From positions 62,001-126,000 of the forward strand of contig NZ_JAQQXS010000010.1 in NCBI RefSeq assembly GCF_028595305.1: a stretch of DNA of 64,000 bases, given 5' to 3'. The notes under the pieces are model-generated. The model was not told the origin of the DNA. It worked only from the letters and a program-made list of their open reading frames with translations, and did not search any database. Shown here in pieces: positions 1 to 64,000 of the stretch. The stretch's first letter is position 1, and each line of letters begins with the position of its first letter. Made by a program: the position numbers and the translations under genes. This DNA is from Roseateles koreensis (GTDB lineage Bacteria > Pseudomonadota > Gammaproteobacteria > Burkholderiales > Burkholderiaceae_C).

Positions 1-1
1 G

Positions 2-304
2 GACAATCTGCAGCGCCTGCAGGAGGCCAAGGTGCCGCTGCTGCTGGGCTCCGACCTCTACAGTGGCACGGCGCTGGCAGAACTGCGCCAACTTGATGCG
101 CTGGGTGTCATTGAGCGCGCCAACTTGCTGCGCATCGCCACGATCGACACGCCCAAGGCGCTCTTCCCGAAGCGGCGAATTGGCTGTTTCGACGAGGGCT
201 GCGAGGCCAGCTTCCTCCTGCTCAAAAACAATCCGCTGAAAGAGCTGGAAACCCTGGACCACATCCAGATGCGTGTCAAACAGGGGCGGATCCTCAGCCA
301 ATGA
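2..304 (+). CDS. Amidohydrolase family protein, C-terminal end (partial)
   Basis: Only the last ~100 codons are in the window; the frame is open from base 2. The fragment has an LLGSD segment, which in imidazolonepropionase-like amidohydrolases carries the last metal-binding Asp of the TIM barrel. It is followed by a helix with the pattern of allelic amidohydrolase ends (ATIDTPKALF) and the small C-terminal beta-sandwich (RIGCFDEGCEASFLLL then NPL). The family hydrolyses cyclic amides or related bonds with one or two metals. The substrate cannot be told from this fragment. Assignment to the superfamily is by pattern; the exact enzyme is open. Confidence 0.7.
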   Translation, partial: DNLQRLQEAKVPLLLGSDLYSGTALAELRQLDALGVIERANLLRIATIDTPKALFPKRRIGCFDEGCEASFLLLKNNPLKELETLDHIQMRVKQGRILSQ

Positions 305-425
305 GCCAATGAGCCAGCGCACTGGTGAGCTGGCGGCTGATGGTGACGTGGCCACAGCCGCAGCCTTTCACCCCGCTTTTGTCCGCTGGCCGGCCGGGCT
401 TTTCAAACCCGGCTAGAGTCGCGGC

Positions 426-1658
426 ATGACACGCACCGCCCCACCCAACGCCCAGCCCTCGGCCCAACTCTCCATGAATCAAGTGCTGCTGTGCGGCGCC
501 TTGATCGTGACCCTGTCCATGGGCATCCGACACGGCTTCGGCCTGTGGTTGCAACCCATCACCATGGATCGCGGCTGGACGCGCGAGACCTTCTCCTTCG
601 CCCTGGCGGTACAGAACCTGGCCTGGGGCATTACCGGCCCGGTCACCGGCATGCTGGCCGACCGATTTGGCCCCTTCCGGGTCTTGGTGATGGGCGGCCT
701 GCTCTATGCGCTGGGCCTGGTGCTGATGGGTGTATCCAGTTCGGGGCTGGCCTTCATGGCAAGCGCCGGCTTGCTGGTGGGCATCGCACAATCGGGTACC
801 ACGTATGCGGTGATCTACGGGGTGATTGGCCGCAATGTCGCCCCTGATAAACGCTCCTGGGCGATGGGCGTGGCCGCAGCGGCAGGCAGCTTTGGCCAGT
901 TCTTGATGGTGCCCACCTCCAACTGGCTGATCGGGCACACTGGCTGGCAAAACGCTTTGTTCGTTCTGGGCGGTGCGGCCTTGTTCATCATCCCCCTGGC
1001 ACTGGGCCTGCGCGAGCCCAAGGGCGCGACCACGCTGCACCCCCACCACCAAAGCATTGGCCAGGCGCTGCGCGAGGCCTTCGGGTACCGCAGCTTCCAA
1101 CTGCTGATGCTGGGCTACTTTGTCTGCGGCTTTCAGGTGGTGTTCATTGGCGTGCACATGCCCAGTTACTTGAAGGACCACGGTTTGAGCCCGCAAGTGG
1201 CCACCTACGCGCTGGCCCTGATTGGCCTGTTCAATGTCGTCGGCACCTATGCGGCGGGCTCGCTGGGCCAGCACATGCCCAAGCGCTACATCCTGTCCAG
1301 CATCTACGCCTTGCGCGCCGTGGCCATCGTCACCTTTTTGAACGTGCCGCTCACGCCCAACTCCGTGTACATCTTTTCGGCGGTGATGGGGGTGCTGTGG
1401 CTGTCGACGGTGCCGCCCACCAATGCGGTGCTGGCGCAGATCTTCGGTGTGCAGCACATGTCTATGCTCGGCGGTTTTGTGTTCTTGAGCCATCAGATCG
1501 GCAGCTTCCTGGGCGTCTGGTTGGGCGGGCGGCTGTACGACCTCTCGGGCAGTTACGACATTGTCTGGTGGCTGGCGGTGGCCTTGGGGGTGATGGCCGC
1601 ACTGGTCAATCTGCCGGTGCGTGAAACCGCCATTCCCCGCCAAGCCGTGCCGGCATGA
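426..1658 (+). CDS. MFS transporter
   Basis: A 410-residue protein of almost entirely hydrophobic helices, the usual size of a 12-helix major facilitator. The loop between helices 2 and 3 has the family signature GMLADRFGPFRVLV (G-x-x-A-D-R-x-G), and the central loop (LREPKGATTLHPHH) is short and polar. It should sit in the inner membrane and carry a small organic solute by antiport or symport; the substrate is not readable. The start ATG follows about 120 bp of noncoding sequence, so it probably has its own promoter. Its stop overlaps the start of the small ORF at 1655 by four bases (ATGA), suggesting translational coupling. Confidence 0.9.
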   Translation: MTRTAPPNAQPSAQLSMNQVLLCGALIVTLSMGIRHGFGLWLQPITMDRGWTRETFSFALAVQNLAWGITGPVTGMLADRFGPFRVLVMGGLLYALGLVLMGVSSSGLAFMASAGLLVGIAQSGTTYAVIYGVIGRNVAPDKRSWAMGVAAAAGSFGQFLMVPTSNWLIGHTGWQNALFVLGGAALFIIPLALGLREPKGATTLHPHHQSIGQALREAFGYRSFQLLMLGYFVCGFQVVFIGVHMPSYLKDHGLSPQVATYALALIGLFNVVGTYAAGSLGQHMPKRYILSSIYALRAVAIVTFLNVPLTPNSVYIFSAVMGVLWLSTVPPTNAVLAQIFGVQHMSMLGGFVFLSHQIGSFLGVWLGGRLYDLSGSYDIVWWLAVALGVMAALVNLPVRETAIPRQAVPA

Positions 1659-1780
1659 AAGCGCGGTGGCGGCTTGGACTGTGGCTCTTGTGCGCCACCG
1701 CGCTGGGCCTGGTGTTTTTCGCTTATGTGCGGCCTGAACTGATGGTCACGCTTTCTGAACAACTTTGGGCCTGCTTTTGA
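1655..1780 (+). CDS. 41-residue predicted membrane peptide
   Basis: A very short frame, MKARWRLGLWLLCATALG then a continuous hydrophobic stretch up to FFAYVR and a polar tail ending in WACF. It has a basic N terminus and one membrane span, so it would insert as a single-pass inner membrane peptide. Its ATG overlaps the MFS stop (ATGA), and its own stop overlaps the TTG proposed as the methyltransferase start (TTGA). Such chained overlaps are what a real gene in an operon looks like, and without it there would be an unexplained gap. No function is recognised; it may serve only to couple translation. Confidence 0.5.
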   Translation: MKARWRLGLWLLCATALGLVFFAYVRPELMVTLSEQLWACF

Positions 1781-2403
1781 CAACGCATCCCTTGCACCCA
1801 ACGCCCGCTGCATCGCTGCCCCCTGCGGTATCGCCGTGGTTGTTGCGCTGGCCTCAGACCTTGATGCCCGGTGCGCGGGCGCTTGACGTGGCCTGCGGTT
1901 CGGGCCGCCATGTGCGCTGGCTCGCCCAGGCTGGCCTGCGGGTCACGGGTGTTGACCGTGACGCAGCGGCCACGGCACCGCTTCAGCCATTGGCCGAAAT
2001 CATCACAGCCGATCTCGAGGGCGGCCCCTGGCCCTTGGCGGATCGGCAATTTGACCTCGTGCTGGTCACAAACTACCTCTGGCGCCCTTTGTTGCCCCGC
2101 ATCCTGGCCGCCGTTGCGCCGGGCGGCTGGCTGATCTACGAGACTTTCGCCTTGGGGCAACATGTCATCGGCCGGCCGTCTCGCGCAGAGTTTTTATTGC
2201 GTCCCGGCGAATTGCTGCAAATCTGCCAGGGGCTGCGTGTGGTGGGCTATGAAGACGGCTTCGAGCCCGGCGCCGAGTTACCGCCCGGTGACACAAAAAT
2301 TGCTCCGCCGGTCAACGGCCGCTACGTCCAGCGCGTTGCCGCAGTTCGCGCCCCGCCCGCGGATGACGGGGTTTTCCTGCGATATGCCCTACCCGGCCGA
2401 TAA
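1777..2403 (+). CDS. Class I SAM-dependent methyltransferase
   Basis: About 208 residues. The SAM-binding motif I is clear (LDVACGSGRHVRWL), followed by an acidic strand end (VTGVDRD) and a motif-IV-like segment (FDLVLVTNYLWRPL), then AAVAPGGWLIYETF, typical of Rossmann-fold methyltransferases. The substrate is unknown. I chose the TTG at 1777 because it overlaps the stop of the preceding 41-codon ORF; another TTG at 1765 and a GTG further in are possible. It lies directly upstream of dapA but has no obvious link to lysine synthesis. Confidence 0.8.
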   Translation: MTTHPLHPTPAASLPPAVSPWLLRWPQTLMPGARALDVACGSGRHVRWLAQAGLRVTGVDRDAAATAPLQPLAEIITADLEGGPWPLADRQFDLVLVTNYLWRPLLPRILAAVAPGGWLIYETFALGQHVIGRPSRAEFLLRPGELLQICQGLRVVGYEDGFEPGAELPPGDTKIAPPVNGRYVQRVAAVRAPPADDGVFLRYALPGR

Positions 2404-2449
2404 AGCGGGCTCCGGCTGAGTAGAATCAGCCGATTAGAAGGAATGCTCA

Positions 2450-3331
2450 ATGAACGGACTAGTTGGCAGCATCGTCGCGCTCGTGACGCCGATGCTTGAA
2501 GATGGCAGCGTAGATTACCCAACTCTGCGCAAACTGATCGACTGGCATATTGCCGAAGGCACCGACTGCATTGGCGTCGTCGGTACCACCGGCGAGTCGC
2601 CCACGGTCAGCATGGAAGAAAACCGCGAAATCATTCGCGCGGCGGTCGAGCATGCCAAAGGCCGGGTGCCCATCATGGCCGGCACCGGCGCCAATTGCAC
2701 GGCTGAAGCCATTGAGCTGAGCCGTTATGCGAAAGAAGTCGGGGCCGACTGCACACTGTCTGTCGTGCCCTACTACAACAAGCCTTCTCAAGAAGGCATC
2801 TATCAGCACTACAAGGCCATCGCCGAAGCCGTAGACATCCCCATGATGCTCTACAACGTGCCCGGTCGCACGGTGGCCGATATGGCGCCTGAAACTGCCC
2901 TGCGCTGCGCTTCGCTGCCCGGCGTGTTCGGCGTTAAGGAAGCCACGGGCAATATCGAACGCGCTGCATATTTGATCAAGAATGCCCCTAAAGGCTTCTC
3001 GATCTACTCCGGCGACGACGGCACCGCTATCGCACTGATGCTGCTGGGCGGTCACGGCAATGTGAGCGTCACGGCCAACGTGGCTCCCCGCGCTATGCAT
3101 GAATTGTGCAAGGCAGCCCTGGCTGGCGACATTGCCACGGCGCGTCGCATCCACTTCCAACTGCTGTGCCTGCACAAGAACTTGTTCTGCGAGTCCAGCC
3201 CGGCCCCCACCAAATGGGCGCTGGCCAAGCTGGGACGCATCAACCCGACCATGCGCCTGCCCATCACCGACCTAACACCGGCCGGTCAGGCCCTGGTCGA
3301 ACAAGCCATGAAAGACAGCGGCCTGATTTGA
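2450..3331 (+). CDS. dapA: 4-hydroxy-tetrahydrodipicolinate synthase
   Basis: DapA condenses pyruvate with aspartate-4-semialdehyde, the first committed step of the diaminopimelate/lysine pathway in the cytoplasm. At 293 residues it has the family length. It shows the Thr pair of the active-site relay in GVVGTTGES, the relay Tyr in [10 protein letters not shown], and the Schiff-base Lys in [10 protein letters not shown]. The start ATG is preceded by AGAAGGA at a good distance. The order dapA then bamC is conserved in many proteobacteria. Confidence 0.97.
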
Positions 3332-3478
3332 GTGCGGCGGCGCACATGCGCCCTGCCCTTGTTTGGCTTTTACAAGCCTTTGCAAAACGGCCCATCGTCA
3401 TCTGCTCTAATCGCCCCACCGTTTTCTTGAAGCCGCTGCCTCAATCGCTCACCGCAGCCGCAGCCTTGACCCCCGGAG

Positions 3479-4678
3479 ATGTCTAGCGTGACTCGTTCCT
3501 CAAATGTTCCCTTGCAGCATCCCACGCTGCGCTTGACTTCGCTGATCCTGGTGAGCGCGTTGGCGGCAGCCGGCTGCTCGTCCATCGACAAAGTGATCTC
3601 CTCCGACAAGGTGGACTACCGCAGCGGTGCCAAACAAACCACCGGCCTGGACGTACCGCCTGACCTGACTCAGTTGGCGCGCGACAACCGCAACCCGGCA
3701 AGCGGTGGCGTGGTCAGCGCAGCGGCGCTGCAACAAAGCGCCGCCGGCAAGGCCGCCTCGGCCAGCATGGCACCGGCGGCCAACAACACGGTAGCACTCA
3801 ACGCTGCAGGCAATATCCGCCTGGAGCGTGATGGCAACGTGCGCTGGTTGCACACCGACCTCAGCCCTGAGCAACTGTGGCAACCCGTGAAAGATTTTTG
3901 GACGGAACGCGGCTTTGAGCTGACCACTGAGCAAGCCGACGTAGGCCTGATGGAAACCAACTGGAACGAGAACCGCGCCAAGCTTCCGCAGGACATCATC
4001 CGTTCCACCATCGGCAAGGTGTTCGACAACTTGTATTCGTCCGGTGAACGCGACATGTTCCGCACCCGCGTCGAGCGCAATGCAAAGGGTGGCACCGACA
4101 TCTATATTTCCCACAAGGGTGTGCAAGAGGTCTACACCAACCAGCAAAAAGAAAGTACCGCCTGGCAAGCCCGCCCCAGCGATCCATTGCTGGAGAGTGA
4201 AATGCTCTCGCGCCTGATGCTGAAACTCGGCGCCAAAGATGAAGCTGCCAAGGCCGCGTTGGTCGCAGCCTCCGCCCCTGTGGCTCAAGTGGCCGCCGCT
4301 GGCGTGGATGCCCCCAAGAATCGCAGCTTGGCCGACGTACCCGACGAACTGCAAGTGGCCGAAGGCTTTGAGCGCGCTTGGCGCCGTGTGGGCCAGTCGT
4401 TGGATCGCCACGGCTTCACCGTGGAAGACCGCGACCGCAAGCAGGGGCTGTTCTTCCTGCGCTACGCCGATCCCAATCAAGCCGGCAAGGACGAGCCCAA
4501 TTTCTTCCAACGCCTGTTCAGCAAAGATGAGGGTGGTGCAGCCAAGGTGCGCTACCGCGTAGCCGTCAAGTCCGAAGGCGAGCGCAGCACCGTCTCGGTT
4601 CTGGACGACAAAGGCCAGAAACAGACTAACGAGATTGCCAAGCGCATTCTCAATTTGCTGATGGATGACCTGCGCTGA
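3479..4678 (+). CDS. bamC: Outer membrane assembly lipoprotein BamC
   Basis: BamC (NlpB) is an accessory lipoprotein of the BAM complex that folds beta-barrel proteins into the outer membrane. The 399-residue product has a basic start, a hydrophobic stretch and a lipobox (AAAGC, then SS), so it should be lipidated. After it comes the unstructured segment with YRSGAKQTTGLDVPPDLTQL, which matches the conserved BamC stretch that binds BamD, then two helix-grip domains separated by an Ala-rich linker. Position after dapA agrees with E. coli. A terminator-like hairpin follows. Confidence 0.93.
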   Translation: MSSVTRSSNVPLQHPTLRLTSLILVSALAAAGCSSIDKVISSDKVDYRSGAKQTTGLDVPPDLTQLARDNRNPASGGVVSAAALQQSAAGKAASASMAPAANNTVALNAAGNIRLERDGNVRWLHTDLSPEQLWQPVKDFWTERGFELTTEQADVGLMETNWNENRAKLPQDIIRSTIGKVFDNLYSSGERDMFRTRVERNAKGGTDIYISHKGVQEVYTNQQKESTAWQARPSDPLLESEMLSRLMLKLGAKDEAAKAALVAASAPVAQVAAAGVDAPKNRSLADVPDELQVAEGFERAWRRVGQSLDRHGFTVEDRDRKQGLFFLRYADPNQAGKDEPNFFQRLFSKDEGGAAKVRYRVAVKSEGERSTVSVLDDKGQKQTNEIAKRILNLLMDDLR

Positions 4679-4720
4679 TTCGTCACTGACCCTGCGCCTG
4701 ACAACCCGTTCCACCCCAAT

Positions 4721-4758
4721 AACGCCACCGCCTTTCAGGCCGGTGGCGTTTGTATTTT
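4721..4758 (+). terminator. Rho-independent terminator after bamC
   Basis: A perfect 10-bp stem AACGCCACCG / CGGTGGCGTT closes a 10-base loop and is followed by a T-rich run (TGTATTTT). It lies 43 bp past the bamC stop and would end the dapA-bamC transcript before the next gene. Confidence 0.8.
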
Positions 4759-4796
4759 GGCCATGATGCGTCAAGGCAATCAACGCCCGAAAATCC

Positions 4797-5576
4797 ATGC
4801 GATTTTGTAGTCTCGGCAGTGGCAGCGGCGGCAATGCCACTTTGGTGGAAGCCAGCCAGGGCATCACCCGCACCCAGTTGCTAGTGGATTGCGGCTTCAG
4901 CCTGCGCGAGCTGACCCGCCGCTTGGAGCGTGCAGGCAGCGGCCTTGACCAACTGAACGGCGTGTTCATCACCCACGAGCACGGCGACCACGTGGGCTGC
5001 GCACTCGCGTTGAGCCAACGCCACCGCATACCGTTGTGGACGAGCCGCGGCACCTGGCGCGCCATCGGCAACCCCGACTTTGACCACACGCTGCTTCACT
5101 TCGCCCGTGACGCCGAGGGCATCGCGCTCGGTGATCTGCAGGTGCAGCCTTTCGCTGTCCCGCATGATGCCCAGGAGCCTCTGCACCTGCGCTGCAGCGA
5201 CGGCGCACGCCACCTGGGCTTGGTCACCGATCTCGGTTGCACCAGTGCCCGCGTGATCCAAGCCCTGCAAGCGTGTGATGCGCTGCTGCTGGAATGCAAT
5301 CACGACGCCACATTGCTCAAAGGCTCAAGCTACCCCGCCAGCGTGAAAAAACGCATTTCGGGCACCCATGGCCATCTGTCCAACGATCAGGCGGCCGACC
5401 TGTTGATGCAATGCATGCACCCGCGTTTGGGCACAGTGATTGCCGCCCACCTGAGCGAACGCAACAATCGCCCGGAGCTCGCTGCCCAGGCGATCGCCGA
5501 TGTTTTAGGCCGCAATTTGAGCGACATCCCGGTCGCGCATCAGGCCCGAGGGTCGCCCTGGTTTGACTTGGGCTGA
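4797..5576 (+). CDS. MBL-fold metallohydrolase (YycJ/WalJ-like)
   Basis: A 259-residue metallo-beta-lactamase-fold protein. It opens with MRFCSLGSGSGGNATLV, a start typical of the YycJ/WalJ group, and carries the metal motif THEHGDHVG. Later ligands are in FAVPHDAQEP, the strand end LVTDLG, and the late His in IAAHLSERNN. WalJ-like members are proposed to be nucleases or phosphodiesterases; the activity here is inferred from the family. It is convergent with the following lipoprotein gene and shares a two-way terminator with it. Confidence 0.88.
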   Translation: MRFCSLGSGSGGNATLVEASQGITRTQLLVDCGFSLRELTRRLERAGSGLDQLNGVFITHEHGDHVGCALALSQRHRIPLWTSRGTWRAIGNPDFDHTLLHFARDAEGIALGDLQVQPFAVPHDAQEPLHLRCSDGARHLGLVTDLGCTSARVIQALQACDALLLECNHDATLLKGSSYPASVKKRISGTHGHLSNDQAADLLMQCMHPRLGTVIAAHLSERNNRPELAAQAIADVLGRNLSDIPVAHQARGSPWFDLG

Positions 5577-5616
5577 GCGCCTGCACCGTCACACCATCGC
5601 GCATCCGAAGCGCGCA

Positions 5617-5653
5617 TAAAAAAACCGCCGGGCTTGCGCCAGGCGGTTTTTTA
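5617..5653. terminator. Bidirectional terminator
   Basis: A run of A, then ACCGCC, a loop containing CTTGCGC, then GGCGGT and six T. The A-run and T-run flank the stem, so it can stop transcription from both sides; it lies between the convergent MBL gene and the small lipoprotein gene. A close relative of this hairpin is found after rplS. Confidence 0.85.
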
Positions 5654-5673
5654 AGAGAACCGACGAAAGTCGA

Positions 5674-5907
5674 TTACTTCTTGGCAGCGTCCACAGCAGA
5701 AGCTGCAGCGTCAACCACGGCGGAAGCAGCAGCTTCAGCACCGGTGGTGACTGCGGAAGCAGCAGCGGAAGCAGCGGTGTCAACAGCGCTGGCGGCTGCC
5801 GAAGCGGCTTCAGCCACGGGAGCCACAACAGCGGCTTCTTCCTTCTTGCCGCAAGCGGTCAGGGCAACAGCAGCCAACAGGGTAGCCAACAGGATCGACT
5901 TGTTCAT
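5674..5907 (-). CDS. Small Ala-rich lipoprotein
   Basis: A 77-residue protein beginning MNKSILLATLLAAVALTACGKK. It has a short signal peptide and a clear lipobox (LTAC), so it is predicted to be lipidated and anchored in a periplasm-facing membrane. The mature part is almost only Ala, Ser, Val and a few Asp, Glu and Lys, in AAASAV-like repeats, suggesting an amphipathic helix as in Lpp- or YgdI-type small lipoproteins. I chose the second in-frame ATG because AGGAC stands 5 bases upstream of it, inside the longer reading. Function is unknown. Confidence 0.8.
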   Translation of the reverse strand: MNKSILLATLLAAVALTACGKKEEAAVVAPVAEAASAAASAVDTAASAAASAVTTGAEAAASAVVDAAASAVDAAKK

Positions 5908-6093
5908 ACTTGTCCTCAAAATTCGTTAAACGACGATGCAATTACCGGTAATTTTTGAAGCATCACGGTGGTTTCAATTCTTCATAACTTCAGTCAGAAT
6001 CGATCAACCGCGTACTTCGGCGTCACAAGACGAGGAAACCTCGAGCGCTTCCATCGCCTAGCCTACAAGTATAGCCGGTACTTTTGTCACGAA

Positions 6094-6657
6094 TCACAGC
6101 CCCAAGGTTGTTGCAGCAAATGATTCGTAAGATCGTTGCAAGCTCGCGTCAAATTTCACACGCAAATGATGGGCAGACACCCGGTCCGCTGCAATCACTC
6201 CTCGCCAGCGAATCGTATCCCGCAAACTGACTGATAAAGTCAGGTCAGCACCTTCGGCCAAAAACATCGCGGCCGGCGCCGAATGGCCTTGCGGCCAGGC
6301 ATCCACGTCACAGGCATGCGCCGTCACGCAATGGCCGTATCGGCCCCGCCATTGCACAAAACGGGGATGACGGCGAGACACCTCATCAAACTGCTGCGCC
6401 AGCAAATGCAAACGCCGGCCCGGCTTGGCCCAGCCACGCAAAGCCGCCAGCACAGAGGCATCGGACAAGGGCCAGTCGGAGAAACTCGCATCCATCCAGA
6501 ACATTTCCCGGCAACCATCAGGCCGGGCATGTTCGACAATCGCCGCCGCCAGCACAGACAAAAATGCCTGGCGCCCCTCAAAGGCACCCAGCAGCAATGG
6601 CGACGCAGGCGGTACGACCGCTTTGATCTCGGCTTGGTTCTCTGAGTCATCCGCCAT
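6094..6657 (-). CDS. Conserved hypothetical protein
   Basis: A 187-residue soluble protein without signal peptide or membrane segment. Visible features are a segment MFWMDASFSDWPLSDASVL, then RGWAKPGRRLHLLAQQFDE with HPRFVQWRGRYGH, and a C-terminal DTIRWRGVIAADR. The pattern (strands alternating with a short arginine/histidine-rich core) resembles a domain that in other betaproteobacteria is found alone or behind GNAT acetyltransferases; that comparison is from memory and unproven. It reads the same way as the downstream-numbered uL16 hydroxylase gene, with about 98 bp between them. No function is assigned. Confidence 0.65.
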   Translation of the reverse strand: MADDSENQAEIKAVVPPASPLLLGAFEGRQAFLSVLAAAIVEHARPDGCREMFWMDASFSDWPLSDASVLAALRGWAKPGRRLHLLAQQFDEVSRRHPRFVQWRGRYGHCVTAHACDVDAWPQGHSAPAAMFLAEGADLTLSVSLRDTIRWRGVIAADRVSAHHLRVKFDASLQRSYESFAATTLGL

Positions 6658-6755
6658 AAGCTCTCCTGCACATGAGGGGAAAGCCCCCGTTGGGAATCAC
6701 AGGGGGATACGGTGAGACGGCAGGGCCAGGCGCCCCCCATTGCTGGCGAATATTT

Positions 6756-7868
6756 TCAAGCCGGGCGCACCCAACCGTCTTCGGCCCATTGTTCGAGCAA
6801 ATCACGCGCGCCTTCAGACAACTGCCCCAGTTGTTTAGCCGTCAACACGCGGTGGTCTGCAAACTCACGCATCAATCGGGCATCACGCCCGCTGGCGCGG
6901 AAAGACTCGCCATTGATGAAGATGTGCGCGGTGTCATACAACATGCGGCTGCGCCGATCCAGTGCCGCGTTGCACCCCTCAGGCAGCGGCGCTCCGGCAT
7001 CGAACCAAACCCGCGGTTTGGGTTCGGTCATGGCCTCGCCCAGTGCACGCTCAAGCGCCAAGGGTTCACGCAGGGCACGCTCTGCCGCATCCCGTGCGAA
7101 TTCCAGCAACTGCGCTGGCACCAACCCCGGTGTACTCGTGGCAGGCTGTTTGGGGTCGGCATACATTTTATTGGCGTAATGCTGGTCCTCGTCGTCCATC
7201 AAACGGCTCAACAAATCTTTGGCCAATTCTGCCCGCCAAGGCGTGCGAAAACCCACCGAGCAAGTCATGCATTCTCCGATCGCCACGCCGTCATGCGCCC
7301 AACCCGGCGGCAAATACAGCATGTCGCCCGCGTCCAGCACAAACTCTTGCTCGGGCTCGAAGTTGGCAATGATTTTCAAGGGCACGTCATCACGCAACTG
7401 CGCGTCAGGCTGCCGGCCAATGCGCCAGCGGCGCTGCCCTTGCACCTGAATCAAAAACACATCGTAAGAATCGAAATGCGGGCCAACGCCGCCGCCATCG
7501 CTGGCGTAGGAAATCATCAAGTCATCCAGCCGCGCTTCGGGCACGAAACGGAAATCCTTCAACATCTCGTAAGCGGCGGGCACATGTTGCTCCAGCCCCT
7601 GCACCAACAAGGTCCAGGCCGGCTTGGCATAAGGCGGCAGCTTGGCAATCGGCCCCTGACGCAGGGACCAACGTCCGTCAAACGCGCTGACCAAGCGCGA
7701 CTCCACATCTTCGCTGGCCGCCAGTGCGGCCAGCTCGACGCGGGTGGCTGGTGGTTTGACGCCTGGCATCGCCTGGCGAACCAGCAGCGGCTTTTTTTGC
7801 CAGTAACGGCGCATGAATTGCGCTGGCGACAAGCCGCCTAGCAAGGGGAGTGCAATTGAAATATCCAT
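6756..7868 (-). CDS. Ribosomal protein uL16 3-hydroxylase (cupin/JmjC, RoxA/YcfD family)
   Basis: A 2-oxoglutarate/Fe(II) oxygenase of the YcfD/RoxA type, which hydroxylates an arginine of ribosomal protein L16. The product is ~370 residues, matching E. coli YcfD. The iron motif H-x-D is in GVGPHFDSYDVF (His ~131, Asp ~133) with the distal His in PPGWAHDG (~192). The tail FINGESFRASGRDARLMREF fits the family's C-terminal winged-helix part. The chosen ATG has GGAGA 9 bases upstream; an earlier in-frame ATG would leave that site inside the gene. It is divergent from the FKBP gene, so both share the short region 7869-7933. Confidence 0.88.
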   Translation of the reverse strand: MDISIALPLLGGLSPAQFMRRYWQKKPLLVRQAMPGVKPPATRVELAALAASEDVESRLVSAFDGRWSLRQGPIAKLPPYAKPAWTLLVQGLEQHVPAAYEMLKDFRFVPEARLDDLMISYASDGGGVGPHFDSYDVFLIQVQGQRRWRIGRQPDAQLRDDVPLKIIANFEPEQEFVLDAGDMLYLPPGWAHDGVAIGECMTCSVGFRTPWRAELAKDLLSRLMDDEDQHYANKMYADPKQPATSTPGLVPAQLLEFARDAAERALREPLALERALGEAMTEPKPRVWFDAGAPLPEGCNAALDRRSRMLYDTAHIFINGESFRASGRDARLMREFADHRVLTAKQLGQLSEGARDLLEQWAEDGWVRPA

Positions 7869-7933
7869 GGCCACCATTCTCCGCGCAAAGCCCGCCAAAC
7901 GACTGAGGCAACGCAATATGAAACAATACGGGC

Positions 7934-8455
7934 ATGCGAATTTCTGCCCCCTGCGTCGTCAGCCTGACCTGGCGACTTGAAGATGCCCAAGGTCAATTGA
8001 TTGACGAATTGGACGAGCCCCTGGAGTTTTTCTACGGCGGCCAAGACCTTTTCCCCAAAGTCGAAGAGGCCCTGCTTGATCAACAGCAAGGCTACCAAGG
8101 TAGCTTGGCACTTGAACCCGAGCACGCCTTTGGCGACTACGACTCGAACCTGGTCTGCTTTGAATCGCGCACCCTGTTCCCCGACGAAGTCGAGCCCGGT
8201 ATGCAGATTGAAGGCCTGCCCGAAGGCGCCGCCACCGAAGACATGCCCGCTGACATGATCTACACCGTCACCGACGTCTACCCGGAGCATGTCATGCTGG
8301 ACGGCAACCATCCGCTGGCCGGTATTGGCCTGCGCATGCACCTCAAGGTGGTGGACGTGCGTGAGGCCACTGACGCCGAAATCGAAGCCGGCACCTTGGG
8401 AGAGGCCGTGTTCAGCGTGATCGGCGGCGCCCCACCGGATACGGCATTGCACTAA
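7934..8455 (+). CDS. FKBP-type peptidyl-prolyl isomerase, SlyD-like
   Basis: A 173-residue SlyD-type protein that should speed cis-trans isomerisation of prolyl bonds and act as a chaperone in the cytoplasm. The N-terminal part reads as a split FKBP domain (TWRLEDAQGQLIDEL, PLEFFYGG, FPKVEEALL). The insert-in-flap chaperone domain follows (PEHAFGDYDSNLV to the segment around DVYPEHVMLDGNHPLAG), then strand HLKVVDVREAT closes the FKBP part. The His-rich metal tail of E. coli SlyD is missing, as is common. It faces the resident dut 3' remnant. Confidence 0.85.
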   Translation: MRISAPCVVSLTWRLEDAQGQLIDELDEPLEFFYGGQDLFPKVEEALLDQQQGYQGSLALEPEHAFGDYDSNLVCFESRTLFPDEVEPGMQIEGLPEGAATEDMPADMIYTVTDVYPEHVMLDGNHPLAGIGLRMHLKVVDVREATDAEIEAGTLGEAVFSVIGGAPPDTALH

Positions 8456-8462
8456 AACCTGC

Positions 8463-8484
8463 CCGCGGGGCCACCTCCCCGCGG
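8463..8484. terminator. GC-rich hairpin between convergent genes
   Basis: A perfect 8-bp stem CCGCGGGG / CCCCGCGG with a 6-base loop in the 32-bp gap between the FKBP gene and the dut 3' end. There is no T-run, so it may only slow transcription or protect the mRNA ends. Confidence 0.4.
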
Positions 8485-8487
8485 CCC

Positions 8488-8688
8488 TCAATGCTTGCCG
8501 GTTGAACCGAAGCCGCCCTCGCCGCGTTGCGAGGCGTCAGAGAATTCATCCACCCGGCGGAATGCGGCCTGCACCACCGGCACCAGCACCAGTTGCGCAA
8601 TGCGTTCCAGTGGCTGGATGACGAAGGCAGTTTGCCCGCGATTCCAGCAACTGACCATCAACTGGCCTTGGTAGTCGCTGTCGATCAA
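8488..8688 (-). pseudogene. dut: Resident dut, 3' fragment (split by island)
   Basis: Read on the minus strand, codons from [18 protein letters not shown] to the end [11 protein letters not shown] are the last 64-65 residues of a trimeric dUTPase: motif III (IDSDYQGQ), motif IV ([11 protein letters not shown]) and the C-terminal Gly-rich motif V ([10 protein letters not shown]). Upstream of the Ile codon the dUTPase sequence stops abruptly at base 8688/8689, where island sequence begins. The missing first 88 codons are at 34579-34841. The frame remains open for ~73 codons into the island, but that part does not resemble dUTPase. Confidence 0.93.
8684..8688. other. Left crossover core (attL), ATCAA
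   Basis: The five bases ATCAA are the last shared with the right junction; on the dut coding strand they read TTGAT, the Leu-Ile codons of motif III. Recombination probably happened in or next to them. The bases on either side differ between the two junctions (G and T here, T and C on the right). Confidence 0.75.
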
Positions 8689-8689
8689 T

Positions 8690-8701
8690 TTTCCAATGAG
8701 C
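8690..8701 (+). repeat. Left terminal inverted repeat (12 bp)
   Basis: TTTCCAATGAGC, one base inside the core. It is repeated exactly in inverse orientation at 34565-34576. Seven bases further in comes TGTAAA (8709-8714); the right end has the same hexamer, inverted, six bases inside its repeat. These are likely recombinase binding sites. Confidence 0.85.
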
Positions 8702-8869
8702 GCACATCTGTAAATGCAACGCTTTCGGTGAAATGCTGGGCGGCACACCCTTGCCAAGGTCAACACTAGGACTGCCAAGACCCGAAGCCCTTCCTCTGCC
8801 CGGTACCCAACGCAGGCAAGACCAGAGCAACTCTGCCGACGGTTACATTCTGGTCGAAGATCTTTTGAA

Positions 8870-9358
8870 ATGGCGAGAGAAATGAAACCCACTATAGAAA
8901 TCAAGATCATGGACGGTCGCCTTCGTCAGTGGGGCCTGCCGCAGTACCAGACCGCGCTTGCCGGTGCAATTGACCTGATGGCGTGCATCGACGAGCCGAT
9001 CACACTAAGACCGCAGGAGCCTGCGGTTCTTATCCCTTCCGGGATCGCGCTGCACATGAATTCCAGCGATCTCTGCGCAGTGATTCTTCCGAGATCCGGA
9101 CTCGGGCACAAAAAGGGGCTGGTACTCGGGAATAGTGCCGGGCTCATTGACGCAGACTACACGGCGCAGTGCTTTGTGAGCGCCTGGAACAGAAATCCAG
9201 TCAACTCTGGTCTTGATATCACGATCAATCCGGGCGACCGAATCGCACAGATGCTATTCCTGCCGGTTGTCCGTCCTACGTTTATCGTCGTCGACGAGTT
9301 CACTGCACCGAGCGAACGCGGACAAGGAGGTTTCGGCTCGACAGGCATTGGTCACTGA
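8870..9358 (+). CDS. dut: dUTP diphosphatase (island copy)
   Basis: Hydrolyses dUTP to dUMP and PPi, keeping uracil out of DNA and feeding dTMP synthesis. All five motifs of trimeric dUTPases are present: AGAIDLMA (I), PRSGLGHK (II), [10 protein letters not shown] (III), [10 protein letters not shown] (IV) and [10 protein letters not shown] (V); the length of ~160 is normal. It differs widely from the resident copy, so it was acquired, not duplicated. It is the outermost gene at the left end, opposite in orientation to the broken dut, and needs its own promoter. The ATG at 8870 has GAAGA 9 bases upstream; an ATG at 8882 is also possible. It probably replaces the function lost by insertion. 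Confidence 0.95.
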
Positions 9359-9474
9359 CCTGCAATGATCTCTAGGTGAACGTTTGGCCACAAGAAAAAC
9401 CGGCCGGGCGGCTGGGTTGGGGCGCACATTGCGTCGGACCGCGTCTTGCGGACCTCAGTAGCCGTGCATGCGTA

Positions 9475-10902
9475 CTATCGGCCGTGCACTTTGCGCCCAA
9501 TTCGAGTGCCTTTGGAGAGCAGTTCCAATTCCTCTGCCACCAATTTTTCGACGTGCTGCTTCTTACGAAATAACAGTCCGCGCTCATCTCTCGGTCGCCC
9601 CTTCGAATCCCCTTTGTATGAGAGCCAATTGAAGCTCGTAACTACCGCAAATTGGTCATCACAAACTAACGACTTGCGGTGCGTGTTACCGACATAGACG
9701 AAATGGAAGTTCTTGAACCTATCTGCGAGATCGCCTAGATCGCGCTCTGCACCTGGGGTGATGTCCGCCTTCTCGTTCGCTGCATTCTTCTTCGGCCCGT
9801 CAGCCTTCTCGATGCCGAATCCGATGTGGACCTCCACACCATTCCTCAGCAGCGCCTCAAGTGAAGAGATAAATCCCCAGTCAATTACCGAGTCCCGAAT
9901 CCACGGCGAGACGATCACAAGCCTCTTCTTTGCCAACAGCAGTGCCTTCTTCAAATGAGCCGGGTGTTCGTGGCAAAGCAAAGTCTGCATCGTCTCAACT
10001 TCAGGCGGCTGCGGTGCTGAACTGACCTTGTGGGACACCTGGCCCGCCCCCGTATTGACGAAAGTGCTACCACCTTCGGAGACCGCGGAAGATTCGGACA
10101 GTGACACCTCAGGTGGCATCAGAATTTCTTCCGGCAGCGTGCGTGCGCCAATCAGCTCAGGCCCGCCGATTGCTGCGAACGCCACCTCGTGCTGAATCGA
10201 CTGCCCATCCTCCCGCCAAAAGCCTATCTGCACATCGTGTGGGGCCATCGTGGACTTGTAGAACAGCATTGCGCAGGCAAGATACCGCAGCTCACGCCGT
10301 TCGATCCGGCGTATGGCGAGCAGCGAGCCGTTCCAGTCTGGCGACAGTGACGCATGCCGCTCCAGCACCTTGTCGAAGTCCTGAAGTGGGATGTCCTCCA
10401 CATCCGGGCGCTTAGACGTCCCGATCGGAACCTCAAACAGCCCATGATCCCGCATGTCCCGGCCGCGGAGCAACTGCTCGGGCGGAAGCAGGAGCAATCT
10501 CTTGGTCAGCGCGTCGAAGCAAACCTCGATCGGGCGCTCCTGAGGCTTAATGGTCGAGGCCTCTGCTAACGCATTGCGCCCCTTTGTTGAAAGCGTCACC
10601 TTGGCGTCTGAGTCACCAGCTCCGCGGGAGTAATTGATCAGCTCCGTGGTATTCAGCGCAACGAGGACCGGAGTGAGCACAGCCTTGGGCAGTCCCAGAA
10701 ACTCATAGATGCTTGCTGGTGCAGTCAGGCCGGCTCGCACGGCCCGCAGGACGGCCTCATCGATGGGGCTTATCGGCTTGCGTTCAAGGACAAGAATGCG
10801 CAGCCTGAGAACAAACACTGGCAGCCCAGCTTCCTTAAACGAGACCAAGTCGTAGCCCGACCTGGCGCGCGCGGCTACCTCCAGAACGCTCTCGAGGCTC
10901 AT
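9475..10902 (-). CDS. PLD-like domain protein, part of putative defence operon
   Basis: A 475-residue protein. Its C-terminal ~150 residues look like a phospholipase-D/nuclease fold: KKRLVIVSPWIRDSVI, then a strand LRNGVEVHIGFGI, then THRKSLVCDDQFAVVTSFNW, a single H-x-K-(x)4-D-like motif ending in the S-x-N-W typical of PLD-family nucleases. The N-terminal half is not recognised; it has a winged-helix-like stretch (ASIYEFLGLPKAVLTPVLVAL) and could bind DNA. One motif means it would have to dimerise to be active. I chose the ATG at 10902, which overlaps the kinase-helicase stop (ATGA); the earlier in-frame start is less likely. Third gene of the operon 16280-9475. Confidence 0.75.
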   Translation of the reverse strand: MSLESVLEVAARARSGYDLVSFKEAGLPVFVLRLRILVLERKPISPIDEAVLRAVRAGLTAPASIYEFLGLPKAVLTPVLVALNTTELINYSRGAGDSDAKVTLSTKGRNALAEASTIKPQERPIEVCFDALTKRLLLLPPEQLLRGRDMRDHGLFEVPIGTSKRPDVEDIPLQDFDKVLERHASLSPDWNGSLLAIRRIERRELRYLACAMLFYKSTMAPHDVQIGFWREDGQSIQHEVAFAAIGGPELIGARTLPEEILMPPEVSLSESSAVSEGGSTFVNTGAGQVSHKVSSAPQPPEVETMQTLLCHEHPAHLKKALLLAKKRLVIVSPWIRDSVIDWGFISSLEALLRNGVEVHIGFGIEKADGPKKNAANEKADITPGAERDLGDLADRFKNFHFVYVGNTHRKSLVCDDQFAVVTSFNWLSYKGDSKGRPRDERGLLFRKKQHVEKLVAEELELLSKGTRIGRKVHGR

Positions 10903-13900
10903 GGCAGTACCTCCTCGAGTGCACAAGTCTGCGGGTTGCGACGGATGTAGTCGATGACGTCACGCAAAGGGTTTGTCGACCCTTGAGCCGCCTGACAGAA
11001 GCCATGGTCACCGACGATAGCGAGCAGCTCCTTGCCGCGAGACAGCGCTACGTTGATGCGCTCCATCTCCCGCAGGAAGCCCAGCCCCTTTGCGTCGGAG
11101 CGGGTAACGGAGAACACCAGGATGTCGGCCTCGCGCCCCTGAAATGCATCCACAACGTTGACAAAAGTCTCCGAGAAGCTCTTCCACTGCCGACCTTTCG
11201 TCTGCACCGCAGTCTGCAGTCGTGCCCGTTGCTGGTCGTACCCCGTCAGGACCGCCACCGTCACCCGCTTGTCCTTGTAGCGCCCCCGTTGCATCCAAGC
11301 ATCGATACGCGTGAGCAACCCAATGACGATCTCAACCTCTGCGTCGTTGTAGTACGACTTGGCTTGCGGGCTTGATCCACGATTCGACTTGCGCACGGTC
11401 GAATACCAAGTCACTGGCCGCGGCATGACGCCTGCCAAGTGAGCCGCCGGTGCACGCTCAATGCTGCGCAGCTCTCCACGATAGAAACACTCGGAGATCA
11501 GGTCCCCGATAGCGGGCAGCATGCGGTGCTGCGATGTAAGCGACTTCTTCAGCGCAGTGGGCAGATTGGCGGCCAAGTGATTGAAGAGGGTCGCCTTCTG
11601 ATCGTCCGGCTTGAGATCGAAGCGCTCCAGAAGCCCCATAGTCCGCAGGTCCGGATCCTGAAAGGGCGAAAGCTGCTTGCTGTCCCCGACCAGGACAGTT
11701 CGACGAGCCCGCGACATCGGCACAAGCACCTCGGTGGGAGTCGCGATCGACGCCTCGTCCACGATGCACAGGTCGTAGGTGATCTCTGAGCGCCCCGGGA
11801 TGCTCATCACACCGAGGCAAGTGCCAGACACGACTTGGCTGGCTGCGATCACTGCGGCTTGGAAATCGCGACTGCGGCCGAACGCCGCCTCCCAATCCGT
11901 GTGGACCTGAAGCAGTTCCTTGAGCTGCCCCCCTGCAGGCGTTCCGTCCGAGTAGGCCTCCGCCCACCCGTGGAGATCGGTAGCCGAACACTCGGCGAAC
12001 TCCTTCAGTTCATCCTTGGACTCAATGTGGCTGGAGAGATCCTTCCACGACTCCTTGAGCAGTCCCTCCAGCAGGTCGCGATCACTGCTCAGCCCCTTGA
12101 ATCGATCCTCAAGTTCCGATTCTTCCTCCGCGCTCAAGCCGGCACGTGCCGACTTGGCAAGCTGTGACTCTAGTTCCAACAAGCCTTGCTCTGCTGCCTC
12201 TAGCCGCGTCTTGAGCTTGCCGTGACGCTCCATTGCCATGACACGGCGGATGTCCTTCACGTTCAGACCGTGTTCCTGGGCCCAGCGTTCCATGAAAGCA
12301 CGTCCGGCGGCGAGCGCACGCTTGCGCATCTCGGGAAGCTTCGTGTCAAGCATGAGCTTGCGGGTGGATGCGGCGATGCGATCATCGTCATCCTGTCCGA
12401 TGCGGACGGCATCCACCGGAATGGCGGTTTGCCCGACGATCCGCTCCAGCGAGTTGTCCAGCGCAACATGGGTCTGCGACGTGAGGAGCACGCGAGCGTT
12501 GGGGTTTGCCTTCAGCGTCTGAAGGACCAACTCAGTGATGAACGTGGTTTTGCCCGTTCCTGGCGGCCCCTCCACAAGCAAGAGAGGCGGACCGGAGAGC
12601 GCAACGAGCACAGCGTCCTGCTTGTCGTCATCGATCTGCGCGTTAATGAACTGCACCTCTTCCGTCGGCGGAACGGGGACGCTGTCTGGGCTGACGATGT
12701 AGCCGCCGAGCTCTGGGTTCACCGAGCGACCGTATCGCACAGCATCCACGGCTGCCTTCTGCTTGTCCAACGCAGCATCGGTCTTGGTGGTGTCAGTCTC
12801 TACGACGCCCTCTTCCGGTGTTGCGCCCGCGTCCATACGGTTGCGCACGCTGGGTCGCAGGAGAATGCCGTCGTCGGTGCGGGATATAACCTTGCCTCGG
12901 AACTCACCTTGCTCGCCAGCCGGGATGAATACATCCTGACCGACCATTCCCGATGGATCCACTCCTGGCCTCATCTTCAGACGCACGAACTCACCTGCCG
13001 GCCCGCGGTCCACGTATGGCAGCCTGAGGCGCCGACCCCGTTCAAGTTCGGTCTTCGCGCTGAGCAGGTCCACCCATTTCCGATACAGCTCCTGCCCCCG
13101 CTGCTCAAGCCACCGCTCCTTCTGGTCTGCCGTGAAGGCGAGAAGGCGATCTAGCAATGCATTAAGCGCATCGCTGGAAGCTTGGTTGGTCGCACCGGCG
13201 TGGGCGAATCTCACTTCGGGGTCCGCAGCATTGCTACGCCGACGCTCTAGATCTGACGGCTGGTATTCGAGCGCCGACACCAACAGCAGCCGGTTGCCGG
13301 CTTCTTCGCGCACGGCGATGTACCCATAGGTGCCTCCGTAGGCGCGGAAGCTCCGACCTGGCTTGTCAGGGACGGCTGGAATTTCCTCCATCCGTGCACC
13401 TTCCAGATCACGCTCGACGAAGCGCTCTGCCATTGCTCCGCGGAGCCCCTTGTCATACTCCACCGTACTGCGCACTTTGTTTGTCAGTGCCAGCAGGACT
13501 GCCGGGAGCGCTGCCCGCGCGGGCGCCGGCGCCGCCTGCTCGAGTTCGGCTTGGAGCAGGCCGGCGTTGGCGGGCCGCTGTTCCGGGCGCTCCAGATCCA
13601 AGCACCGTCGAAGGACGCGCCGGATCGGCTCTTCGATGGGAGATTCCTCCAGCAGCGCACCGAGATCGGCGTACTCATTGGGCTTTTTCCCAGTGAGGAC
13701 GGCCACACTCATGGCCGCAAAACCAAACACATCGCGGCTGTAGCTATAGCTTCCGTCGTCCGCCTCCGGCGGTGAGTAAGGTGCTGATGCGAATCGCGCC
13801 AGAGTGACACCAGGCGCCAGGAACGTACGGATCTTGGAGATCCCGAAATCGCAGAGCTTTACCACCCCTTGCTCGGTGACCAGGACGTTTGAGGGCTTCA

Positions 13901-14363
13901 CGTCGCGGTGAGCGGTTGAGCGTGTGTGTGCGAATGCCAAAGCGTCCAGCACACCTTTGCCCACGCTGGCGTAGTAGCTCCCCCAGTCGGAATACCTCGC
14001 TGGCGCCATCACGGAGCTCAAGTCCTGCTCCACCCATTCCATGACTACAAAGTGCACCCCGTGGTCTTCGTCACGACCGGAGTCAAGGATCCGGACGATG
14101 TGCGGGTGGCTGAGATCGGATAGAGCCTGAACCTCGCGACGGAACGACTCTTCGATGACGTCGTCCGTGCGTCCCTCGCTACGAAACACCTTCACGGCGA
14201 CCTTGGTAGTGGTCTCAAGGTCGGTCGCCTGGTACACCGTCGACAGGCCCCCACTGCGAGGCGCGCTGCGCGTAGTGACATAACGCCCCTCCGCAAAGTT
14301 TTGGCGAGGGCTGCCCTGTCGTGCCTCTAAGTCACCAAGCTTGATCGTCTTCTTCTCGGACAT
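10899..14363 (-). CDS. Ser/Thr protein kinase - SF1 helicase fusion
   Basis: A 1154-residue fusion. Residues ~25-280 form a complete Hanks-type kinase: the ATP-site Lys in VAVKVF (58), catalytic HRDVKPSN (152-159), CDFG (171-174) and SAPYSPPE. After a linker with a small beta-rich domain, residues ~580-1120 are an Upf1/Dna2-like SF1 helicase: Walker A GPPGTGKT (~595), Walker B IVDEAS (~866), GDSKQLSP, SQHRM and the late motifs DAFQGREADILVFS and NVALSRGK. All key residues look intact. The pairing suggests a nucleic-acid sensor motor that signals through phosphorylation, or a kinase regulated helicase; both are inference. It lies between a GmrSD-like nuclease and a PLD-like protein. Confidence 0.88.
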   Translation of the reverse strand: MSEKKTIKLGDLEARQGSPRQNFAEGRYVTTRSAPRSGGLSTVYQATDLETTTKVAVKVFRSEGRTDDVIEESFRREVQALSDLSHPHIVRILDSGRDEDHGVHFVVMEWVEQDLSSVMAPARYSDWGSYYASVGKGVLDALAFAHTRSTAHRDVKPSNVLVTEQGVVKLCDFGISKIRTFLAPGVTLARFASAPYSPPEADDGSYSYSRDVFGFAAMSVAVLTGKKPNEYADLGALLEESPIEEPIRRVLRRCLDLERPEQRPANAGLLQAELEQAAPAPARAALPAVLLALTNKVRSTVEYDKGLRGAMAERFVERDLEGARMEEIPAVPDKPGRSFRAYGGTYGYIAVREEAGNRLLLVSALEYQPSDLERRRSNAADPEVRFAHAGATNQASSDALNALLDRLLAFTADQKERWLEQRGQELYRKWVDLLSAKTELERGRRLRLPYVDRGPAGEFVRLKMRPGVDPSGMVGQDVFIPAGEQGEFRGKVISRTDDGILLRPSVRNRMDAGATPEEGVVETDTTKTDAALDKQKAAVDAVRYGRSVNPELGGYIVSPDSVPVPPTEEVQFINAQIDDDKQDAVLVALSGPPLLLVEGPPGTGKTTFITELVLQTLKANPNARVLLTSQTHVALDNSLERIVGQTAIPVDAVRIGQDDDDRIAASTRKLMLDTKLPEMRKRALAAGRAFMERWAQEHGLNVKDIRRVMAMERHGKLKTRLEAAEQGLLELESQLAKSARAGLSAEEESELEDRFKGLSSDRDLLEGLLKESWKDLSSHIESKDELKEFAECSATDLHGWAEAYSDGTPAGGQLKELLQVHTDWEAAFGRSRDFQAAVIAASQVVSGTCLGVMSIPGRSEITYDLCIVDEASIATPTEVLVPMSRARRTVLVGDSKQLSPFQDPDLRTMGLLERFDLKPDDQKATLFNHLAANLPTALKKSLTSQHRMLPAIGDLISECFYRGELRSIERAPAAHLAGVMPRPVTWYSTVRKSNRGSSPQAKSYYNDAEVEIVIGLLTRIDAWMQRGRYKDKRVTVAVLTGYDQQRARLQTAVQTKGRQWKSFSETFVNVVDAFQGREADILVFSVTRSDAKGLGFLREMERINVALSRGKELLAIVGDHGFCQAAQGSTNPLRDVIDYIRRNPQTCALEEVLP

Positions 14364-14417
14364 CTTGAACCTGCTCTCTTTGGTGTCTACACGCCGGCCA
14401 TCTTTCTGATGATCAAC

Positions 14418-16280
14418 TCACTCTCTCGGCCAGAGCGCGAGCGCCCGAGAGAGCAAGTCGCGGCCACGCCGCTCTATGGCTCCTTCGTCCCACGCTTCAA
14501 CGTTCCGCAGTTGAAGGTTTATCGGCAGCAAGCTGTTCGCTTCAATGGCGGTCCGCTTGGTTGCCCAGTCGCCGTTCGAGATCGAGCTGTTCAGACCACC
14601 TGTGATCAAGGTGAGATTGCCGAACGTTTGGACAATCGCGCTTCGAGCGCGTGTCGCCAGCGCCCTTGGGTCATCTGCCGGAACTGACCATGGGTTATCG
14701 ACGCCCTTGTTTCCGTCCGGCAGTGGCCAGTGAGCGACCCAGGCCTGCGGCATCAGGTGTTCTACCGTCAGTTGCCCACTCACTTTCACCTGTTCGGTCT
14801 TGGATGTTCGATAGGTCTCACTGAGCTTGCTCAGGATGTAGACGATCCTTGGGTTGTTGAGCACTGAGTACGCGTGGCCAGTCATCCAGGCCTCCGAGAA
14901 TCGTTCATCGCTCGGCCACGCATCAGTGGCGCCCTGTAGGCTGGCCAGGTGCGAACGCACAACCGCAGCAGTGCCCCCATCTCGGCGAATCGCCCGCGTA
15001 AGCCCCATGAAGACACGGTTGTATGCCTTGGTGTCCGAGACGCAAACAGTCCGGCGGAGGAGATAGCTCTCGAGCATGCGTGCCACCTCGCGCATCTCAT
15101 CGTCGCTCGCTCCGAGATCGAGCATGGCGAGAAGAGGTGGGAAGACGGTGCTTACATCAAACGTCTCCAGAAAGTGGGCGAGTGGCCCGAGCGCATCGGC
15201 ATCGCTACGAACAACAAGTCGCCTGAAGTCCTTGCCTTGCTTCGCCAGCGCTGCGAGCTCCGCCTCAACCGACTTGTAGGGAGCGCTGCGCTCGACCCAA
15301 TATTTGTACTCGACAAACAAGTGCTTAATTGGGATGTCTCTGGCTTGCTTGCTGGCAAGAAAGTGCTGAATGAACAAATCACTGCGTGGACGCACCAAGC
15401 GCCCCTGTACGACCTCCTGGCGCCAAAAGGGCTCGTCAAACGCCGCCCAATATTTCTTGTACAGCGCCTCCTGTTCCTCGTTCCTCCGAGCGGCCCGAAG
15501 GAAGATGAAGTTCCGAAGAAGATCAGCCGGCAGGAGCGGCTCGCCACGCGCGTTGAGCGTCTCGAAGATGACCTGAGCGTCGTCGTCTCGGTCAAGATCG
15601 ATGGCAACCACCTTCAGCGCTGTCTTGAGAGCTTCGAAGCACTCCTCAAGGCGATCAGCCAACGGCTTCTCTGCCCCCAGCGGCGGCTCGTTCGGGTTTC
15701 CCTTGAAGAACTCTGCAAGACTGTCGTAGAAGAAAAAATAGGCCTCCACCATCCGAGGGCGCGGCTCGAACTTCCGCGAATACTTGCGTCTCGTCAGTGG
15801 ATGGAGCTTCTCCAGCGCATCTCGTGACCCAGCGTCAACGACATCAATGAACTGCTGGCGGTCGCTTAACGTCGGCCAGACCTTGTACTTCTCAACCTCT
15901 GGCTCGGCCATGCGACCAGTGTTCACGGTGTACTTTTCGCACTCGTCGGCGAAGTCGCCCAGCCCTTCTCGTCGACAGAAGTCGCGAAATGCCGCGAGGA
16001 AGATCTGAAGAGTCGTGAGCCGCTGTTGCCCGTCGATCACGCTGCGCCGCTCGACGCGCCCGGTCTGCGTTTGCCGCTGGTCGAGCACCATTGCGCCAAG
16101 GAAGTGAACTGGCGCGTCAGTTCGACCCTCGATGAACTCCACGAACTTTCGAGCGATATCCTCCCACAGCGGCGCCCATTGATGCTCCTGCTTCCAGACG
16201 TACTGTCGCTGGAACATTGGCACTTCCAGTCGCATCTTCTTCTCGAAGATGTCAAGCAGCGCGATCGCGTTGGCGTCCAT
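14418..16280 (-). CDS. GmrSD-like DUF262/DUF1524 protein (putative type IV restriction)
   Basis: A 620-residue protein with an N-terminal DUF262 domain, VPMFQRQYVW at ~20-29 and VIDGQQRLTTLQ at ~81-92 (the DGQQR motif of the NTPase half, as in GmrS). The C-terminal DUF1524 domain has HLMPQAW at ~508 and FGNLTLI followed by LNSSISN, the His-Me/HNH-like nuclease pattern of GmrD. Such fusions cut DNA with modified cytosines, typically phage DNA. The ATG has GGAGGAG four bases upstream. It is the first gene of an operon: the next gene starts 54 bp after it and the third overlaps by four bases, so it may be a part of a multi-gene system instead of a stand-alone enzyme. Confidence 0.88.
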   Translation of the reverse strand: MDANAIALLDIFEKKMRLEVPMFQRQYVWKQEHQWAPLWEDIARKFVEFIEGRTDAPVHFLGAMVLDQRQTQTGRVERRSVIDGQQRLTTLQIFLAAFRDFCRREGLGDFADECEKYTVNTGRMAEPEVEKYKVWPTLSDRQQFIDVVDAGSRDALEKLHPLTRRKYSRKFEPRPRMVEAYFFFYDSLAEFFKGNPNEPPLGAEKPLADRLEECFEALKTALKVVAIDLDRDDDAQVIFETLNARGEPLLPADLLRNFIFLRAARRNEEQEALYKKYWAAFDEPFWRQEVVQGRLVRPRSDLFIQHFLASKQARDIPIKHLFVEYKYWVERSAPYKSVEAELAALAKQGKDFRRLVVRSDADALGPLAHFLETFDVSTVFPPLLAMLDLGASDDEMREVARMLESYLLRRTVCVSDTKAYNRVFMGLTRAIRRDGGTAAVVRSHLASLQGATDAWPSDERFSEAWMTGHAYSVLNNPRIVYILSKLSETYRTSKTEQVKVSGQLTVEHLMPQAWVAHWPLPDGNKGVDNPWSVPADDPRALATRARSAIVQTFGNLTLITGGLNSSISNGDWATKRTAIEANSLLPINLQLRNVEAWDEGAIERRGRDLLSRALALWPRE

Positions 16281-16606
16281 TGATCTCCTCCCTGGGTCTC
16301 TTCGTGGACCTGATAGCTGACTGCGGTCTGCCGTCCGACGGTTAGTTTAGAGTGTGCACGGGGCTTTCCGCCGCAGATCTCGCTCACCGCTGCCGCAGCA
16401 TGAAGACTTCTTGGCCCAGCTTCGGAGCAAGCATTGGCACGAGACGGCATTCTGATCGCTAGTCGGTGACGCCTGAACTCCGCTTCACGGTATCCGGGTG
16501 TTGCCATTGCGCCAGCCGGTCGAGCTTACGCAGCACAGCATTTTGAATAGCGGGCAGGAAGGTCAACGGCCTCCCCCAGTCCATGGAATGGATTCCGTCG
16601 CCGTAC
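16281..16606. other. Intergenic region, promoter side of the GmrSD operon
   Basis: 326 bp between the end of the YggL-fusion gene and the GmrSD-like gene, both on the minus strand. It should hold the promoter of the three-gene operon. I see no convincing -35/-10 pair, repeat or small gene; several overlapping frames exist but none with a good start or recognisable protein. Confidence 0.4.
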
Positions 16607-17224
16607 TTAGCCGGGCAGACCTCCACGCATTCGCTCAAGGATGGTTTCCACCTGGCGCCGGCCGTCCCTGGTGACCAGCACCTGCGCCGGCGTTGTGCCA
16701 CCGAGCTCCGGCAGCGGTTCTGCAAGCCAGGTATCCAGCCAAGCCGAGAGCGCGGCCCTGTCCCAGACCCCGCCGCTTTCCTCAATCATCCGGCCCAACT
16801 TGTCCAGAAGTGCCGCCTTGGCCCCTGCATTTTCGAAGTCGGACACAGTTTTTGGTCGAGAGGCCGGCAGTCGAGGCACCTCGTCGTACCAGGCATCCCG
16901 GAGCGGACCGACCTCAATGCAGGTAAGGTCGGTCCATCGACGGACCCAGCTGTCAAAGGCTGCACGATCGGTATCCGTGACATTCCCGCGGTGCGCAGTA
17001 ACGAAGCCGCAGTTGACCCCGCCGCCCAAGCTCAGCGATCGGGGCTTAATGACCTCGTCGAGCAATCGGTCAATGAATCGATCCTGCACATCGATGGAAG
17101 GCGTCACCCGCCACGTCAGCTCGTACTCGAAGCCAAGCTCCTGGAACTCGCCGATGCGCAGTTTCTTGCGAAGTCGCCTCGAGCGGGAGCGTTTGGGCGG
17201 AGGCAACACCAGCAAGTCAGACAT
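16607..17224 (-). CDS. YggL-like protein fused to MbcA/ParS-type antitoxin C-domain
   Basis: A 205-residue protein in two parts. Residues ~11-115 match YggL (DUF469): KRSRSRRLRKKLRIGEFQEL then GFEYELTWRV, VIKPRSLSL, and RRWTDLTCIEVGPLRDAWYD. YggL of E. coli binds the 50S ribosomal subunit. Residues ~155-203 (WLDTWLAEPLPELGG, then TPAQVLVTRDGRRQVETIL) follow the pattern of the C-terminal domain of MbcA/ParS/Xre antitoxins, which normally neutralise RES-domain toxins. No RES toxin is next to it. The ATG at 17224 has GGAG five bases upstream; longer readings lack one. The fusion hints at a ribosome-linked immunity or toxin control role, but this is inference. Confidence 0.72.
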   Translation of the reverse strand: MSDLLVLPPPKRSRSRRLRKKLRIGEFQELGFEYELTWRVTPSIDVQDRFIDRLLDEVIKPRSLSLGGGVNCGFVTAHRGNVTDTDRAAFDSWVRRWTDLTCIEVGPLRDAWYDEVPRLPASRPKTVSDFENAGAKAALLDKLGRMIEESGGVWDRAALSAWLDTWLAEPLPELGGTTPAQVLVTRDGRRQVETILERMRGGLPG

Positions 17225-17468
17225 GGACACTCCAAACGGCGTAGGCCGCAACACACACCCTAAGACAGGCATCGCTCGGCGCACGCATCCAGCATCGAAT
17301 TCATACAGGCGGCGCATCGGAGAATGTTTCGTAAGTCATTGATTCATAATGTGATTATGATGGATTTCGGCGCCGATTGTGGCGTTCAATGGGTGCCTGC
17401 AGGTCCCGGCCGACGTCCAGCCGAGTCGTCATTGCCTTGGCCCCACCACCCCAACCCATGGAGTTCCT

Positions 17469-17828
17469 GTGCAGATCAATGACGTGCGTCCCGAATCCTT
17501 CGTCAAGCAGTTCCGCTGCGATCGCTGTGACCTCTTGGCAGAGCTCGGCGAGGCCGAGTTCCAGGAATTCGTCAGCATCGACTTGAAGGCTGGCTACGGC
17601 TCCATTTTTGGTGACGGTAACGACGTTCAGATCGACTTGTGCCAGCACTGTTTGAAGACCTCGCTGGGACCTTGGCTGCGGGTGAGCAACACGGCAACAA
17701 GGCAGGCGCTACTTGAAGATCGACTGCGCCGGTTCGATGCGGCTCGACATGGTGGTGAGTTTCCGACGGCTGCGGACCTTTCAGTGCCGGCGTCCATGTC
17801 GAAGGCCGAGGATGGCCTCGAACATTAA
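17469..17828 (+). CDS. Small putative zinc-binding protein
   Basis: A ~119-residue protein with two Cys pairs, FRCDRCDLL near the start and IDLCQHCLKT about 45 residues later, separated by FQEFVSIDLKAGYGSIFGDG. This spacing fits a zinc ribbon or knuckle. The end is polar and probably disordered. The GTG at 17469 has GGAG five bases upstream, and the conserved-looking part begins right after it; upstream in-frame starts add residues of poor quality. It is divergent from the YggL fusion and reads the same way as the SNase-like gene. Function unknown. Confidence 0.6.
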   Translation: MQINDVRPESFVKQFRCDRCDLLAELGEAEFQEFVSIDLKAGYGSIFGDGNDVQIDLCQHCLKTSLGPWLRVSNTATRQALLEDRLRRFDAARHGGEFPTAADLSVPASMSKAEDGLEH

Positions 17829-17889
17829 TGGGGTGAAGCGTTGACCTGTGCTGCAGCAATGCCCCTTCACACCGATCAAAGGAGACGCG

Positions 17890-18663
17890 ATGTTTGAGCT
17901 TGCCGTTCGGGCTGCGTTGCCTTACGTGCTAGCGCTTGGACTCGTTGGGCCGGCATGGGCTGACACAACGGTTCGCGGCCAAGTCCTCAGCGTGTCGGGC
18001 GGTGACGTCATCACGCTGGTCGACGCACGGCATCGCGAGCACAGATTGCAACTGGCGTTCATCGACACGCCCGAACTTGGGCAACCCTTTGGCGACGAAG
18101 CGCAATCGGCGCTCGCGGCGTTGGTGCTCGGCCGAGAAGTCACCGCAAGTCTGCGTGGCAAAGGTGAGGACGGGACTATCCAGGCCGAAGTGATCGAGCC
18201 GCATGGGAACCTGGTGAATTTGGAACTAGTGAGGCGCGGGCTGGCATGGCACGACTACTTCGACGCGCAAGGCAAGTCGGAGCGAGACCAGTACGAAGCG
18301 GCACTGAAGGCCGCACAACAAGCACGGCAAGGCATGTGGGCGCTGGATCGACTCGAACCGCCTCGCGACTACCGCGCCCGGGCCAGCCAAGTCATGCGCT
18401 GGTGGTTCTATGCCGTGTTCGCTCTCGCCGGGTTCACCCTGCTGGGCCTCATCTTTACGATTTACGACAAACGAATCGCGGCCTGGCTCGACCGGCAGGA
18501 CGAACTCACGAAGTCGTCCGCCGAGGCCTATCGCCTGGCACGGATCCAGTCTGAAGCAGAGGCGGCGGAAAGAGAGAAGACCAGAGACATCGCCAACCGG
18601 GAAATGGATCGGCTTGCTGCGATTCGCCATGCATCGGCGCAGCAAGGCAAAGACCACTCCTAG
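17890..18663 (+). CDS. Membrane-anchored SNase-like (thermonuclease) protein
   Basis: A 257-residue protein: signal peptide (residues 1-20, ending AWA), a staphylococcal-nuclease fold (~24-155), a membrane span (~174-196) and a charged coiled-coil tail (~200-257). The domain has VSGGDVITLVD, HRLQLAFIDTPELGQPFG and LVNLELVRRGLAW. The metal Asp, first Arg and Glu (DTPE) are kept. In contrast, the first Asp of D-G-D is Gly, and the second catalytic Arg (Arg87 in the nuclease, in YGRGLA) appears as Ile in EDGTIQAEV, so activity may be weak or lost. The ATG has AAAGGAG before it. The domain would face the periplasm, a place to meet incoming DNA. Confidence 0.8.
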   Translation: MFELAVRAALPYVLALGLVGPAWADTTVRGQVLSVSGGDVITLVDARHREHRLQLAFIDTPELGQPFGDEAQSALAALVLGREVTASLRGKGEDGTIQAEVIEPHGNLVNLELVRRGLAWHDYFDAQGKSERDQYEAALKAAQQARQGMWALDRLEPPRDYRARASQVMRWWFYAVFALAGFTLLGLIFTIYDKRIAAWLDRQDELTKSSAEAYRLARIQSEAEAAEREKTRDIANREMDRLAAIRHASAQQGKDHS

Positions 18664-18696
18664 GACGTGAGTGAGCGCGCTGCGCGAAAAGACTCC

Positions 18697-18711
18697 CCGC
18701 CTAGCAGGCGG
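18697..18711. terminator. Short hairpin between convergent genes
   Basis: CCGCC-TAGCA-GGCGG in the 60-bp gap between the SNase-like gene and the CBASS cyclase gene, which end toward each other. No T-run; weak support. Confidence 0.25.
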
Positions 18712-18723
18712 CAACCAAGGCAG

Positions 18724-19617
18724 CTACCACTTGTTCCACAGATCAACTGCAGCCTCAACGAAAGCATCGCATTTCGCCTGAGGCCAACATGTGTGATAGC
18801 CGTCGCGCAGCAGATAGTACTGCTCGTTCGCGCACACCAGATCGACCTTCTTAGCCTCCTGGCGATACCAGTTCAAAGTGTTGGCGACGCAGTCTTGGTA
18901 GCTTGATGTGAGCTTGTCGTTCGGCACGTTGTACAGAAGGCCTTCGACGTAGTACGACGGCGCGACACCGGCCTTGATCAGTCCATCATCGACCATCCTG
19001 CTGCGCATGTTCTTGAACACACGCGCCATGGGTTTCAGCCACTTGGAAGACGCCTGGTGCTTTGCGGTCAGATTCGCTGAATGCAACTTCGGGTAATTCG
19101 CGATGCGCTCGCCTGCAGCGTTGAAGAAGCAGATGCCCTCGACGTACGTTGAGTCGGATGTCGACCGGAACTTGGAGTAGCGGCGGAACTGCGTTGCCAC
19201 AATGACGTCAGATTTCCGGCGCGATCCGTTGGCATCGATGGCAATGGCCTTGTCCCCAGCCTTGACCGCCGATCCGTACTGTGCCGTCAGCACCGACAGT
19301 ACGTCGCGCTTGAAGTCGACGTGCGTGTAGGTCGCGTCGCTGAAGGCCTGCTTATGGGCGGCCTTATCCTCTTCCGGCAGGTCGTCGAGATCACTGAAGA
19401 AACAGTCATCGAGACGAATGACCAGATCCACGTCGCTCTCGGCATAGATGTTGGTGTCGTTGCCGTAGGAGCCTTGGAGGAACACCTTGAAGCTCTTGCC
19501 GGCGTAGGGCGTTGTGTTCGCCTCCAGGACGTTTTTGATCGTGTTGTAGGTGTTGCTCGATTGGGTGATGGAGCCCTGGTGCGACCACGTTTCGAGTTGT
19601 GATTCTGGTATTGGCAT
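18724..19617 (-). CDS. CBASS CD-NTase (cyclic oligonucleotide synthase)
   Basis: A 297-residue nucleotidyltransferase of the cGAS/DncV-like fold. The active site reads [20 protein letters not shown], with G-S at 49-50, the two metal Asp at 62 and 64, and the third Asp in RRKSDVIVA (137). In CBASS such an enzyme makes a cyclic di- or trinucleotide on phage infection and this activates a cell-killing effector. The effector is plainly the patatin gene, which ends 12 bases upstream on the same strand. No Cap2/Cap3 or HORMA/TRIP13 genes are present, so this is a minimal type I system. Clade and product cannot be read by eye. Confidence 0.9.
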
Positions 19618-19629
19618 TTTTTCCCTTGT

Positions 19630-20574
19630 CTACATCAAGTACTCGCGGAGCTGCTTCTCTCGCGAGGAGAACGACTCACGTCCGCGCTGGAACAGGACGC
19701 CCAGCTTCTTGAGATCGTGCTCAAGCAGGTCAGTGGCCATCTCGGGCGTGACGTAGGAGTCGGAGATCCGGATGGTCGGCACGTCATGAAACAGGATCTG
19801 ACGCAACTGATCCATGGACTGCGTATTGATCTCAAGGGTCTTCTGCAGCAACTGGACGCTGACAAGGTACTTCTTCGCCAGCCGCATCAGCAGGCCCGGC
19901 TTCGGGTCTGGGTAAATGCCTACGCCCACGCTGACCAGTCGGATGTCTTTGCGCTCGCGTTTGAGCGCCTGCACAGCATCTGCAATCGCATACAGCGTCG
20001 GGTTGTTCGCGCAGTAGCCGCCGTCGATCAGCTCAATATCTTCGCCCATTGAGGTCCGGACGATCGTGCGCTCGAAGAAGGGATAAGCCGAGCAGGACGC
20101 CTTAACGGCGTCAGCGATGCTCACGCCGAAGCCGGGAACGAATGTGCCGATCCGACCATGAGCCTGCGCAACGCTGCCCTTGAAAATCATCGGGCGCTCG
20201 GTCAGCCACTTGGCGGTGACGATTCCGATGCCGGTCTTCACGTCGCTGAAGGTCGCGTCGCCGAAGACTTCGCTCGCCAACTTCTTCAACGCCGCCGACC
20301 TGGCCGAAGCCTTCTTCTGCGACATCACGGCGGGCACATGCTTGCGATATAGCTCGAGGATGGAGTCGACGCTATGGCCGAGCGCTATCAGTGACGCGAT
20401 GATCGCGCCGGTGCTCGTGCCGAAAACCAGGTCAAACCTCTGGTGCAGCGGGCAGCCGATCATGGCCTCGACCTCCTTCAACACTCCCAAGGTGTAGAAG
20501 CCCTTAGCCCCGCCTCCATCCAGCGTCAGAACCCGCAATGGCGCCGGAGCCGATTCGTCGTGTTGCTCTGTCAT
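19630..20574 (-). CDS. Patatin-like phospholipase, CBASS effector (CapV-like)
   Basis: A 314-residue patatin. The oxyanion segment TLDGGGAKGFYTLGVL (~18-32), the nucleophile in FGTSTGAI (Ser 54) and the partner Asp in IDGGYCANN (~196) form a complete catalytic dyad. In CBASS, CapV-type patatins are switched on by the cyclic nucleotide and degrade the inner membrane, stopping phage growth by killing the cell. It is the first gene of the pair with the CD-NTase. About 64 bp separate it from the YgjP-like gene, which belongs to the restriction operon reading the same way, so a promoter may lie there or it may be read through. Confidence 0.9.
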   Translation of the reverse strand: MTEQHDESAPAPLRVLTLDGGGAKGFYTLGVLKEVEAMIGCPLHQRFDLVFGTSTGAIIASLIALGHSVDSILELYRKHVPAVMSQKKASARSAALKKLASEVFGDATFSDVKTGIGIVTAKWLTERPMIFKGSVAQAHGRIGTFVPGFGVSIADAVKASCSAYPFFERTIVRTSMGEDIELIDGGYCANNPTLYAIADAVQALKRERKDIRLVSVGVGIYPDPKPGLLMRLAKKYLVSVQLLQKTLEINTQSMDQLRQILFHDVPTIRISDSYVTPEMATDLLEHDLKKLGVLFQRGRESFSSREKQLREYLM

Positions 20575-20638
20575 TTATTGATGCCCTCCCTCGGGCTGAT
20601 TGACGTTGATCTCACACCTTTGCTGTCCGGGGTCTTCG

Positions 20639-20994
20639 TCACGCACCACCCGCTTTCTTTGCCGCACGGACGTCGGCAGTACCAGGGCGCGTATGCCGGA
20701 TGCGACGCTGTTCCATTCCTTGCCAACCAGGGACGTAGGCGCTCATCAGTGCCTTGAATACCCGCCCATGCGTCGACAGCCTCAGGTGCAGCAATTCGTG
20801 AACGATCACATAGTCCTGAAACCGCTGGTCCTGCTCAGCAAGATCGTTGGCCAGGGTCACGGTACCCGCCGAAGAACAAGACCCCCACTTCTTGCGCATT
20901 TCTTGGACGCGGATGACCTTCGGATTCACTCGGAGTCTCGTGGCCCAGCCGAGTGTTCGGCGCTTGAGATCCTGGATAGGAAATAGCGAAGACT

Positions 20995-20998
<4 letters not shown>
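20639..20998 (-). CDS. YgjP/SprT-like M48-type metallopeptidase domain protein
   Basis: A 119-residue protein with [20 protein letters not shown] and [16 protein letters not shown], the zinc motif H-E-x-x-H of the YgjP (DUF45) family. It lacks the longer N-terminal part of E. coli YgjP, so it is a short form. Its ATG overlaps the hsdR stop (ATGA), and in other bacteria short YgjP-like genes are often found next to type I restriction genes. It may help turn over the restriction complex, like ClpXP relief, but this is only inference. Confidence 0.8.
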
Positions 20999-23933
<2,935 letters not shown>

Positions 23934-23937
<4 letters not shown>

Positions 23938-25135
23938 GCGGTGGCCTCCTCGGAGATGACTGCAGCGCGGTAAAGCGCCGAAAGATCCAGCTCGTCGACC
24001 GCGATCTCGCCGGTCATCAGCTTGTGGAGCAGGGCTTTGAAGAGCGCCTCTTGTACTGCGCGCTTCTGCTGATGCAGGTCGATCTTGCGGTCGATGGCGT
24101 TGAGGATGGCGACTATCTCGTTCTGTTCGGTCTTGTCAGCGGGGAACGCCACTGGCAGGTCTCGCACAATGTCTAGATTCAAGTTCTGTTGCTGGCCACC
24201 ATGCGCGAGTTGGCGAATGGCGCTGTAGCGCGATACGAGGTAGTGGTACAGGTACTTTCCCTCGATGCGGTCGTCACTAGCCCGAATCGCTGCGCATGCC
24301 TGGTTGCAGGCCGCATCGATTCCCAAGATGGCGACCCTTCCTCGCGTCACGCCCTGGCCGTACATGGCTAGCAGTAGTGTTCCTGCCGGAAGGAGTTTTG
24401 CGGCCGACTCGGCCAAGCCCGCAGGAGTAATGTGTTCTTCTGTTTTTTCGATCACGCAGTAGTCCACTTCGGCCGTCTTGACCCAAGGGATTTTTCCGCC
24501 TACCCAATAAGCCGGGTTACTACGCGATGGAGTGCCGCCGGAAGCCACGGAATGGTGGGCACGCAGCGGTTCGACGACCCAGCTTTCCGGAATGGGGCCA
24601 AGGTCAGTTTCCTTCTGCGGCTCCGCGCGCAGGCCACGCATGAACAACTCGCGCATCGCTGCCTGCTTGAGGTCCTGCGCATGAGCGAGAGCTTCGGTTT
24701 CAAGCCGCACGCCGTTCTCAAGGCTGTCCAGTACTCGAGCGATGTCGTCCTGCTCATCCCGAGAGGGCCAACTGACCGAAATGGAATAGGCGTCTTCCCG
24801 GTTCAGGCCCGGAACTGCACTATGGCTATTCAGCCCGGTAAGGTCGATGTGCCGAAGCAGGTGAAACAGAAAACGCCAATTGTGGTCACCCTTGTTCACG
24901 ACGTAGTAGGTCGTATCGATGGGCCAGAACGCATCGCTGGAGTAGACGATCTCTCCTACCGAGCCCTTTCTTCCCACGACTATCCCAGGGCCATCTACGC
25001 AAGCCTCGGCGTGGGTGCCCACAAGACCGTTTGAACCGAACACGCCGTAGACCCCGGGATGTCGAGAGTGCGCGGGAAGCGCCCTCCCGTAGGCGAGGTC
25101 AATTTCGTCGCCCAACGTGGTGCCTCGCCAATTGC

Positions 25136-25139
<4 letters not shown>
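23934..25139 (-). CDS. hsdS: Type I restriction specificity subunit S
   Basis: A 401-residue HsdS with two target recognition domains: the first reads [13 protein letters not shown] to the segment [21 protein letters not shown], whose long helix is the central conserved region. The second begins [13 protein letters not shown] and ends in the matching helix [19 protein letters not shown]. It recognises the bipartite DNA site for both methylation and cutting. It starts with GTG, in GTGA overlap with the hsdM stop. No second or inverted hsdS copy is present, so there is no sign of phase variation. Confidence 0.95.
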
Positions 25140-26968
<1,829 letters not shown>

Positions 26969-26970
26969 GT

Positions 26971-26993
26971 ATGCGATGTTTGCTATATCGCAT
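26971..26993 (-). promoter_or_regulatory. Inverted-repeat operator at the hsdM start
   Basis: On the minus strand ATGCGAT-ATAGCAAAC-ATCGCAT: 7-bp perfect arms, 9-base spacer, ending two bases before the hsdM ATG. Six bases upstream is TTGACA (26999-27004), a perfect -35 box; at 17 bp spacing it pairs only with a weak -10 (AAACAT), which would give an almost leaderless mRNA. A Cro-like HTH, from HsdM itself or from the 107-residue HTH protein next door, is the likely ligand. Confidence 0.55.
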
Positions 26994-27036
26994 AACTTTG
27001 TCAAGACCCCGGGAGCCTAGAAGACTAACTTTCGCA

Positions 27037-27360
27037 TCAGCGCCACTCCGGCGGGAGTTCCAGGCTGTCGTCGGCACCAGTCTCCTTCGGCCGGTAATGA
27101 GCCTCAGTCATCGCAGCATTGGTGTCAACGACCGCCGCCCTTACCTCCTCCGGCAGGACCCGAAGCAGTAGGTCACGAGTAATGACGTAGCCCAGCGCAT
27201 CCAAGAGCCTCAGTCGCGCCTGGAGCGGAAGCGCACGGCGCCCCACGCGAACGTGCGCCAGCATGGCCGGACTAATGTCCAACCGCTTCGCCAAAGCAAC
27301 ATCAGACAGCTTCGCCTGCTGCTTGAGCCCCTCAATTCGCTGTATCCACCAATCGTCCAT
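27037..27360 (-). CDS. Small HTH DNA-binding protein
   Basis: A 107-residue protein with an XRE-like helix-turn-helix (residues ~10-60): LKQQAKLSDVALAKRLDISP then AMLAHVRVGRRALP, followed by a helical tail and a disordered end. It is the first gene before hsdM, which starts 68 bp after its stop, and it is divergent from the recombinase operon. It is thus placed to control either the restriction operon, as C-proteins do, or the mobility genes. The ATG at 27360 has only a weak AGAG ribosome site. Confidence 0.72.
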   Translation of the reverse strand: MDDWWIQRIEGLKQQAKLSDVALAKRLDISPAMLAHVRVGRRALPLQARLRLLDALGYVITRDLLLRVLPEEVRAAVVDTNAAMTEAHYRPKETGADDSLELPPEWR

Positions 27361-27372
27361 GACTCTATGGTA

Positions 27373-27422
27373 TTGACAATCGTGCCTACTTTGGTGTTTA
27401 CTTCTGTAAATACATTAGTAAA
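27373..27422 (+). promoter_or_regulatory. Promoter and operator of the recombinase operon
   Basis: TTGACA (27373-27378) and, 18 bp later, TTTACT (27397-27402) form a fair sigma-70 promoter for the operon starting at 27440. The -10 is inside a perfect inverted repeat TTTAC-TTCT-GTAAA (27397-27410), and a third GTAAA is at 27418-27422. A protein bound here would block transcription. The 8-mer CTGTAAAT (27404-27411) also occurs at the island's left end (8708-8715), so one of the recombinases could be the repressor. Confidence 0.5.
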
Positions 27423-27439
27423 CGAACAACGAGCTTCAC

Positions 27440-29548
27440 ATGGTCAGACCGCGAACCACAAAGACCCTCCCCGTCACGAATTCGAAGGAAACCGCCACCG
27501 CTGCTCCAAGACTTGTAGCTCAGCGCAACGGACGAAAACTCGCATCGTTTGACACGATCCCGGGGCTCGACCGCACCTATCTGTCTAAAGTGGTCGAGGC
27601 GGTTGAGACGCACACCGAATCCCTCGCTTTCGACACCGCCAAATCGCGGGCAGACGCGACAAAAGCGGTTCTGACTTTCGCGAGCAGCGCCAGCATCCCC
27701 GAAGCGAAACGGGTCATCGCGGCACTGAACTCCGACAGCATCAGCTCAATCGATGCGGCAGTCGCCCATGCTGTAGAACTGGCTTATTGGGCGCAAATCA
27801 AGAAGGACTATCGCAGCGGATCCTCGACGCTTGCCGTCAAGATCGGTGAAACCAACCGCGCCCTATCCTGCCTGGCTTCTCGCGCACTCTGGCCACATAC
27901 GCTCGGCCTCCCACTCGAGCGGAGAGATGAAGAACAAACCGACGTCCGGCCAAGCCTTCTTGAGGCAATCGGGAATCAGAGCGACCGAGCAACGGACCTG
28001 AGGGGCCCAGAAGTACGCAAAGCTGCCGCACTGCGTGGTTTGCAGCGGCTGTCCATGCCATCACCCAAGGGCGACGCCGAACTCTCGGTGACTCTGCTCC
28101 GTGGGGAAAGCGAGTGCCTCGAAAGACTCAAGTCCGCTGCCAGATCCGTCTTTGATCGATCGTACATGGCTTGGCAGGCAATGCAGTCGCCGATTGCTGC
28201 CGCCCGAAATGCAGCCGACCCGGCTATGGACGAATGGTTTGCCGACTTCGTCAAGGCGGCCACCAAGGGAGGACGAGACCACATTCTTGAACGCCGGACT
28301 GCAAGCCTCTTCCCGACCACGGAAGAAGGCCTTGCGAAATTCCTCGCTCTGCTTGAGTCGACCTACATGGCCGGAGCGGCGTCGAGATTCCACTCTCTCA
28401 GCCCTGCCCTCCGCGCACAAGTCAACCTGAAGCTGAGGGCTGTGGCCTACCGAGTGCGGCCGGGTATGGCCGGGTTCGACCTGCCCGAGATGGACTCCCT
28501 CGAAGCACTCCGTGGACTGATGACGCCAAGCAGGTTGTGCGTCGGATCGACGGCGGTTCTGCTCATGCTGGAAACAGGGATGAACACATCGCCGCTGATC
28601 AGCCTTCCGTGGGAACAAGTGCTGCCCACCGATGATCCCCGTTGGCTCTCAATCGCAAACTGGAAGGAACGCGCAGGAGGATCATTGGTTGAGGAGGACC
28701 TCGCGGTCTCTCGCAACGACGAGCCCACCTCCGCCGGCGCCGCGCTGCTGAAGCTTCGCGAGATGGTCGGGCGTCACACTCAATTTGTGGGAAAGCCCAC
28801 CGCCGACAAACCCCTTGTCTTTGACCATGCAGCAGGTCACGTCGGAGAAGCTCCAACACCGTTCGTAGCGCCGATGACCAAGTCCTCTTTCAGGATTGCG
28901 TTTGACGCGATTTCCCTTTTGGCTTTCGGCAATCACCCAATCCCCGCACCGTCTGCCATCCGGCCCAGTCTACTGATGGTCCTGCGCGGACACTCCGCCA
29001 GCGTCCGAGAAGCCCAAGCGGCCGCCGGTCACAAGAACCCGAATACGACCAATAGGCACTACGCAGGTAACAAACGGGCGGCACACCATGCTGACCACAT
29101 GACCGCAATTCGGACCTTTCAGGAACGACTTGAACACGTCGCGATTCACAACTCTCAGTCCCAGCCAGCGGCGTCGGCAGATGGACTGAATGACGCCATC
29201 AAGACTGGTCTAGGCGTGCTCTGCATCCGCCCTGTTGATTCTGAAGAGCCCCCTATTCCGTCTGGATGCATGAGCCTGGAGGCATGTCCAAACTGCAAAA
29301 AGGTACGCCTGTCTACTGAAGCCGAAGACCTCGCCGATCTGCTTGCGTTCGGAGAACACCTCGCCACTCACGAGGCCTGGCTACAGACCCATCGTCCGGA
29401 AGCTTGGATGACCAGGTGGCTGTACTGGTCACTGCTTGTCAACGAGGTCAAGACTCGTGGAACACGCAGTGTTTGGGCACCCAAGCTACGTGAGGCCCAT
29501 GCCATCAACGCCTCTCGCCCAAAACCCAACTTTCCACCCCTTTGGTGA
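27440..29548 (+). CDS. Tyrosine-recombinase-like protein 1 (702 aa)
   Basis: First gene of the mobility operon. The C-terminal part has the tyrosine recombinase layout: LLMLETGMNTSPLISLPW (box I), SAIRPSLLMVLRGHSASVRE (box II), AAAGHKNPNTTNRHYAG with the H/W-box His and the Tyr. Box I carries Asn where the catalytic Arg (T-G-x-R) is expected, and box II has Ser in place of the His of H-x-x-R; Arg of box II and Tyr remain. It may therefore need help from a partner or be a structural subunit. Further on is a CMSLEACPNC cysteine pair. The N-terminal 330 residues are unrecognised. The ATG follows the promoter at 27373. Confidence 0.8.
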   Translation: MVRPRTTKTLPVTNSKETATAAPRLVAQRNGRKLASFDTIPGLDRTYLSKVVEAVETHTESLAFDTAKSRADATKAVLTFASSASIPEAKRVIAALNSDSISSIDAAVAHAVELAYWAQIKKDYRSGSSTLAVKIGETNRALSCLASRALWPHTLGLPLERRDEEQTDVRPSLLEAIGNQSDRATDLRGPEVRKAAALRGLQRLSMPSPKGDAELSVTLLRGESECLERLKSAARSVFDRSYMAWQAMQSPIAAARNAADPAMDEWFADFVKAATKGGRDHILERRTASLFPTTEEGLAKFLALLESTYMAGAASRFHSLSPALRAQVNLKLRAVAYRVRPGMAGFDLPEMDSLEALRGLMTPSRLCVGSTAVLLMLETGMNTSPLISLPWEQVLPTDDPRWLSIANWKERAGGSLVEEDLAVSRNDEPTSAGAALLKLREMVGRHTQFVGKPTADKPLVFDHAAGHVGEAPTPFVAPMTKSSFRIAFDAISLLAFGNHPIPAPSAIRPSLLMVLRGHSASVREAQAAAGHKNPNTTNRHYAGNKRAAHHADHMTAIRTFQERLEHVAIHNSQSQPAASADGLNDAIKTGLGVLCIRPVDSEEPPIPSGCMSLEACPNCKKVRLSTEAEDLADLLAFGEHLATHEAWLQTHRPEAWMTRWLYWSLLVNEVKTRGTRSVWAPKLREAHAINASRPKPNFPPLW

Positions 29549-29555
29549 TTCATTC

Positions 29556-32171
29556 ATGCAAGCCAACCGAGTCAGAAGCAATTCCGCATTGCTCAACGAG
29601 CATACAAACACACTGGTTCCATTGCAGGCCCGCCCGTGGCTGGATACGGAATCCACCAGCAGCCGTCTGCTCATTTGGGATACCGAACGCACTCGGATTT
29701 CCGCCGCAGAGGTGCTAGATCTTGACGTAGTTTTGCCTGACGGCACAAGTCTGCTTGATCCAATCAACGCAGACTGGCTCCAACTGGTGACGTCCTATGT
29801 CTATCTGCTTCGAGATGATCGCAGTCTCTCGCTTGACACAGCGAAAACACACATCTCCGTCGTCGACCGCCTTCTCATATTTCTGAAGTGGGCACGCCTG
29901 CACGGCATCTTCGACCTCGGGCGCATGACCCCTGACCTTATCGAGAAATTCAGCTCAGATATCTCGCTGGGTACAGGCCACGCGCTGAAGTACGTAGACC
30001 GCCTGAAGCGCTACCTCAGGGAAGCCAAAGGGGATCTTCCCTTCGTCACGGACAAGCTCTATCCGAAGAGAAAGACCCTGGACGTCGCGGCAATTTGCCA
30101 GGCGATATTCATCACATTCCACGGTCTCTCAAGCGACAAGGCTGCGAGCCAACTACTCGCGAGGGTCAGTGCGCGCCGAGGCTATCGCCCACCATCCTGG
30201 CAAGCGCCCACAAAGGGACCACTGCCAGCGCCAAAACCCGTCACTCGTGCTACGCATTCACGATTCGTCGAGGCAATCAGGTACCTGCACAAGTGGAATC
30301 GTGAGCTCAATGACGCCGGCCTTCGCTTTGTCCCCCTCCCAACGAAGGCGGATAAGCCGGGGTCATCGCGACTGCGCCCAGCAGGGCATACGAAGAATAT
30401 TCCGCCGGCGGAAGCCATGGCGCTGCTTGACACCAGCCTGGCATGGATCTATCAGCACGGCCCACGTGTGCTCGACCTATTTGACGACGTCGAAGCCTTT
30501 CATGAGGCCGAGTGCCTTCGCGCAGGCTCTCTTGATCGATGGAAGTCTGATTTGGCGGTGCAGGAGCTTCGGCGGGCGATGTCGCGATTCCTCGCAGCGG
30601 AAGACTCCAGGGGCATTGTTCCGCATGGCTGCATAAAGGTGATCCGGAACGAAACGGGGAAGGGTTACACCATCGCCAGGGCCATTCTTGCTGGCAAGTT
30701 CACAACTCGTAGCCGAACTGCCGCTAGTGCATGGCTGAGCCCGGCCACGCCAGTTGACGACACGCGACTCGCCATCTTGTTGCGTGGACGGCTCTCAAAA
30801 GAACAGCATTGGGCCACGACCTGGCCCTACTCCATGGTCCAACTGGCCGAGATGACCGGCACTGGCATTGGCACCATGAAGCGCTTCATTGATGGGGGAT
30901 GGCTAGATGTCCGCTCCCTTGAGCGGATTGAGGGCTTCCTAATCTCGCAGGGGGCAATGTCTCCAATCGAAGCGAAGACGGACGGTCGACGCGCGCCCGA
31001 CCGAATGGATCACGGAATTGCGGCCAACCTCGCTAAGTACGTAGCTCAGCATCCACTCAACACGCCCGTCGAGAGCGGCGGCCCGTGGCCGCTGCGTTGG
31101 AATCTGACCAACAGTTCACGAGACTCCGGGTTGAGCCTCTTTGAAGCGCTTAGGTACTGCATTCCGGCTGCAGCCCGAATCGTGATCGGAGTCTTCCAGG
31201 CACGTCGTGAGAGCGAGCTCACCTCCCTGGCCACAGACTGCATCTCGTTAGAAGAAGGGAACCTATGGTTTGAGTCACACATTGCGAAGTCCCTTCGCCG
31301 CGACAAAAAGCTACCGACAGTGAAAACGACGGCAGATGCGGTAGCCGTGTTGGACCGCTGGAGCGCGCGTGGCCGGGAAATGAACGGCACGAATCTACTC
31401 TTCTCTCACTGGGAGCCGCTCGGAGACGCGATTTCAGTTGTCAAGCCCAACCAGGATCTCAACAGATTCGCGGCCTTGGCCCTTAAGAATCCGCTGTCGG
31501 CACCGCTGCAGGTGCGTCAGTTCCGTCGATTCTTCGCCGTCACCTTTATGTGGCGATACCGTCTGGGAAGCCTGCCTGCATTGTCCGGCTTCCTGTGCCA
31601 CAGCGGCCTGAGCATGACCTGGGAATACGTGACCGAGAAAGTCGGAACGACGGTCATGCGAGAAGCCCAAGCGGAGTTTTCGAAGGAGATGTTGGTCGGT
31701 GCCGCCCTCGGGCGAATCAAGCTGCACGGCTCATTCGGTCGGACCTGGCATCGCTGGGCGGAAAAGATTCGTGCACAGGTCAAAGCCACCATCGAGTTCG
31801 TCAATTCGCCCCAGGAAGCTGACCGCATCTTTTTGCAGCATGTTGAAGCCGGCATTCGCATGCTTACGCCGACCCCGGGCGGGGTGTGTTCCGCCGGCGA
31901 TCGAGAGCGGGATAACAAGCGGGCAATGTGCGGAGTACCGGATCCAGAGGTTCCCGGTAGACACGTCAAGAAGCCAGAGCTTGCCCGCCCGGCCCAATGC
32001 GCATGCTGTCCGTTCAACGCGACAGATGAAAAACATCGGACTCATTGGGCCTCAATCGCCGCTGAGGCGCGTGCGGCCGCTGATTCGGAAGTTCCTTCGA
32101 TCATCAGGGACCGCGCACGCCTTGATGCCCCGAAGCTCGAGCGCATCGTCACATTCTTCTCAACCGATTGA
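29556..32171 (+). CDS. Tyrosine-recombinase-like protein 2 (871 aa)
   Basis: Second mobility gene, 8 bases after the first. The catalytic domain has FQARRESELTSLATDCISL (box I with Arg), QVRQFRRFFAVTFMWRY (box II) and FLCHSGLSMTWEYVTEK with the His and Tyr. So the core residues look present, though box II is degenerate. A C-terminal Cys cluster, CSAGDRERDNKRAMC and CACCPF, may bind zinc. The large size and the tail resemble TnpB of Tn554 and the large integrases of related multi-recombinase elements. I used the ATG at 29556; a longer reading overlaps the previous gene by about 110 bases and is unlikely. Confidence 0.82.
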   Translation: MQANRVRSNSALLNEHTNTLVPLQARPWLDTESTSSRLLIWDTERTRISAAEVLDLDVVLPDGTSLLDPINADWLQLVTSYVYLLRDDRSLSLDTAKTHISVVDRLLIFLKWARLHGIFDLGRMTPDLIEKFSSDISLGTGHALKYVDRLKRYLREAKGDLPFVTDKLYPKRKTLDVAAICQAIFITFHGLSSDKAASQLLARVSARRGYRPPSWQAPTKGPLPAPKPVTRATHSRFVEAIRYLHKWNRELNDAGLRFVPLPTKADKPGSSRLRPAGHTKNIPPAEAMALLDTSLAWIYQHGPRVLDLFDDVEAFHEAECLRAGSLDRWKSDLAVQELRRAMSRFLAAEDSRGIVPHGCIKVIRNETGKGYTIARAILAGKFTTRSRTAASAWLSPATPVDDTRLAILLRGRLSKEQHWATTWPYSMVQLAEMTGTGIGTMKRFIDGGWLDVRSLERIEGFLISQGAMSPIEAKTDGRRAPDRMDHGIAANLAKYVAQHPLNTPVESGGPWPLRWNLTNSSRDSGLSLFEALRYCIPAAARIVIGVFQARRESELTSLATDCISLEEGNLWFESHIAKSLRRDKKLPTVKTTADAVAVLDRWSARGREMNGTNLLFSHWEPLGDAISVVKPNQDLNRFAALALKNPLSAPLQVRQFRRFFAVTFMWRYRLGSLPALSGFLCHSGLSMTWEYVTEKVGTTVMREAQAEFSKEMLVGAALGRIKLHGSFGRTWHRWAEKIRAQVKATIEFVNSPQEADRIFLQHVEAGIRMLTPTPGGVCSAGDRERDNKRAMCGVPDPEVPGRHVKKPELARPAQCACCPFNATDEKHRTHWASIAAEARAAADSEVPSIIRDRARLDAPKLERIVTFFSTD

Positions 32172-32179
32172 TCAAAGCA

Positions 32180-32659
32180 ATGACACCCCGTAGCAGCAAC
32201 GACAGCAAATCGAGCTGGACCGATGAAGCCATCGTAAACAAGCTGGAAGAGCTCCGCCGACTCTGCCTGGACAGCGATAAGCCCGACTTCTTCCCACAGA
32301 CCTTGATCGAATTCTGCGAATGGACCGATGAATCCAAGAACATCAAGGCGTTCACGCGCCCGGTCCTATATAAGAAGCTGAACAACCAGCGACGCGATGA
32401 GGCGCAGAGCCTCATTCGTGCTGGCATCCAACGATGGTCGGCGACCTCAACAGGAGATGGTGCTCGCATCCGTGACCTCGAGACTCTGACGAAAATGCTC
32501 ACGAGCAGGTATCACCAAGAACGGCAGCACAGGATTGACGCACAGAGGGAGTCAAGCGCATTGCGCGCGTCTGTGGACTCCCTCAACGCAAAACTGCGCG
32601 AGTTGACCGGATCCCGCAGCGTCAAGCTGGTAACGCGCAGCGCTTCAAAGGGAGATTAG
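32180..32659 (+). CDS. Small coiled-coil mobility protein (TnpC/GmtX-like)
   Basis: A 159-residue protein with WTDEAIVNKLEELRRLCLDS at the start, a middle that reads NIKAFTRPVLYKKLNNQRRD (an HTH-like turn is possible), and a C-terminal coiled coil rich in Glu, Arg and Leu, QERQHRIDAQRESSALRASV then LNAKLRELTG. Its size and place between the two recombinases parallel TnpC of Tn554 or GmtX of trio elements, helpers of transposition without catalytic residues. The comparison is by layout, not alignment. The ATG at 32180 lies 8 bases after the previous stop; a TTG at 32168 overlaps that stop. Confidence 0.65.
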   Translation: MTPRSSNDSKSSWTDEAIVNKLEELRRLCLDSDKPDFFPQTLIEFCEWTDESKNIKAFTRPVLYKKLNNQRRDEAQSLIRAGIQRWSATSTGDGARIRDLETLTKMLTSRYHQERQHRIDAQRESSALRASVDSLNAKLRELTGSRSVKLVTRSASKGD

Positions 32660-32661
32660 CA

Positions 32662-33945
32662 ATGCTGACAACGTTTGTCGCAAAAACCGACTCTTCATGT
32701 GTGATCGATGGCAAGGTGTATCCCGACCTTCCGCTACTTATGACCAATGATGGCATCCTCGAGGTGCAGTCGGACTACCTTCGCGAACTCACAGTAATGC
32801 GGGGACTGAGCCCAGCGTCAGTAAACGAGATGAGCAAGTACCTCCGAACCCATGTGCACATCATGGACGCGGGCGGCCTTTCTTGGGAGCAGACGAACGA
32901 GGTCGCACTTCGGCGCTGGAGAAATGAACAGGCAGGCGAGAACCCGTCAAACGCTCGACGTGGCTATCTCAACCAGCAGCTCGCTGTGATTTACCACTTT
33001 CTAATTTGGGCAGAAAAGAAGGGGCGAATTCAAGGTGTCGTTGGGCCGCTATCGCCGGCAGACCAGTCCACGTTCTTGGTACCTGTAGAGATTGCTCGGT
33101 GGCACAGTGACGGGACGCCGGCCCATTTCAAGCTTCCGCTGCTCTATCGGACTGTTGGAGAGTCTGACCGGCGAAATGCTACCGCTGGTCAAGTAGATGA
33201 ACTCTTCGTTGCCCTCGCGAACGAGCAGAATCCCTATCTCGCCGAACGGAACAGTCTAATTGGGCGATTCGCTGAGAACACGCTGATGCGACGACATGAG
33301 ATTGCCGCCTTACTGGCCAGCCAATTGCCATCGCTCGGTGCCGCAAAGGCAGCATGCAGTAGTGGCGAAGAATTGACGATCTCCCTGCACATCACCAAGG
33401 GAATGAAGGCAAGAGAGACCATCGTGGATCCTCAGCTCGTCATAGACACATGGACGTTCATCGAGGCAAACCGCGCCGAGATGCTCCAACGAAGGTCTCT
33501 GCCCGATCGATCGGATCTCCCCATATTTCTCTCTTGGAGGACTGGGGGAAAAATACACGCAGATGCATTGACAAACCTGTTCTCATCGAAGCAAAAGCAG
33601 GCTGGGGTCAAGCGCGCCTCTCTTCACAACCTGAGATCAAAGGGTGCCACTGATCGCGTCGAGAGCTTGATTGATATGTATGAGCAAACTGGGGCACCCC
33701 TGCCAGACGAGGAGACCCTGCTTCTCCAAGCGCAAGAACTATTGGGTCACGCCAGTATTGCAACCACCAGAACGTATATACGGAGGGAGAAAAAGCGGCG
33801 GGCTGACCGCAAGCGCGCGGAGCATAAGGAACTGACGGACCGCTCCGAAAGGCTTAGACAATTAGACAGAGAGATTGCAATCCGCCAAGCTGAACTAGCG
33901 CGCCTCGCCAAAGAATCCGAAGTACGCACGAGAGTTCGCGATTAG
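32662..33945 (+). CDS. Site-specific tyrosine recombinase 3 (427 aa, XerC/D-like)
   Basis: Last gene of the operon and the most regular recombinase. The core shows NTLMRRHEIAALLASQ (box I Arg), HNLRSKGATDRVES (H-x-x-R), LLGHASIATTRTYIRRE (His and Tyr). The N-terminal SAM-like domain has YLRELTVMRGLSPASVNEM. The end is a 45-residue charged coiled coil (RADRKRAEHKELTDRSERLR onward). It should catalyse the strand exchange at the dut core, with the other recombinases. The ATG has GGGAG nine bases upstream, two bases after the preceding stop. Confidence 0.9.
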   Translation: MLTTFVAKTDSSCVIDGKVYPDLPLLMTNDGILEVQSDYLRELTVMRGLSPASVNEMSKYLRTHVHIMDAGGLSWEQTNEVALRRWRNEQAGENPSNARRGYLNQQLAVIYHFLIWAEKKGRIQGVVGPLSPADQSTFLVPVEIARWHSDGTPAHFKLPLLYRTVGESDRRNATAGQVDELFVALANEQNPYLAERNSLIGRFAENTLMRRHEIAALLASQLPSLGAAKAACSSGEELTISLHITKGMKARETIVDPQLVIDTWTFIEANRAEMLQRRSLPDRSDLPIFLSWRTGGKIHADALTNLFSSKQKQAGVKRASLHNLRSKGATDRVESLIDMYEQTGAPLPDEETLLLQAQELLGHASIATTRTYIRREKKRRADRKRAEHKELTDRSERLRQLDREIAIRQAELARLAKESEVRTRVRD

Positions 33946-34553
33946 GCACAGCACCAACTCTAGCCAAAATATTTTCAATCGACGAATTCATCCGAAATTC
34001 GATGCTCGATTTGCGGATGCATCTTCATAAAGACTAGCATCGAAATATTGTAGATTTCACTTCCGAATATCGATTAACAACTCGCATTCAATCGATAGGC
34101 AGATGTTACTATACAAGAGGCTACACAGTATAGTAAATGAAATCGACCGCAAAAGCAGATTCACTGCGGGGTCAACATTCACAGTATGGCGGCGCACTCA
34201 AATATACTAGAGTAGTTGGCCTCTGATTCGCGCTATCGAAGGCTGTTCAACTCGAAGATTGCATACGCGTAGATACAGCAAATTGGGCAACCCACACGGG
34301 GTGTCGCAACCGACCATCACGGCCTGCCGGGTGGGCTCTACGCAGGTTAGCTGCCGCCGGACTTTTGCGTGCCAGCCGACTCCACAGCGGAGTTCAAGTA
34401 CGCCATTTGCGCGCCCCATCATGCATCAGTTTGTTCTCGATCTAGCGGCTGATCACGCCGGCAGGCGGAACTGTGTTGACATGCAGCTCGTTGACAGCCT
34501 CCCCGCGCCGTCCAGCCCAAAGGCCTCATCTCACAGAGGGGACCGGCTGTCGT
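33946..34553. other. Noncoding right end of the island
   Basis: 608 bp without a convincing gene. The first half (33960-34210) is clearly AT-rich and holds the 9-bp direct repeat TTCAATCGA (33974-33982, 34087-34095), several ATCGA/TCGAT copies and the 9-bp inverted repeat at 34106-34136. The second half is GC-rich with only poor short frames on both strands. It may hold accessory binding sites for the recombinases, like the arm sites of other elements. Confidence 0.5.
34106..34136. repeat. Inverted repeat TTACTATAC / GTATAGTAA
   Basis: Perfect 9-bp arms with a 13-base spacer in AT-rich sequence near the island's right end. No T-run follows. A dimer binding site or a hairpin is possible. Confidence 0.65.
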
Positions 34554-34564
34554 TTACACCCGCA

Positions 34565-34576
34565 GCTCATTGGAAA
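34565..34576 (-). repeat. Right terminal inverted repeat (12 bp)
   Basis: GCTCATTGGAAA, the exact complement of the left repeat at 8690-8701. It ends two bases from the crossover core; the left one starts one base from it. TTTACA lies six bases further in (34553-34558). Confidence 0.85.
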
Positions 34577-34578
34577 GT

Positions 34579-34583
34579 ATCAA
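34579..34583. other. Right crossover core (attR), ATCAA
   Basis: Same five bases and orientation as the left core. Sequence to the right is the coding region of the resident dut; to the left is the island. Confidence 0.75.
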
Positions 34584-34837
34584 CCCGACCAGATTGCCCA
34601 GCACGATGCCATGCTTGTGGCCCAGGCCGGAGCGCGGCAGAATGAGGGCAGCCAAGCCGGGATCTTTGACGTGGATGGCCAAGCCCGTCGGCACCAAAAA
34701 GGTCTGGCCGGGCTCCAGGGTCACGGGTGCGTCCAGACAGGCGCGCAGGTCGAGGCCGGCGCTGCCTGGCGTGGCATAACTTGGAATTTGCTCGGCCATA
34801 CGGGCGTCGAGCACGCGAAGATCAACAGTGGCTTGGG

Positions 34838-36067
34838 TCATAAGTTGGCAGGCAGGCGGCGGGCGATCTCTTGAACGAGTTCACGGGCTAAATTAAGTTT
34901 GTCGTCTTGGGGCAGTTCACGCTCGCCCTGCGCGTCCACCAGCAGCAAGGCGTTGTCATCGCGGCCAAAGGTCGCCGGCCCCAGATTGGCCACGATCAAG
35001 GGCAATTTTTTGCGCACGAGTTTTTCTCGCGCGTGCTTCAAAAGGTCTTGGCTTTCCGCCGCAAAGCCCACGCAAAATGGACGCTGACCAGCGGTGGCCG
35101 AGAGCGCTGAAACGTCCGCCAAGATGTCCGGGTTTTCAGTCAGCTCGAAGCTGGGCGCCGCTTTGTCGCCGGCCTTCTTCTTGATCTTGTGCTCAGTCAA
35201 TTGAGCCGGCCGCCAATCGGCAACCGCCGCCGTCGCCACAAATACATCAAATTGCGCTGCCTGCGACAGCACCGCCTCGTGCATCTGTAAGGCGGTCTGC
35301 ACATCCACGCGCCGCACACCGCGCGGCGTGTCCAGGTGCACGGGGCCCGCTATCAGCGTCACCTCGGCGCCGGCCTCGCGCGCCGCGCGTGCAATCGCAA
35401 AGCCCATCTTGCCGCTAGACCGATTGGTCAGCCCCCGCACCGGGTCGATGGGTTCAAAAGTCGGCCCGGCTGTGATCAATACGCTGCGGCCTGCCAGGGG
35501 CTTGGCCTGAAGCGCGGCCTCCAACTCCCCCAGCAACTCAGCGGCCTCGAGCATGCGCCCGTCGCCCACTTCGCCGCAGGCTTGCTCGCCCTCGCCCGGC
35601 CCCAGGATAAGGGCACCATCAGCCCGCAAGATGGCGACGTTACGTTGCGTGGCGGGGTGCGCCCACATCTCCCGGTTCATGGCTGGCGCCACCAACAAGG
35701 GGCCGCGCGCCAAGGGGCGAGCCAAGGCGGTCAAACTCAGCAACTCATCGGCACGGCCTTGCGCCAGCTTGGCGATGAAGTCGGCACTGGCCGGCGCAAT
35801 CAACATCACATCGGCCTCGCGGCCATGGTTGATGTGCGCCATATTGTTCGCTTCACGGGCATCCCATTGGCTGCGAACAACCGGCCGGCCGGAGAGCGCC
35901 TGCATCGTCACCGGCGTGATGAAGTGCTCCGCCGCTTCGGTCATCATTACCTGCACCGTCGCACCAGCCTTGATCAACAAGCGAACCAGCTCTGCGCTTT
36001 TGTAGCAAGCGACGCCGCCCGACAAACCCAGCAGCACATGTTTGCCCCGCAAGGTGACGCCGCTCAT
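34838..36067 (-). CDS. coaBC: Phosphopantothenoylcysteine decarboxylase / phosphopantothenate-cysteine ligase
   Basis: Two-domain enzyme of coenzyme A synthesis in the cytoplasm: the ligase joins cysteine to 4'-phosphopantothenate and the flavin-dependent decarboxylase removes CO2. The decarboxylase half (1-~180) has [28 protein letters not shown] and [10 protein letters not shown]. The ligase half has [25 protein letters not shown] and the late FVGFAAES. The ATG at 36067 overlaps the trmB stop (ATGA), better than an ATG nine codons upstream. With trmB and dut it forms a coupled operon, now cut by the island. Confidence 0.95.
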
Positions 36068-36813
36068 GATTTGCGCCGAAAAACAAGGTCCCACACGCCA
36101 TGGCCTAGCTTGATGCCGCGATTTTCGAACTTGGTCAGTGGCCGGTAGGCAGGCTTCTCGGCGTAAGCGGTGGCCGTGTTTTCAAGAGCCGGCTCAGCGC
36201 CCAGCACCTCCAGCATTTGCTGCGCATAGGGCTCCCAGTCGGTGGCGCAATGCAGATAGCCGCCTGGCCGGATGTGCTTGACCAGGCGAGCCACAAACTC
36301 GGGCTGAATCAAGCGCCGCTTGTTGTGCCGTTTCTTGTGCCAGGGATCGGGGAAGAAGATATGCACCCCCTCCAGCGACGCCGGCGCAATCATCTGCTCC
36401 AGCACCTCCACCGCGTCGTGCTGAAAGATACGGATATTGCTCAGCTGCCTTTCGTCGATGTGCTTGAGCAAGGCGCCCACGCCGGGCTCGTGTACTTCGC
36501 AGCCGATGAAATCGTGATCGGCCAACGTCTGTGCGATCTTGGCGGTTGCATCACCCATGCCGAAGCCGATTTCAAACACCACAGGCGCCTGACGCCCAAA
36601 CACAGCGGACGGCACCAAGGTTTGCGCTGGCGTGAAGGGCAGCACAAAGCGCGGGCCCAGCTCCGCCAACGCCTTCACTTGGCCCGAGCCCATGCGCCCG
36701 GCGCGCACGACAAAGCTCCTGATGGCGCGCTGGCGCAAAGAGGCGTCTTGCGGCTCGGAGGACGCCTGCACGGCAGGGTCAGCGGCTTCAGGCTTGGCAG
36801 GGGTATCGGACAT
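36064..36813 (-). CDS. trmB: tRNA (guanine-N7-)-methyltransferase
   Basis: TrmB puts the N7-methyl group on G46 of tRNA variable loops using SAM. At 249 residues it has the usual length with a 30-residue polar lead. Motif I is [16 protein letters not shown], and the hallmark [20 protein letters not shown] is intact, with the catalytic Asp. The C-terminal [19 protein letters not shown] motif is also typical. First gene of the trmB-coaBC-dut series. Confidence 0.95.
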
Positions 36814-36892
36814 GACGGGGTGGAATTGTGGAGAGAACGAGGCCGTTCAATCGCAGGGAATGGGGCCAGCAGTCTAGCGCACCGGCTCGCGC

Positions 36893-37684
36893 TCAGTAAG
36901 CGGCGGCGGCCGTGGCATGGCCAGCAGCGGGGTCGCCGCGCAGCTGGGCTTCGATATCGTTCAACAAGCCGCTTGCGCCAAAGCGCAGGCGCCCAGGGAG
37001 CAAGCCTGCCGTGCCCAAGCGGGCTTCAACCAGGGCGAGGTAAGCCTGCGCGTCGACCACGGTTCGAATGCCACCTGAGGCCTTGAATCCGACCCCTCGC
37101 CCAGACTGGGGCCCGGTCGGCGCCGACTCGGCTACGGCTATTTCAGCCAACATCACCGCCGCCGCCTCGGGCGTGGCCGAGACCGGGCTTTTGCCGGTGC
37201 TGGTCTTGACGAAATCGGCCCCGGCCGCCACGCACAGGCGCGTGGCCAAACCAATCAACTGGGGTGTTTTCAGCTCGCCGCTTTCAATGATGACCTTGAG
37301 CGTCAACGGCCCGCAAGCCTCGCGCACTGCATGGAGAAACGCAGCGCACTCGGCCGCCTGACCGGCTTGCAAGGCGCGGTAAGGCAAAACCACATCCACC
37401 TCATCGGCACCGGCCTCGCGGATTACATGGATGTCGGCCAGCGCACCCGCTGTATCCAGCGCACCCGCCGGAAAATTGGCCACCGCCGCCACCTTGATGG
37501 CGGGTGGCAAGGCGGCGCGAGCCTGGGCCGCAAACCGCGGCCACACACACACGGCAGCCACGGGGCCGAAGGGCGTCTGCGCGCGCTGGCACAGGGCGAC
37601 GATGTCAGCGGGCGTATCGGCGTCGTTCAAGCTGGTGAGATCCAGGCAACGCAAGGCCTGGCGTGCAGCGTCTTGCAGCTTCAT
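36893..37684 (-). CDS. deoC: Deoxyribose-phosphate aldolase
   Basis: Splits 2-deoxyribose-5-phosphate into acetaldehyde and glyceraldehyde-3-phosphate, the last step of deoxynucleoside breakdown. The 263-residue TIM barrel carries ADEVDVVLPYRAL, TLKVIIESGELK, the Schiff-base Lys in DFVKTSTGKS and a second Lys in VGFKASGGIRTV. The ATG at 37684 overlaps the stop of the purine nucleoside phosphorylase gene (ATGA). An Ala-rich tail follows the family domain. It closes the nucleoside salvage cluster on the downstream side. Confidence 0.94.
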   Translation of the reverse strand: MKLQDAARQALRCLDLTSLNDADTPADIVALCQRAQTPFGPVAAVCVWPRFAAQARAALPPAIKVAAVANFPAGALDTAGALADIHVIREAGADEVDVVLPYRALQAGQAAECAAFLHAVREACGPLTLKVIIESGELKTPQLIGLATRLCVAAGADFVKTSTGKSPVSATPEAAAVMLAEIAVAESAPTGPQSGRGVGFKASGGIRTVVDAQAYLALVEARLGTAGLLPGRLRFGASGLLNDIEAQLRGDPAAGHATAAAAY

Positions 37685-38523
37685 TGCAGGGACGGGAGCG
37701 TGGCCATGCCGGCCACCATGGCCCCCAGGAATTGCGCCGCGCCATCGCCCGAAGCCTGCGCCTGCTGCAGCGTCAGCGCGTGCGTCAAGGCCTCGGCAGA
37801 CAGGCCGGCCGCCATATTGGTCATCAAGGCCAAGCCCATCACCCGCAGCCCGCAATGGCGGGCCAGAATCGTTTCGGGCACGGTACTCATGCCCACCGCG
37901 TCAGCGCCCCAGGCGGCAAACATGCGGATTTCAGCCGGGGTTTCAAACTGCGGCCCCAGCGCCCATACATAAACGCCCTCACCCAGCGTTTGACCAGTGG
38001 CTTGCGCGATCTGCTTGGCATGAGCACGCAACTCGGCGTCATAGGCGTGGCTCATGTCCACAAAGCGCTCGCTGCCGGGCTCACCCACCAAAGGCGAGCG
38101 TTGCGGGGCGTTGATGTGATCAGCGATCAGCATCAAACTGCCCGGGCCCATGGCGGGCCGCAAGGAGCCCGAGGCATTGGTTTGCAGCAGCACCTTCACC
38201 CCCCAACGCTGCAGGGTTCGCAGGGCGCCTGCCATGCCGGTGCACTCACCGCTCTCGTAGGTATGGGCGCGGCCACGCAGCATCACCACGCGCTGTGCGC
38301 CGATGTGCCCGACCACGACTTCGCTCACATGGCCTTCCACCTTGGGCTGCGGGAATGCGCTCAACTCGGCATAACTCAAATGCTGAGCGTCCTGCACCAG
38401 GCTCACCGCACCCGACCACCCCGAACCCAGCACCACCGCCACAGCGGGCGCGGCACCAAACAATTGCTTCAAGTGGGCGACGCTCTGTGCGATTTGGGCG
38501 TCCAAGGCTTTGTTGTCAATCAT
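37681..38523 (-). CDS. Purine-nucleoside phosphorylase
   Basis: Cleaves purine (deoxy)nucleosides with phosphate into base and (deoxy)ribose-1-phosphate. The 280-residue length and VVLGSGWSGAV, HTYESGECTGMAGALRTL, QTNASGSLRPAMGPG, ALGPQFETPAEIRM and GMSTVPE are those of the trimeric, mammalian-like PNP (PunA/XapA) type. Substrate range (guanosine/inosine or xanthosine) cannot be settled. It follows cdd with a 12-base gap and overlaps deoC. Confidence 0.92.
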   Translation of the reverse strand: MIDNKALDAQIAQSVAHLKQLFGAAPAVAVVLGSGWSGAVSLVQDAQHLSYAELSAFPQPKVEGHVSEVVVGHIGAQRVVMLRGRAHTYESGECTGMAGALRTLQRWGVKVLLQTNASGSLRPAMGPGSLMLIADHINAPQRSPLVGEPGSERFVDMSHAYDAELRAHAKQIAQATGQTLGEGVYVWALGPQFETPAEIRMFAAWGADAVGMSTVPETILARHCGLRVMGLALMTNMAAGLSAEALTHALTLQQAQASGDGAAQFLGAMVAGMATLPSLQ

Positions 38524-38535
38524 GACGATGTGCTT

Positions 38536-38949
38536 TCAAAATTTGAGGTGATCGGGGCCGAAGCTGAAGGGCAGCAATTCAGCCAATGTCCAGTGCTGAC
38601 GAATGCCGCCCGGGTCGGCGGCGATGATGAGCAGTTCAGGCGCGGCAAACTCGCGCAACTTCTGGCGGCAGCCGCCGCAGGGGGTGATGATCTCCGGGCC
38701 GGGGCCGCTGACCAGCACCGCCACGGCCCGCCGCCCTCCCGCCATCACCATGGCGCCCAGGGCAGTCGCCTCGGCGCACCAGCCCTGGGGATAGGCGGCG
38801 TTCTCGATGTTGGCGCCACCATGAATGCGCCCCTGCTCGTCCAGCACCGCCGCCCCCACCGCATACCGGGAGTAAGGCGCGTGCGAGTAAGCGCGGGCGG
38901 CCAAGGCGGCCTGAAGCAGACGCTGCTGCAAATCAATCGACAAGTTCAT
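38536..38949 (-). CDS. cdd: Cytidine deaminase
   Basis: Deaminates cytidine and deoxycytidine to uridine and deoxyuridine. At 137 residues it is the short, homotetrameric kind, with zinc ligands in NIENAAYPQGWCAE and ITPCGGCRQ and the catalytic Glu in the first. It lies 12 bases from the transporter permease and from the phosphorylase, so it is part of the salvage operon. Deoxyuridine made here leads towards the dUMP pool that dUTPase also feeds. Confidence 0.95.
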   Translation of the reverse strand: MNLSIDLQQRLLQAALAARAYSHAPYSRYAVGAAVLDEQGRIHGGANIENAAYPQGWCAEATALGAMVMAGGRRAVAVLVSGPGPEIITPCGGCRQKLREFAAPELLIIAADPGGIRQHWTLAELLPFSFGPDHLKF

Positions 38950-38961
38950 GGCTGCGAAACC

Positions 38962-39951
38962 TCAGCGTTCTTTCACATAAGGCCGGCCCAGGGCCTTGGG
39001 GGCCACAGCCTGGCCAATGAAGCCAGCCAGCAAAATCACCGTCAGCAGATAGGGCAAGGCCTGAATCGCCTGCACGGGCACTTCACCACCGCCCAATACT
39101 GCCGGCAGGCTGCTGCCCTGCAGACGGATCGCCATGGCGTCCAAAAACCCAAACAGCAAGCACGCCAACAGCGTTGGAACAGGGCGCCATTTGCCAAAAA
39201 TCAGTGCCGCCAAAGCGATGAAGCCACGCCCCGAAGTCATATTGGGAGAGAAGGACGCATTTTGCGCCAGCGTCAGATAACTGCCCGCCAAGCCGCACAA
39301 GACCCCGTTGATCGACAAAGCGGCATAACGCAGCTTTGCCACTGACACCCCCGCAGCGTCGACCATGGCAGGGTTCTCGCCCACAGCGCGCAGGCGCAAG
39401 CCGGGCCGGGTTCGCTCCAGAAAAAACCACACCCCGCCCACCAAGGCCAATGACAGGTAAACCAGCGCGTTGTGGCTCAACAAACCATGTCCCACCAAGG
39501 CCCCCAGCCAGGGCCCCAGCGCGGCTTGCGCGGCTGCAGGCTCGCTCCACCCTGGCACCAGGCCGGTCAGGCGGATGCTGGCGTCCACTGGCGGTGTCTG
39601 GCCGCCCTGCGCAAACCAGGCGATGCCCAGTACAGTGGTGAGACCGGCTGCCACCATATTGAGCGCCACGCCCGACACCACCTGATCACCCCGGTGGCTG
39701 ACGCAGGCGAAGCCGTGGATCAAGGACATGGCCGTCGCCACGGCAATGCCTGCAGCCAAGCCCAAGGCGGTTGAATGCCCCACGCTGGCCGCCGCCGCAG
39801 CCGCAAATGCGGCGAACAGCATCTTGCCCTCCAGGCCGATGTCCACCACCCCGGCACGCTCGCTGACCAGGCCCGCCAGGGCACACAGGAGTAAAGGCGT
39901 GGTCAGCCGCAGGGTGGAGGCGATGACGGACCCGATCAAGATCTCATCCAT
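38962..39951 (-). CDS. Nucleoside ABC transporter permease (second subunit)
   Basis: A 329-residue multi-span membrane protein of the branched-chain/ribose permease family. It has the characteristic GLVSERAGVVDIGLEGKML and FSPNMTSGRGFIALAALIFG segments of the nucleoside (BMP-type) transporters. The ATG at 39951 (MDEILIGSV) overlaps the end of the other permease gene by 8 bases. It partners with that permease, the double ATPase and the BMP-type binding protein to import nucleosides for the salvage enzymes downstream. Confidence 0.9.
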   Translation of the reverse strand: MDEILIGSVIASTLRLTTPLLLCALAGLVSERAGVVDIGLEGKMLFAAFAAAAAASVGHSTALGLAAGIAVATAMSLIHGFACVSHRGDQVVSGVALNMVAAGLTTVLGIAWFAQGGQTPPVDASIRLTGLVPGWSEPAAAQAALGPWLGALVGHGLLSHNALVYLSLALVGGVWFFLERTRPGLRLRAVGENPAMVDAAGVSVAKLRYAALSINGVLCGLAGSYLTLAQNASFSPNMTSGRGFIALAALIFGKWRPVPTLLACLLFGFLDAMAIRLQGSSLPAVLGGGEVPVQAIQALPYLLTVILLAGFIGQAVAPKALGRPYVKER

Positions 39952-41092
39952 GCTGGGCCTCCGTGGTTTTGACCTGCGCGGCGGCCGGGCTGGCCGCTGG
40001 ACGCCCGAATAAGCGGGCAAAGAGCGGTGTACTGACCGTGGCCATGGCCCCCGAGAACAAGACAATCAAACCTTGCGCGGTCACCACCATGTCACGGCTG
40101 AAGCCCGGCAGCTCGAACGACAACTCCACCCCACCCTGGTACAGGATGCCAAACAGCAGAGAAGCCAACACAATGCCCACCGGATGATTGCGCCCCATCA
40201 AGGCCACCGCAATGCCCGTGAAGCCCGCACCGGCCACAAAGTCCAGCGTCAACTTGCCTTGCACGCCTGAAATTTCATTCACCGCCACCAAGCCAGCCAA
40301 CGCGCCGGACAAGGCCATGCCCATCAGCACCTGCTGGCGCGGTTTGATGCCGGCGTAATGCGCAGCCCGAGCGGAGCTTCCGACGGCGCGCAACGCAAAC
40401 CCGGCGCCACTCTTCCACAAAAACCAGTGCACGAAAACGCATGCCAGCAGCGCCAGCACCAGACTCAAATTCACTGGCGACGAGGGCAACTCCCAACCCA
40501 CCCACGCCGCCAGGCTGTGCAGACTGGGCATGCGTGCACTGTCCGCAAAGGACTGGCTTTCTACCGCCATGCTGTCGATCGGGCGCAGCCAGTTGACCAA
40601 CAAGTAAACGCTTAGACTGCTGGCCAGAAAATTGAACATGATGGTGGTGATAACAATGTGGCTGCCCCGCCAAGCCTGCAGGTAGCCCGGTATCGCCGCC
40701 CAGACCATGCCGAACAGCGCGGCTGCCAGCACCATCAGGGGCAGCACGACCCAGGCCGGCCCATGAGGGCCCAGGGCGAGCCCGACCAACGCCAGCCCCA
40801 ATCCGCCGAACGTGGCTTGCCCTTCTCCGCCGATATTGAACAAGCCGCCATGAAAGGCCACCGCCACGGCCAAGCCCGTGAATATGAAAGTGGTGGCGTA
40901 GTACAGCGTGTAACCGATGCCCCGCGCTTCACCCAGCGCGCCGTGAATCAACACCGTGAGCGCCTGCCAAGGGCTCTGGCCAATGGCCAGCACCACCAGG
41001 CCGGCCACGGCCAAGGCAACGCACAGGTTCCACAAGGGCAGCAAGCCGAGGTCCACCCAGCGCGGCATTGCTTGATTTGCCTGCGCGCTCAT
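39944..41092 (-). CDS. Nucleoside ABC transporter permease (first subunit)
   Basis: A 382-residue permease with 8-10 hydrophobic helices. It contains AFHGGLFNIGGEGQATFGGL and a coupling region ALRAVGSSARAAHYAGIKPR, both typical of YufP-like nucleoside permeases. It should form the inner membrane channel with the second permease. Its ATG overlaps the stop of the ATPase gene (ATGA). Confidence 0.9.
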   Translation of the reverse strand: MSAQANQAMPRWVDLGLLPLWNLCVALAVAGLVVLAIGQSPWQALTVLIHGALGEARGIGYTLYYATTFIFTGLAVAVAFHGGLFNIGGEGQATFGGLGLALVGLALGPHGPAWVVLPLMVLAAALFGMVWAAIPGYLQAWRGSHIVITTIMFNFLASSLSVYLLVNWLRPIDSMAVESQSFADSARMPSLHSLAAWVGWELPSSPVNLSLVLALLACVFVHWFLWKSGAGFALRAVGSSARAAHYAGIKPRQQVLMGMALSGALAGLVAVNEISGVQGKLTLDFVAGAGFTGIAVALMGRNHPVGIVLASLLFGILYQGGVELSFELPGFSRDMVVTAQGLIVLFSGAMATVSTPLFARLFGRPAASPAAAQVKTTEAQHG

Positions 41093-42675
41093 GCCACAGA
41101 CTCCGGCTGTGCTGCCATCAATAGCCCCAATCTCTTTTCATCGCAATCTTCAATTGCCAACTCGCCGGTGATGCGTCCGCTGTTCATGACCACCACGCGG
41201 TCGGCCAGCGCCAGGATTTCATCCAACTCGCTGCTCACCAGCAGCACCGCGCAGCCACTGTCGCGCAACGCACGGATCTGCCCGTGAATGAATTCGATGG
41301 CACCGATGTCCACGCCTCGCGTCGGCTGGCCCACCAGCAAGACTGTGGGCGCCTGGCCAATTTCACGTGCCAGCACCAGCTTTTGCTGATTGCCGCCCGA
41401 AAATTTGGAGGCACCCAGGCTGACGTCTCGCGGGCGCACATCAAAGTGCGCCTGCATGGCCTCGGTCTGCCGCTGCATCTCGCGATGATTCATGCTCAAG
41501 CCACCGAGACCGCTGCGATAACTGGGTAGTTCGTGGTACCCCAAGACCGCTGTTTCCCAAGCGGGGAAATTCATCACCATCGCGCACGCATGTCGGTCTT
41601 CTGGCACATGCGCCACTTTGAGGTGACGTGCCTGGCGGGGATCAAGCCAGCCCCCCTCCGCAGCATCAAAACGTGTGTCGCCCACTTGCAAGCGGCCCGC
41701 CTGCGGCGCCAACATGCCGGCCAACACTTCCAGCAACTCGCTCTGCCCATTGCCCGACACCCCCGCCACGCCGACGATTTCACCGGCGCGCAGTTGCAGG
41801 CTCACGTCGCGCAGCGCCGGGACACCATTGGCGGCACGCAGACTCAAGCCCTGCGCCTGCAGAAGAATCGGCTCGCCGGCCGGCTTGGCATCGGCGCGCC
41901 GCCCCAGATTGACTTTGCGCCCGACCATGGCTTGCGCGAGATCGGCCTCACTGGTTTCAGCGATCTTGCGGGTCTGAATCACCTGCCCGGCCCGCATCAC
42001 CGTGACTTCGTCGCACAAGGCCATCACCTCTTTGAGCTTGTGCGTGATCAGGATGATCGTGAGGCCCGCCTTCTCCTTCATGCGCCGCAAGGTGTCAAAC
42101 AATTGCGTGGTTTCTTGCGGGGTGAGCACGGCGGTCGGCTCATCCAGAATCAACACCTTGGCGCCCCGGTACAAGGCCTTGAGAATTTCAAGGCGCTGCA
42201 ACTCACCCACCGGCAAATCGCCCACCAGGGCGTCCAGATGCACATGCAGGCCGGACTCGGCCATCATGACTTCCAGCTCTCGGCGTACCTCACGGGCCGC
42301 GCGGCGCAGAAAAAAACCGGGCTCGGCGCCCAGCATGATGTTGTCCAGGCAACTGAGGGTGTCGACCAGCATGAAATGCTGATGCACCATGCCCAGGCCC
42401 AATTCAATGGCTTGGTGTGAATTGGCGATATGGACCGGTTTGCCGTCTAAGGAAATGTCACCCGAGTCGGCTTGGTAATACCCATACAAGATCGCCATGA
42501 GCGTGCTCTTGCCGGCTCCGTTTTCACCCACCAAACCATGCACAGTGCCCGCCGCAACGCTGAGCGACACGGCACGATTGGCCTGCACCGCGCCAAAGCG
42601 CTTGGAGATGTCATGCAGTTGAACTGCAGGACGGGCTGCAGACGGCGCACGCGCCGCATCACAAGTAGATGTCAT
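41089..42675 (-). CDS. Nucleoside ABC transporter ATP-binding protein (double)
   Basis: A 528-residue protein of two ABC domains in tandem, as in RbsA-like ATPases. Domain 1 has Walker A GENGAGKST, a variant signature LPVGELQRLEILK and Walker B VLILDEPTAVL. Domain 2 has a degenerate Walker A GVSGNGQSE, signature FSGGNQQK and VLLVGQPTRGVD, in which the catalytic Glu is Gln. Such asymmetry is normal for this family. I took the ATG at 42675; the TTG two codons before it is less likely. Confidence 0.93.
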   Translation of the reverse strand: MTSTCDAARAPSAARPAVQLHDISKRFGAVQANRAVSLSVAAGTVHGLVGENGAGKSTLMAILYGYYQADSGDISLDGKPVHIANSHQAIELGLGMVHQHFMLVDTLSCLDNIMLGAEPGFFLRRAAREVRRELEVMMAESGLHVHLDALVGDLPVGELQRLEILKALYRGAKVLILDEPTAVLTPQETTQLFDTLRRMKEKAGLTIILITHKLKEVMALCDEVTVMRAGQVIQTRKIAETSEADLAQAMVGRKVNLGRRADAKPAGEPILLQAQGLSLRAANGVPALRDVSLQLRAGEIVGVAGVSGNGQSELLEVLAGMLAPQAGRLQVGDTRFDAAEGGWLDPRQARHLKVAHVPEDRHACAMVMNFPAWETAVLGYHELPSYRSGLGGLSMNHREMQRQTEAMQAHFDVRPRDVSLGASKFSGGNQQKLVLAREIGQAPTVLLVGQPTRGVDIGAIEFIHGQIRALRDSGCAVLLVSSELDEILALADRVVVMNSGRITGELAIEDCDEKRLGLLMAAQPESVA

Positions 42676-42744
42676 GGACAAAATGGAAAAACTTGAAACA
42701 CCGCCGGACTCGAGGTCAGCGCCTGCCTGACGTCACGCCCCATC

Positions 42745-43734
42745 TCAATACTTGCAGTTGCCCGTGGCCATGTAGTCAACCACCTTGATCTTGCCCGCAA
42801 TGATGTCGGCCTTGATGGCCTCGACCTTGGCCTTGAGCGCGGGCGACACCAATTTGGCGTTGTATTCATCCAGGGCATAGTCCACGCCCCCTTCTTTGAG
42901 GCCCAGATCGCTCAGGCCCGGCTTCCAACCCTTGAGTACGTTGTAAACCGCCACGTCCACCCGTTTGACCATGGAGGTCAGCATGGTGCCCGGCTGCATG
43001 TGGTTTTGGTTGCTATCGACGCCAATGGCCAGCTTGCCAGCGTCCTTGGCGGCTTGGTAGACCCCGGTACCCGTGCCACCCGCCGCAGCAAAAACCACGT
43101 CTGAGCCCTTGGCGAACTGCGCCTTGGCCAATTCGCCCCCGCGGGTGGGATCTGCCCAGGCCGTTGAGGTGGTGCCGGTCATGTTGGTAAACACCTCCGC
43201 CTTGGGATTCGTCGCCTTGACGCCCTGTTCATACCCGCACTGGAATTTGCGGATCAAAGGAATGTCCATGCCCCCCACAAAACCGACTTTTCCGGTCTTG
43301 CTGGCCAAAATCGCCATCGCACCCACCAAATAGCTGCCTTCATGCTCCTTGAACAGCAGCGATTGAACATTCGGCAGATTCACCTTGGCGTCGACGATGG
43401 CGAACTGGGTCTTGGGGAAGTCTTTGGCCACTTGTTCCAGCGCAGACGCCTGGGCAAACCCCACGCTGATGATGGGGCTGGCGCCGCGCTCGGCCATACG
43501 GCGGATGGCTTGGGCGCGTTGGGTGTCATTGCTGATTTCGAATTCGAGATAGGTCTTGCCGGTTTCCTTCTTCCAGCGTTCGACGCCACGATAGGCAGCC
43601 TCGTTGAAGCTCTTGTCGAACTTGCCGCCCATGTCAAAGATGACAGCCGGCTGGGCCTCGGCCTGCGCCACTTGAGCCGCGACCGTCACGGCAAGCGCAA
43701 TTGCGGTACGAGAAAACAAGGAAAAAGCATTCAT
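42745..43734 (-). CDS. BMP family nucleoside-binding protein
   Basis: A 329-residue periplasmic binding protein with a signal peptide (LFSRTAIALAVTVAAQVAQA) and the PnrA/BMP pattern: VIFDMGGKFDKSFNEAAYRG, FVGGMDIPLIRKFQCGY, VVFAAAGGTGTGVYQAA and GVDSNQN. There is no lipobox, so it is soluble in the periplasm. It captures nucleosides for the ABC transporter whose genes follow. It is the first gene of the cluster, so the cluster's promoter should be upstream of 43734. Confidence 0.92.
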   Translation of the reverse strand: MNAFSLFSRTAIALAVTVAAQVAQAEAQPAVIFDMGGKFDKSFNEAAYRGVERWKKETGKTYLEFEISNDTQRAQAIRRMAERGASPIISVGFAQASALEQVAKDFPKTQFAIVDAKVNLPNVQSLLFKEHEGSYLVGAMAILASKTGKVGFVGGMDIPLIRKFQCGYEQGVKATNPKAEVFTNMTGTTSTAWADPTRGGELAKAQFAKGSDVVFAAAGGTGTGVYQAAKDAGKLAIGVDSNQNHMQPGTMLTSMVKRVDVAVYNVLKGWKPGLSDLGLKEGGVDYALDEYNAKLVSPALKAKVEAIKADIIAGKIKVVDYMATGNCKY

Positions 43735-44096
43735 GGCGTTGGCAGGTTGGGCAGAACGTGGAACACGGAAGGCGCCCTCCAAACGGCGGGCAGGCGGACC
43801 GATCAATAAAATCAGCGGGAAATCAGCAAATAATCGCTCGCCGCGCACGCAGGCGAGCCATCCATTTTAAGAAGCAAAAGCCGCGCCAGTGTATCGACTG
43901 CCGTGTCGAATCACCAAAACATGTAAAACGTTTGCGCATCGCCGAGGCCGGCAGCGGCAAGCCCGGGTGGACAAGCCATTTCATGCTGCTGTGCCGCCTC
44001 ATATCTCTTGACGTTTGTCAACAACGCGATCGTCGATCAAAGACTACAATGCGAATCATTCGTGATTCGCGCGTCTTCCGCGCCAGGATGAGAGAT
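43735..44096. other. Divergent intergenic region, BMP cluster / feoAB
   Basis: 362 bp between two divergent operons. It must contain both promoters. The feo side has a Fur-like site at 44045-44070; on the BMP side I see no clear box. No plausible small gene is seen. Confidence 0.5.
44045..44070 (+). promoter_or_regulatory. Fur-like operator before feoA
   Basis: TACAATGCGAATCATTCGT (44045-44063) agrees with the 19-bp Fur consensus at 12 positions, with the AATCATT core exact. Its first six bases, TACAAT, also make a near-consensus -10. The site overlaps a perfect palindrome GCGAATCA-TTCG-TGATTCGC (44051-44070). Iron-loaded Fur would block the promoter. Confidence 0.6.
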
Positions 44097-44366
44097 ATGA
44101 CTCAAGCTCCGCCCGCCAGTCTCGCATTGGCCTCCATCGGTGAGCCCTTGCTGGTGCAGGAGGTTCTGGCTCCCGCCCATGCACCGGAATGGTTCGAGTG
44201 GCTGGAAGAGATCGGCTTTCTGCCGGGCGAAGCGGTGCGCGTGATGGCCCGCGGCCTGCCCGGCGCCGACCCCTTGGTAATTCGGATCGGGCAGTCGACA
44301 TTTGCCCTGCGTCGTGCCGAAGCGGAATGCGTCAAAGTGAGTCGAGCCCGAGCCCAAAATGCGTGA
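44097..44366 (+). CDS. feoA: Ferrous iron transport protein A
   Basis: A 89-residue SH3-like protein that assists FeoB in Fe(II) uptake at the inner face of the membrane. It shows LASIGEPLLVQEV, LEEIGFLPGEAVRVMARG and VIRIGQSTFALRRAEAECV, the normal FeoA pattern. I took the ATG at 44097 with AGGA eight bases upstream, as the ATG at 44088 has no site. It overlaps feoB by 8 bases. Confidence 0.9.
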   Translation: MTQAPPASLALASIGEPLLVQEVLAPAHAPEWFEWLEEIGFLPGEAVRVMARGLPGADPLVIRIGQSTFALRRAEAECVKVSRARAQNA

Positions 44367-46257
44367 ATCCGTCATCCATGTGCACCGCGGTGGGCCCTTG
44401 CTGGCCCTGGTCGGTAACCCGAATTGTGGAAAAACCGCCCTCTTCAACCGACTGACTGGCAGCCACCAGAAAGTGGCCAACTACGCCGGTGTCACGGTCG
44501 AACGCAAAGAGGGCCGCCTGGTCAGCGCCGCCGGCCGTGCGCTGCGCCTGCTGGACCTGCCCGGCACTTACAGCTTGCATGCACGCTCGCCCGATGAGCG
44601 GGTCACGTGTGACGTACTGGCCGGCCGCGCGCAGGGCGAAAAGCGCCCCGATCTGGTGATCTGCGTGCTGGACGCCACCAACCTGCGCCGCAATCTGCGC
44701 TTGCTGCTCTCCGTCAAACGCTTGGGCCTGCCCTGCGTGGCGGTGTTGAACATGAGCGACCTGGCCACCCAGCGCGGCTTGGTCATCGACACACAGGCGC
44801 TCTCCAAAGCCTTGGGCTTGCCGGTGGTCAGCACGGTGGCCACCCATGGTGAAGGGGTTGATACCCTCAAAGCCCTGCTCGACCAGAAAGATGTCTGGCT
44901 CAGCCCTGAACCGCTGGCGCTCGCCGCCAACACCCAAGCCAACGCCGCACCGCACAGCGCTGAAGGCGATCACGCCATCGTGCGCCAGATTCTGCAAGAC
45001 CTGCACCTCGACAAGCAGTTGCCGGATTTGGCCAGCGACAAGGCTGATCGGGCCTTGCTGCACCCGGTGGCCGGTCCGTTGATTCTGGCCGTGGTCTTGT
45101 TCCTGCTGTTTCAGGCCGTGTTTTCCTGGGCCGAACCTCCCAAGCGCTGGATCGAAGAAAGCATCAACCTCCTCAGCGCCCATGTGACCGCACTGATGCC
45201 TGCGGGCTATCTGCAAAGCCTGCTGGTCGACGGCGTTTTGGCCGGCGCGGGCAGCGTGCTGGCGTTCTTGCCGCAAATCCTGATCCTGTTCTTCTTCATT
45301 CTTTTGCTCGAAGAGTCGGGGTATCTGCCGCGTGCCGCCTTCTTGCTCGACCGTTTGATGGGTAGCGTCGGCTTGTCAGGGCGCAGCTTCATTCCGCTGC
45401 TGTCCAGCTTTGCCTGCGCCATTCCCGGCATCATGGCCACGCGCAGCATCGCCAACCCGCGCGACCGCCTGGTCACCATCCTCATTGCGCCGATGATGAC
45501 GTGCTCTGCCCGCCTGCCGGTGTATGCCCTGTTGATCGGTGCGTTCATCCCGCCGAGGCAGGTCTGGGGAGGCCTGGAATTGCAGGGCCTGGTGTTGTTC
45601 GGGCTCTATCTGGCCGGCATCGTCGGCGCCATGGCCGTCGCCTGGGTGCTGAAAAAGCTCACCACCAAGACACAGGTGCGCCCCTTGATGCTGGAGTTGC
45701 CCAGCTATCACTGGCCCAGCCCGCGCAATATCGCCATTGGCCTGTGGCAGCGGGCCCTGATTTTCATCAAGCGTGTCGGCGGCATCATCCTGAGCCTCAC
45801 CATCATCTTGTGGGCGTTGTCCAGCTTCCCGGCACCGCCGCCGGGCGCCACGGGCAGCCCGATCGAATACAGCGTCGCCGGCTACCTGGGCCGGGGTTTG
45901 TCCACCATCTTTGAGCCGATCGGCTTCAACTGGCAGATCAGCCTGGCCCTGGTGCCGGGCCTGGCGGCCCGTGAAGTGGTGATCAGCGCGCTGGGTACCG
46001 TCTACGCTCTCTCGGCCACCGGGACGGATGCGGCCCAGTCTTTGTCACCCCTGATTGCGCAAACTTGGTCTTTGCCGACGGCCCTGTCACTGTTGGCGTG
46101 GTTTGTATTCGCGCCGCAATGCATGGCCACGTTGGCGGCAACGCGCCGGGAAACAGGTGGCATGCGATGGCCGCTGGTGATGGCAGGCTATCTGTTCACG
46201 CTGGCGTATCTGGCCTCGTTCATCACCTTCAGGGTCAGTAGTTTTTTGCTGCAGTAG
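44359..46257 (+). CDS. feoB: Ferrous iron transporter B
   Basis: A 632-residue inner membrane Fe(II) transporter with an N-terminal GTPase domain: LVGNPNCGKTALFNRL (G1), NYAGVTVERKEG (G2), LLDLPGTYSLHA (G3) and VLNMSDL (G4). A helical GDI-like linker leads to the membrane part with two gate motifs, SFACAIPGIMATR and the CSARLPVYALL segment. It is shorter than the ~770-residue E. coli protein, which is usual in betaproteobacteria. No feoC follows. Confidence 0.95.
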   Translation: MRESVIHVHRGGPLLALVGNPNCGKTALFNRLTGSHQKVANYAGVTVERKEGRLVSAAGRALRLLDLPGTYSLHARSPDERVTCDVLAGRAQGEKRPDLVICVLDATNLRRNLRLLLSVKRLGLPCVAVLNMSDLATQRGLVIDTQALSKALGLPVVSTVATHGEGVDTLKALLDQKDVWLSPEPLALAANTQANAAPHSAEGDHAIVRQILQDLHLDKQLPDLASDKADRALLHPVAGPLILAVVLFLLFQAVFSWAEPPKRWIEESINLLSAHVTALMPAGYLQSLLVDGVLAGAGSVLAFLPQILILFFFILLLEESGYLPRAAFLLDRLMGSVGLSGRSFIPLLSSFACAIPGIMATRSIANPRDRLVTILIAPMMTCSARLPVYALLIGAFIPPRQVWGGLELQGLVLFGLYLAGIVGAMAVAWVLKKLTTKTQVRPLMLELPSYHWPSPRNIAIGLWQRALIFIKRVGGIILSLTIILWALSSFPAPPPGATGSPIEYSVAGYLGRGLSTIFEPIGFNWQISLALVPGLAAREVVISALGTVYALSATGTDAAQSLSPLIAQTWSLPTALSLLAWFVFAPQCMATLAATRRETGGMRWPLVMAGYLFTLAYLASFITFRVSSFLLQ

Positions 46258-46395
46258 CTTGATCGTCACACGGTACTTTCCCTAGCGTTTTTCTGGATCG
46301 AAGCTGTCCCTACAATCCGACGCAATGGCGCCATTGCCTACTGCGGCAAAGTCCACATCGCTTCGTTCAACCCACGAGAATCCTGGAAATCCAAT

Positions 46396-46812
46396 ATGCA
46401 AGTTTCCCGACTGTTCGCTGCCTTGCTTCTGACCAGCGCCGCGCAGGCATTTGCCGCCGAGCCGGTCTACCTCGTGGTCGACCATTCGACCAATCTTTTG
46501 ATGAACCAAGCTAGCGCACAAGCCCTCTGGGACAGCAAGGGGTCGATCAAGTTCTACAAGTTCTTTCCTGCCAAGAAGTGGGGCTTCGCCACGGCGGTGG
46601 AAGGCGGCTTTGACGCAGACAAAAACTGCATCGTCACCGCCCAGACCGAGATGCTGCCCCGTGCCGGCAAAGTCTTGACCCTCAAGCCAGCTAAAACGGC
46701 CACCGCCTTTGGCGTGCAGCACAACTCCACGCTGGAGCAGTGCAAGGCATTTGCGCAGTCCAAGCTGGGAGACAGCATGGAAGCCGTTCGCACAGCCTTG
46801 CTGCACGACTGA
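46396..46812 (+). CDS. Putative periplasmic protein
   Basis: A 138-residue protein with a signal peptide (LFAALLLTSAAQAFAA) and a small alpha/beta mature part: EPVYLVVDHSTNLLMNQASA, FFPAKKWGFATAVEGGF, and two Cys (NCIV, EQCKAF) that may form a disulfide. No family is recognised. It stands alone, 138 bp after feoB and 120 bp before the patatin gene; a link to iron uptake is possible but unsupported. Confidence 0.7.
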   Translation: MQVSRLFAALLLTSAAQAFAAEPVYLVVDHSTNLLMNQASAQALWDSKGSIKFYKFFPAKKWGFATAVEGGFDADKNCIVTAQTEMLPRAGKVLTLKPAKTATAFGVQHNSTLEQCKAFAQSKLGDSMEAVRTALLHD

Positions 46813-46932
46813 TCGCGGCACTCCTGTGGCCTTGAATGCCACGGCCAGGCAATGCCAGCAAGCCATGATTGGCTTGCTTTTGCTCACTATTTGACGGACT
46901 GCATCCGACGCCGGCGCATCTAGACTCGGCAC

Positions 46933-48776
46933 ATGGAGCATTCGCTGAGTTTTGGCGTTCGCGTCGTCGAGGTGCTGCGTGCCAGCGCAGTATTTGGCGC
47001 CCTGACGGAAGAAATTCTTCAGGCCCTTGCCAGGGTGATGGAAGAGCGCTGGGCGCATGGGGGAGAAGAAATCCTCCGCGAGGGCGATGAATCCGACAGC
47101 ATCGTCTTCGTCATCAGCGGCGGCCTGCGGGTCTCCCGCCGTGACCGAAACGGTCAGTTGCTGCTCTACAACCAAGTTCAGCCCGGCCAAAGCGTCGGTG
47201 AACTGGGCATGATTCTCAAACAAGCCCGCGCGCAGACGGTGACCGCCCTGCGCGATTCACGCCTTGCTTCATTGAGTCGGCGCGCCTATGAAGACCTGCT
47301 CCGGCAATTTCCGCTCGAACTCAGCCAAGTTTTTCTGAAGGCGGTCTACGACCGCATGCGCAACGCCACCGATGTTGGTACCGACCAGCGCATGGCGCAA
47401 ACCTACGCCCTGCTGCCGCTGCACATGGGCTGTGATTGCAGTGAATTGGCGCAAGACCTGAGCCTCGCGCTAGCGCGCATGGGCCGCACCGCGCACTTGA
47501 ACCGCAGCCCCGACGGCCGGCACACCCACCTCAACGGCGAGATGTTGGGCCATCACGACTTGAGCCATCTGGAGGATGCCTACGATTTCATCCTCTACGA
47601 AACTCGGGCGCCCGATGGCACCGAGCAAGTAACGCAGCATGTTGACGGCAATACACGCAGTGACGCGGACAATGAATGGCGCCGTTTTTCATTGCGCCAG
47701 GCCGACCAGTTGGTGTATGTGGCCGCGTCCACCGACGCGCCGGGGCTCAGCGCCCTGGAGCGGGCGCTCATGCGCGAGCCTGCCTACGCCCTTAAACGGC
47801 ATCATCTGGTGTTGATGCACCCCGAGCAGGCGGCCGAACCCGTCTTGCCCGAACCGTGGATGCAGGCGCGTGAGTTAGAGCGCATCTACCCCATCCGGCG
47901 CGGTCGACGCGATGACGCAGAACGTGTCGCGCGCTTTCTGACCGGCACCGCCGTTGGCGTGGTGCTGGGCGGCGGTGGCGCCCGTGGCTTCGCGCATCTG
48001 GGCGTGCTGCGGGCCTTGGCCGAATGCCACATTCCTGTGGACCTGATCGGCGGCAACAGCATGGGCGCGTTGATTGGCGCGCAGGTCGCCTGCGACATGA
48101 GCCTGGATCAAATCCTGCAGAACACCCAAAAGTTCGCGGCGGGCGGTGAACGGCCCACCTTGCCGCTGATTTCCATCGTCGGGGGGCGTCGCGTGGAGCG
48201 CGACCTCAAACGCATGTTTGGTGAACGGCTGATTGAAGGCTTGTGGCGCCCCTATTTCGCCGCAGCCTGCAATCTGACCCAGGGCAATACCACCGTGCAA
48301 GACCGCGGCCCGCTGTGGCGTGCGGTGTTGGCCAGCAATTCGCCGGCGGGCTTGTTCCCCCCGGTGTTGCTGGACGGAGAGTTGCTGGTGGACGGTGCGA
48401 TTCTTGAAAACGTGCCGGTACAGGCCATGCGCATGCGCTTGGGCACCCCACTCGAGCGGCGGCGAGGCAACGGCCACATCATCGCCATCGACGTTGATGT
48501 GCGCGAAAACCTCAGCGCCGACCCCGGCCTGCAACGCCTGACGGTGATGAGCACGCTGCGCCGCTTTTTTTCTGACAAGGCACCCGCCTCACCCAGCATT
48601 GCCGACATTTTGTACAGCGCGGGCCATGTGGGCGGGCTGAATCAGCGCTTTCGCACCATCTCGCAGGCGGACCACTATCTGGAGCCGCCCGTGGCAGATT
48701 TTTCGCTGATGGCCTACGCCAAAGGCGCCGATATTGCCGAGGTCGGCTACCGCTACGCCATGGAAAAAATCAGTCG

Positions 48777-48804
<28 letters not shown>
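46933..48804 (+). CDS. Patatin-like phospholipase with cyclic-nucleotide-binding domain
   Basis: A 623-residue NTE-like protein. Residues ~10-130 form a cNMP-binding jelly roll (ILREGDESDSIVFVISGGLR, QSVGELGMI). A middle Rossmann-like region follows, and from ~335 the patatin domain: VVLGGGGARGFAHLGVL (oxyanion loop), IGGNSMGALIG (nucleophile Ser) and LVDGAILENVPV (Asp). It should hydrolyse phospholipids or lysophospholipids when a ligand binds. Its last 28 bases overlap the NRPS gene. It is a chromosomal protein unrelated to the CBASS patatin at 19630. Confidence 0.92.
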
Positions 48805-53084
<4,280 letters not shown>

Positions 53085-53093
53085 TGCCCGGCA

Positions 53094-53864
53094 ATGGTCC
53101 CCGAGCATGAACCCGATGGGCGCAACAGCCACCTGAAGCGCCGCCTGATCGCCCTGGTCTTGTGTATAGCCGTATTACTGCTGCTGGCCTTGGCCTGGTC
53201 CGGCGGGCCGCTCCGCAACGCCCTGCATGCGCTGCAGCCCGCTCAGTTGCTGGCGCAGCTGCAAGCCTTTGGCGCCAGCGCCGGGCCCTTGGTGTTGATT
53301 GCCGCATTTGCGCTGGCTCTGACCCTGGCCGTGCCACTGAGCCTGCTCACCCTGCTGGTGATCGCCGCCATGGGGCCGCTGCCCGGCTGCTTGTACGCGC
53401 TGGCGGGCGCCTTGGCGGGTGCCACGATCAGCCACGGCATCGGGCGGCTGCTAGGGCATGAGGCCTTGCGCCGGCTCGGCGGGCCGCGTGTCAATCAGCT
53501 CAGCGACACCTTGGGCCGGCGCGGCCTGCTGGCCGTGATCGGTCTGCGGCTGATGCCAATCGCACCCTTTGCGGTGGTGAATATGGTGGCCGGCGCCACC
53601 CACATCCGCTTGCGCGACATGCTTTTGGGCACCGCCATCGGCATGTCGCCCTCCACCCTGGTGATGGCCTTTTTTCTGGACCGCATCACTGCGGCTCTGG
53701 CCCACCCCGGACCACTGGTCTGGGGCTTGGTGGTGCTGGGGCTGTGCCTCGTGCTCGCTGGCACATGGCTTTTTCGGCGTTGGCTGAGGCGCAACGACTT
53801 GCTGGCGTGTCCATCGGCCCCTGCCGTGAGTCAAGACACTGACCGGACCTCATCGACACAGTGA
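53094..53864 (+). CDS. TVP38/TMEM64 (VTT) family membrane protein
   Basis: A 256-residue inner membrane protein with 5-6 spans and the VTT core: AAMGPLPGCLYALAGALAGA, GRLLGHEALRRLGG, VIGLRLMPIAPFAVVNMVAG and RLRDMLLGTAIGMSP. DedA/VTT relatives act in lipid carrier recycling or membrane homeostasis. It starts 9 bases after the NRPS stop and is probably in the same transcript with the patatin, which together suggest a lipid-related product; this is inference. Confidence 0.85.
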   Translation: MVPEHEPDGRNSHLKRRLIALVLCIAVLLLLALAWSGGPLRNALHALQPAQLLAQLQAFGASAGPLVLIAAFALALTLAVPLSLLTLLVIAAMGPLPGCLYALAGALAGATISHGIGRLLGHEALRRLGGPRVNQLSDTLGRRGLLAVIGLRLMPIAPFAVVNMVAGATHIRLRDMLLGTAIGMSPSTLVMAFFLDRITAALAHPGPLVWGLVVLGLCLVLAGTWLFRRWLRRNDLLACPSAPAVSQDTDRTSSTQ

Positions 53865-53976
53865 TCAAAGGCTCCTTGTGCCGCAGACCGGCGCAGAGTC
53901 TTCAAACTGCTTGTCAATTCAACGCAGGCACAATCGGTTTCGACGTCCAAACAAGGTATAGCCCCACCTCACAACC

Positions 53977-54498
53977 ATGCCTTTTCGCCCCCTCCCCCTC
54001 ACGCTGATCCATGATGCGCCTGCGCCTGCGCCGGCGCCGTCGGTACCACCGGCATCAGCTGGCCGCCTGTACCTTCACTCCATGCCCGGGCGCCTGGAGT
54101 CATGGGGTGCTTTTCTCGATGAAGCCAGGTTGCATCAGCTGCATCTGGTGGTGTGCATGAATCCCTTGGAAGAGGTGGCGCAACTCTCGCCGCAGTACCA
54201 CAAGGCGATTGCCGAGGGACGTTTGCCCTTTCGTTGGCAGCATTTGCCGATGCGGGATTTCGGCCTTGGCGCCGACCCTGCCGCTTTTACGCGCGGCGTC
54301 GAGCAAATTGCGCACAGCCTGCGCCTGGGTGAGCGGATCTTGCTGCATTGCGCGGCAGGTATTGGGCGTACCGGCACGGTTGCAGCGTGCGTACTCAAGA
54401 GCCTCGGGCAGTCGCGTGAACAGGCGTTGACGGCGGTGCGTGCGGCGGGCTCCAACCCGCAGTCGGCCTTGCAATCCGGTTGGGTCGATCGGTTCTGA
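53977..54498 (+). CDS. Dual-specificity/tyrosine phosphatase family protein
   Basis: A 173-residue phosphatase with the loop ILLHCAAGIGRTGTVAACVL (H-C-x5-R-T), where Cys is the nucleophile. The general acid Asp is probably in LPMRDFGLG, about 45 residues before it. Without a signal peptide it acts in the cytoplasm. A Pro/Ala-rich N-terminal stretch precedes the fold. Substrate unknown. Confidence 0.85.
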   Translation: MPFRPLPLTLIHDAPAPAPAPSVPPASAGRLYLHSMPGRLESWGAFLDEARLHQLHLVVCMNPLEEVAQLSPQYHKAIAEGRLPFRWQHLPMRDFGLGADPAAFTRGVEQIAHSLRLGERILLHCAAGIGRTGTVAACVLKSLGQSREQALTAVRAAGSNPQSALQSGWVDRF

Positions 54499-54513
54499 AC
54501 GGCATCGCCACGC

Positions 54514-55128
54514 ATGCCCTCGTTCGCCCCCGTTTTCATCAACGACGATTTGCTCGTGATCAACAAGCCAAGCGGCTTGCTGTCGGTACCGGGTCGTGGC
54601 GAGGACAAGCAAGATTGCGCCATCCACCGTGTGCAGCTGCACTACCCCGAGGCCTTGATCGTCCACCGGCTGGACATGGCAACCTCGGGGCTGCTGTTGA
54701 TGGCCCGAGGCCCGGCCATGCAGCGCCGCTTGAGTATGAGCTTCGAGGCCCGCAAGGTTCACAAACGCTATATAGCGCTGGTGGCCGGGCGGCTCGCCGC
54801 GTCAAACCTCGCCGACTGGCAAGAAATTGACCTGCCACTGATTGCAGATTGGCCCAATCGCCCTCGCCAGAAAATTGACTTTGAAACCGGCAAGCCCTCA
54901 ATCACCCGCTACCGGGTGCTGTCAACTAACAACGAAACCACACGGGTCGAGTTGGAGCCCGTCACCGGCCGCACGCATCAACTGCGCGTGCATATGGCCA
55001 CCCTGGGGCATCCCATTGTGGGGGACGGCCTGTATGGGACGTCAACGCAAGAATCCATGCGTTTGCATGCCTGGCAACTGACCCTGGCCGAGATGGACCT
55101 TCGATTTGAATGTGCGCCAGACTTTTAA
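54514..55128 (+). CDS. RluA-family pseudouridine synthase
   Basis: A 204-residue enzyme with the catalytic motif IVHRLDMATSGLLLMARG (Asp essential) and the strands VINKPSGLLSVPGRGE and PVTGRTHQLRVHMATLGHPI. It has no S4 domain, so it is closest to the short RluA-type enzymes that modify U in rRNA or tRNA. The target is not readable. It is 15 bases after the phosphatase. Confidence 0.9.
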   Translation: MPSFAPVFINDDLLVINKPSGLLSVPGRGEDKQDCAIHRVQLHYPEALIVHRLDMATSGLLLMARGPAMQRRLSMSFEARKVHKRYIALVAGRLAASNLADWQEIDLPLIADWPNRPRQKIDFETGKPSITRYRVLSTNNETTRVELEPVTGRTHQLRVHMATLGHPIVGDGLYGTSTQESMRLHAWQLTLAEMDLRFECAPDF

Positions 55129-55177
55129 AGCCTGGATACTTCTCCAACTACCCTGGCTCGTTGCCGAAGGAATCCCC

Positions 55178-55942
55178 ATGAAACCTCACGCGCTGTACAT
55201 CATCACCGGCGCCTCCCGTGGCATGGGCGAAGCCATTGCCGCGCAGTTGCTGGCCCCCGAACATTTGGTGATCGGCATCTCACGCAAGCACAGCGCGGCC
55301 TTGACAGAGGCCGCTGCCGCAACCGGCAGTGCGCTTGAACAATGGACCTGCGACTTGGCAGACCCGTTGCCCACGGCCCAACGCCTGCTGGCTTGGCTAC
55401 AAGTTCAGGCGCCGGGTCAATTCAGCCACGCCACGCTGATCAACAACGCCGGCGTCGTGGCCACGCCGGGGCCCGTGGACGAAGTATCGCTGGAAGAGTT
55501 GTCTAGTGCCTTGCGCGTCGGCCTGGAGGCCTGCCTGCTGCTCAGCAGTGCGTTTTTGCGCGGCACTGCGGCGCTAGGCGGTGCTCGGCGCATCTTGAAT
55601 ATTTCCTCCGGCCTGGGGCGCCGCGCCATGGCAGGCTCGGCGGCCTATTGCGCGGCCAAGGCGGGGATGGACAACCTGTCTCGCGCCATGGCGCTCGATG
55701 AAGCCGCCAAACCCCAAGGCGGCGCGCGTATCGTGTCCCTGGCGCCCGGCATCATCGACACTGACATGCAATTGCAGCTGCGCAGCGGTGATCCCGCGAA
55801 ATTCCCGGACGTGGCGGTGTTTGCCGATTTCAAGGCGACAGGCCAATTGACCAGCCCGGCAGAAGCGGCCGCCCGTGTCCTGCGCGTACTTCAACGCGAG
55901 AATTTCGGCATCGAGCCCCTGATGGATGTGCGGAGCGACTGA
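55178..55942 (+). CDS. SDR family oxidoreductase
   Basis: A 254-residue short-chain dehydrogenase with the NAD(P)-binding YIITGASRGMGEAIAAQLL, the LINNAGVVATPGP motif, the Ser in LNISSGLG and the catalytic YCAAKAG. The layout resembles sepiapterin- or benzil-reductase-like SDRs. I used the ATG at 55178 with AAGGA upstream; a longer reading overlaps the pseudouridine synthase gene. Confidence 0.9.
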   Translation: MKPHALYIITGASRGMGEAIAAQLLAPEHLVIGISRKHSAALTEAAAATGSALEQWTCDLADPLPTAQRLLAWLQVQAPGQFSHATLINNAGVVATPGPVDEVSLEELSSALRVGLEACLLLSSAFLRGTAALGGARRILNISSGLGRRAMAGSAAYCAAKAGMDNLSRAMALDEAAKPQGGARIVSLAPGIIDTDMQLQLRSGDPAKFPDVAVFADFKATGQLTSPAEAAARVLRVLQRENFGIEPLMDVRSD

Positions 55943-56105
55943 ACGTCAGTATTCAAACACTCATGCATGGGCGATTTGCGCACCCTGCTGGCTTGAAAAA
56001 CCAGGGCAAGCCCCCATCTCACTGCAGCGGCGAGTTCTTTGAACATCCGCGAAAGGCCCTTTCGGGGGCGAGAAACCAGGCCTAAAAGGCCATAGAGGAG
56101 AATCT

Positions 56106-57062
56106 GTGAAACGTGTTCTTGTGTCTGCCCTCATCGCGGTTTGCGCGCTCAGCGTCGCATCGTTCGACGCCCAGGCCAAGCGCTTGGGCGGTGGCGCCTC
56201 GTCCGGCATGAAGCGGGCCACGCCCACGCAAAGTCATGACGCCAGCAAAGCCACGCCTGCGCAACAAGCAGCGCCCGCCCCCCAGCAAGCTGCCCCCGCC
56301 ACGCCGCCGCCTGCACCCGCCGCCGCGCCCAAGCGCAGTTGGGCCGGCCCCTTGGCTGGTTTGGCCGCTGGATTGGGCATTGCCGCACTGGCCAGTCATT
56401 TCGGCATGGGCGGGGCCCTGGCCAATGGCATGACGATGCTGCTGCTGGCAGGCTTGGCCTTTGTGGTCTTCGGTTTTGTCATGCGCCGTTTTGCAGCATC
56501 CAAGGCACAGGATGCAGGCTTGCAATATGCGGGCGCAGGTTCGGGTACAAGCATGGGCACGGGCGCGACGTTCAACACCGCAACGCCGCCTCAAACCGCT
56601 ACCGCTTCGCCGGCACCCGCTGTACAGGCAGCTGCATCCACCCAAGCACCCACCGTGGCGGGTGCGGCCATCGCATCGGCACCCGCTGCTTCAGATGGGT
56701 TTGACGCCGCCGGGTTCGAGCAATTGGCCAAGCGCGTCTTCATCCGCCTGCAAGCGGCCAATGACGCGGGCGACCAAGCCGACTTGCGCCGTTTCACGAC
56801 GCCGGAAATGTTCGGTGTCGTGCAACAAGAGTTGCTGGACCGCAAAGGCGCAGCCCAGCGCACCGATGTGCTGCAACTGGATGCCAAGGTGGTGGATCGC
56901 GCCCAAGAAAATGGCCAGCAGATCGTCAGCGTGCGTTTCTGGGGTTTGATCCGCGAGCAAAGTGAAGCAGCCGCCGAAAACTTTGATGAAATCTGGCACT
57001 TGGTACGCCCCCTGGATGAAAGCCGCGAGTGGGCCATCGCCGGGATTCAAATCGGCGGCTGA
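56106..57062 (+). CDS. Tim44-like domain protein
   Basis: A 318-residue protein: signal-like start (KRVLVSALIAVCALSVASFD), Ala/Pro/Gln-rich linker, two hydrophobic spans (~78-118), a second low-complexity linker, and a C-terminal Tim44-like domain (~200-318; GFEQLAKRVFIRLQAANDAG, TTPEMFGVVQQEL, IVSVRFWGLIRE). Tim44-like domains bind membranes or proteins; in bacteria the role is unclear. It begins with GTG, with GAGGAG five bases upstream. A hairpin follows the stop. Confidence 0.87.
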   Translation: MKRVLVSALIAVCALSVASFDAQAKRLGGGASSGMKRATPTQSHDASKATPAQQAAPAPQQAAPATPPPAPAAAPKRSWAGPLAGLAAGLGIAALASHFGMGGALANGMTMLLLAGLAFVVFGFVMRRFAASKAQDAGLQYAGAGSGTSMGTGATFNTATPPQTATASPAPAVQAAASTQAPTVAGAAIASAPAASDGFDAAGFEQLAKRVFIRLQAANDAGDQADLRRFTTPEMFGVVQQELLDRKGAAQRTDVLQLDAKVVDRAQENGQQIVSVRFWGLIREQSEAAAENFDEIWHLVRPLDESREWAIAGIQIGG

Positions 57063-57090
57063 ATGCTCAGCACCCGATAGTTCAAAACAA

Positions 57091-57118
57091 AGGCCCGCTG
57101 CTGCGGGCCTTGTTTATG
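57091..57118 (+). terminator. Terminator after the Tim44-like gene
   Basis: AAGGCCCGC-TGCT-GCGGGCCTT, a 9-bp perfect stem with a 4-base loop, followed by a short T-rich stretch (GTTTATG). It lies about 30 bp after the stop and also in front of the converging EF-hand gene. Confidence 0.7.
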
Positions 57119-57147
57119 CGAACGGCATGATGACCGTATTGACGGTT

Positions 57148-57762
57148 TCAGGCGCTGGAAGCCCCACTGGTCACCGCAGTGTTCGGGTTCGCGCCCTGAT
57201 GTACGCCGTTTTTGGTGCTATTGGCGCTGTTTACGTTGTTTGCATGACTTTGGCCTGCTCGCGCCAACGCCTCATACACCTTCACCTCGGCATTGGCTGA
57301 ACGGCCTTTTGCAGGCGCGCCGCCAAAATCGGGCGCCGGAATACTGGGGTGCTTGAAGTCGTAGGCCCGGGCTTCAAGCACACTGACCACGCCGTCATGG
57401 TTGGTGTCAGCGTCTTGGTACTGTTTGCTGCCGCCCGTGCTGGACGTGTTGTTGGTGGCCGTTGTTGCCGAAGCGGCCGATGCGGTTGCGGCAGACACCT
57501 GGATGGCTTGGCCCGACGATGCGGCCGAAGCAGAAGCGGCATCGGAAGAATCTGTCGCCGTCGCCCCGGCGCTCTGGGCCTTGATGGCTTGGGCGGCGCG
57601 CCTTGCGCCTTCGCTCGAAATTTCAACCACGGCCGAATTATTGCCCTCTGCCGACGGTGCGGTGGCGGGCGCGGTGTCTCGTCTGCGAATAGACTCGTCA
57701 ACTGCAGGGCGCACAGACGAAGCCGCCACTGAGTCAGTCACATTGGAAATCGAAGCAATCAT
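57148..57762 (-). CDS. Ala/Ser-rich protein with EF-hand loop
   Basis: A 204-residue protein, mostly Ala, Ser and Thr low-complexity sequence. One clear EF-hand calcium loop is near the middle, DADTNHDGVVSVLEA (D-x-D-x-N-x-D-G-x-x-S), then KHPSIPAPDFGG. There is no signal peptide. It may be secreted by another path or be a cytosolic calcium-responsive protein; similar start sequences (MIASISNV) occur in flagellum- or surface-linked small proteins, but I cannot confirm. The ATG has GGAGG six bases upstream. Confidence 0.75.
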   Translation of the reverse strand: MIASISNVTDSVAASSVRPAVDESIRRRDTAPATAPSAEGNNSAVVEISSEGARRAAQAIKAQSAGATATDSSDAASASAASSGQAIQVSAATASAASATTATNNTSSTGGSKQYQDADTNHDGVVSVLEARAYDFKHPSIPAPDFGGAPAKGRSANAEVKVYEALARAGQSHANNVNSANSTKNGVHQGANPNTAVTSGASSA

Positions 57763-57998
57763 GGCAAACCTCCACGAGGAAGACTTTGCGAGTGCCGCCC
57801 ACCTGACAAAGATGTCGACAACGACATCTGGCGGAAATTGATGGCGCTCGCCCAGTTTTCGACCAGTTCACAGCAAACTTTAGGCGCTAGGCAGGCCAGT
57901 GTCACGCTGACAGAGCTATGTTCGACATTGTGCACCTGCCGCAAGTCAATCCCAAGCTTTATAAAGGGTTTTTCAAGCGACTCCGGGGCAAATATCCG

Positions 57999-58988
57999 TC
58001 AACCCAGCAAATTGGCCAGCGTCAGCAAGGCCAGCAACAGCATCCAGAGCACCACCGAGCGCCAAATCAGGCCCACCACGCTCTGCAAGTGCCCCAGCTG
58101 AGGGGGTTGACCGGGTGTGGAGCCGTCCGCACCGGTGGCATCGGCGTCCACCCCTGATGAAAAGGTCTTGCTGCGGTCGGGTGTCACACCTGGTGCCGCC
58201 ACGCCACCCAGTTGCAGCCCCAAAGCGCCAGCGGCAGAAGCCAAGATGATGCCTTCATTGGGGTGCAACCACAGGCGAGCGTCGCGCCGCCAGCCGTTCA
58301 CCGCCTCCTCGAAATTGCCCACGATGGTGAACCCGGTTGCCGTCAGGCGGGCCGGCATATAGTCGATCAGGCCGAACAATCGGCGTGACAACTCCATCAA
58401 GCGCTGATTGGTGGGCGCATCCAGGGTGCGGCTCTTGAAGGCCCAATAGCGCCCAGCAAATTCAGCCATGCGGTACAAGACCGCGCCCGCCGGCCCCAAA
58501 CCCAGGGTCGACAGCAAGATGAACCAGAAGAACACCCCAAACACATGGCGATGCGCCGCCAACAGCGAATGCTCAATGGCGTGCCGGACCAATTCTGTGC
58601 GCGGCAACTCGCTCGCATCCAAGTGACGCCATTCAGACAAAAGCCGGCGGGCCTCCAGGTCGTCGCCTCGCTCCAAGGCATCACGGATGTCTGTGAAGTA
58701 GTGGCTGAATTGGCGAAAGCCCAAGGTCAGGTACAACACCGCCACGTCGATCACCAAGGCCAGCAGCAGGCTGAAGTGTCGCACCGCGAGATATACCAGC
58801 GCGGTCAGCAGCGCGGGCCCCAGCACGGTGATGACCCACACCACTTTGGAGTGGTTTTCCCGGCCTGCGTCGAAGTTGCGCCCGGTCCAGCGGACCCAAG
58901 CAATCACGCCTTGATGGATGCCATTGCCATGGCGAAGGGGTTTCAGCTGCTCACACAGCAAGGCCAGAAGGACCGCGAAGAAGTTCAT
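57999..58988 (-). CDS. CobD/CbiB-like membrane protein
   Basis: A 329-residue protein with several hydrophobic segments: MNFFAVLLALLCEQLKPL, VITVLGPALLTALVYL, VFFWFILLSTLGLGPAGAVL and a C-terminal span (SVVLWMLLLALLTLA). The segment LIDYMPARLTATGFTIVGNF is the CbiB/CobD hallmark. In cobalamin synthesis CobD adds aminopropanol to cobyric acid, but this betaproteobacterial branch is often far from cobalamin genes, as here, so the role may be different (AmpE-like). The ATG at 58988 was chosen because the longer reading overlaps the Nudix gene entirely without support. Confidence 0.8.
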   Translation of the reverse strand: MNFFAVLLALLCEQLKPLRHGNGIHQGVIAWVRWTGRNFDAGRENHSKVVWVITVLGPALLTALVYLAVRHFSLLLALVIDVAVLYLTLGFRQFSHYFTDIRDALERGDDLEARRLLSEWRHLDASELPRTELVRHAIEHSLLAAHRHVFGVFFWFILLSTLGLGPAGAVLYRMAEFAGRYWAFKSRTLDAPTNQRLMELSRRLFGLIDYMPARLTATGFTIVGNFEEAVNGWRRDARLWLHPNEGIILASAAGALGLQLGGVAAPGVTPDRSKTFSSGVDADATGADGSTPGQPPQLGHLQSVVGLIWRSVVLWMLLLALLTLANLLG

Positions 58989-59016
58989 GGCCGGAGATGA
59001 TAGCGGGCACTTCGCC

Positions 59017-59718
59017 CTACGCCGAAAGGAAGCGATAGAAGTTGCGCAAGATCGCCGCTGTGGCACCCCAAATGAAGTACTCACGCAACGCCCCCTGCGA
59101 GTCTTCTTGCGTCCACGGCATCGAGTAGAAAAATCGCTCGCCGCCCTCAAACACCATGCGATGGCGTTGATGGTGAGCGGGTGTCATCAAAAACGACAGC
59201 GGCACCTCAAAGGCCTCGGCCACCTCGAAGGCATCAAGCGTCAGCGTGAACTCCGGCTGAACCAGGGCCACGACCGGCGTCACTTGAAATGAAGTAACGG
59301 TGGTGTAGAGCGGCAGGCGCCCAATCACTTCGATGGCCGCGCGGTCCAACCCAATTTCTTCCTGGGTTTCACGCAAGGCGGCCGCCTCGACACCCGCATC
59401 CTCAGGCTCGATCCGCCCGCCGGGAAAACTGATCTGACCCGCGTGGGAGCGCAGATGTTCGGTACGTCGGGTCAGCAACAGTTGCAGACCCTGGGGCCGC
59501 ATCACCAAAGGCACCAAGACCGCCGCGGAGGCGGCTTGGCGGCCCTCAAATCCAGGCACCGGGCCGTCGCCCTGGAATTCAGGCGCCCACTCCGGCGGTG
59601 CGGCAAACCGCGCGCGCACCGCATCGGCCTGCATTAACGCGGGCGCTACAGGGGGTAAATGGCTGTCCCGACTCAAGACGGGGACGACTTTAGGGTTCAG
59701 GATCGGGAGCCGGGACAT
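59017..59718 (-). CDS. Nudix hydrolase, CoA pyrophosphatase-like
   Basis: A 233-residue Nudix enzyme with the box GGRIEPEDAGVEAAALRETQ then EEIGL (G-x5-E-x7-R-E-x-x-E-E-x-G). The preceding VLVPLVMRPQGLQLLLTRRT and the following FQVTPVVALVQP match the YeaB/NudL branch, which cleaves CoA to 3',5'-ADP and phosphopantetheine. Substrate is a family inference. It lies 28 bases before the CobD-like gene on the same strand. Confidence 0.87.
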   Translation of the reverse strand: MSRLPILNPKVVPVLSRDSHLPPVAPALMQADAVRARFAAPPEWAPEFQGDGPVPGFEGRQAASAAVLVPLVMRPQGLQLLLTRRTEHLRSHAGQISFPGGRIEPEDAGVEAAALRETQEEIGLDRAAIEVIGRLPLYTTVTSFQVTPVVALVQPEFTLTLDAFEVAEAFEVPLSFLMTPAHHQRHRMVFEGGERFFYSMPWTQEDSQGALREYFIWGATAAILRNFYRFLSA

Positions 59719-59756
59719 AGAAATTCATGATGGCAGACAAACGAGCCATAAACCCA

Positions 59757-59795
59757 AGAAAAAACCGCCGGGAGCTTGCGCATCCGGCGGTCTTT
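59757..59795 (-). terminator. Terminator after rplS
   Basis: Read on the minus strand: GACCGCCGG, a loop with GCGCAAG, CCGGCGGT and a T-run. It ends the rpsP-rimM-trmD-rplS operon. It shares ACCGCCGGG, CTTGCGC and GGCGGT with the terminator at 5617-5653. Confidence 0.85.
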
Positions 59796-59829
59796 TGCAG
59801 GGTTTGAAACGGGATCAAAGATCCGCGAT

Positions 59830-60183
59830 TCAGCCCAATTTTTCCTTGATACGAGCCGACTTGCCCGAACGCTCGCGCAGGTAGTACAGCTTGGCGCGAC
59901 GGACGTCACCGCGGCGCTTGACTTCGATCGAAGCGATCAAAGGGCTGTACAGCTGGAACGTACGCTCAACGCCTTCGCCGTTCGAAATTTTGCGAACGAT
60001 GAAGCCGGAGTTCAGACCGCGATTGCGCTTGGCAATCACGACGCCTTCGAAAGCCTGAACGCGCTTGCGTGTGCCTTCAACAACGTTCACGCTCACGATG
60101 ACGGTGTCACCAGGAGCGAAAGTCGGGTATGTCTTGTTCAGACGAGCAATTTCTTCTTGCTCAAGGGTTTGGATCAAATCCAC
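59830..60183 (-). CDS. rplS: 50S ribosomal protein L19
   Basis: A 117-residue L19, part of the interface of the two ribosomal subunits. The family core is unmistakable: [70 protein letters not shown]. It ends the rpsP operon; the 192 bp to trmD contain no gene and may hold a leader or promoter. Confidence 0.98.
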
Positions 60184-60375
60184 AGGGTTCTCCTAATGAT
60201 CGTGGCGGCGCCAGCGCCTTGGAACCGTCGACATTGACAGCCAAAGCCCAAAAAACCAACTTGTACAGGCTTGCAAGTTCGCGAAATTCGCAAAAACTCC
60301 CAAGCCAAACCAAGTCAATTTGACCCGCCAGAGGATCGGACAGCCCGCCAGTATAGCGCGCCTTGCAACACTTGC

Positions 60376-61182
60376 CTAGTCAGTTTGGGCTTTTTGGGCC
60401 AGTTCACCGAGAAAGCGTTCGTCGGCCTTGCTCAAAAGCCCCGCCGCCCGTGCAGCCGCGATCAACTCAGGCCGTCGCTGCCAAGTAATTTCCAGCGAAC
60501 GCTCACGGCGCCAGCGGGCGATGTGCGCGTGATGCCCAGACAACAGCACCGCCGGCACCGGCAAGTCTTGCGTTTGCCCAGGCAGGCCGGTCAACACTTC
60601 GGGCCGGCTGAAATGCGGACAATCAAGCAAGCCGTCAGAGAAACTGTCCTGCTGGTGGCTTTCGGCCGTGTGCAGCACACCGTCCTGCAAGCGGGCGATG
60701 CCGTCCAGCAAAGCCAGTGCGGGCAATTCACCGCCCGACAACACAAAGTCACCCAGGCTCAACTCCAGCGTGACGTGGCGATCCAGAAAACGCTGGTCCA
60801 TGCCCTCGTAGCGCCCGCACAACAAGACACCGCCCGCCCCTTGCGCCAACTCTTGCAGCAAGGCTTGATCAATGCGTCGCCCGGTCGGGCTGAAGTGGAT
60901 CACAGCAGGAACACCCCCCGCCGCAGCCTGATCAGCCCCAACCACTTGGCGCTGCGTTTTGACGGCCGCCAACGCGCGCTCGAGAGGCTCAACCAGCATC
61001 ACCATACCGGGGCCGCCGCCATAGGGTCGATCGTCCACACGGCGATAGTTGTCGTCGGCAAAGTCCCGCAACTGCCACAGCTGGGTTTCGACCTGGCCGC
61101 TCTCAAAAGCCCGGCGGGTAACGCCTTGGCTGAGATGTGGCCCGAACAGGTCGGGAAACAAGGTGATGATGTCGAAGCGCAT
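60376..61182 (-). CDS. trmD: tRNA (guanine37-N1)-methyltransferase
   Basis: TrmD methylates G37 next to the anticodon and prevents frameshifting. It is a SPOUT enzyme; the ~268 residues show [25 protein letters not shown], the knot segments [13 protein letters not shown] and [16 protein letters not shown], and [17 protein letters not shown]. The ATG at 61182 (MRFDI) was preferred to an in-frame start six codons before it. It follows rimM with 24 bp between. Confidence 0.97.
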
Positions 61183-61206
61183 GGTGCGCTGGCGGCTCAA
61201 CGGACT

Positions 61207-61824
61207 TTAGAAGTCCAGGCCCCAGTCCACGGTGATGACGCGCTGATCGAGGTCAACGTCATCCACAAAGGCCGAAACAAAAGGCACCAGGCGCTCTTGA
61301 TCCGGCTTAACGGGCGCGGTCAGGCCCGGCGGGATGATGCGCAGCACGCTGTGCGGACCTGCATCGATCAAGCCCTCGACCTGCCCCAGGGTCTCACCTT
61401 GGCGGTTGACGACGGACAGGCCGATCAGGTCTACCCAATAGTATTCATCGGGGTCAGCGGCCGGAAAAGCCGAACGGGAAATGAAGATGCGCGCGCCGCG
61501 CAAGCCTTCAGACCCGTTGCGATCCGCGATATCTTGTGCGTTGGCCACGAGGCCTTCGCCATGCTCGCGAATCGAGAGAATTTTCAGCACCCGCGGCAGC
61601 GCTTTCGCACCCGCCGCGGAGGCAACGCCACCCTCGGGCCACCGCAAAAACCAACGGCGGGACGAGAACAGCGCCTGGGGGTCGCTGGCGTAGGCTTGCA
61701 CCTTGAACCAGCCCTTGACACCCCAGCCATCCACGATATTCCCGACCTCAATCGCGTCTTCGGGCCAAGCGAGATCTTCAGCAGCGCTTGGCGTCACGCG
61801 GGAATCAGCGGGAATACGTGTCAT
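61207..61824 (-). CDS. rimM: Ribosome maturation factor RimM
   Basis: A 205-residue RimM, which binds S19 and helps mature the 30S head. It has the N-terminal barrel (EVGNIVDGWGVKGWFKVQAY) and the PRC-like C-terminal part (EYYWVDLIGLSVVNRQGETL, VPFVSAFVDDVDLD). An insertion of ~25 residues around the RWFLRWPEGGVASAAGAKAL loop is typical of this group. It starts 12 bp after rpsP. Confidence 0.95.
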   Translation of the reverse strand: MTRIPADSRVTPSAAEDLAWPEDAIEVGNIVDGWGVKGWFKVQAYASDPQALFSSRRWFLRWPEGGVASAAGAKALPRVLKILSIREHGEGLVANAQDIADRNGSEGLRGARIFISRSAFPAADPDEYYWVDLIGLSVVNRQGETLGQVEGLIDAGPHSVLRIIPPGLTAPVKPDQERLVPFVSAFVDDVDLDQRVITVDWGLDF

Positions 61825-61835
61825 GGCCGAGTCAC

Positions 61836-62093
61836 TCAGGCAGCGACGACAGCCTTCTTGGCCTGAACAACCAGGCGGTCAACCGTGGGCGACAACTGGG
61901 CGCCAACGCCAACCCAATAGTTCACACGGTCAACGGCAACGCGCAGCGATTCAGCAGCGCCGGAAGCCACGGGGTTGTAGAAACCGACTTTTTCGATGAA
62001 GCGACCGTCACGGCGCTGTTGGCTGTTGGCCACGACGATGTTGTAAAAGGGACGCTTTTTGGAGCCGCCGCGGGCCAGACGAATAACAACCAT
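61836..62093 (-). CDS. rpsP: 30S ribosomal protein S16
   Basis: An 85-residue S16: [50 protein letters not shown]. The ATG at 62093 has AGGAAAC upstream. First gene of the operon rpsP-rimM-trmD-rplS, the order conserved in proteobacteria. The upstream 293 bp to the divergent GNAT gene should hold its promoter. Confidence 0.98.
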
Positions 62094-62386
62094 GATGTTT
62101 CCTAAGATGAATTTTGTTGTCCACCGCACCAGGAGACACTCAGGGCGAGTAGATCGGAATGTGGCGCTTGGCCTGATCAATGTGGCGGACAATGCCGTGC
62201 TGAAGTCCCATGGAATTCATGAGACGGCACACGAACTGCGACCCGCGTCGACTGTTCAAACCCAAGCACCCTGCTTGGCCCTGTAGATACGCCGGAAAAA
62301 CCGAAGAATTCACAAGAACCCTTCCGCCCAACCGACCAGCGCCAAAACCCAGCATTATAAACTCGGCTGAGCGGATCACGACAAAT

Positions 62387-62956
62387 ATGCCAACAGAAAA
62401 CCCAATAATCCTCAACAGCACCCTCATTCGGCCTAGCACGGAAGCCGATATGCCCGCCATTCAGGCCATTTACGCCATTGCGGTACAAGAAGGAACCGGT
62501 ACTTTCGAGACCGAAGTGCCGGATATCGCTGAAATGGCGCGACGCCGGACCGAGGTGCTGGGTCGCCAGCTGCCTTGGCTCATCGCGGAGCAAGCCGGTG
62601 AAGTCATGGGTTATGCCTACGCCAACTACTTTCGCCCTCGCCTGGCCTACCGTTTCTGCGTGGAAGACTCCATCTATCTTGCCCCCCAAGCACAAGGCAA
62701 AGGTGTGGGCCGCCTGCTGTTGGCGGAACTGATCGCCCGGTGCGAGCAAGCCGGCGCACGACAAATGCTGGCCGTGATTGGCGACTCCGCGAATCTGGGC
62801 TCAATGGGCTTGCACAAGGCACTAGGCTTCGAGCACAAGTGCGTCTTGAGCGACGCGGGCTGGAAGTTCGGCCGCTGGCTCGACGTAGTGATGATGCAGC
62901 GCCAACTGGGCCTGGGCAACGCCGGCAACCCGGAAAACCTGGAGGGGCAGGCATGA
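62387..62956 (+). CDS. GNAT N-acetyltransferase (PAT-like)
   Basis: A 189-residue GNAT close in pattern to phosphinothricin/methionine-sulfoximine acetyltransferases: IRPSTEADMPAIQAIYAIAV, GTGTFETEVPDIAEMARR, YAYANYFRPRLAYRFCVEDS and the CoA loop LAPQAQGKGVGRLLLAEL, then SANLGSMGLHKALGFEHK. It acetylates an amine of a small molecule or amino-acid analogue; natural substrate unknown. Its stop overlaps the start of the TM2 gene (ATGA). Confidence 0.9.
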   Translation: MPTENPIILNSTLIRPSTEADMPAIQAIYAIAVQEGTGTFETEVPDIAEMARRRTEVLGRQLPWLIAEQAGEVMGYAYANYFRPRLAYRFCVEDSIYLAPQAQGKGVGRLLLAELIARCEQAGARQMLAVIGDSANLGSMGLHKALGFEHKCVLSDAGWKFGRWLDVVMMQRQLGLGNAGNPENLEGQA

Positions 62957-63429
62957 GCAGGCAACCCGCATCTGCATCCCCGGCCCACGCACCGCTCAAA
63001 TCCAAAACCGTCGCCACTTGGGCGGCACTCTTGCTCGGCAGCGTGGGCATGCACCGCTTTTACCTTTACGGCAGCTCTGACCGCCTGGCATGGCTGTTTC
63101 CATGGCCCACGCTGGTGGGGCTCTACGGCGTGCGTCGCATGGGCGAGTTGGGGCAGGATGACCGGTTGGCCTGGTTCTTGATGCCAATTTTGGGCGTGAT
63201 GCTGGTCATCGCCATGGCCAGCGGCATCATCTACGGGCTGACCGCTGACGAAAAATGGGACGTTCAGCACAACGGCGGCAACAAGTCGCCCGCCAGCGGC
63301 TGGGCCGTCATCATCGGCGTGGTGTTGTGCTTGCTGATCGGCGGCACCTGCCTGATGAGCACGATTGCCTTCAGCGCCCAACGCTACTTTGAGTCCCAGG
63401 TCGAGGCCGCTCAGGCCATCAGCCAGTAA
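62953..63429 (+). CDS. TM2-domain-like membrane protein
   Basis: A 158-residue protein with the TM2 pattern TWAALLLGSVGMHRFYLYGS, then WPTLVGLYGVRRMGEL, and two further spans (FLMPILGVMLVIAMASGIIYG, read in parts, and AVIIGVVLCLLIGGTCLMS). It sits in the inner membrane; function unknown. Translationally coupled to the acetyltransferase. Confidence 0.83.
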   Translation: MSRQPASASPAHAPLKSKTVATWAALLLGSVGMHRFYLYGSSDRLAWLFPWPTLVGLYGVRRMGELGQDDRLAWFLMPILGVMLVIAMASGIIYGLTADEKWDVQHNGGNKSPASGWAVIIGVVLCLLIGGTCLMSTIAFSAQRYFESQVEAAQAISQ

Positions 63430-63456
63430 ACTCCACACCCTTCAGGCCGCGGAATG

Positions 63457-63490
63457 AAAAAGGGCAACTGGATCCAGCTGCCTTTTTTTT
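63457..63490. terminator. Bidirectional terminator
   Basis: AAAAAGGGCA, a near-palindrome around CTGGATCCAG, TGCC and eight T. It separates the convergent TM2 and phosphate transporter genes and can work both ways. Confidence 0.85.
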
Positions 63491-63519
63491 GTTCATTGAA
63501 CGTTTAACAAGCGCGCCAA

Positions 63520-63999
63520 TCAGAACAGCATGAACCCCAGCCAGTAGAAAATGCCAGCCACCAACGCCGCCGCAGGAATGGTGAAGATCCAGGCCCAGAT
63601 GATGTTGCCCGCCACACCCCAGCGCACGGAAGACGCCCGCTGAACCGAGCCGACCCCCACGATGGCACCCGTGATGGTGTGCGTGGTCGAAACCGGAATG
63701 CCCAGCGAGGTGGCCAGGAACAGCGTGATCGCCCCGCCGGTTTCTGCGCAAAACCCGCCAACCGGCTTGAGCTTGGTGATCTTCTGACCCATCGTGCGCA
63801 CAATGCGCCAGCCGCCAAACATGGTGCCCATGCCGATGGCGACGTAGCACACAAAAATCACCCAGTTCGGGGGCGCCACAGCCTCAGCCGACAAAAAACC
63901 GGAAGCCACCAAGAGCATCCAGATCAAGCCGATGGTTTTCTGCGCGTCATTGCCGCCATGGCCCAGGCTGTACAGCCCGGCAGACACCAATTGGAGGCG
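63520..63999 (-). CDS. Inorganic phosphate transporter (Pit family), C-terminal part (partial)
   Basis: 160 codons, open to the window edge. The repeat signature SLGHGGNDAQKTIG (G-x-N-D-x2-K) and the segment ATSLGIPVSTTHTITGAIVG with GVGSVQR are the second half of PitA/PiT phosphate:cation symporters. The end is a hydrophobic helix (AGIFYWLGFMLF). It imports phosphate, probably as a metal-phosphate complex, through the inner membrane. Confidence 0.93.
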   Translation of the reverse strand, partial: RLQLVSAGLYSLGHGGNDAQKTIGLIWMLLVASGFLSAEAVAPPNWVIFVCYVAIGMGTMFGGWRIVRTMGQKITKLKPVGGFCAETGGAITLFLATSLGIPVSTTHTITGAIVGVGSVQRASSVRWGVAGNIIWAWIFTIPAAALVAGIFYWLGFMLF

Positions 64000-64000
64000 C

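Follow-up and report, generated by a model that had tools for sequence, protein, structure and literature searches.

Site-specific elements mostly avoid essential genes or restore them at the junction. Islands in tRNA genes, trmE, and dusA use a conserved host gene as a specific site and regenerate one of its ends at the junction, with no lasting loss.

The GInts are site-specific islands with an operon at one end that combines three tyrosine-recombinase-like genes with a small one, i.e., ginABCD, and with variable cargo of 2.5-70 kb, often including restriction-modification, that begins after ginD (PMC5385486). Excision and integration are described as requiring all four genes, with a circular form and an exchange staggered by 6-7 nt. 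GinC is described as lacking the first catalytic Arg, and the flanking repeats are imperfect and at least 10-11 nt long. Among the targets named are ssb and a ribonucleotide reductase gene, the latter at its end, and the authors considered that insertion probably leaves the targets not completely inactivated (PMC5385486). In Pseudomonas putida KT2440, the essential tmk gene is split by a 65-kb island, termed a first-case example by its authors. An island gene, dNMPK PP_1964, supplies the lost function, as shown by experiment, and two of four shared flanking genes are tyrosine recombinases (PMC10653934). The strand-biased circularizing integrative elements (SEs), found by their authors only in Gammaproteobacteria, have four core genes in the order intA, tfp, intB, srap. 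They encode three recombinase-like proteins, of which two are catalytic and one is not, and have a 6-bp footprint and few target sites (PMC10214605). The GInts and the tmk island are the nearest published systems to the locus described here; ICEs in thyA are also published. No dut or ligA case of such an island was found among the literature matches listed.

The window, i.e., the whole 64-kb stretch of Roseateles koreensis DNA that was analyzed, contains a 25.9-kb island that breaks the resident dut at GLI|D of motif III (Table 1). An earlier note on this DNA had placed two same-strand pieces of dut on either side of the island, and both were located there. When positions 8684-34578 were taken out, a 459-nt frame encoding a normal 152-residue dUTPase was obtained, as that note had proposed. 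Unlike the islands that rebuild the gene at the junction, this one leaves the resident gene broken and supplies a whole divergent gene.

Table 1. Positions of the features in the window.
Feature	Position	Strand	Remark
Resident dut, 3' piece, motif III Asp onward	8488..8683	-	
Left junction ATCAA	8684..8688		within host-like GATCAA, 8683-8688
Left terminal arm TTTCCAATGAGC	8690..8701		
Complete island dut, 162 aa	8870..9358	+	just inside left end
MkoB- and MkoA-like pair (kinase-helicase and PLD-type)	9475..14363	-	
GmrSD-type (type IV) restriction enzyme	14418..16280	-	
CBASS-like nucleotidyltransferase and patatin phospholipase	18724..20574	-	
YgjP-like gene and type I restriction-modification hsdR, hsdS, hsdM	20639..27004	-	
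107-aa protein, weakly helix-turn-helix-like, divergent from operon	27037..27360	-	E 0.003 to 0.01 only
Recombinase module, four genes	27440..33945	+	
YR1, 702 aa, tyrosine-recombinase-like	27440..29548	+	Phage_integrase 25.3 bits, cut-off 27.1
YR2, up to 911 aa, start uncertain, tyrosine-recombinase-like	29436..32171	+	alignment to relatives
Small protein of recombinase operon, 163 aa	32168..32659	+	
YR3, 427 aa, tyrosine recombinase	32662..33945	+	28.7 bits, cut-off 27.1
Right terminal arm GCTCATTGGAAA	34565..34576		
Right junction ATCAA	34579..34583		within TATCAA, 34578-34583
Resident dut, 5' piece	34579..34841	-	overlaps coaBC start
coaBC	34838..36094		

All 17 other genomes of the genus carried exactly one dut match, full-length. 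TGATCGA at the joint was conserved in 17/17 rows of the alignment with these relatives. This supports the claim that a site-specific island split dut at a precise point of a conserved coding motif; no relative with a different joint sequence appeared. Two different dut genes as the source of the halves had also been considered. The 5' half was 80-94% identical to its counterparts in the 17 relatives and the 3' half 86-94%; the two rankings agreed (Spearman 0.75, p 5e-4). In the tree, the rejoined dUTPase was grouped with four congeners with moderate support (fork 86/88). The agreement of the ranks and the position of the rejoined protein among congeners indicate that both halves derive from one gene. 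The proposed search for dut split in other genomes gave nothing, i.e., 147/147 other genomes with a dut match in the order sample had exactly one. Because a single case was found, the pair of split dut and copy is counted as one event.

The earlier note read the split and the junctions correctly, but overlooked the complete dut of the island. Three dUTPase matches were found in the genome, i.e., the two resident halves and this gene, the sole intact one. It is divergent, showing 47-52% identity to the duts of the genus. It scored 84.8 bits against PF00692 (cut-off 22) and 144.2 bits against NF001862 (cut-off 103), passing the cut-offs of the cellular dUTP diphosphatase model. The conserved dUTPase stretches were present in alignments to 6mai and 4lhr, and by family models and these stretches the product is assigned as a trimeric dUTPase. 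No promoter-like site was found near the gene. Self-immunity by special recoding at the target codons was considered and rejected, since mismatch was not raised there: 0.39 per nt against 0.48 over the whole gene, and 0.25 against 0.26 at identical residues.

ATCAA is common to both junctions, as the earlier note had it, and the flanking repeat is 5 identical nt, or 6 with one mismatch. At the island ends, two 12-bp arms form a perfect inverted repeat with 8 bp of spacer between them, and this repeat adjoins ATCAA. Among 20,000 randomly drawn pairs of 40-mers from the island, 1 reached this run length. The junctions of the dut and thyA elements appear compatible with an exchanged stretch of six bases. 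Scanning the window for tRNA genes and Rfam families gave no matches.

At the right end of the island, the four recombinase-module genes have open frames. YR1 and YR2 scored below the Pfam cut-off, and the small protein aligned only weakly. The HxxR motif of YR2 has R in the window copy where five aligned relatives have H. In YR1, no Arg was seen by eye at the expected first catalytic position. The divergently oriented 107-aa protein had no Pfam match and is a possible regulator. The cargo, listed in Table 1 from the MkoB- and MkoA-like pair to the hsd genes, holds four defence modules.

Compared by published description, this island and the GInts share an operon of three tyrosine-recombinase-like genes with a small gene, site specificity, and cargo including restriction-modification. 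However, the order here is YR1, YR2, small gene, YR3, with the full-motif YR3 last and the cargo before YR1; the flanking repeat is 5-6 nt; and dut is split in mid-gene, inactivated, and probably replaced. The SEs, also compared by description, share the plan of four core genes, but their gene order differs. The tmk island, an experimental precedent for such replacement, likewise breaks an essential gene of nucleotide metabolism and supplies its function by an island gene, which for dut is predicted; its target is different and its replacement comes from another kinase family. Membership in the Gamma-mobile-trio was rejected because the NCBIfam scan returned nothing so named. Jumbo-phage-transduced islands were also rejected, as tmRNA and tRNA are the targets described there (PMC12595487).

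YR1 was confined to its own genome among 399 genomes of the order, YR2 relatives were found in three other genomes among 399 of the family, and the YR2 alignment matched two others among 369 of the class. Viral contigs yielded no relatives, whether the query was YR1, YR2, or either of two YR2 alignments. None occurred in the 14 stretches from genome contigs scanned with YR2 alone, and plasmid tblastn gave nine weak records. A short YR2 alignment recovered one locus, L050 (1/66 stretches), and later 16 loci (16/79 stretches). Seven of these 16 have a split gene with an element-borne second copy, i.e., three thyA (L065-L067) and four ligA (L068-L071). Two lie at comM (L073, L075). The other seven are unassigned: L080, an unclear case, has a complete thyA besides a fragment of this gene, and in six of one related type, that of L035 (L072, L074, L076-L079), no target or copy was identified.

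Split thyA adjoins related modules in a genome of the same family, Sinorhizobium, Phyllobacterium, Brucella oryzae, and a viral contig. Both halves and a complete copy were found in genome G183, Sinorhizobium glycinis, and Phyllobacterium trifolii. The viral contig has the 5' half and a complete copy, and the Brucella oryzae assembly shows the second copy in fragments. Split ligA adjoins related modules in Marinomonas, Colwellia, and Photobacterium, each with an element-borne second copy. The ligA pieces are on separate contigs in Marinomonas lutimaris and Colwellia and on one contig only in Photobacterium; the piece at L069 was identified by eye in the ORF list. The large ICEs that interrupt chromosomal thyA in Acinetobacter have the same target as these thyA elements, the closest parallel of the dut island; they are described as ICEs, and the available part of that source mentions no replacement thyA (PMC12904642).

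The ligase copies showed 64-67% mutual identity over three genera and 27-33% to the host pieces. The thyA copies of Sinorhizobium and Phyllobacterium were 78% identical, against 54% to the host pieces. By these identities, the replacement genes are assigned to element lineages; at L050, the host piece is as near to its own copy (65%) as that copy is to other element copies. Two ligase copies fell below the curated LigA cut-offs, one with 308 against 444 and 303 against 369 bits, the other with 300 and 302 bits. The gene arrangement differs: where thyA or ligA is split, the copy comes after the host 5' piece and shares its strand, whereas the island dut lies at the opposite end from the host 5' piece and faces inward. 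Kordiimonas has a single strong ComM match, which is truncated and adjoins the module, and a close second copy was not found; a Polaromonas MAG has two truncated ComM matches, which are ambiguous. The quartet is also distantly homologous to a module beside ssb (L027, L028), which fits the ssb site of the GInts. These relatives were rejected as split-gene cases, because ssb is intact and the only match in both genomes (G197 and G252).

On what the sequence itself shows, i.e., the broken resident dut, its intact counterpart in the island, the terminal features, the recombinase quartet, and the matched pairs in relatives, we consider, with a probability of about 85%, that a GInt-like site-specific island breaks the essential dut at conserved codons and brings a matched replacement. 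Mobility would be driven by the four-gene operon of the GInt kind, i.e., three tyrosine-recombinase-like proteins and a small partner. In the circular form, the right and left arms would flank a spacer with about six exchanged bases. The recombinases would join the circle to the L-I codons of GLID, among the most conserved stretches of dut. This would destroy the resident gene, and the complete dut of a distant lineage would provide the enzyme thereafter. The carried copy matches the target: thyA splitters carry thyA and ligA splitters carry ligase. With the replacement, the element could use an essential gene as an almost universal site, and the host would be tied to the island. The recombinases are presumably active and the island dut presumably expressed and active, and we infer that island loss other than by exact excision is harmful to the host.

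The island dut could instead be ordinary cargo, i.e., a phage-type dUTPase or a gene with another role, that landed in dut by coincidence in a host tolerating dUTPase loss. dUTPase genes are common on phages (1210 matching records), and 2 of the 150 genomes in the order sample have no dut match. However, at thyA and ligA, too, related modules accompany a carried copy of the gene that is split, and the island dut passes the cellular model, so this explanation is unlikely. An assembly chimera or a decayed relic is highly improbable, although the draft genome comprises 35 contigs: both junctions are internal to one 193.5-kb contig, the terminal repeats are perfect, the recombinase frames are open, and parallel cases occur elsewhere. 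That the resident halves still form a working split dUTPase, making the second gene dispensable, is scarcely credible, as neither has a stop before its junction but the 5' piece continues past it into the island and ends at 95 codons, lacking motifs IV and V, and the tmk halves make no functional protein, as their authors concluded (PMC10653934).

Beyond the replacement of dut by the matched island gene, we lean towards a class of four-recombinase islands specialized in breaking highly conserved codons of essential DNA-precursor or replication genes (dut, thyA, ligA, perhaps tmk). Each lineage would carry a matched, long-diverged replacement, which would lock the island in its host. The pairing of chosen target and carried gene is seen for three different genes beside related recombinase modules. 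This gives a route for swapping essential genes with distant homologs and a signature for mining, i.e., a split essential gene, a complete divergent copy, and a recombinase quartet. An addiction-like hold of the defence island on its host is predicted. If the class exists, a lethal insertion site would become a near-universal, always available target, and defence or other cargo would be locked in the host along with the island.

The window island was found to interrupt a single resident dut, as the earlier note had claimed. Once positions 8684-34578 were removed from the window, one 152-residue dut frame was obtained. The rejoined dUTPase showed 83-95% identity to the proteins of the genus (tblastn), and the relatives came in a similar order of identity whether compared with the 5' or the 3' half (Spearman 0.75, n = 17). 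In the tree, it grouped with four congener loci, i.e., L013, L014, L015, and L017 (fork 86/88, not a starred fork). Because the halves rank alike and the rejoined protein groups with congeners, the two pieces are one split resident gene. The note's expectation of an intact dut beside coaBC in relatives, with the same sequence at the joint, also held. Exactly one full-length dut was encoded in each of the 17 other genomes of the genus, coaBC adjoined it in 17/17 loci, and all 17 had TGATCGA at the insertion point. A SlyD-like gene (peptidylprolyl isomerase) was present in 6 of the 17 short congener dut stretches. In a sample of 150 genomes of the order, 148 gave a dUTPase match, 147 of them exactly one, and no second dut split was found among these 147. 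G544 and G545 were the two genomes giving no match.

Positions of the dut pieces, the island-borne dut, and the recombinase genes in the window
Feature	Position	Strand	Remark
3' piece of resident dut, remaining codons	8488-8683	-	
Complete island dut, 162 aa	8870-9358	opposite to resident dut pieces	about 180 bases inside left end
Recombinase quartet, four co-directional genes	27440-33945		right end of island
5' piece of resident dut, first 88 codons	34579-34841	-	adjoins coaBC, also in the window

Three dUTPase matches were detected in the window's genome, a number seen in no other genome of the order sample. Two of them are the host pieces; therefore, the island dut is the only intact one found in the genome. 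Its scores were above the cut-offs of Pfam dUTPase (84.8 vs 22 bits) and NCBIfam dUTPase (144.2 vs 103 bits). Solved bacterial dUTPases aligned with it over almost the full length, and a 21-residue conserved stretch and GQGGFGSTG were retained. The identity was 47-52% to genus duts and 59% at best to other members in the order sample. The ten best of the listed phage records shared 49-52% with it. Its placement in the tree is unsure because it lies on a very long branch.

Relatives were searched by scanning genome contigs with a YR2 motif alignment, blind to the target gene, which gave 16 loci. Three of them, Sinorhizobium glycinis (L065), Phyllobacterium trifolii (L066), and Brucella oryzae (L067), combined a thyA 5' piece with a second thyA and the quartet. 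By whole-genome searches, the thyA 3' pieces were located on the same contigs. In Sinorhizobium, the pieces covered profile positions 1-177 and 174-266 and lay 129 kb apart; those of Phyllobacterium covered 2-178 and 169-266, at a distance of 90 kb. Brucella showed 2-177 plus 174-266 in two stretches, with the second copy in pieces. In G183, a genome of the window's own family, thyA was split in the same way (2-176 and 172-266); the two pieces are separated by 54 kb and enclose a complete thyA plus one more, partial copy. This third thyA (profile 1-211) adjoined the G183 host 5' piece (G183:C2:1663657-1718235; L025, L109), perhaps a composite of two elements. A viral contig (L050) carried a thyA 5' piece and a complete copy, and no 3' piece was present on that contig. 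In all five cases, the 5' piece stopped at positions 176-178. In MAG LL3.bin11 (L080/L117), the arrangement differs from the other thyA elements: a thyA N-terminal fragment precedes YR1, and a complete thyA immediately follows YR3.

The ligA gene is the third gene seen split and paired with a second copy. Its 3' piece adjoined YR1 in 4/16 loci (L068-L071). In all three searchable genomes, a second frame, ligase-like and 647-654 codons long, came directly after the 5' piece, whose open frames measured 412-433 codons. The best NCBIfam matches of these frames were LigA models, under the cut-offs in the two tested. A single contig of Photobacterium aquimaris holds both ligA pieces, separated by roughly 17 kb. 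The ligase copies shared 64-67% identity among themselves and 27-33% with host pieces, which shared 54-64% among themselves. Between Sinorhizobium and Phyllobacterium, identity was 78% for the thyA copies and 82% for the host pieces, against 54% between copies and host pieces. Since copies are closer to each other than to host pieces, they look like element genes and not duplicated host genes, except on the viral contig (copy vs host piece, 65%).

The thyA copies of L050, L065, and L066 and the ligA copies come after the host 5' piece in the same orientation, and might be read from the host promoter. The island dut is at the opposite end, pointing into the island, and a promoter of its own would be required; a simple scan found none.

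Of the remaining loci, two contained a truncated comM, which is not known to be an essential gene; in Kordiimonas, no close second copy was found. No target was assigned to seven, i.e., six of Providencia-plasmid type and one MAG locus. Quartet proteins were nearly 100% identical among L035 and L076-L079 (Providencia plasmid, Thalassolituus, Colwellia chukchiensis, Neiella, and Acinetobacter sichuanensis), which indicates a recently spread element. In L035, the quartet lies beside a beta-lactamase gene.

The island ends were GTCGATCAATTTTCCAATGAGC (left) and GCTCATTGGAAAGTATCAACCCGAC (right), and the predicted circular form was GCTCATTGGAAA-GTATCAAT-TTTCCAATGAGC. The ends form an inverted repeat that is perfect over 12 bases; among 20,000 random pairs of island 40-mers, one reached this length. 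GATCAA at the left junction and TATCAA at the right fit an exchange over roughly six bases at the L-I codons of GLID in dut motif III. TTTACA (34553-34558) and TGTAAA (8709-8714) lie at comparable distances from the 12-bp arms (6 and 7 bases), which would suit additional, symmetrically placed binding sites. Eight terminal-arm bases (GCTCATTG; 34565-34572) are identical to the codons for GLI-D in the dut that the island carries (9142-9149), by chance or as a trace of the origin of the ends. The thyA elements showed the same end layout. The predicted Phyllobacterium circle was ATGTCGGAAA-ACCCTTCT-TTTCCGACAT, again GGAAA, eight bases, and TTTCC; here, CCCTTC covers the P-F codons of GVPFNI. For Sinorhizobium and G183, six to seven bases on the left were unlike the target, and the perfect inverted run was only 7. 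This mismatch would be expected if the exchanged stretch need not match, but the case is weaker. In the ligA elements, the break falls at RAGDV/IP and the arms are different (GTGTCAC/GTGACAC).

Of the quartet (YR1, YR2, a small protein, and YR3), YR3, with 28.7 bits, exceeded the Phage_integrase cut-off of 27.1 bits, and YR1 fell slightly under it (25.3 bits). The window YR2 had no Phage_integrase match in the Pfam search; the L050 YR2 reached 29.9 bits, above the cut-off. R, R, H, and Y residues were common to the YR2 set in the alignment with relatives (A1). At the HxxR motif (31512-31529), the window YR2 has R and the five aligned relatives have H. The island cargo comprised MkoA/MkoB-like (Mokosh), GmrSD-type, CBASS-like, and type I restriction-modification genes. 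A single frame at 16607-17317 (-) fuses a YggL-type domain to the C-terminal domain of an Xre/MbcA/ParS antitoxin. By profile comparison, the YR1 and YR2 alignments corresponded to genes 2 and 3 of an ssb-side module in a same-family genome (98.3% and 99.7% probability); the small protein aligned only weakly. In the ssb-side relatives L027 and L028, the modules immediately precede ssb, which is intact and present once, and the gene order is different, with a YR3-like gene first in L027. This location fits the ssb site given for GInts (PMC5385486).

GInts resemble the window island in the type of quartet and in site specificity, and were reported at ssb, an ABC-transporter gene, and the end of a ribonucleotide reductase gene. 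Their authors considered the targets probably not completely inactivated by the insertion; dut, thyA, and umuC are absent from that text (PMC5385486). For the E. coli defence repertoire, GInts were among the classes by which mobile islands were sorted (PMC10121019), and SEs are of a similar type (PMC10214605). The Pseudomonas putida tmk island is the proven essential-gene split with functional replacement (PMC10653934). ICEs interrupting thyA are published in Acinetobacter, with no mention of a replacement thyA in the available sections (PMC12904642). Quartet islands, tmk replacement, and ICEs in thyA are already known; we found no dut or ligA case, and no statement of a matched-pair rule beyond tmk, in the open literature, which leaves out most subscription papers.

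The sequences directly display the split, an intact matched copy, the ends, the quartet, and a recurrence with three genes. Most likely, active recombinases of the quartet would put the circular island form into a pair of nearly invariant codons within an essential gene. The element's matched gene would then be expressed, and the host, depending on this copy, would most likely be kept alive by it.
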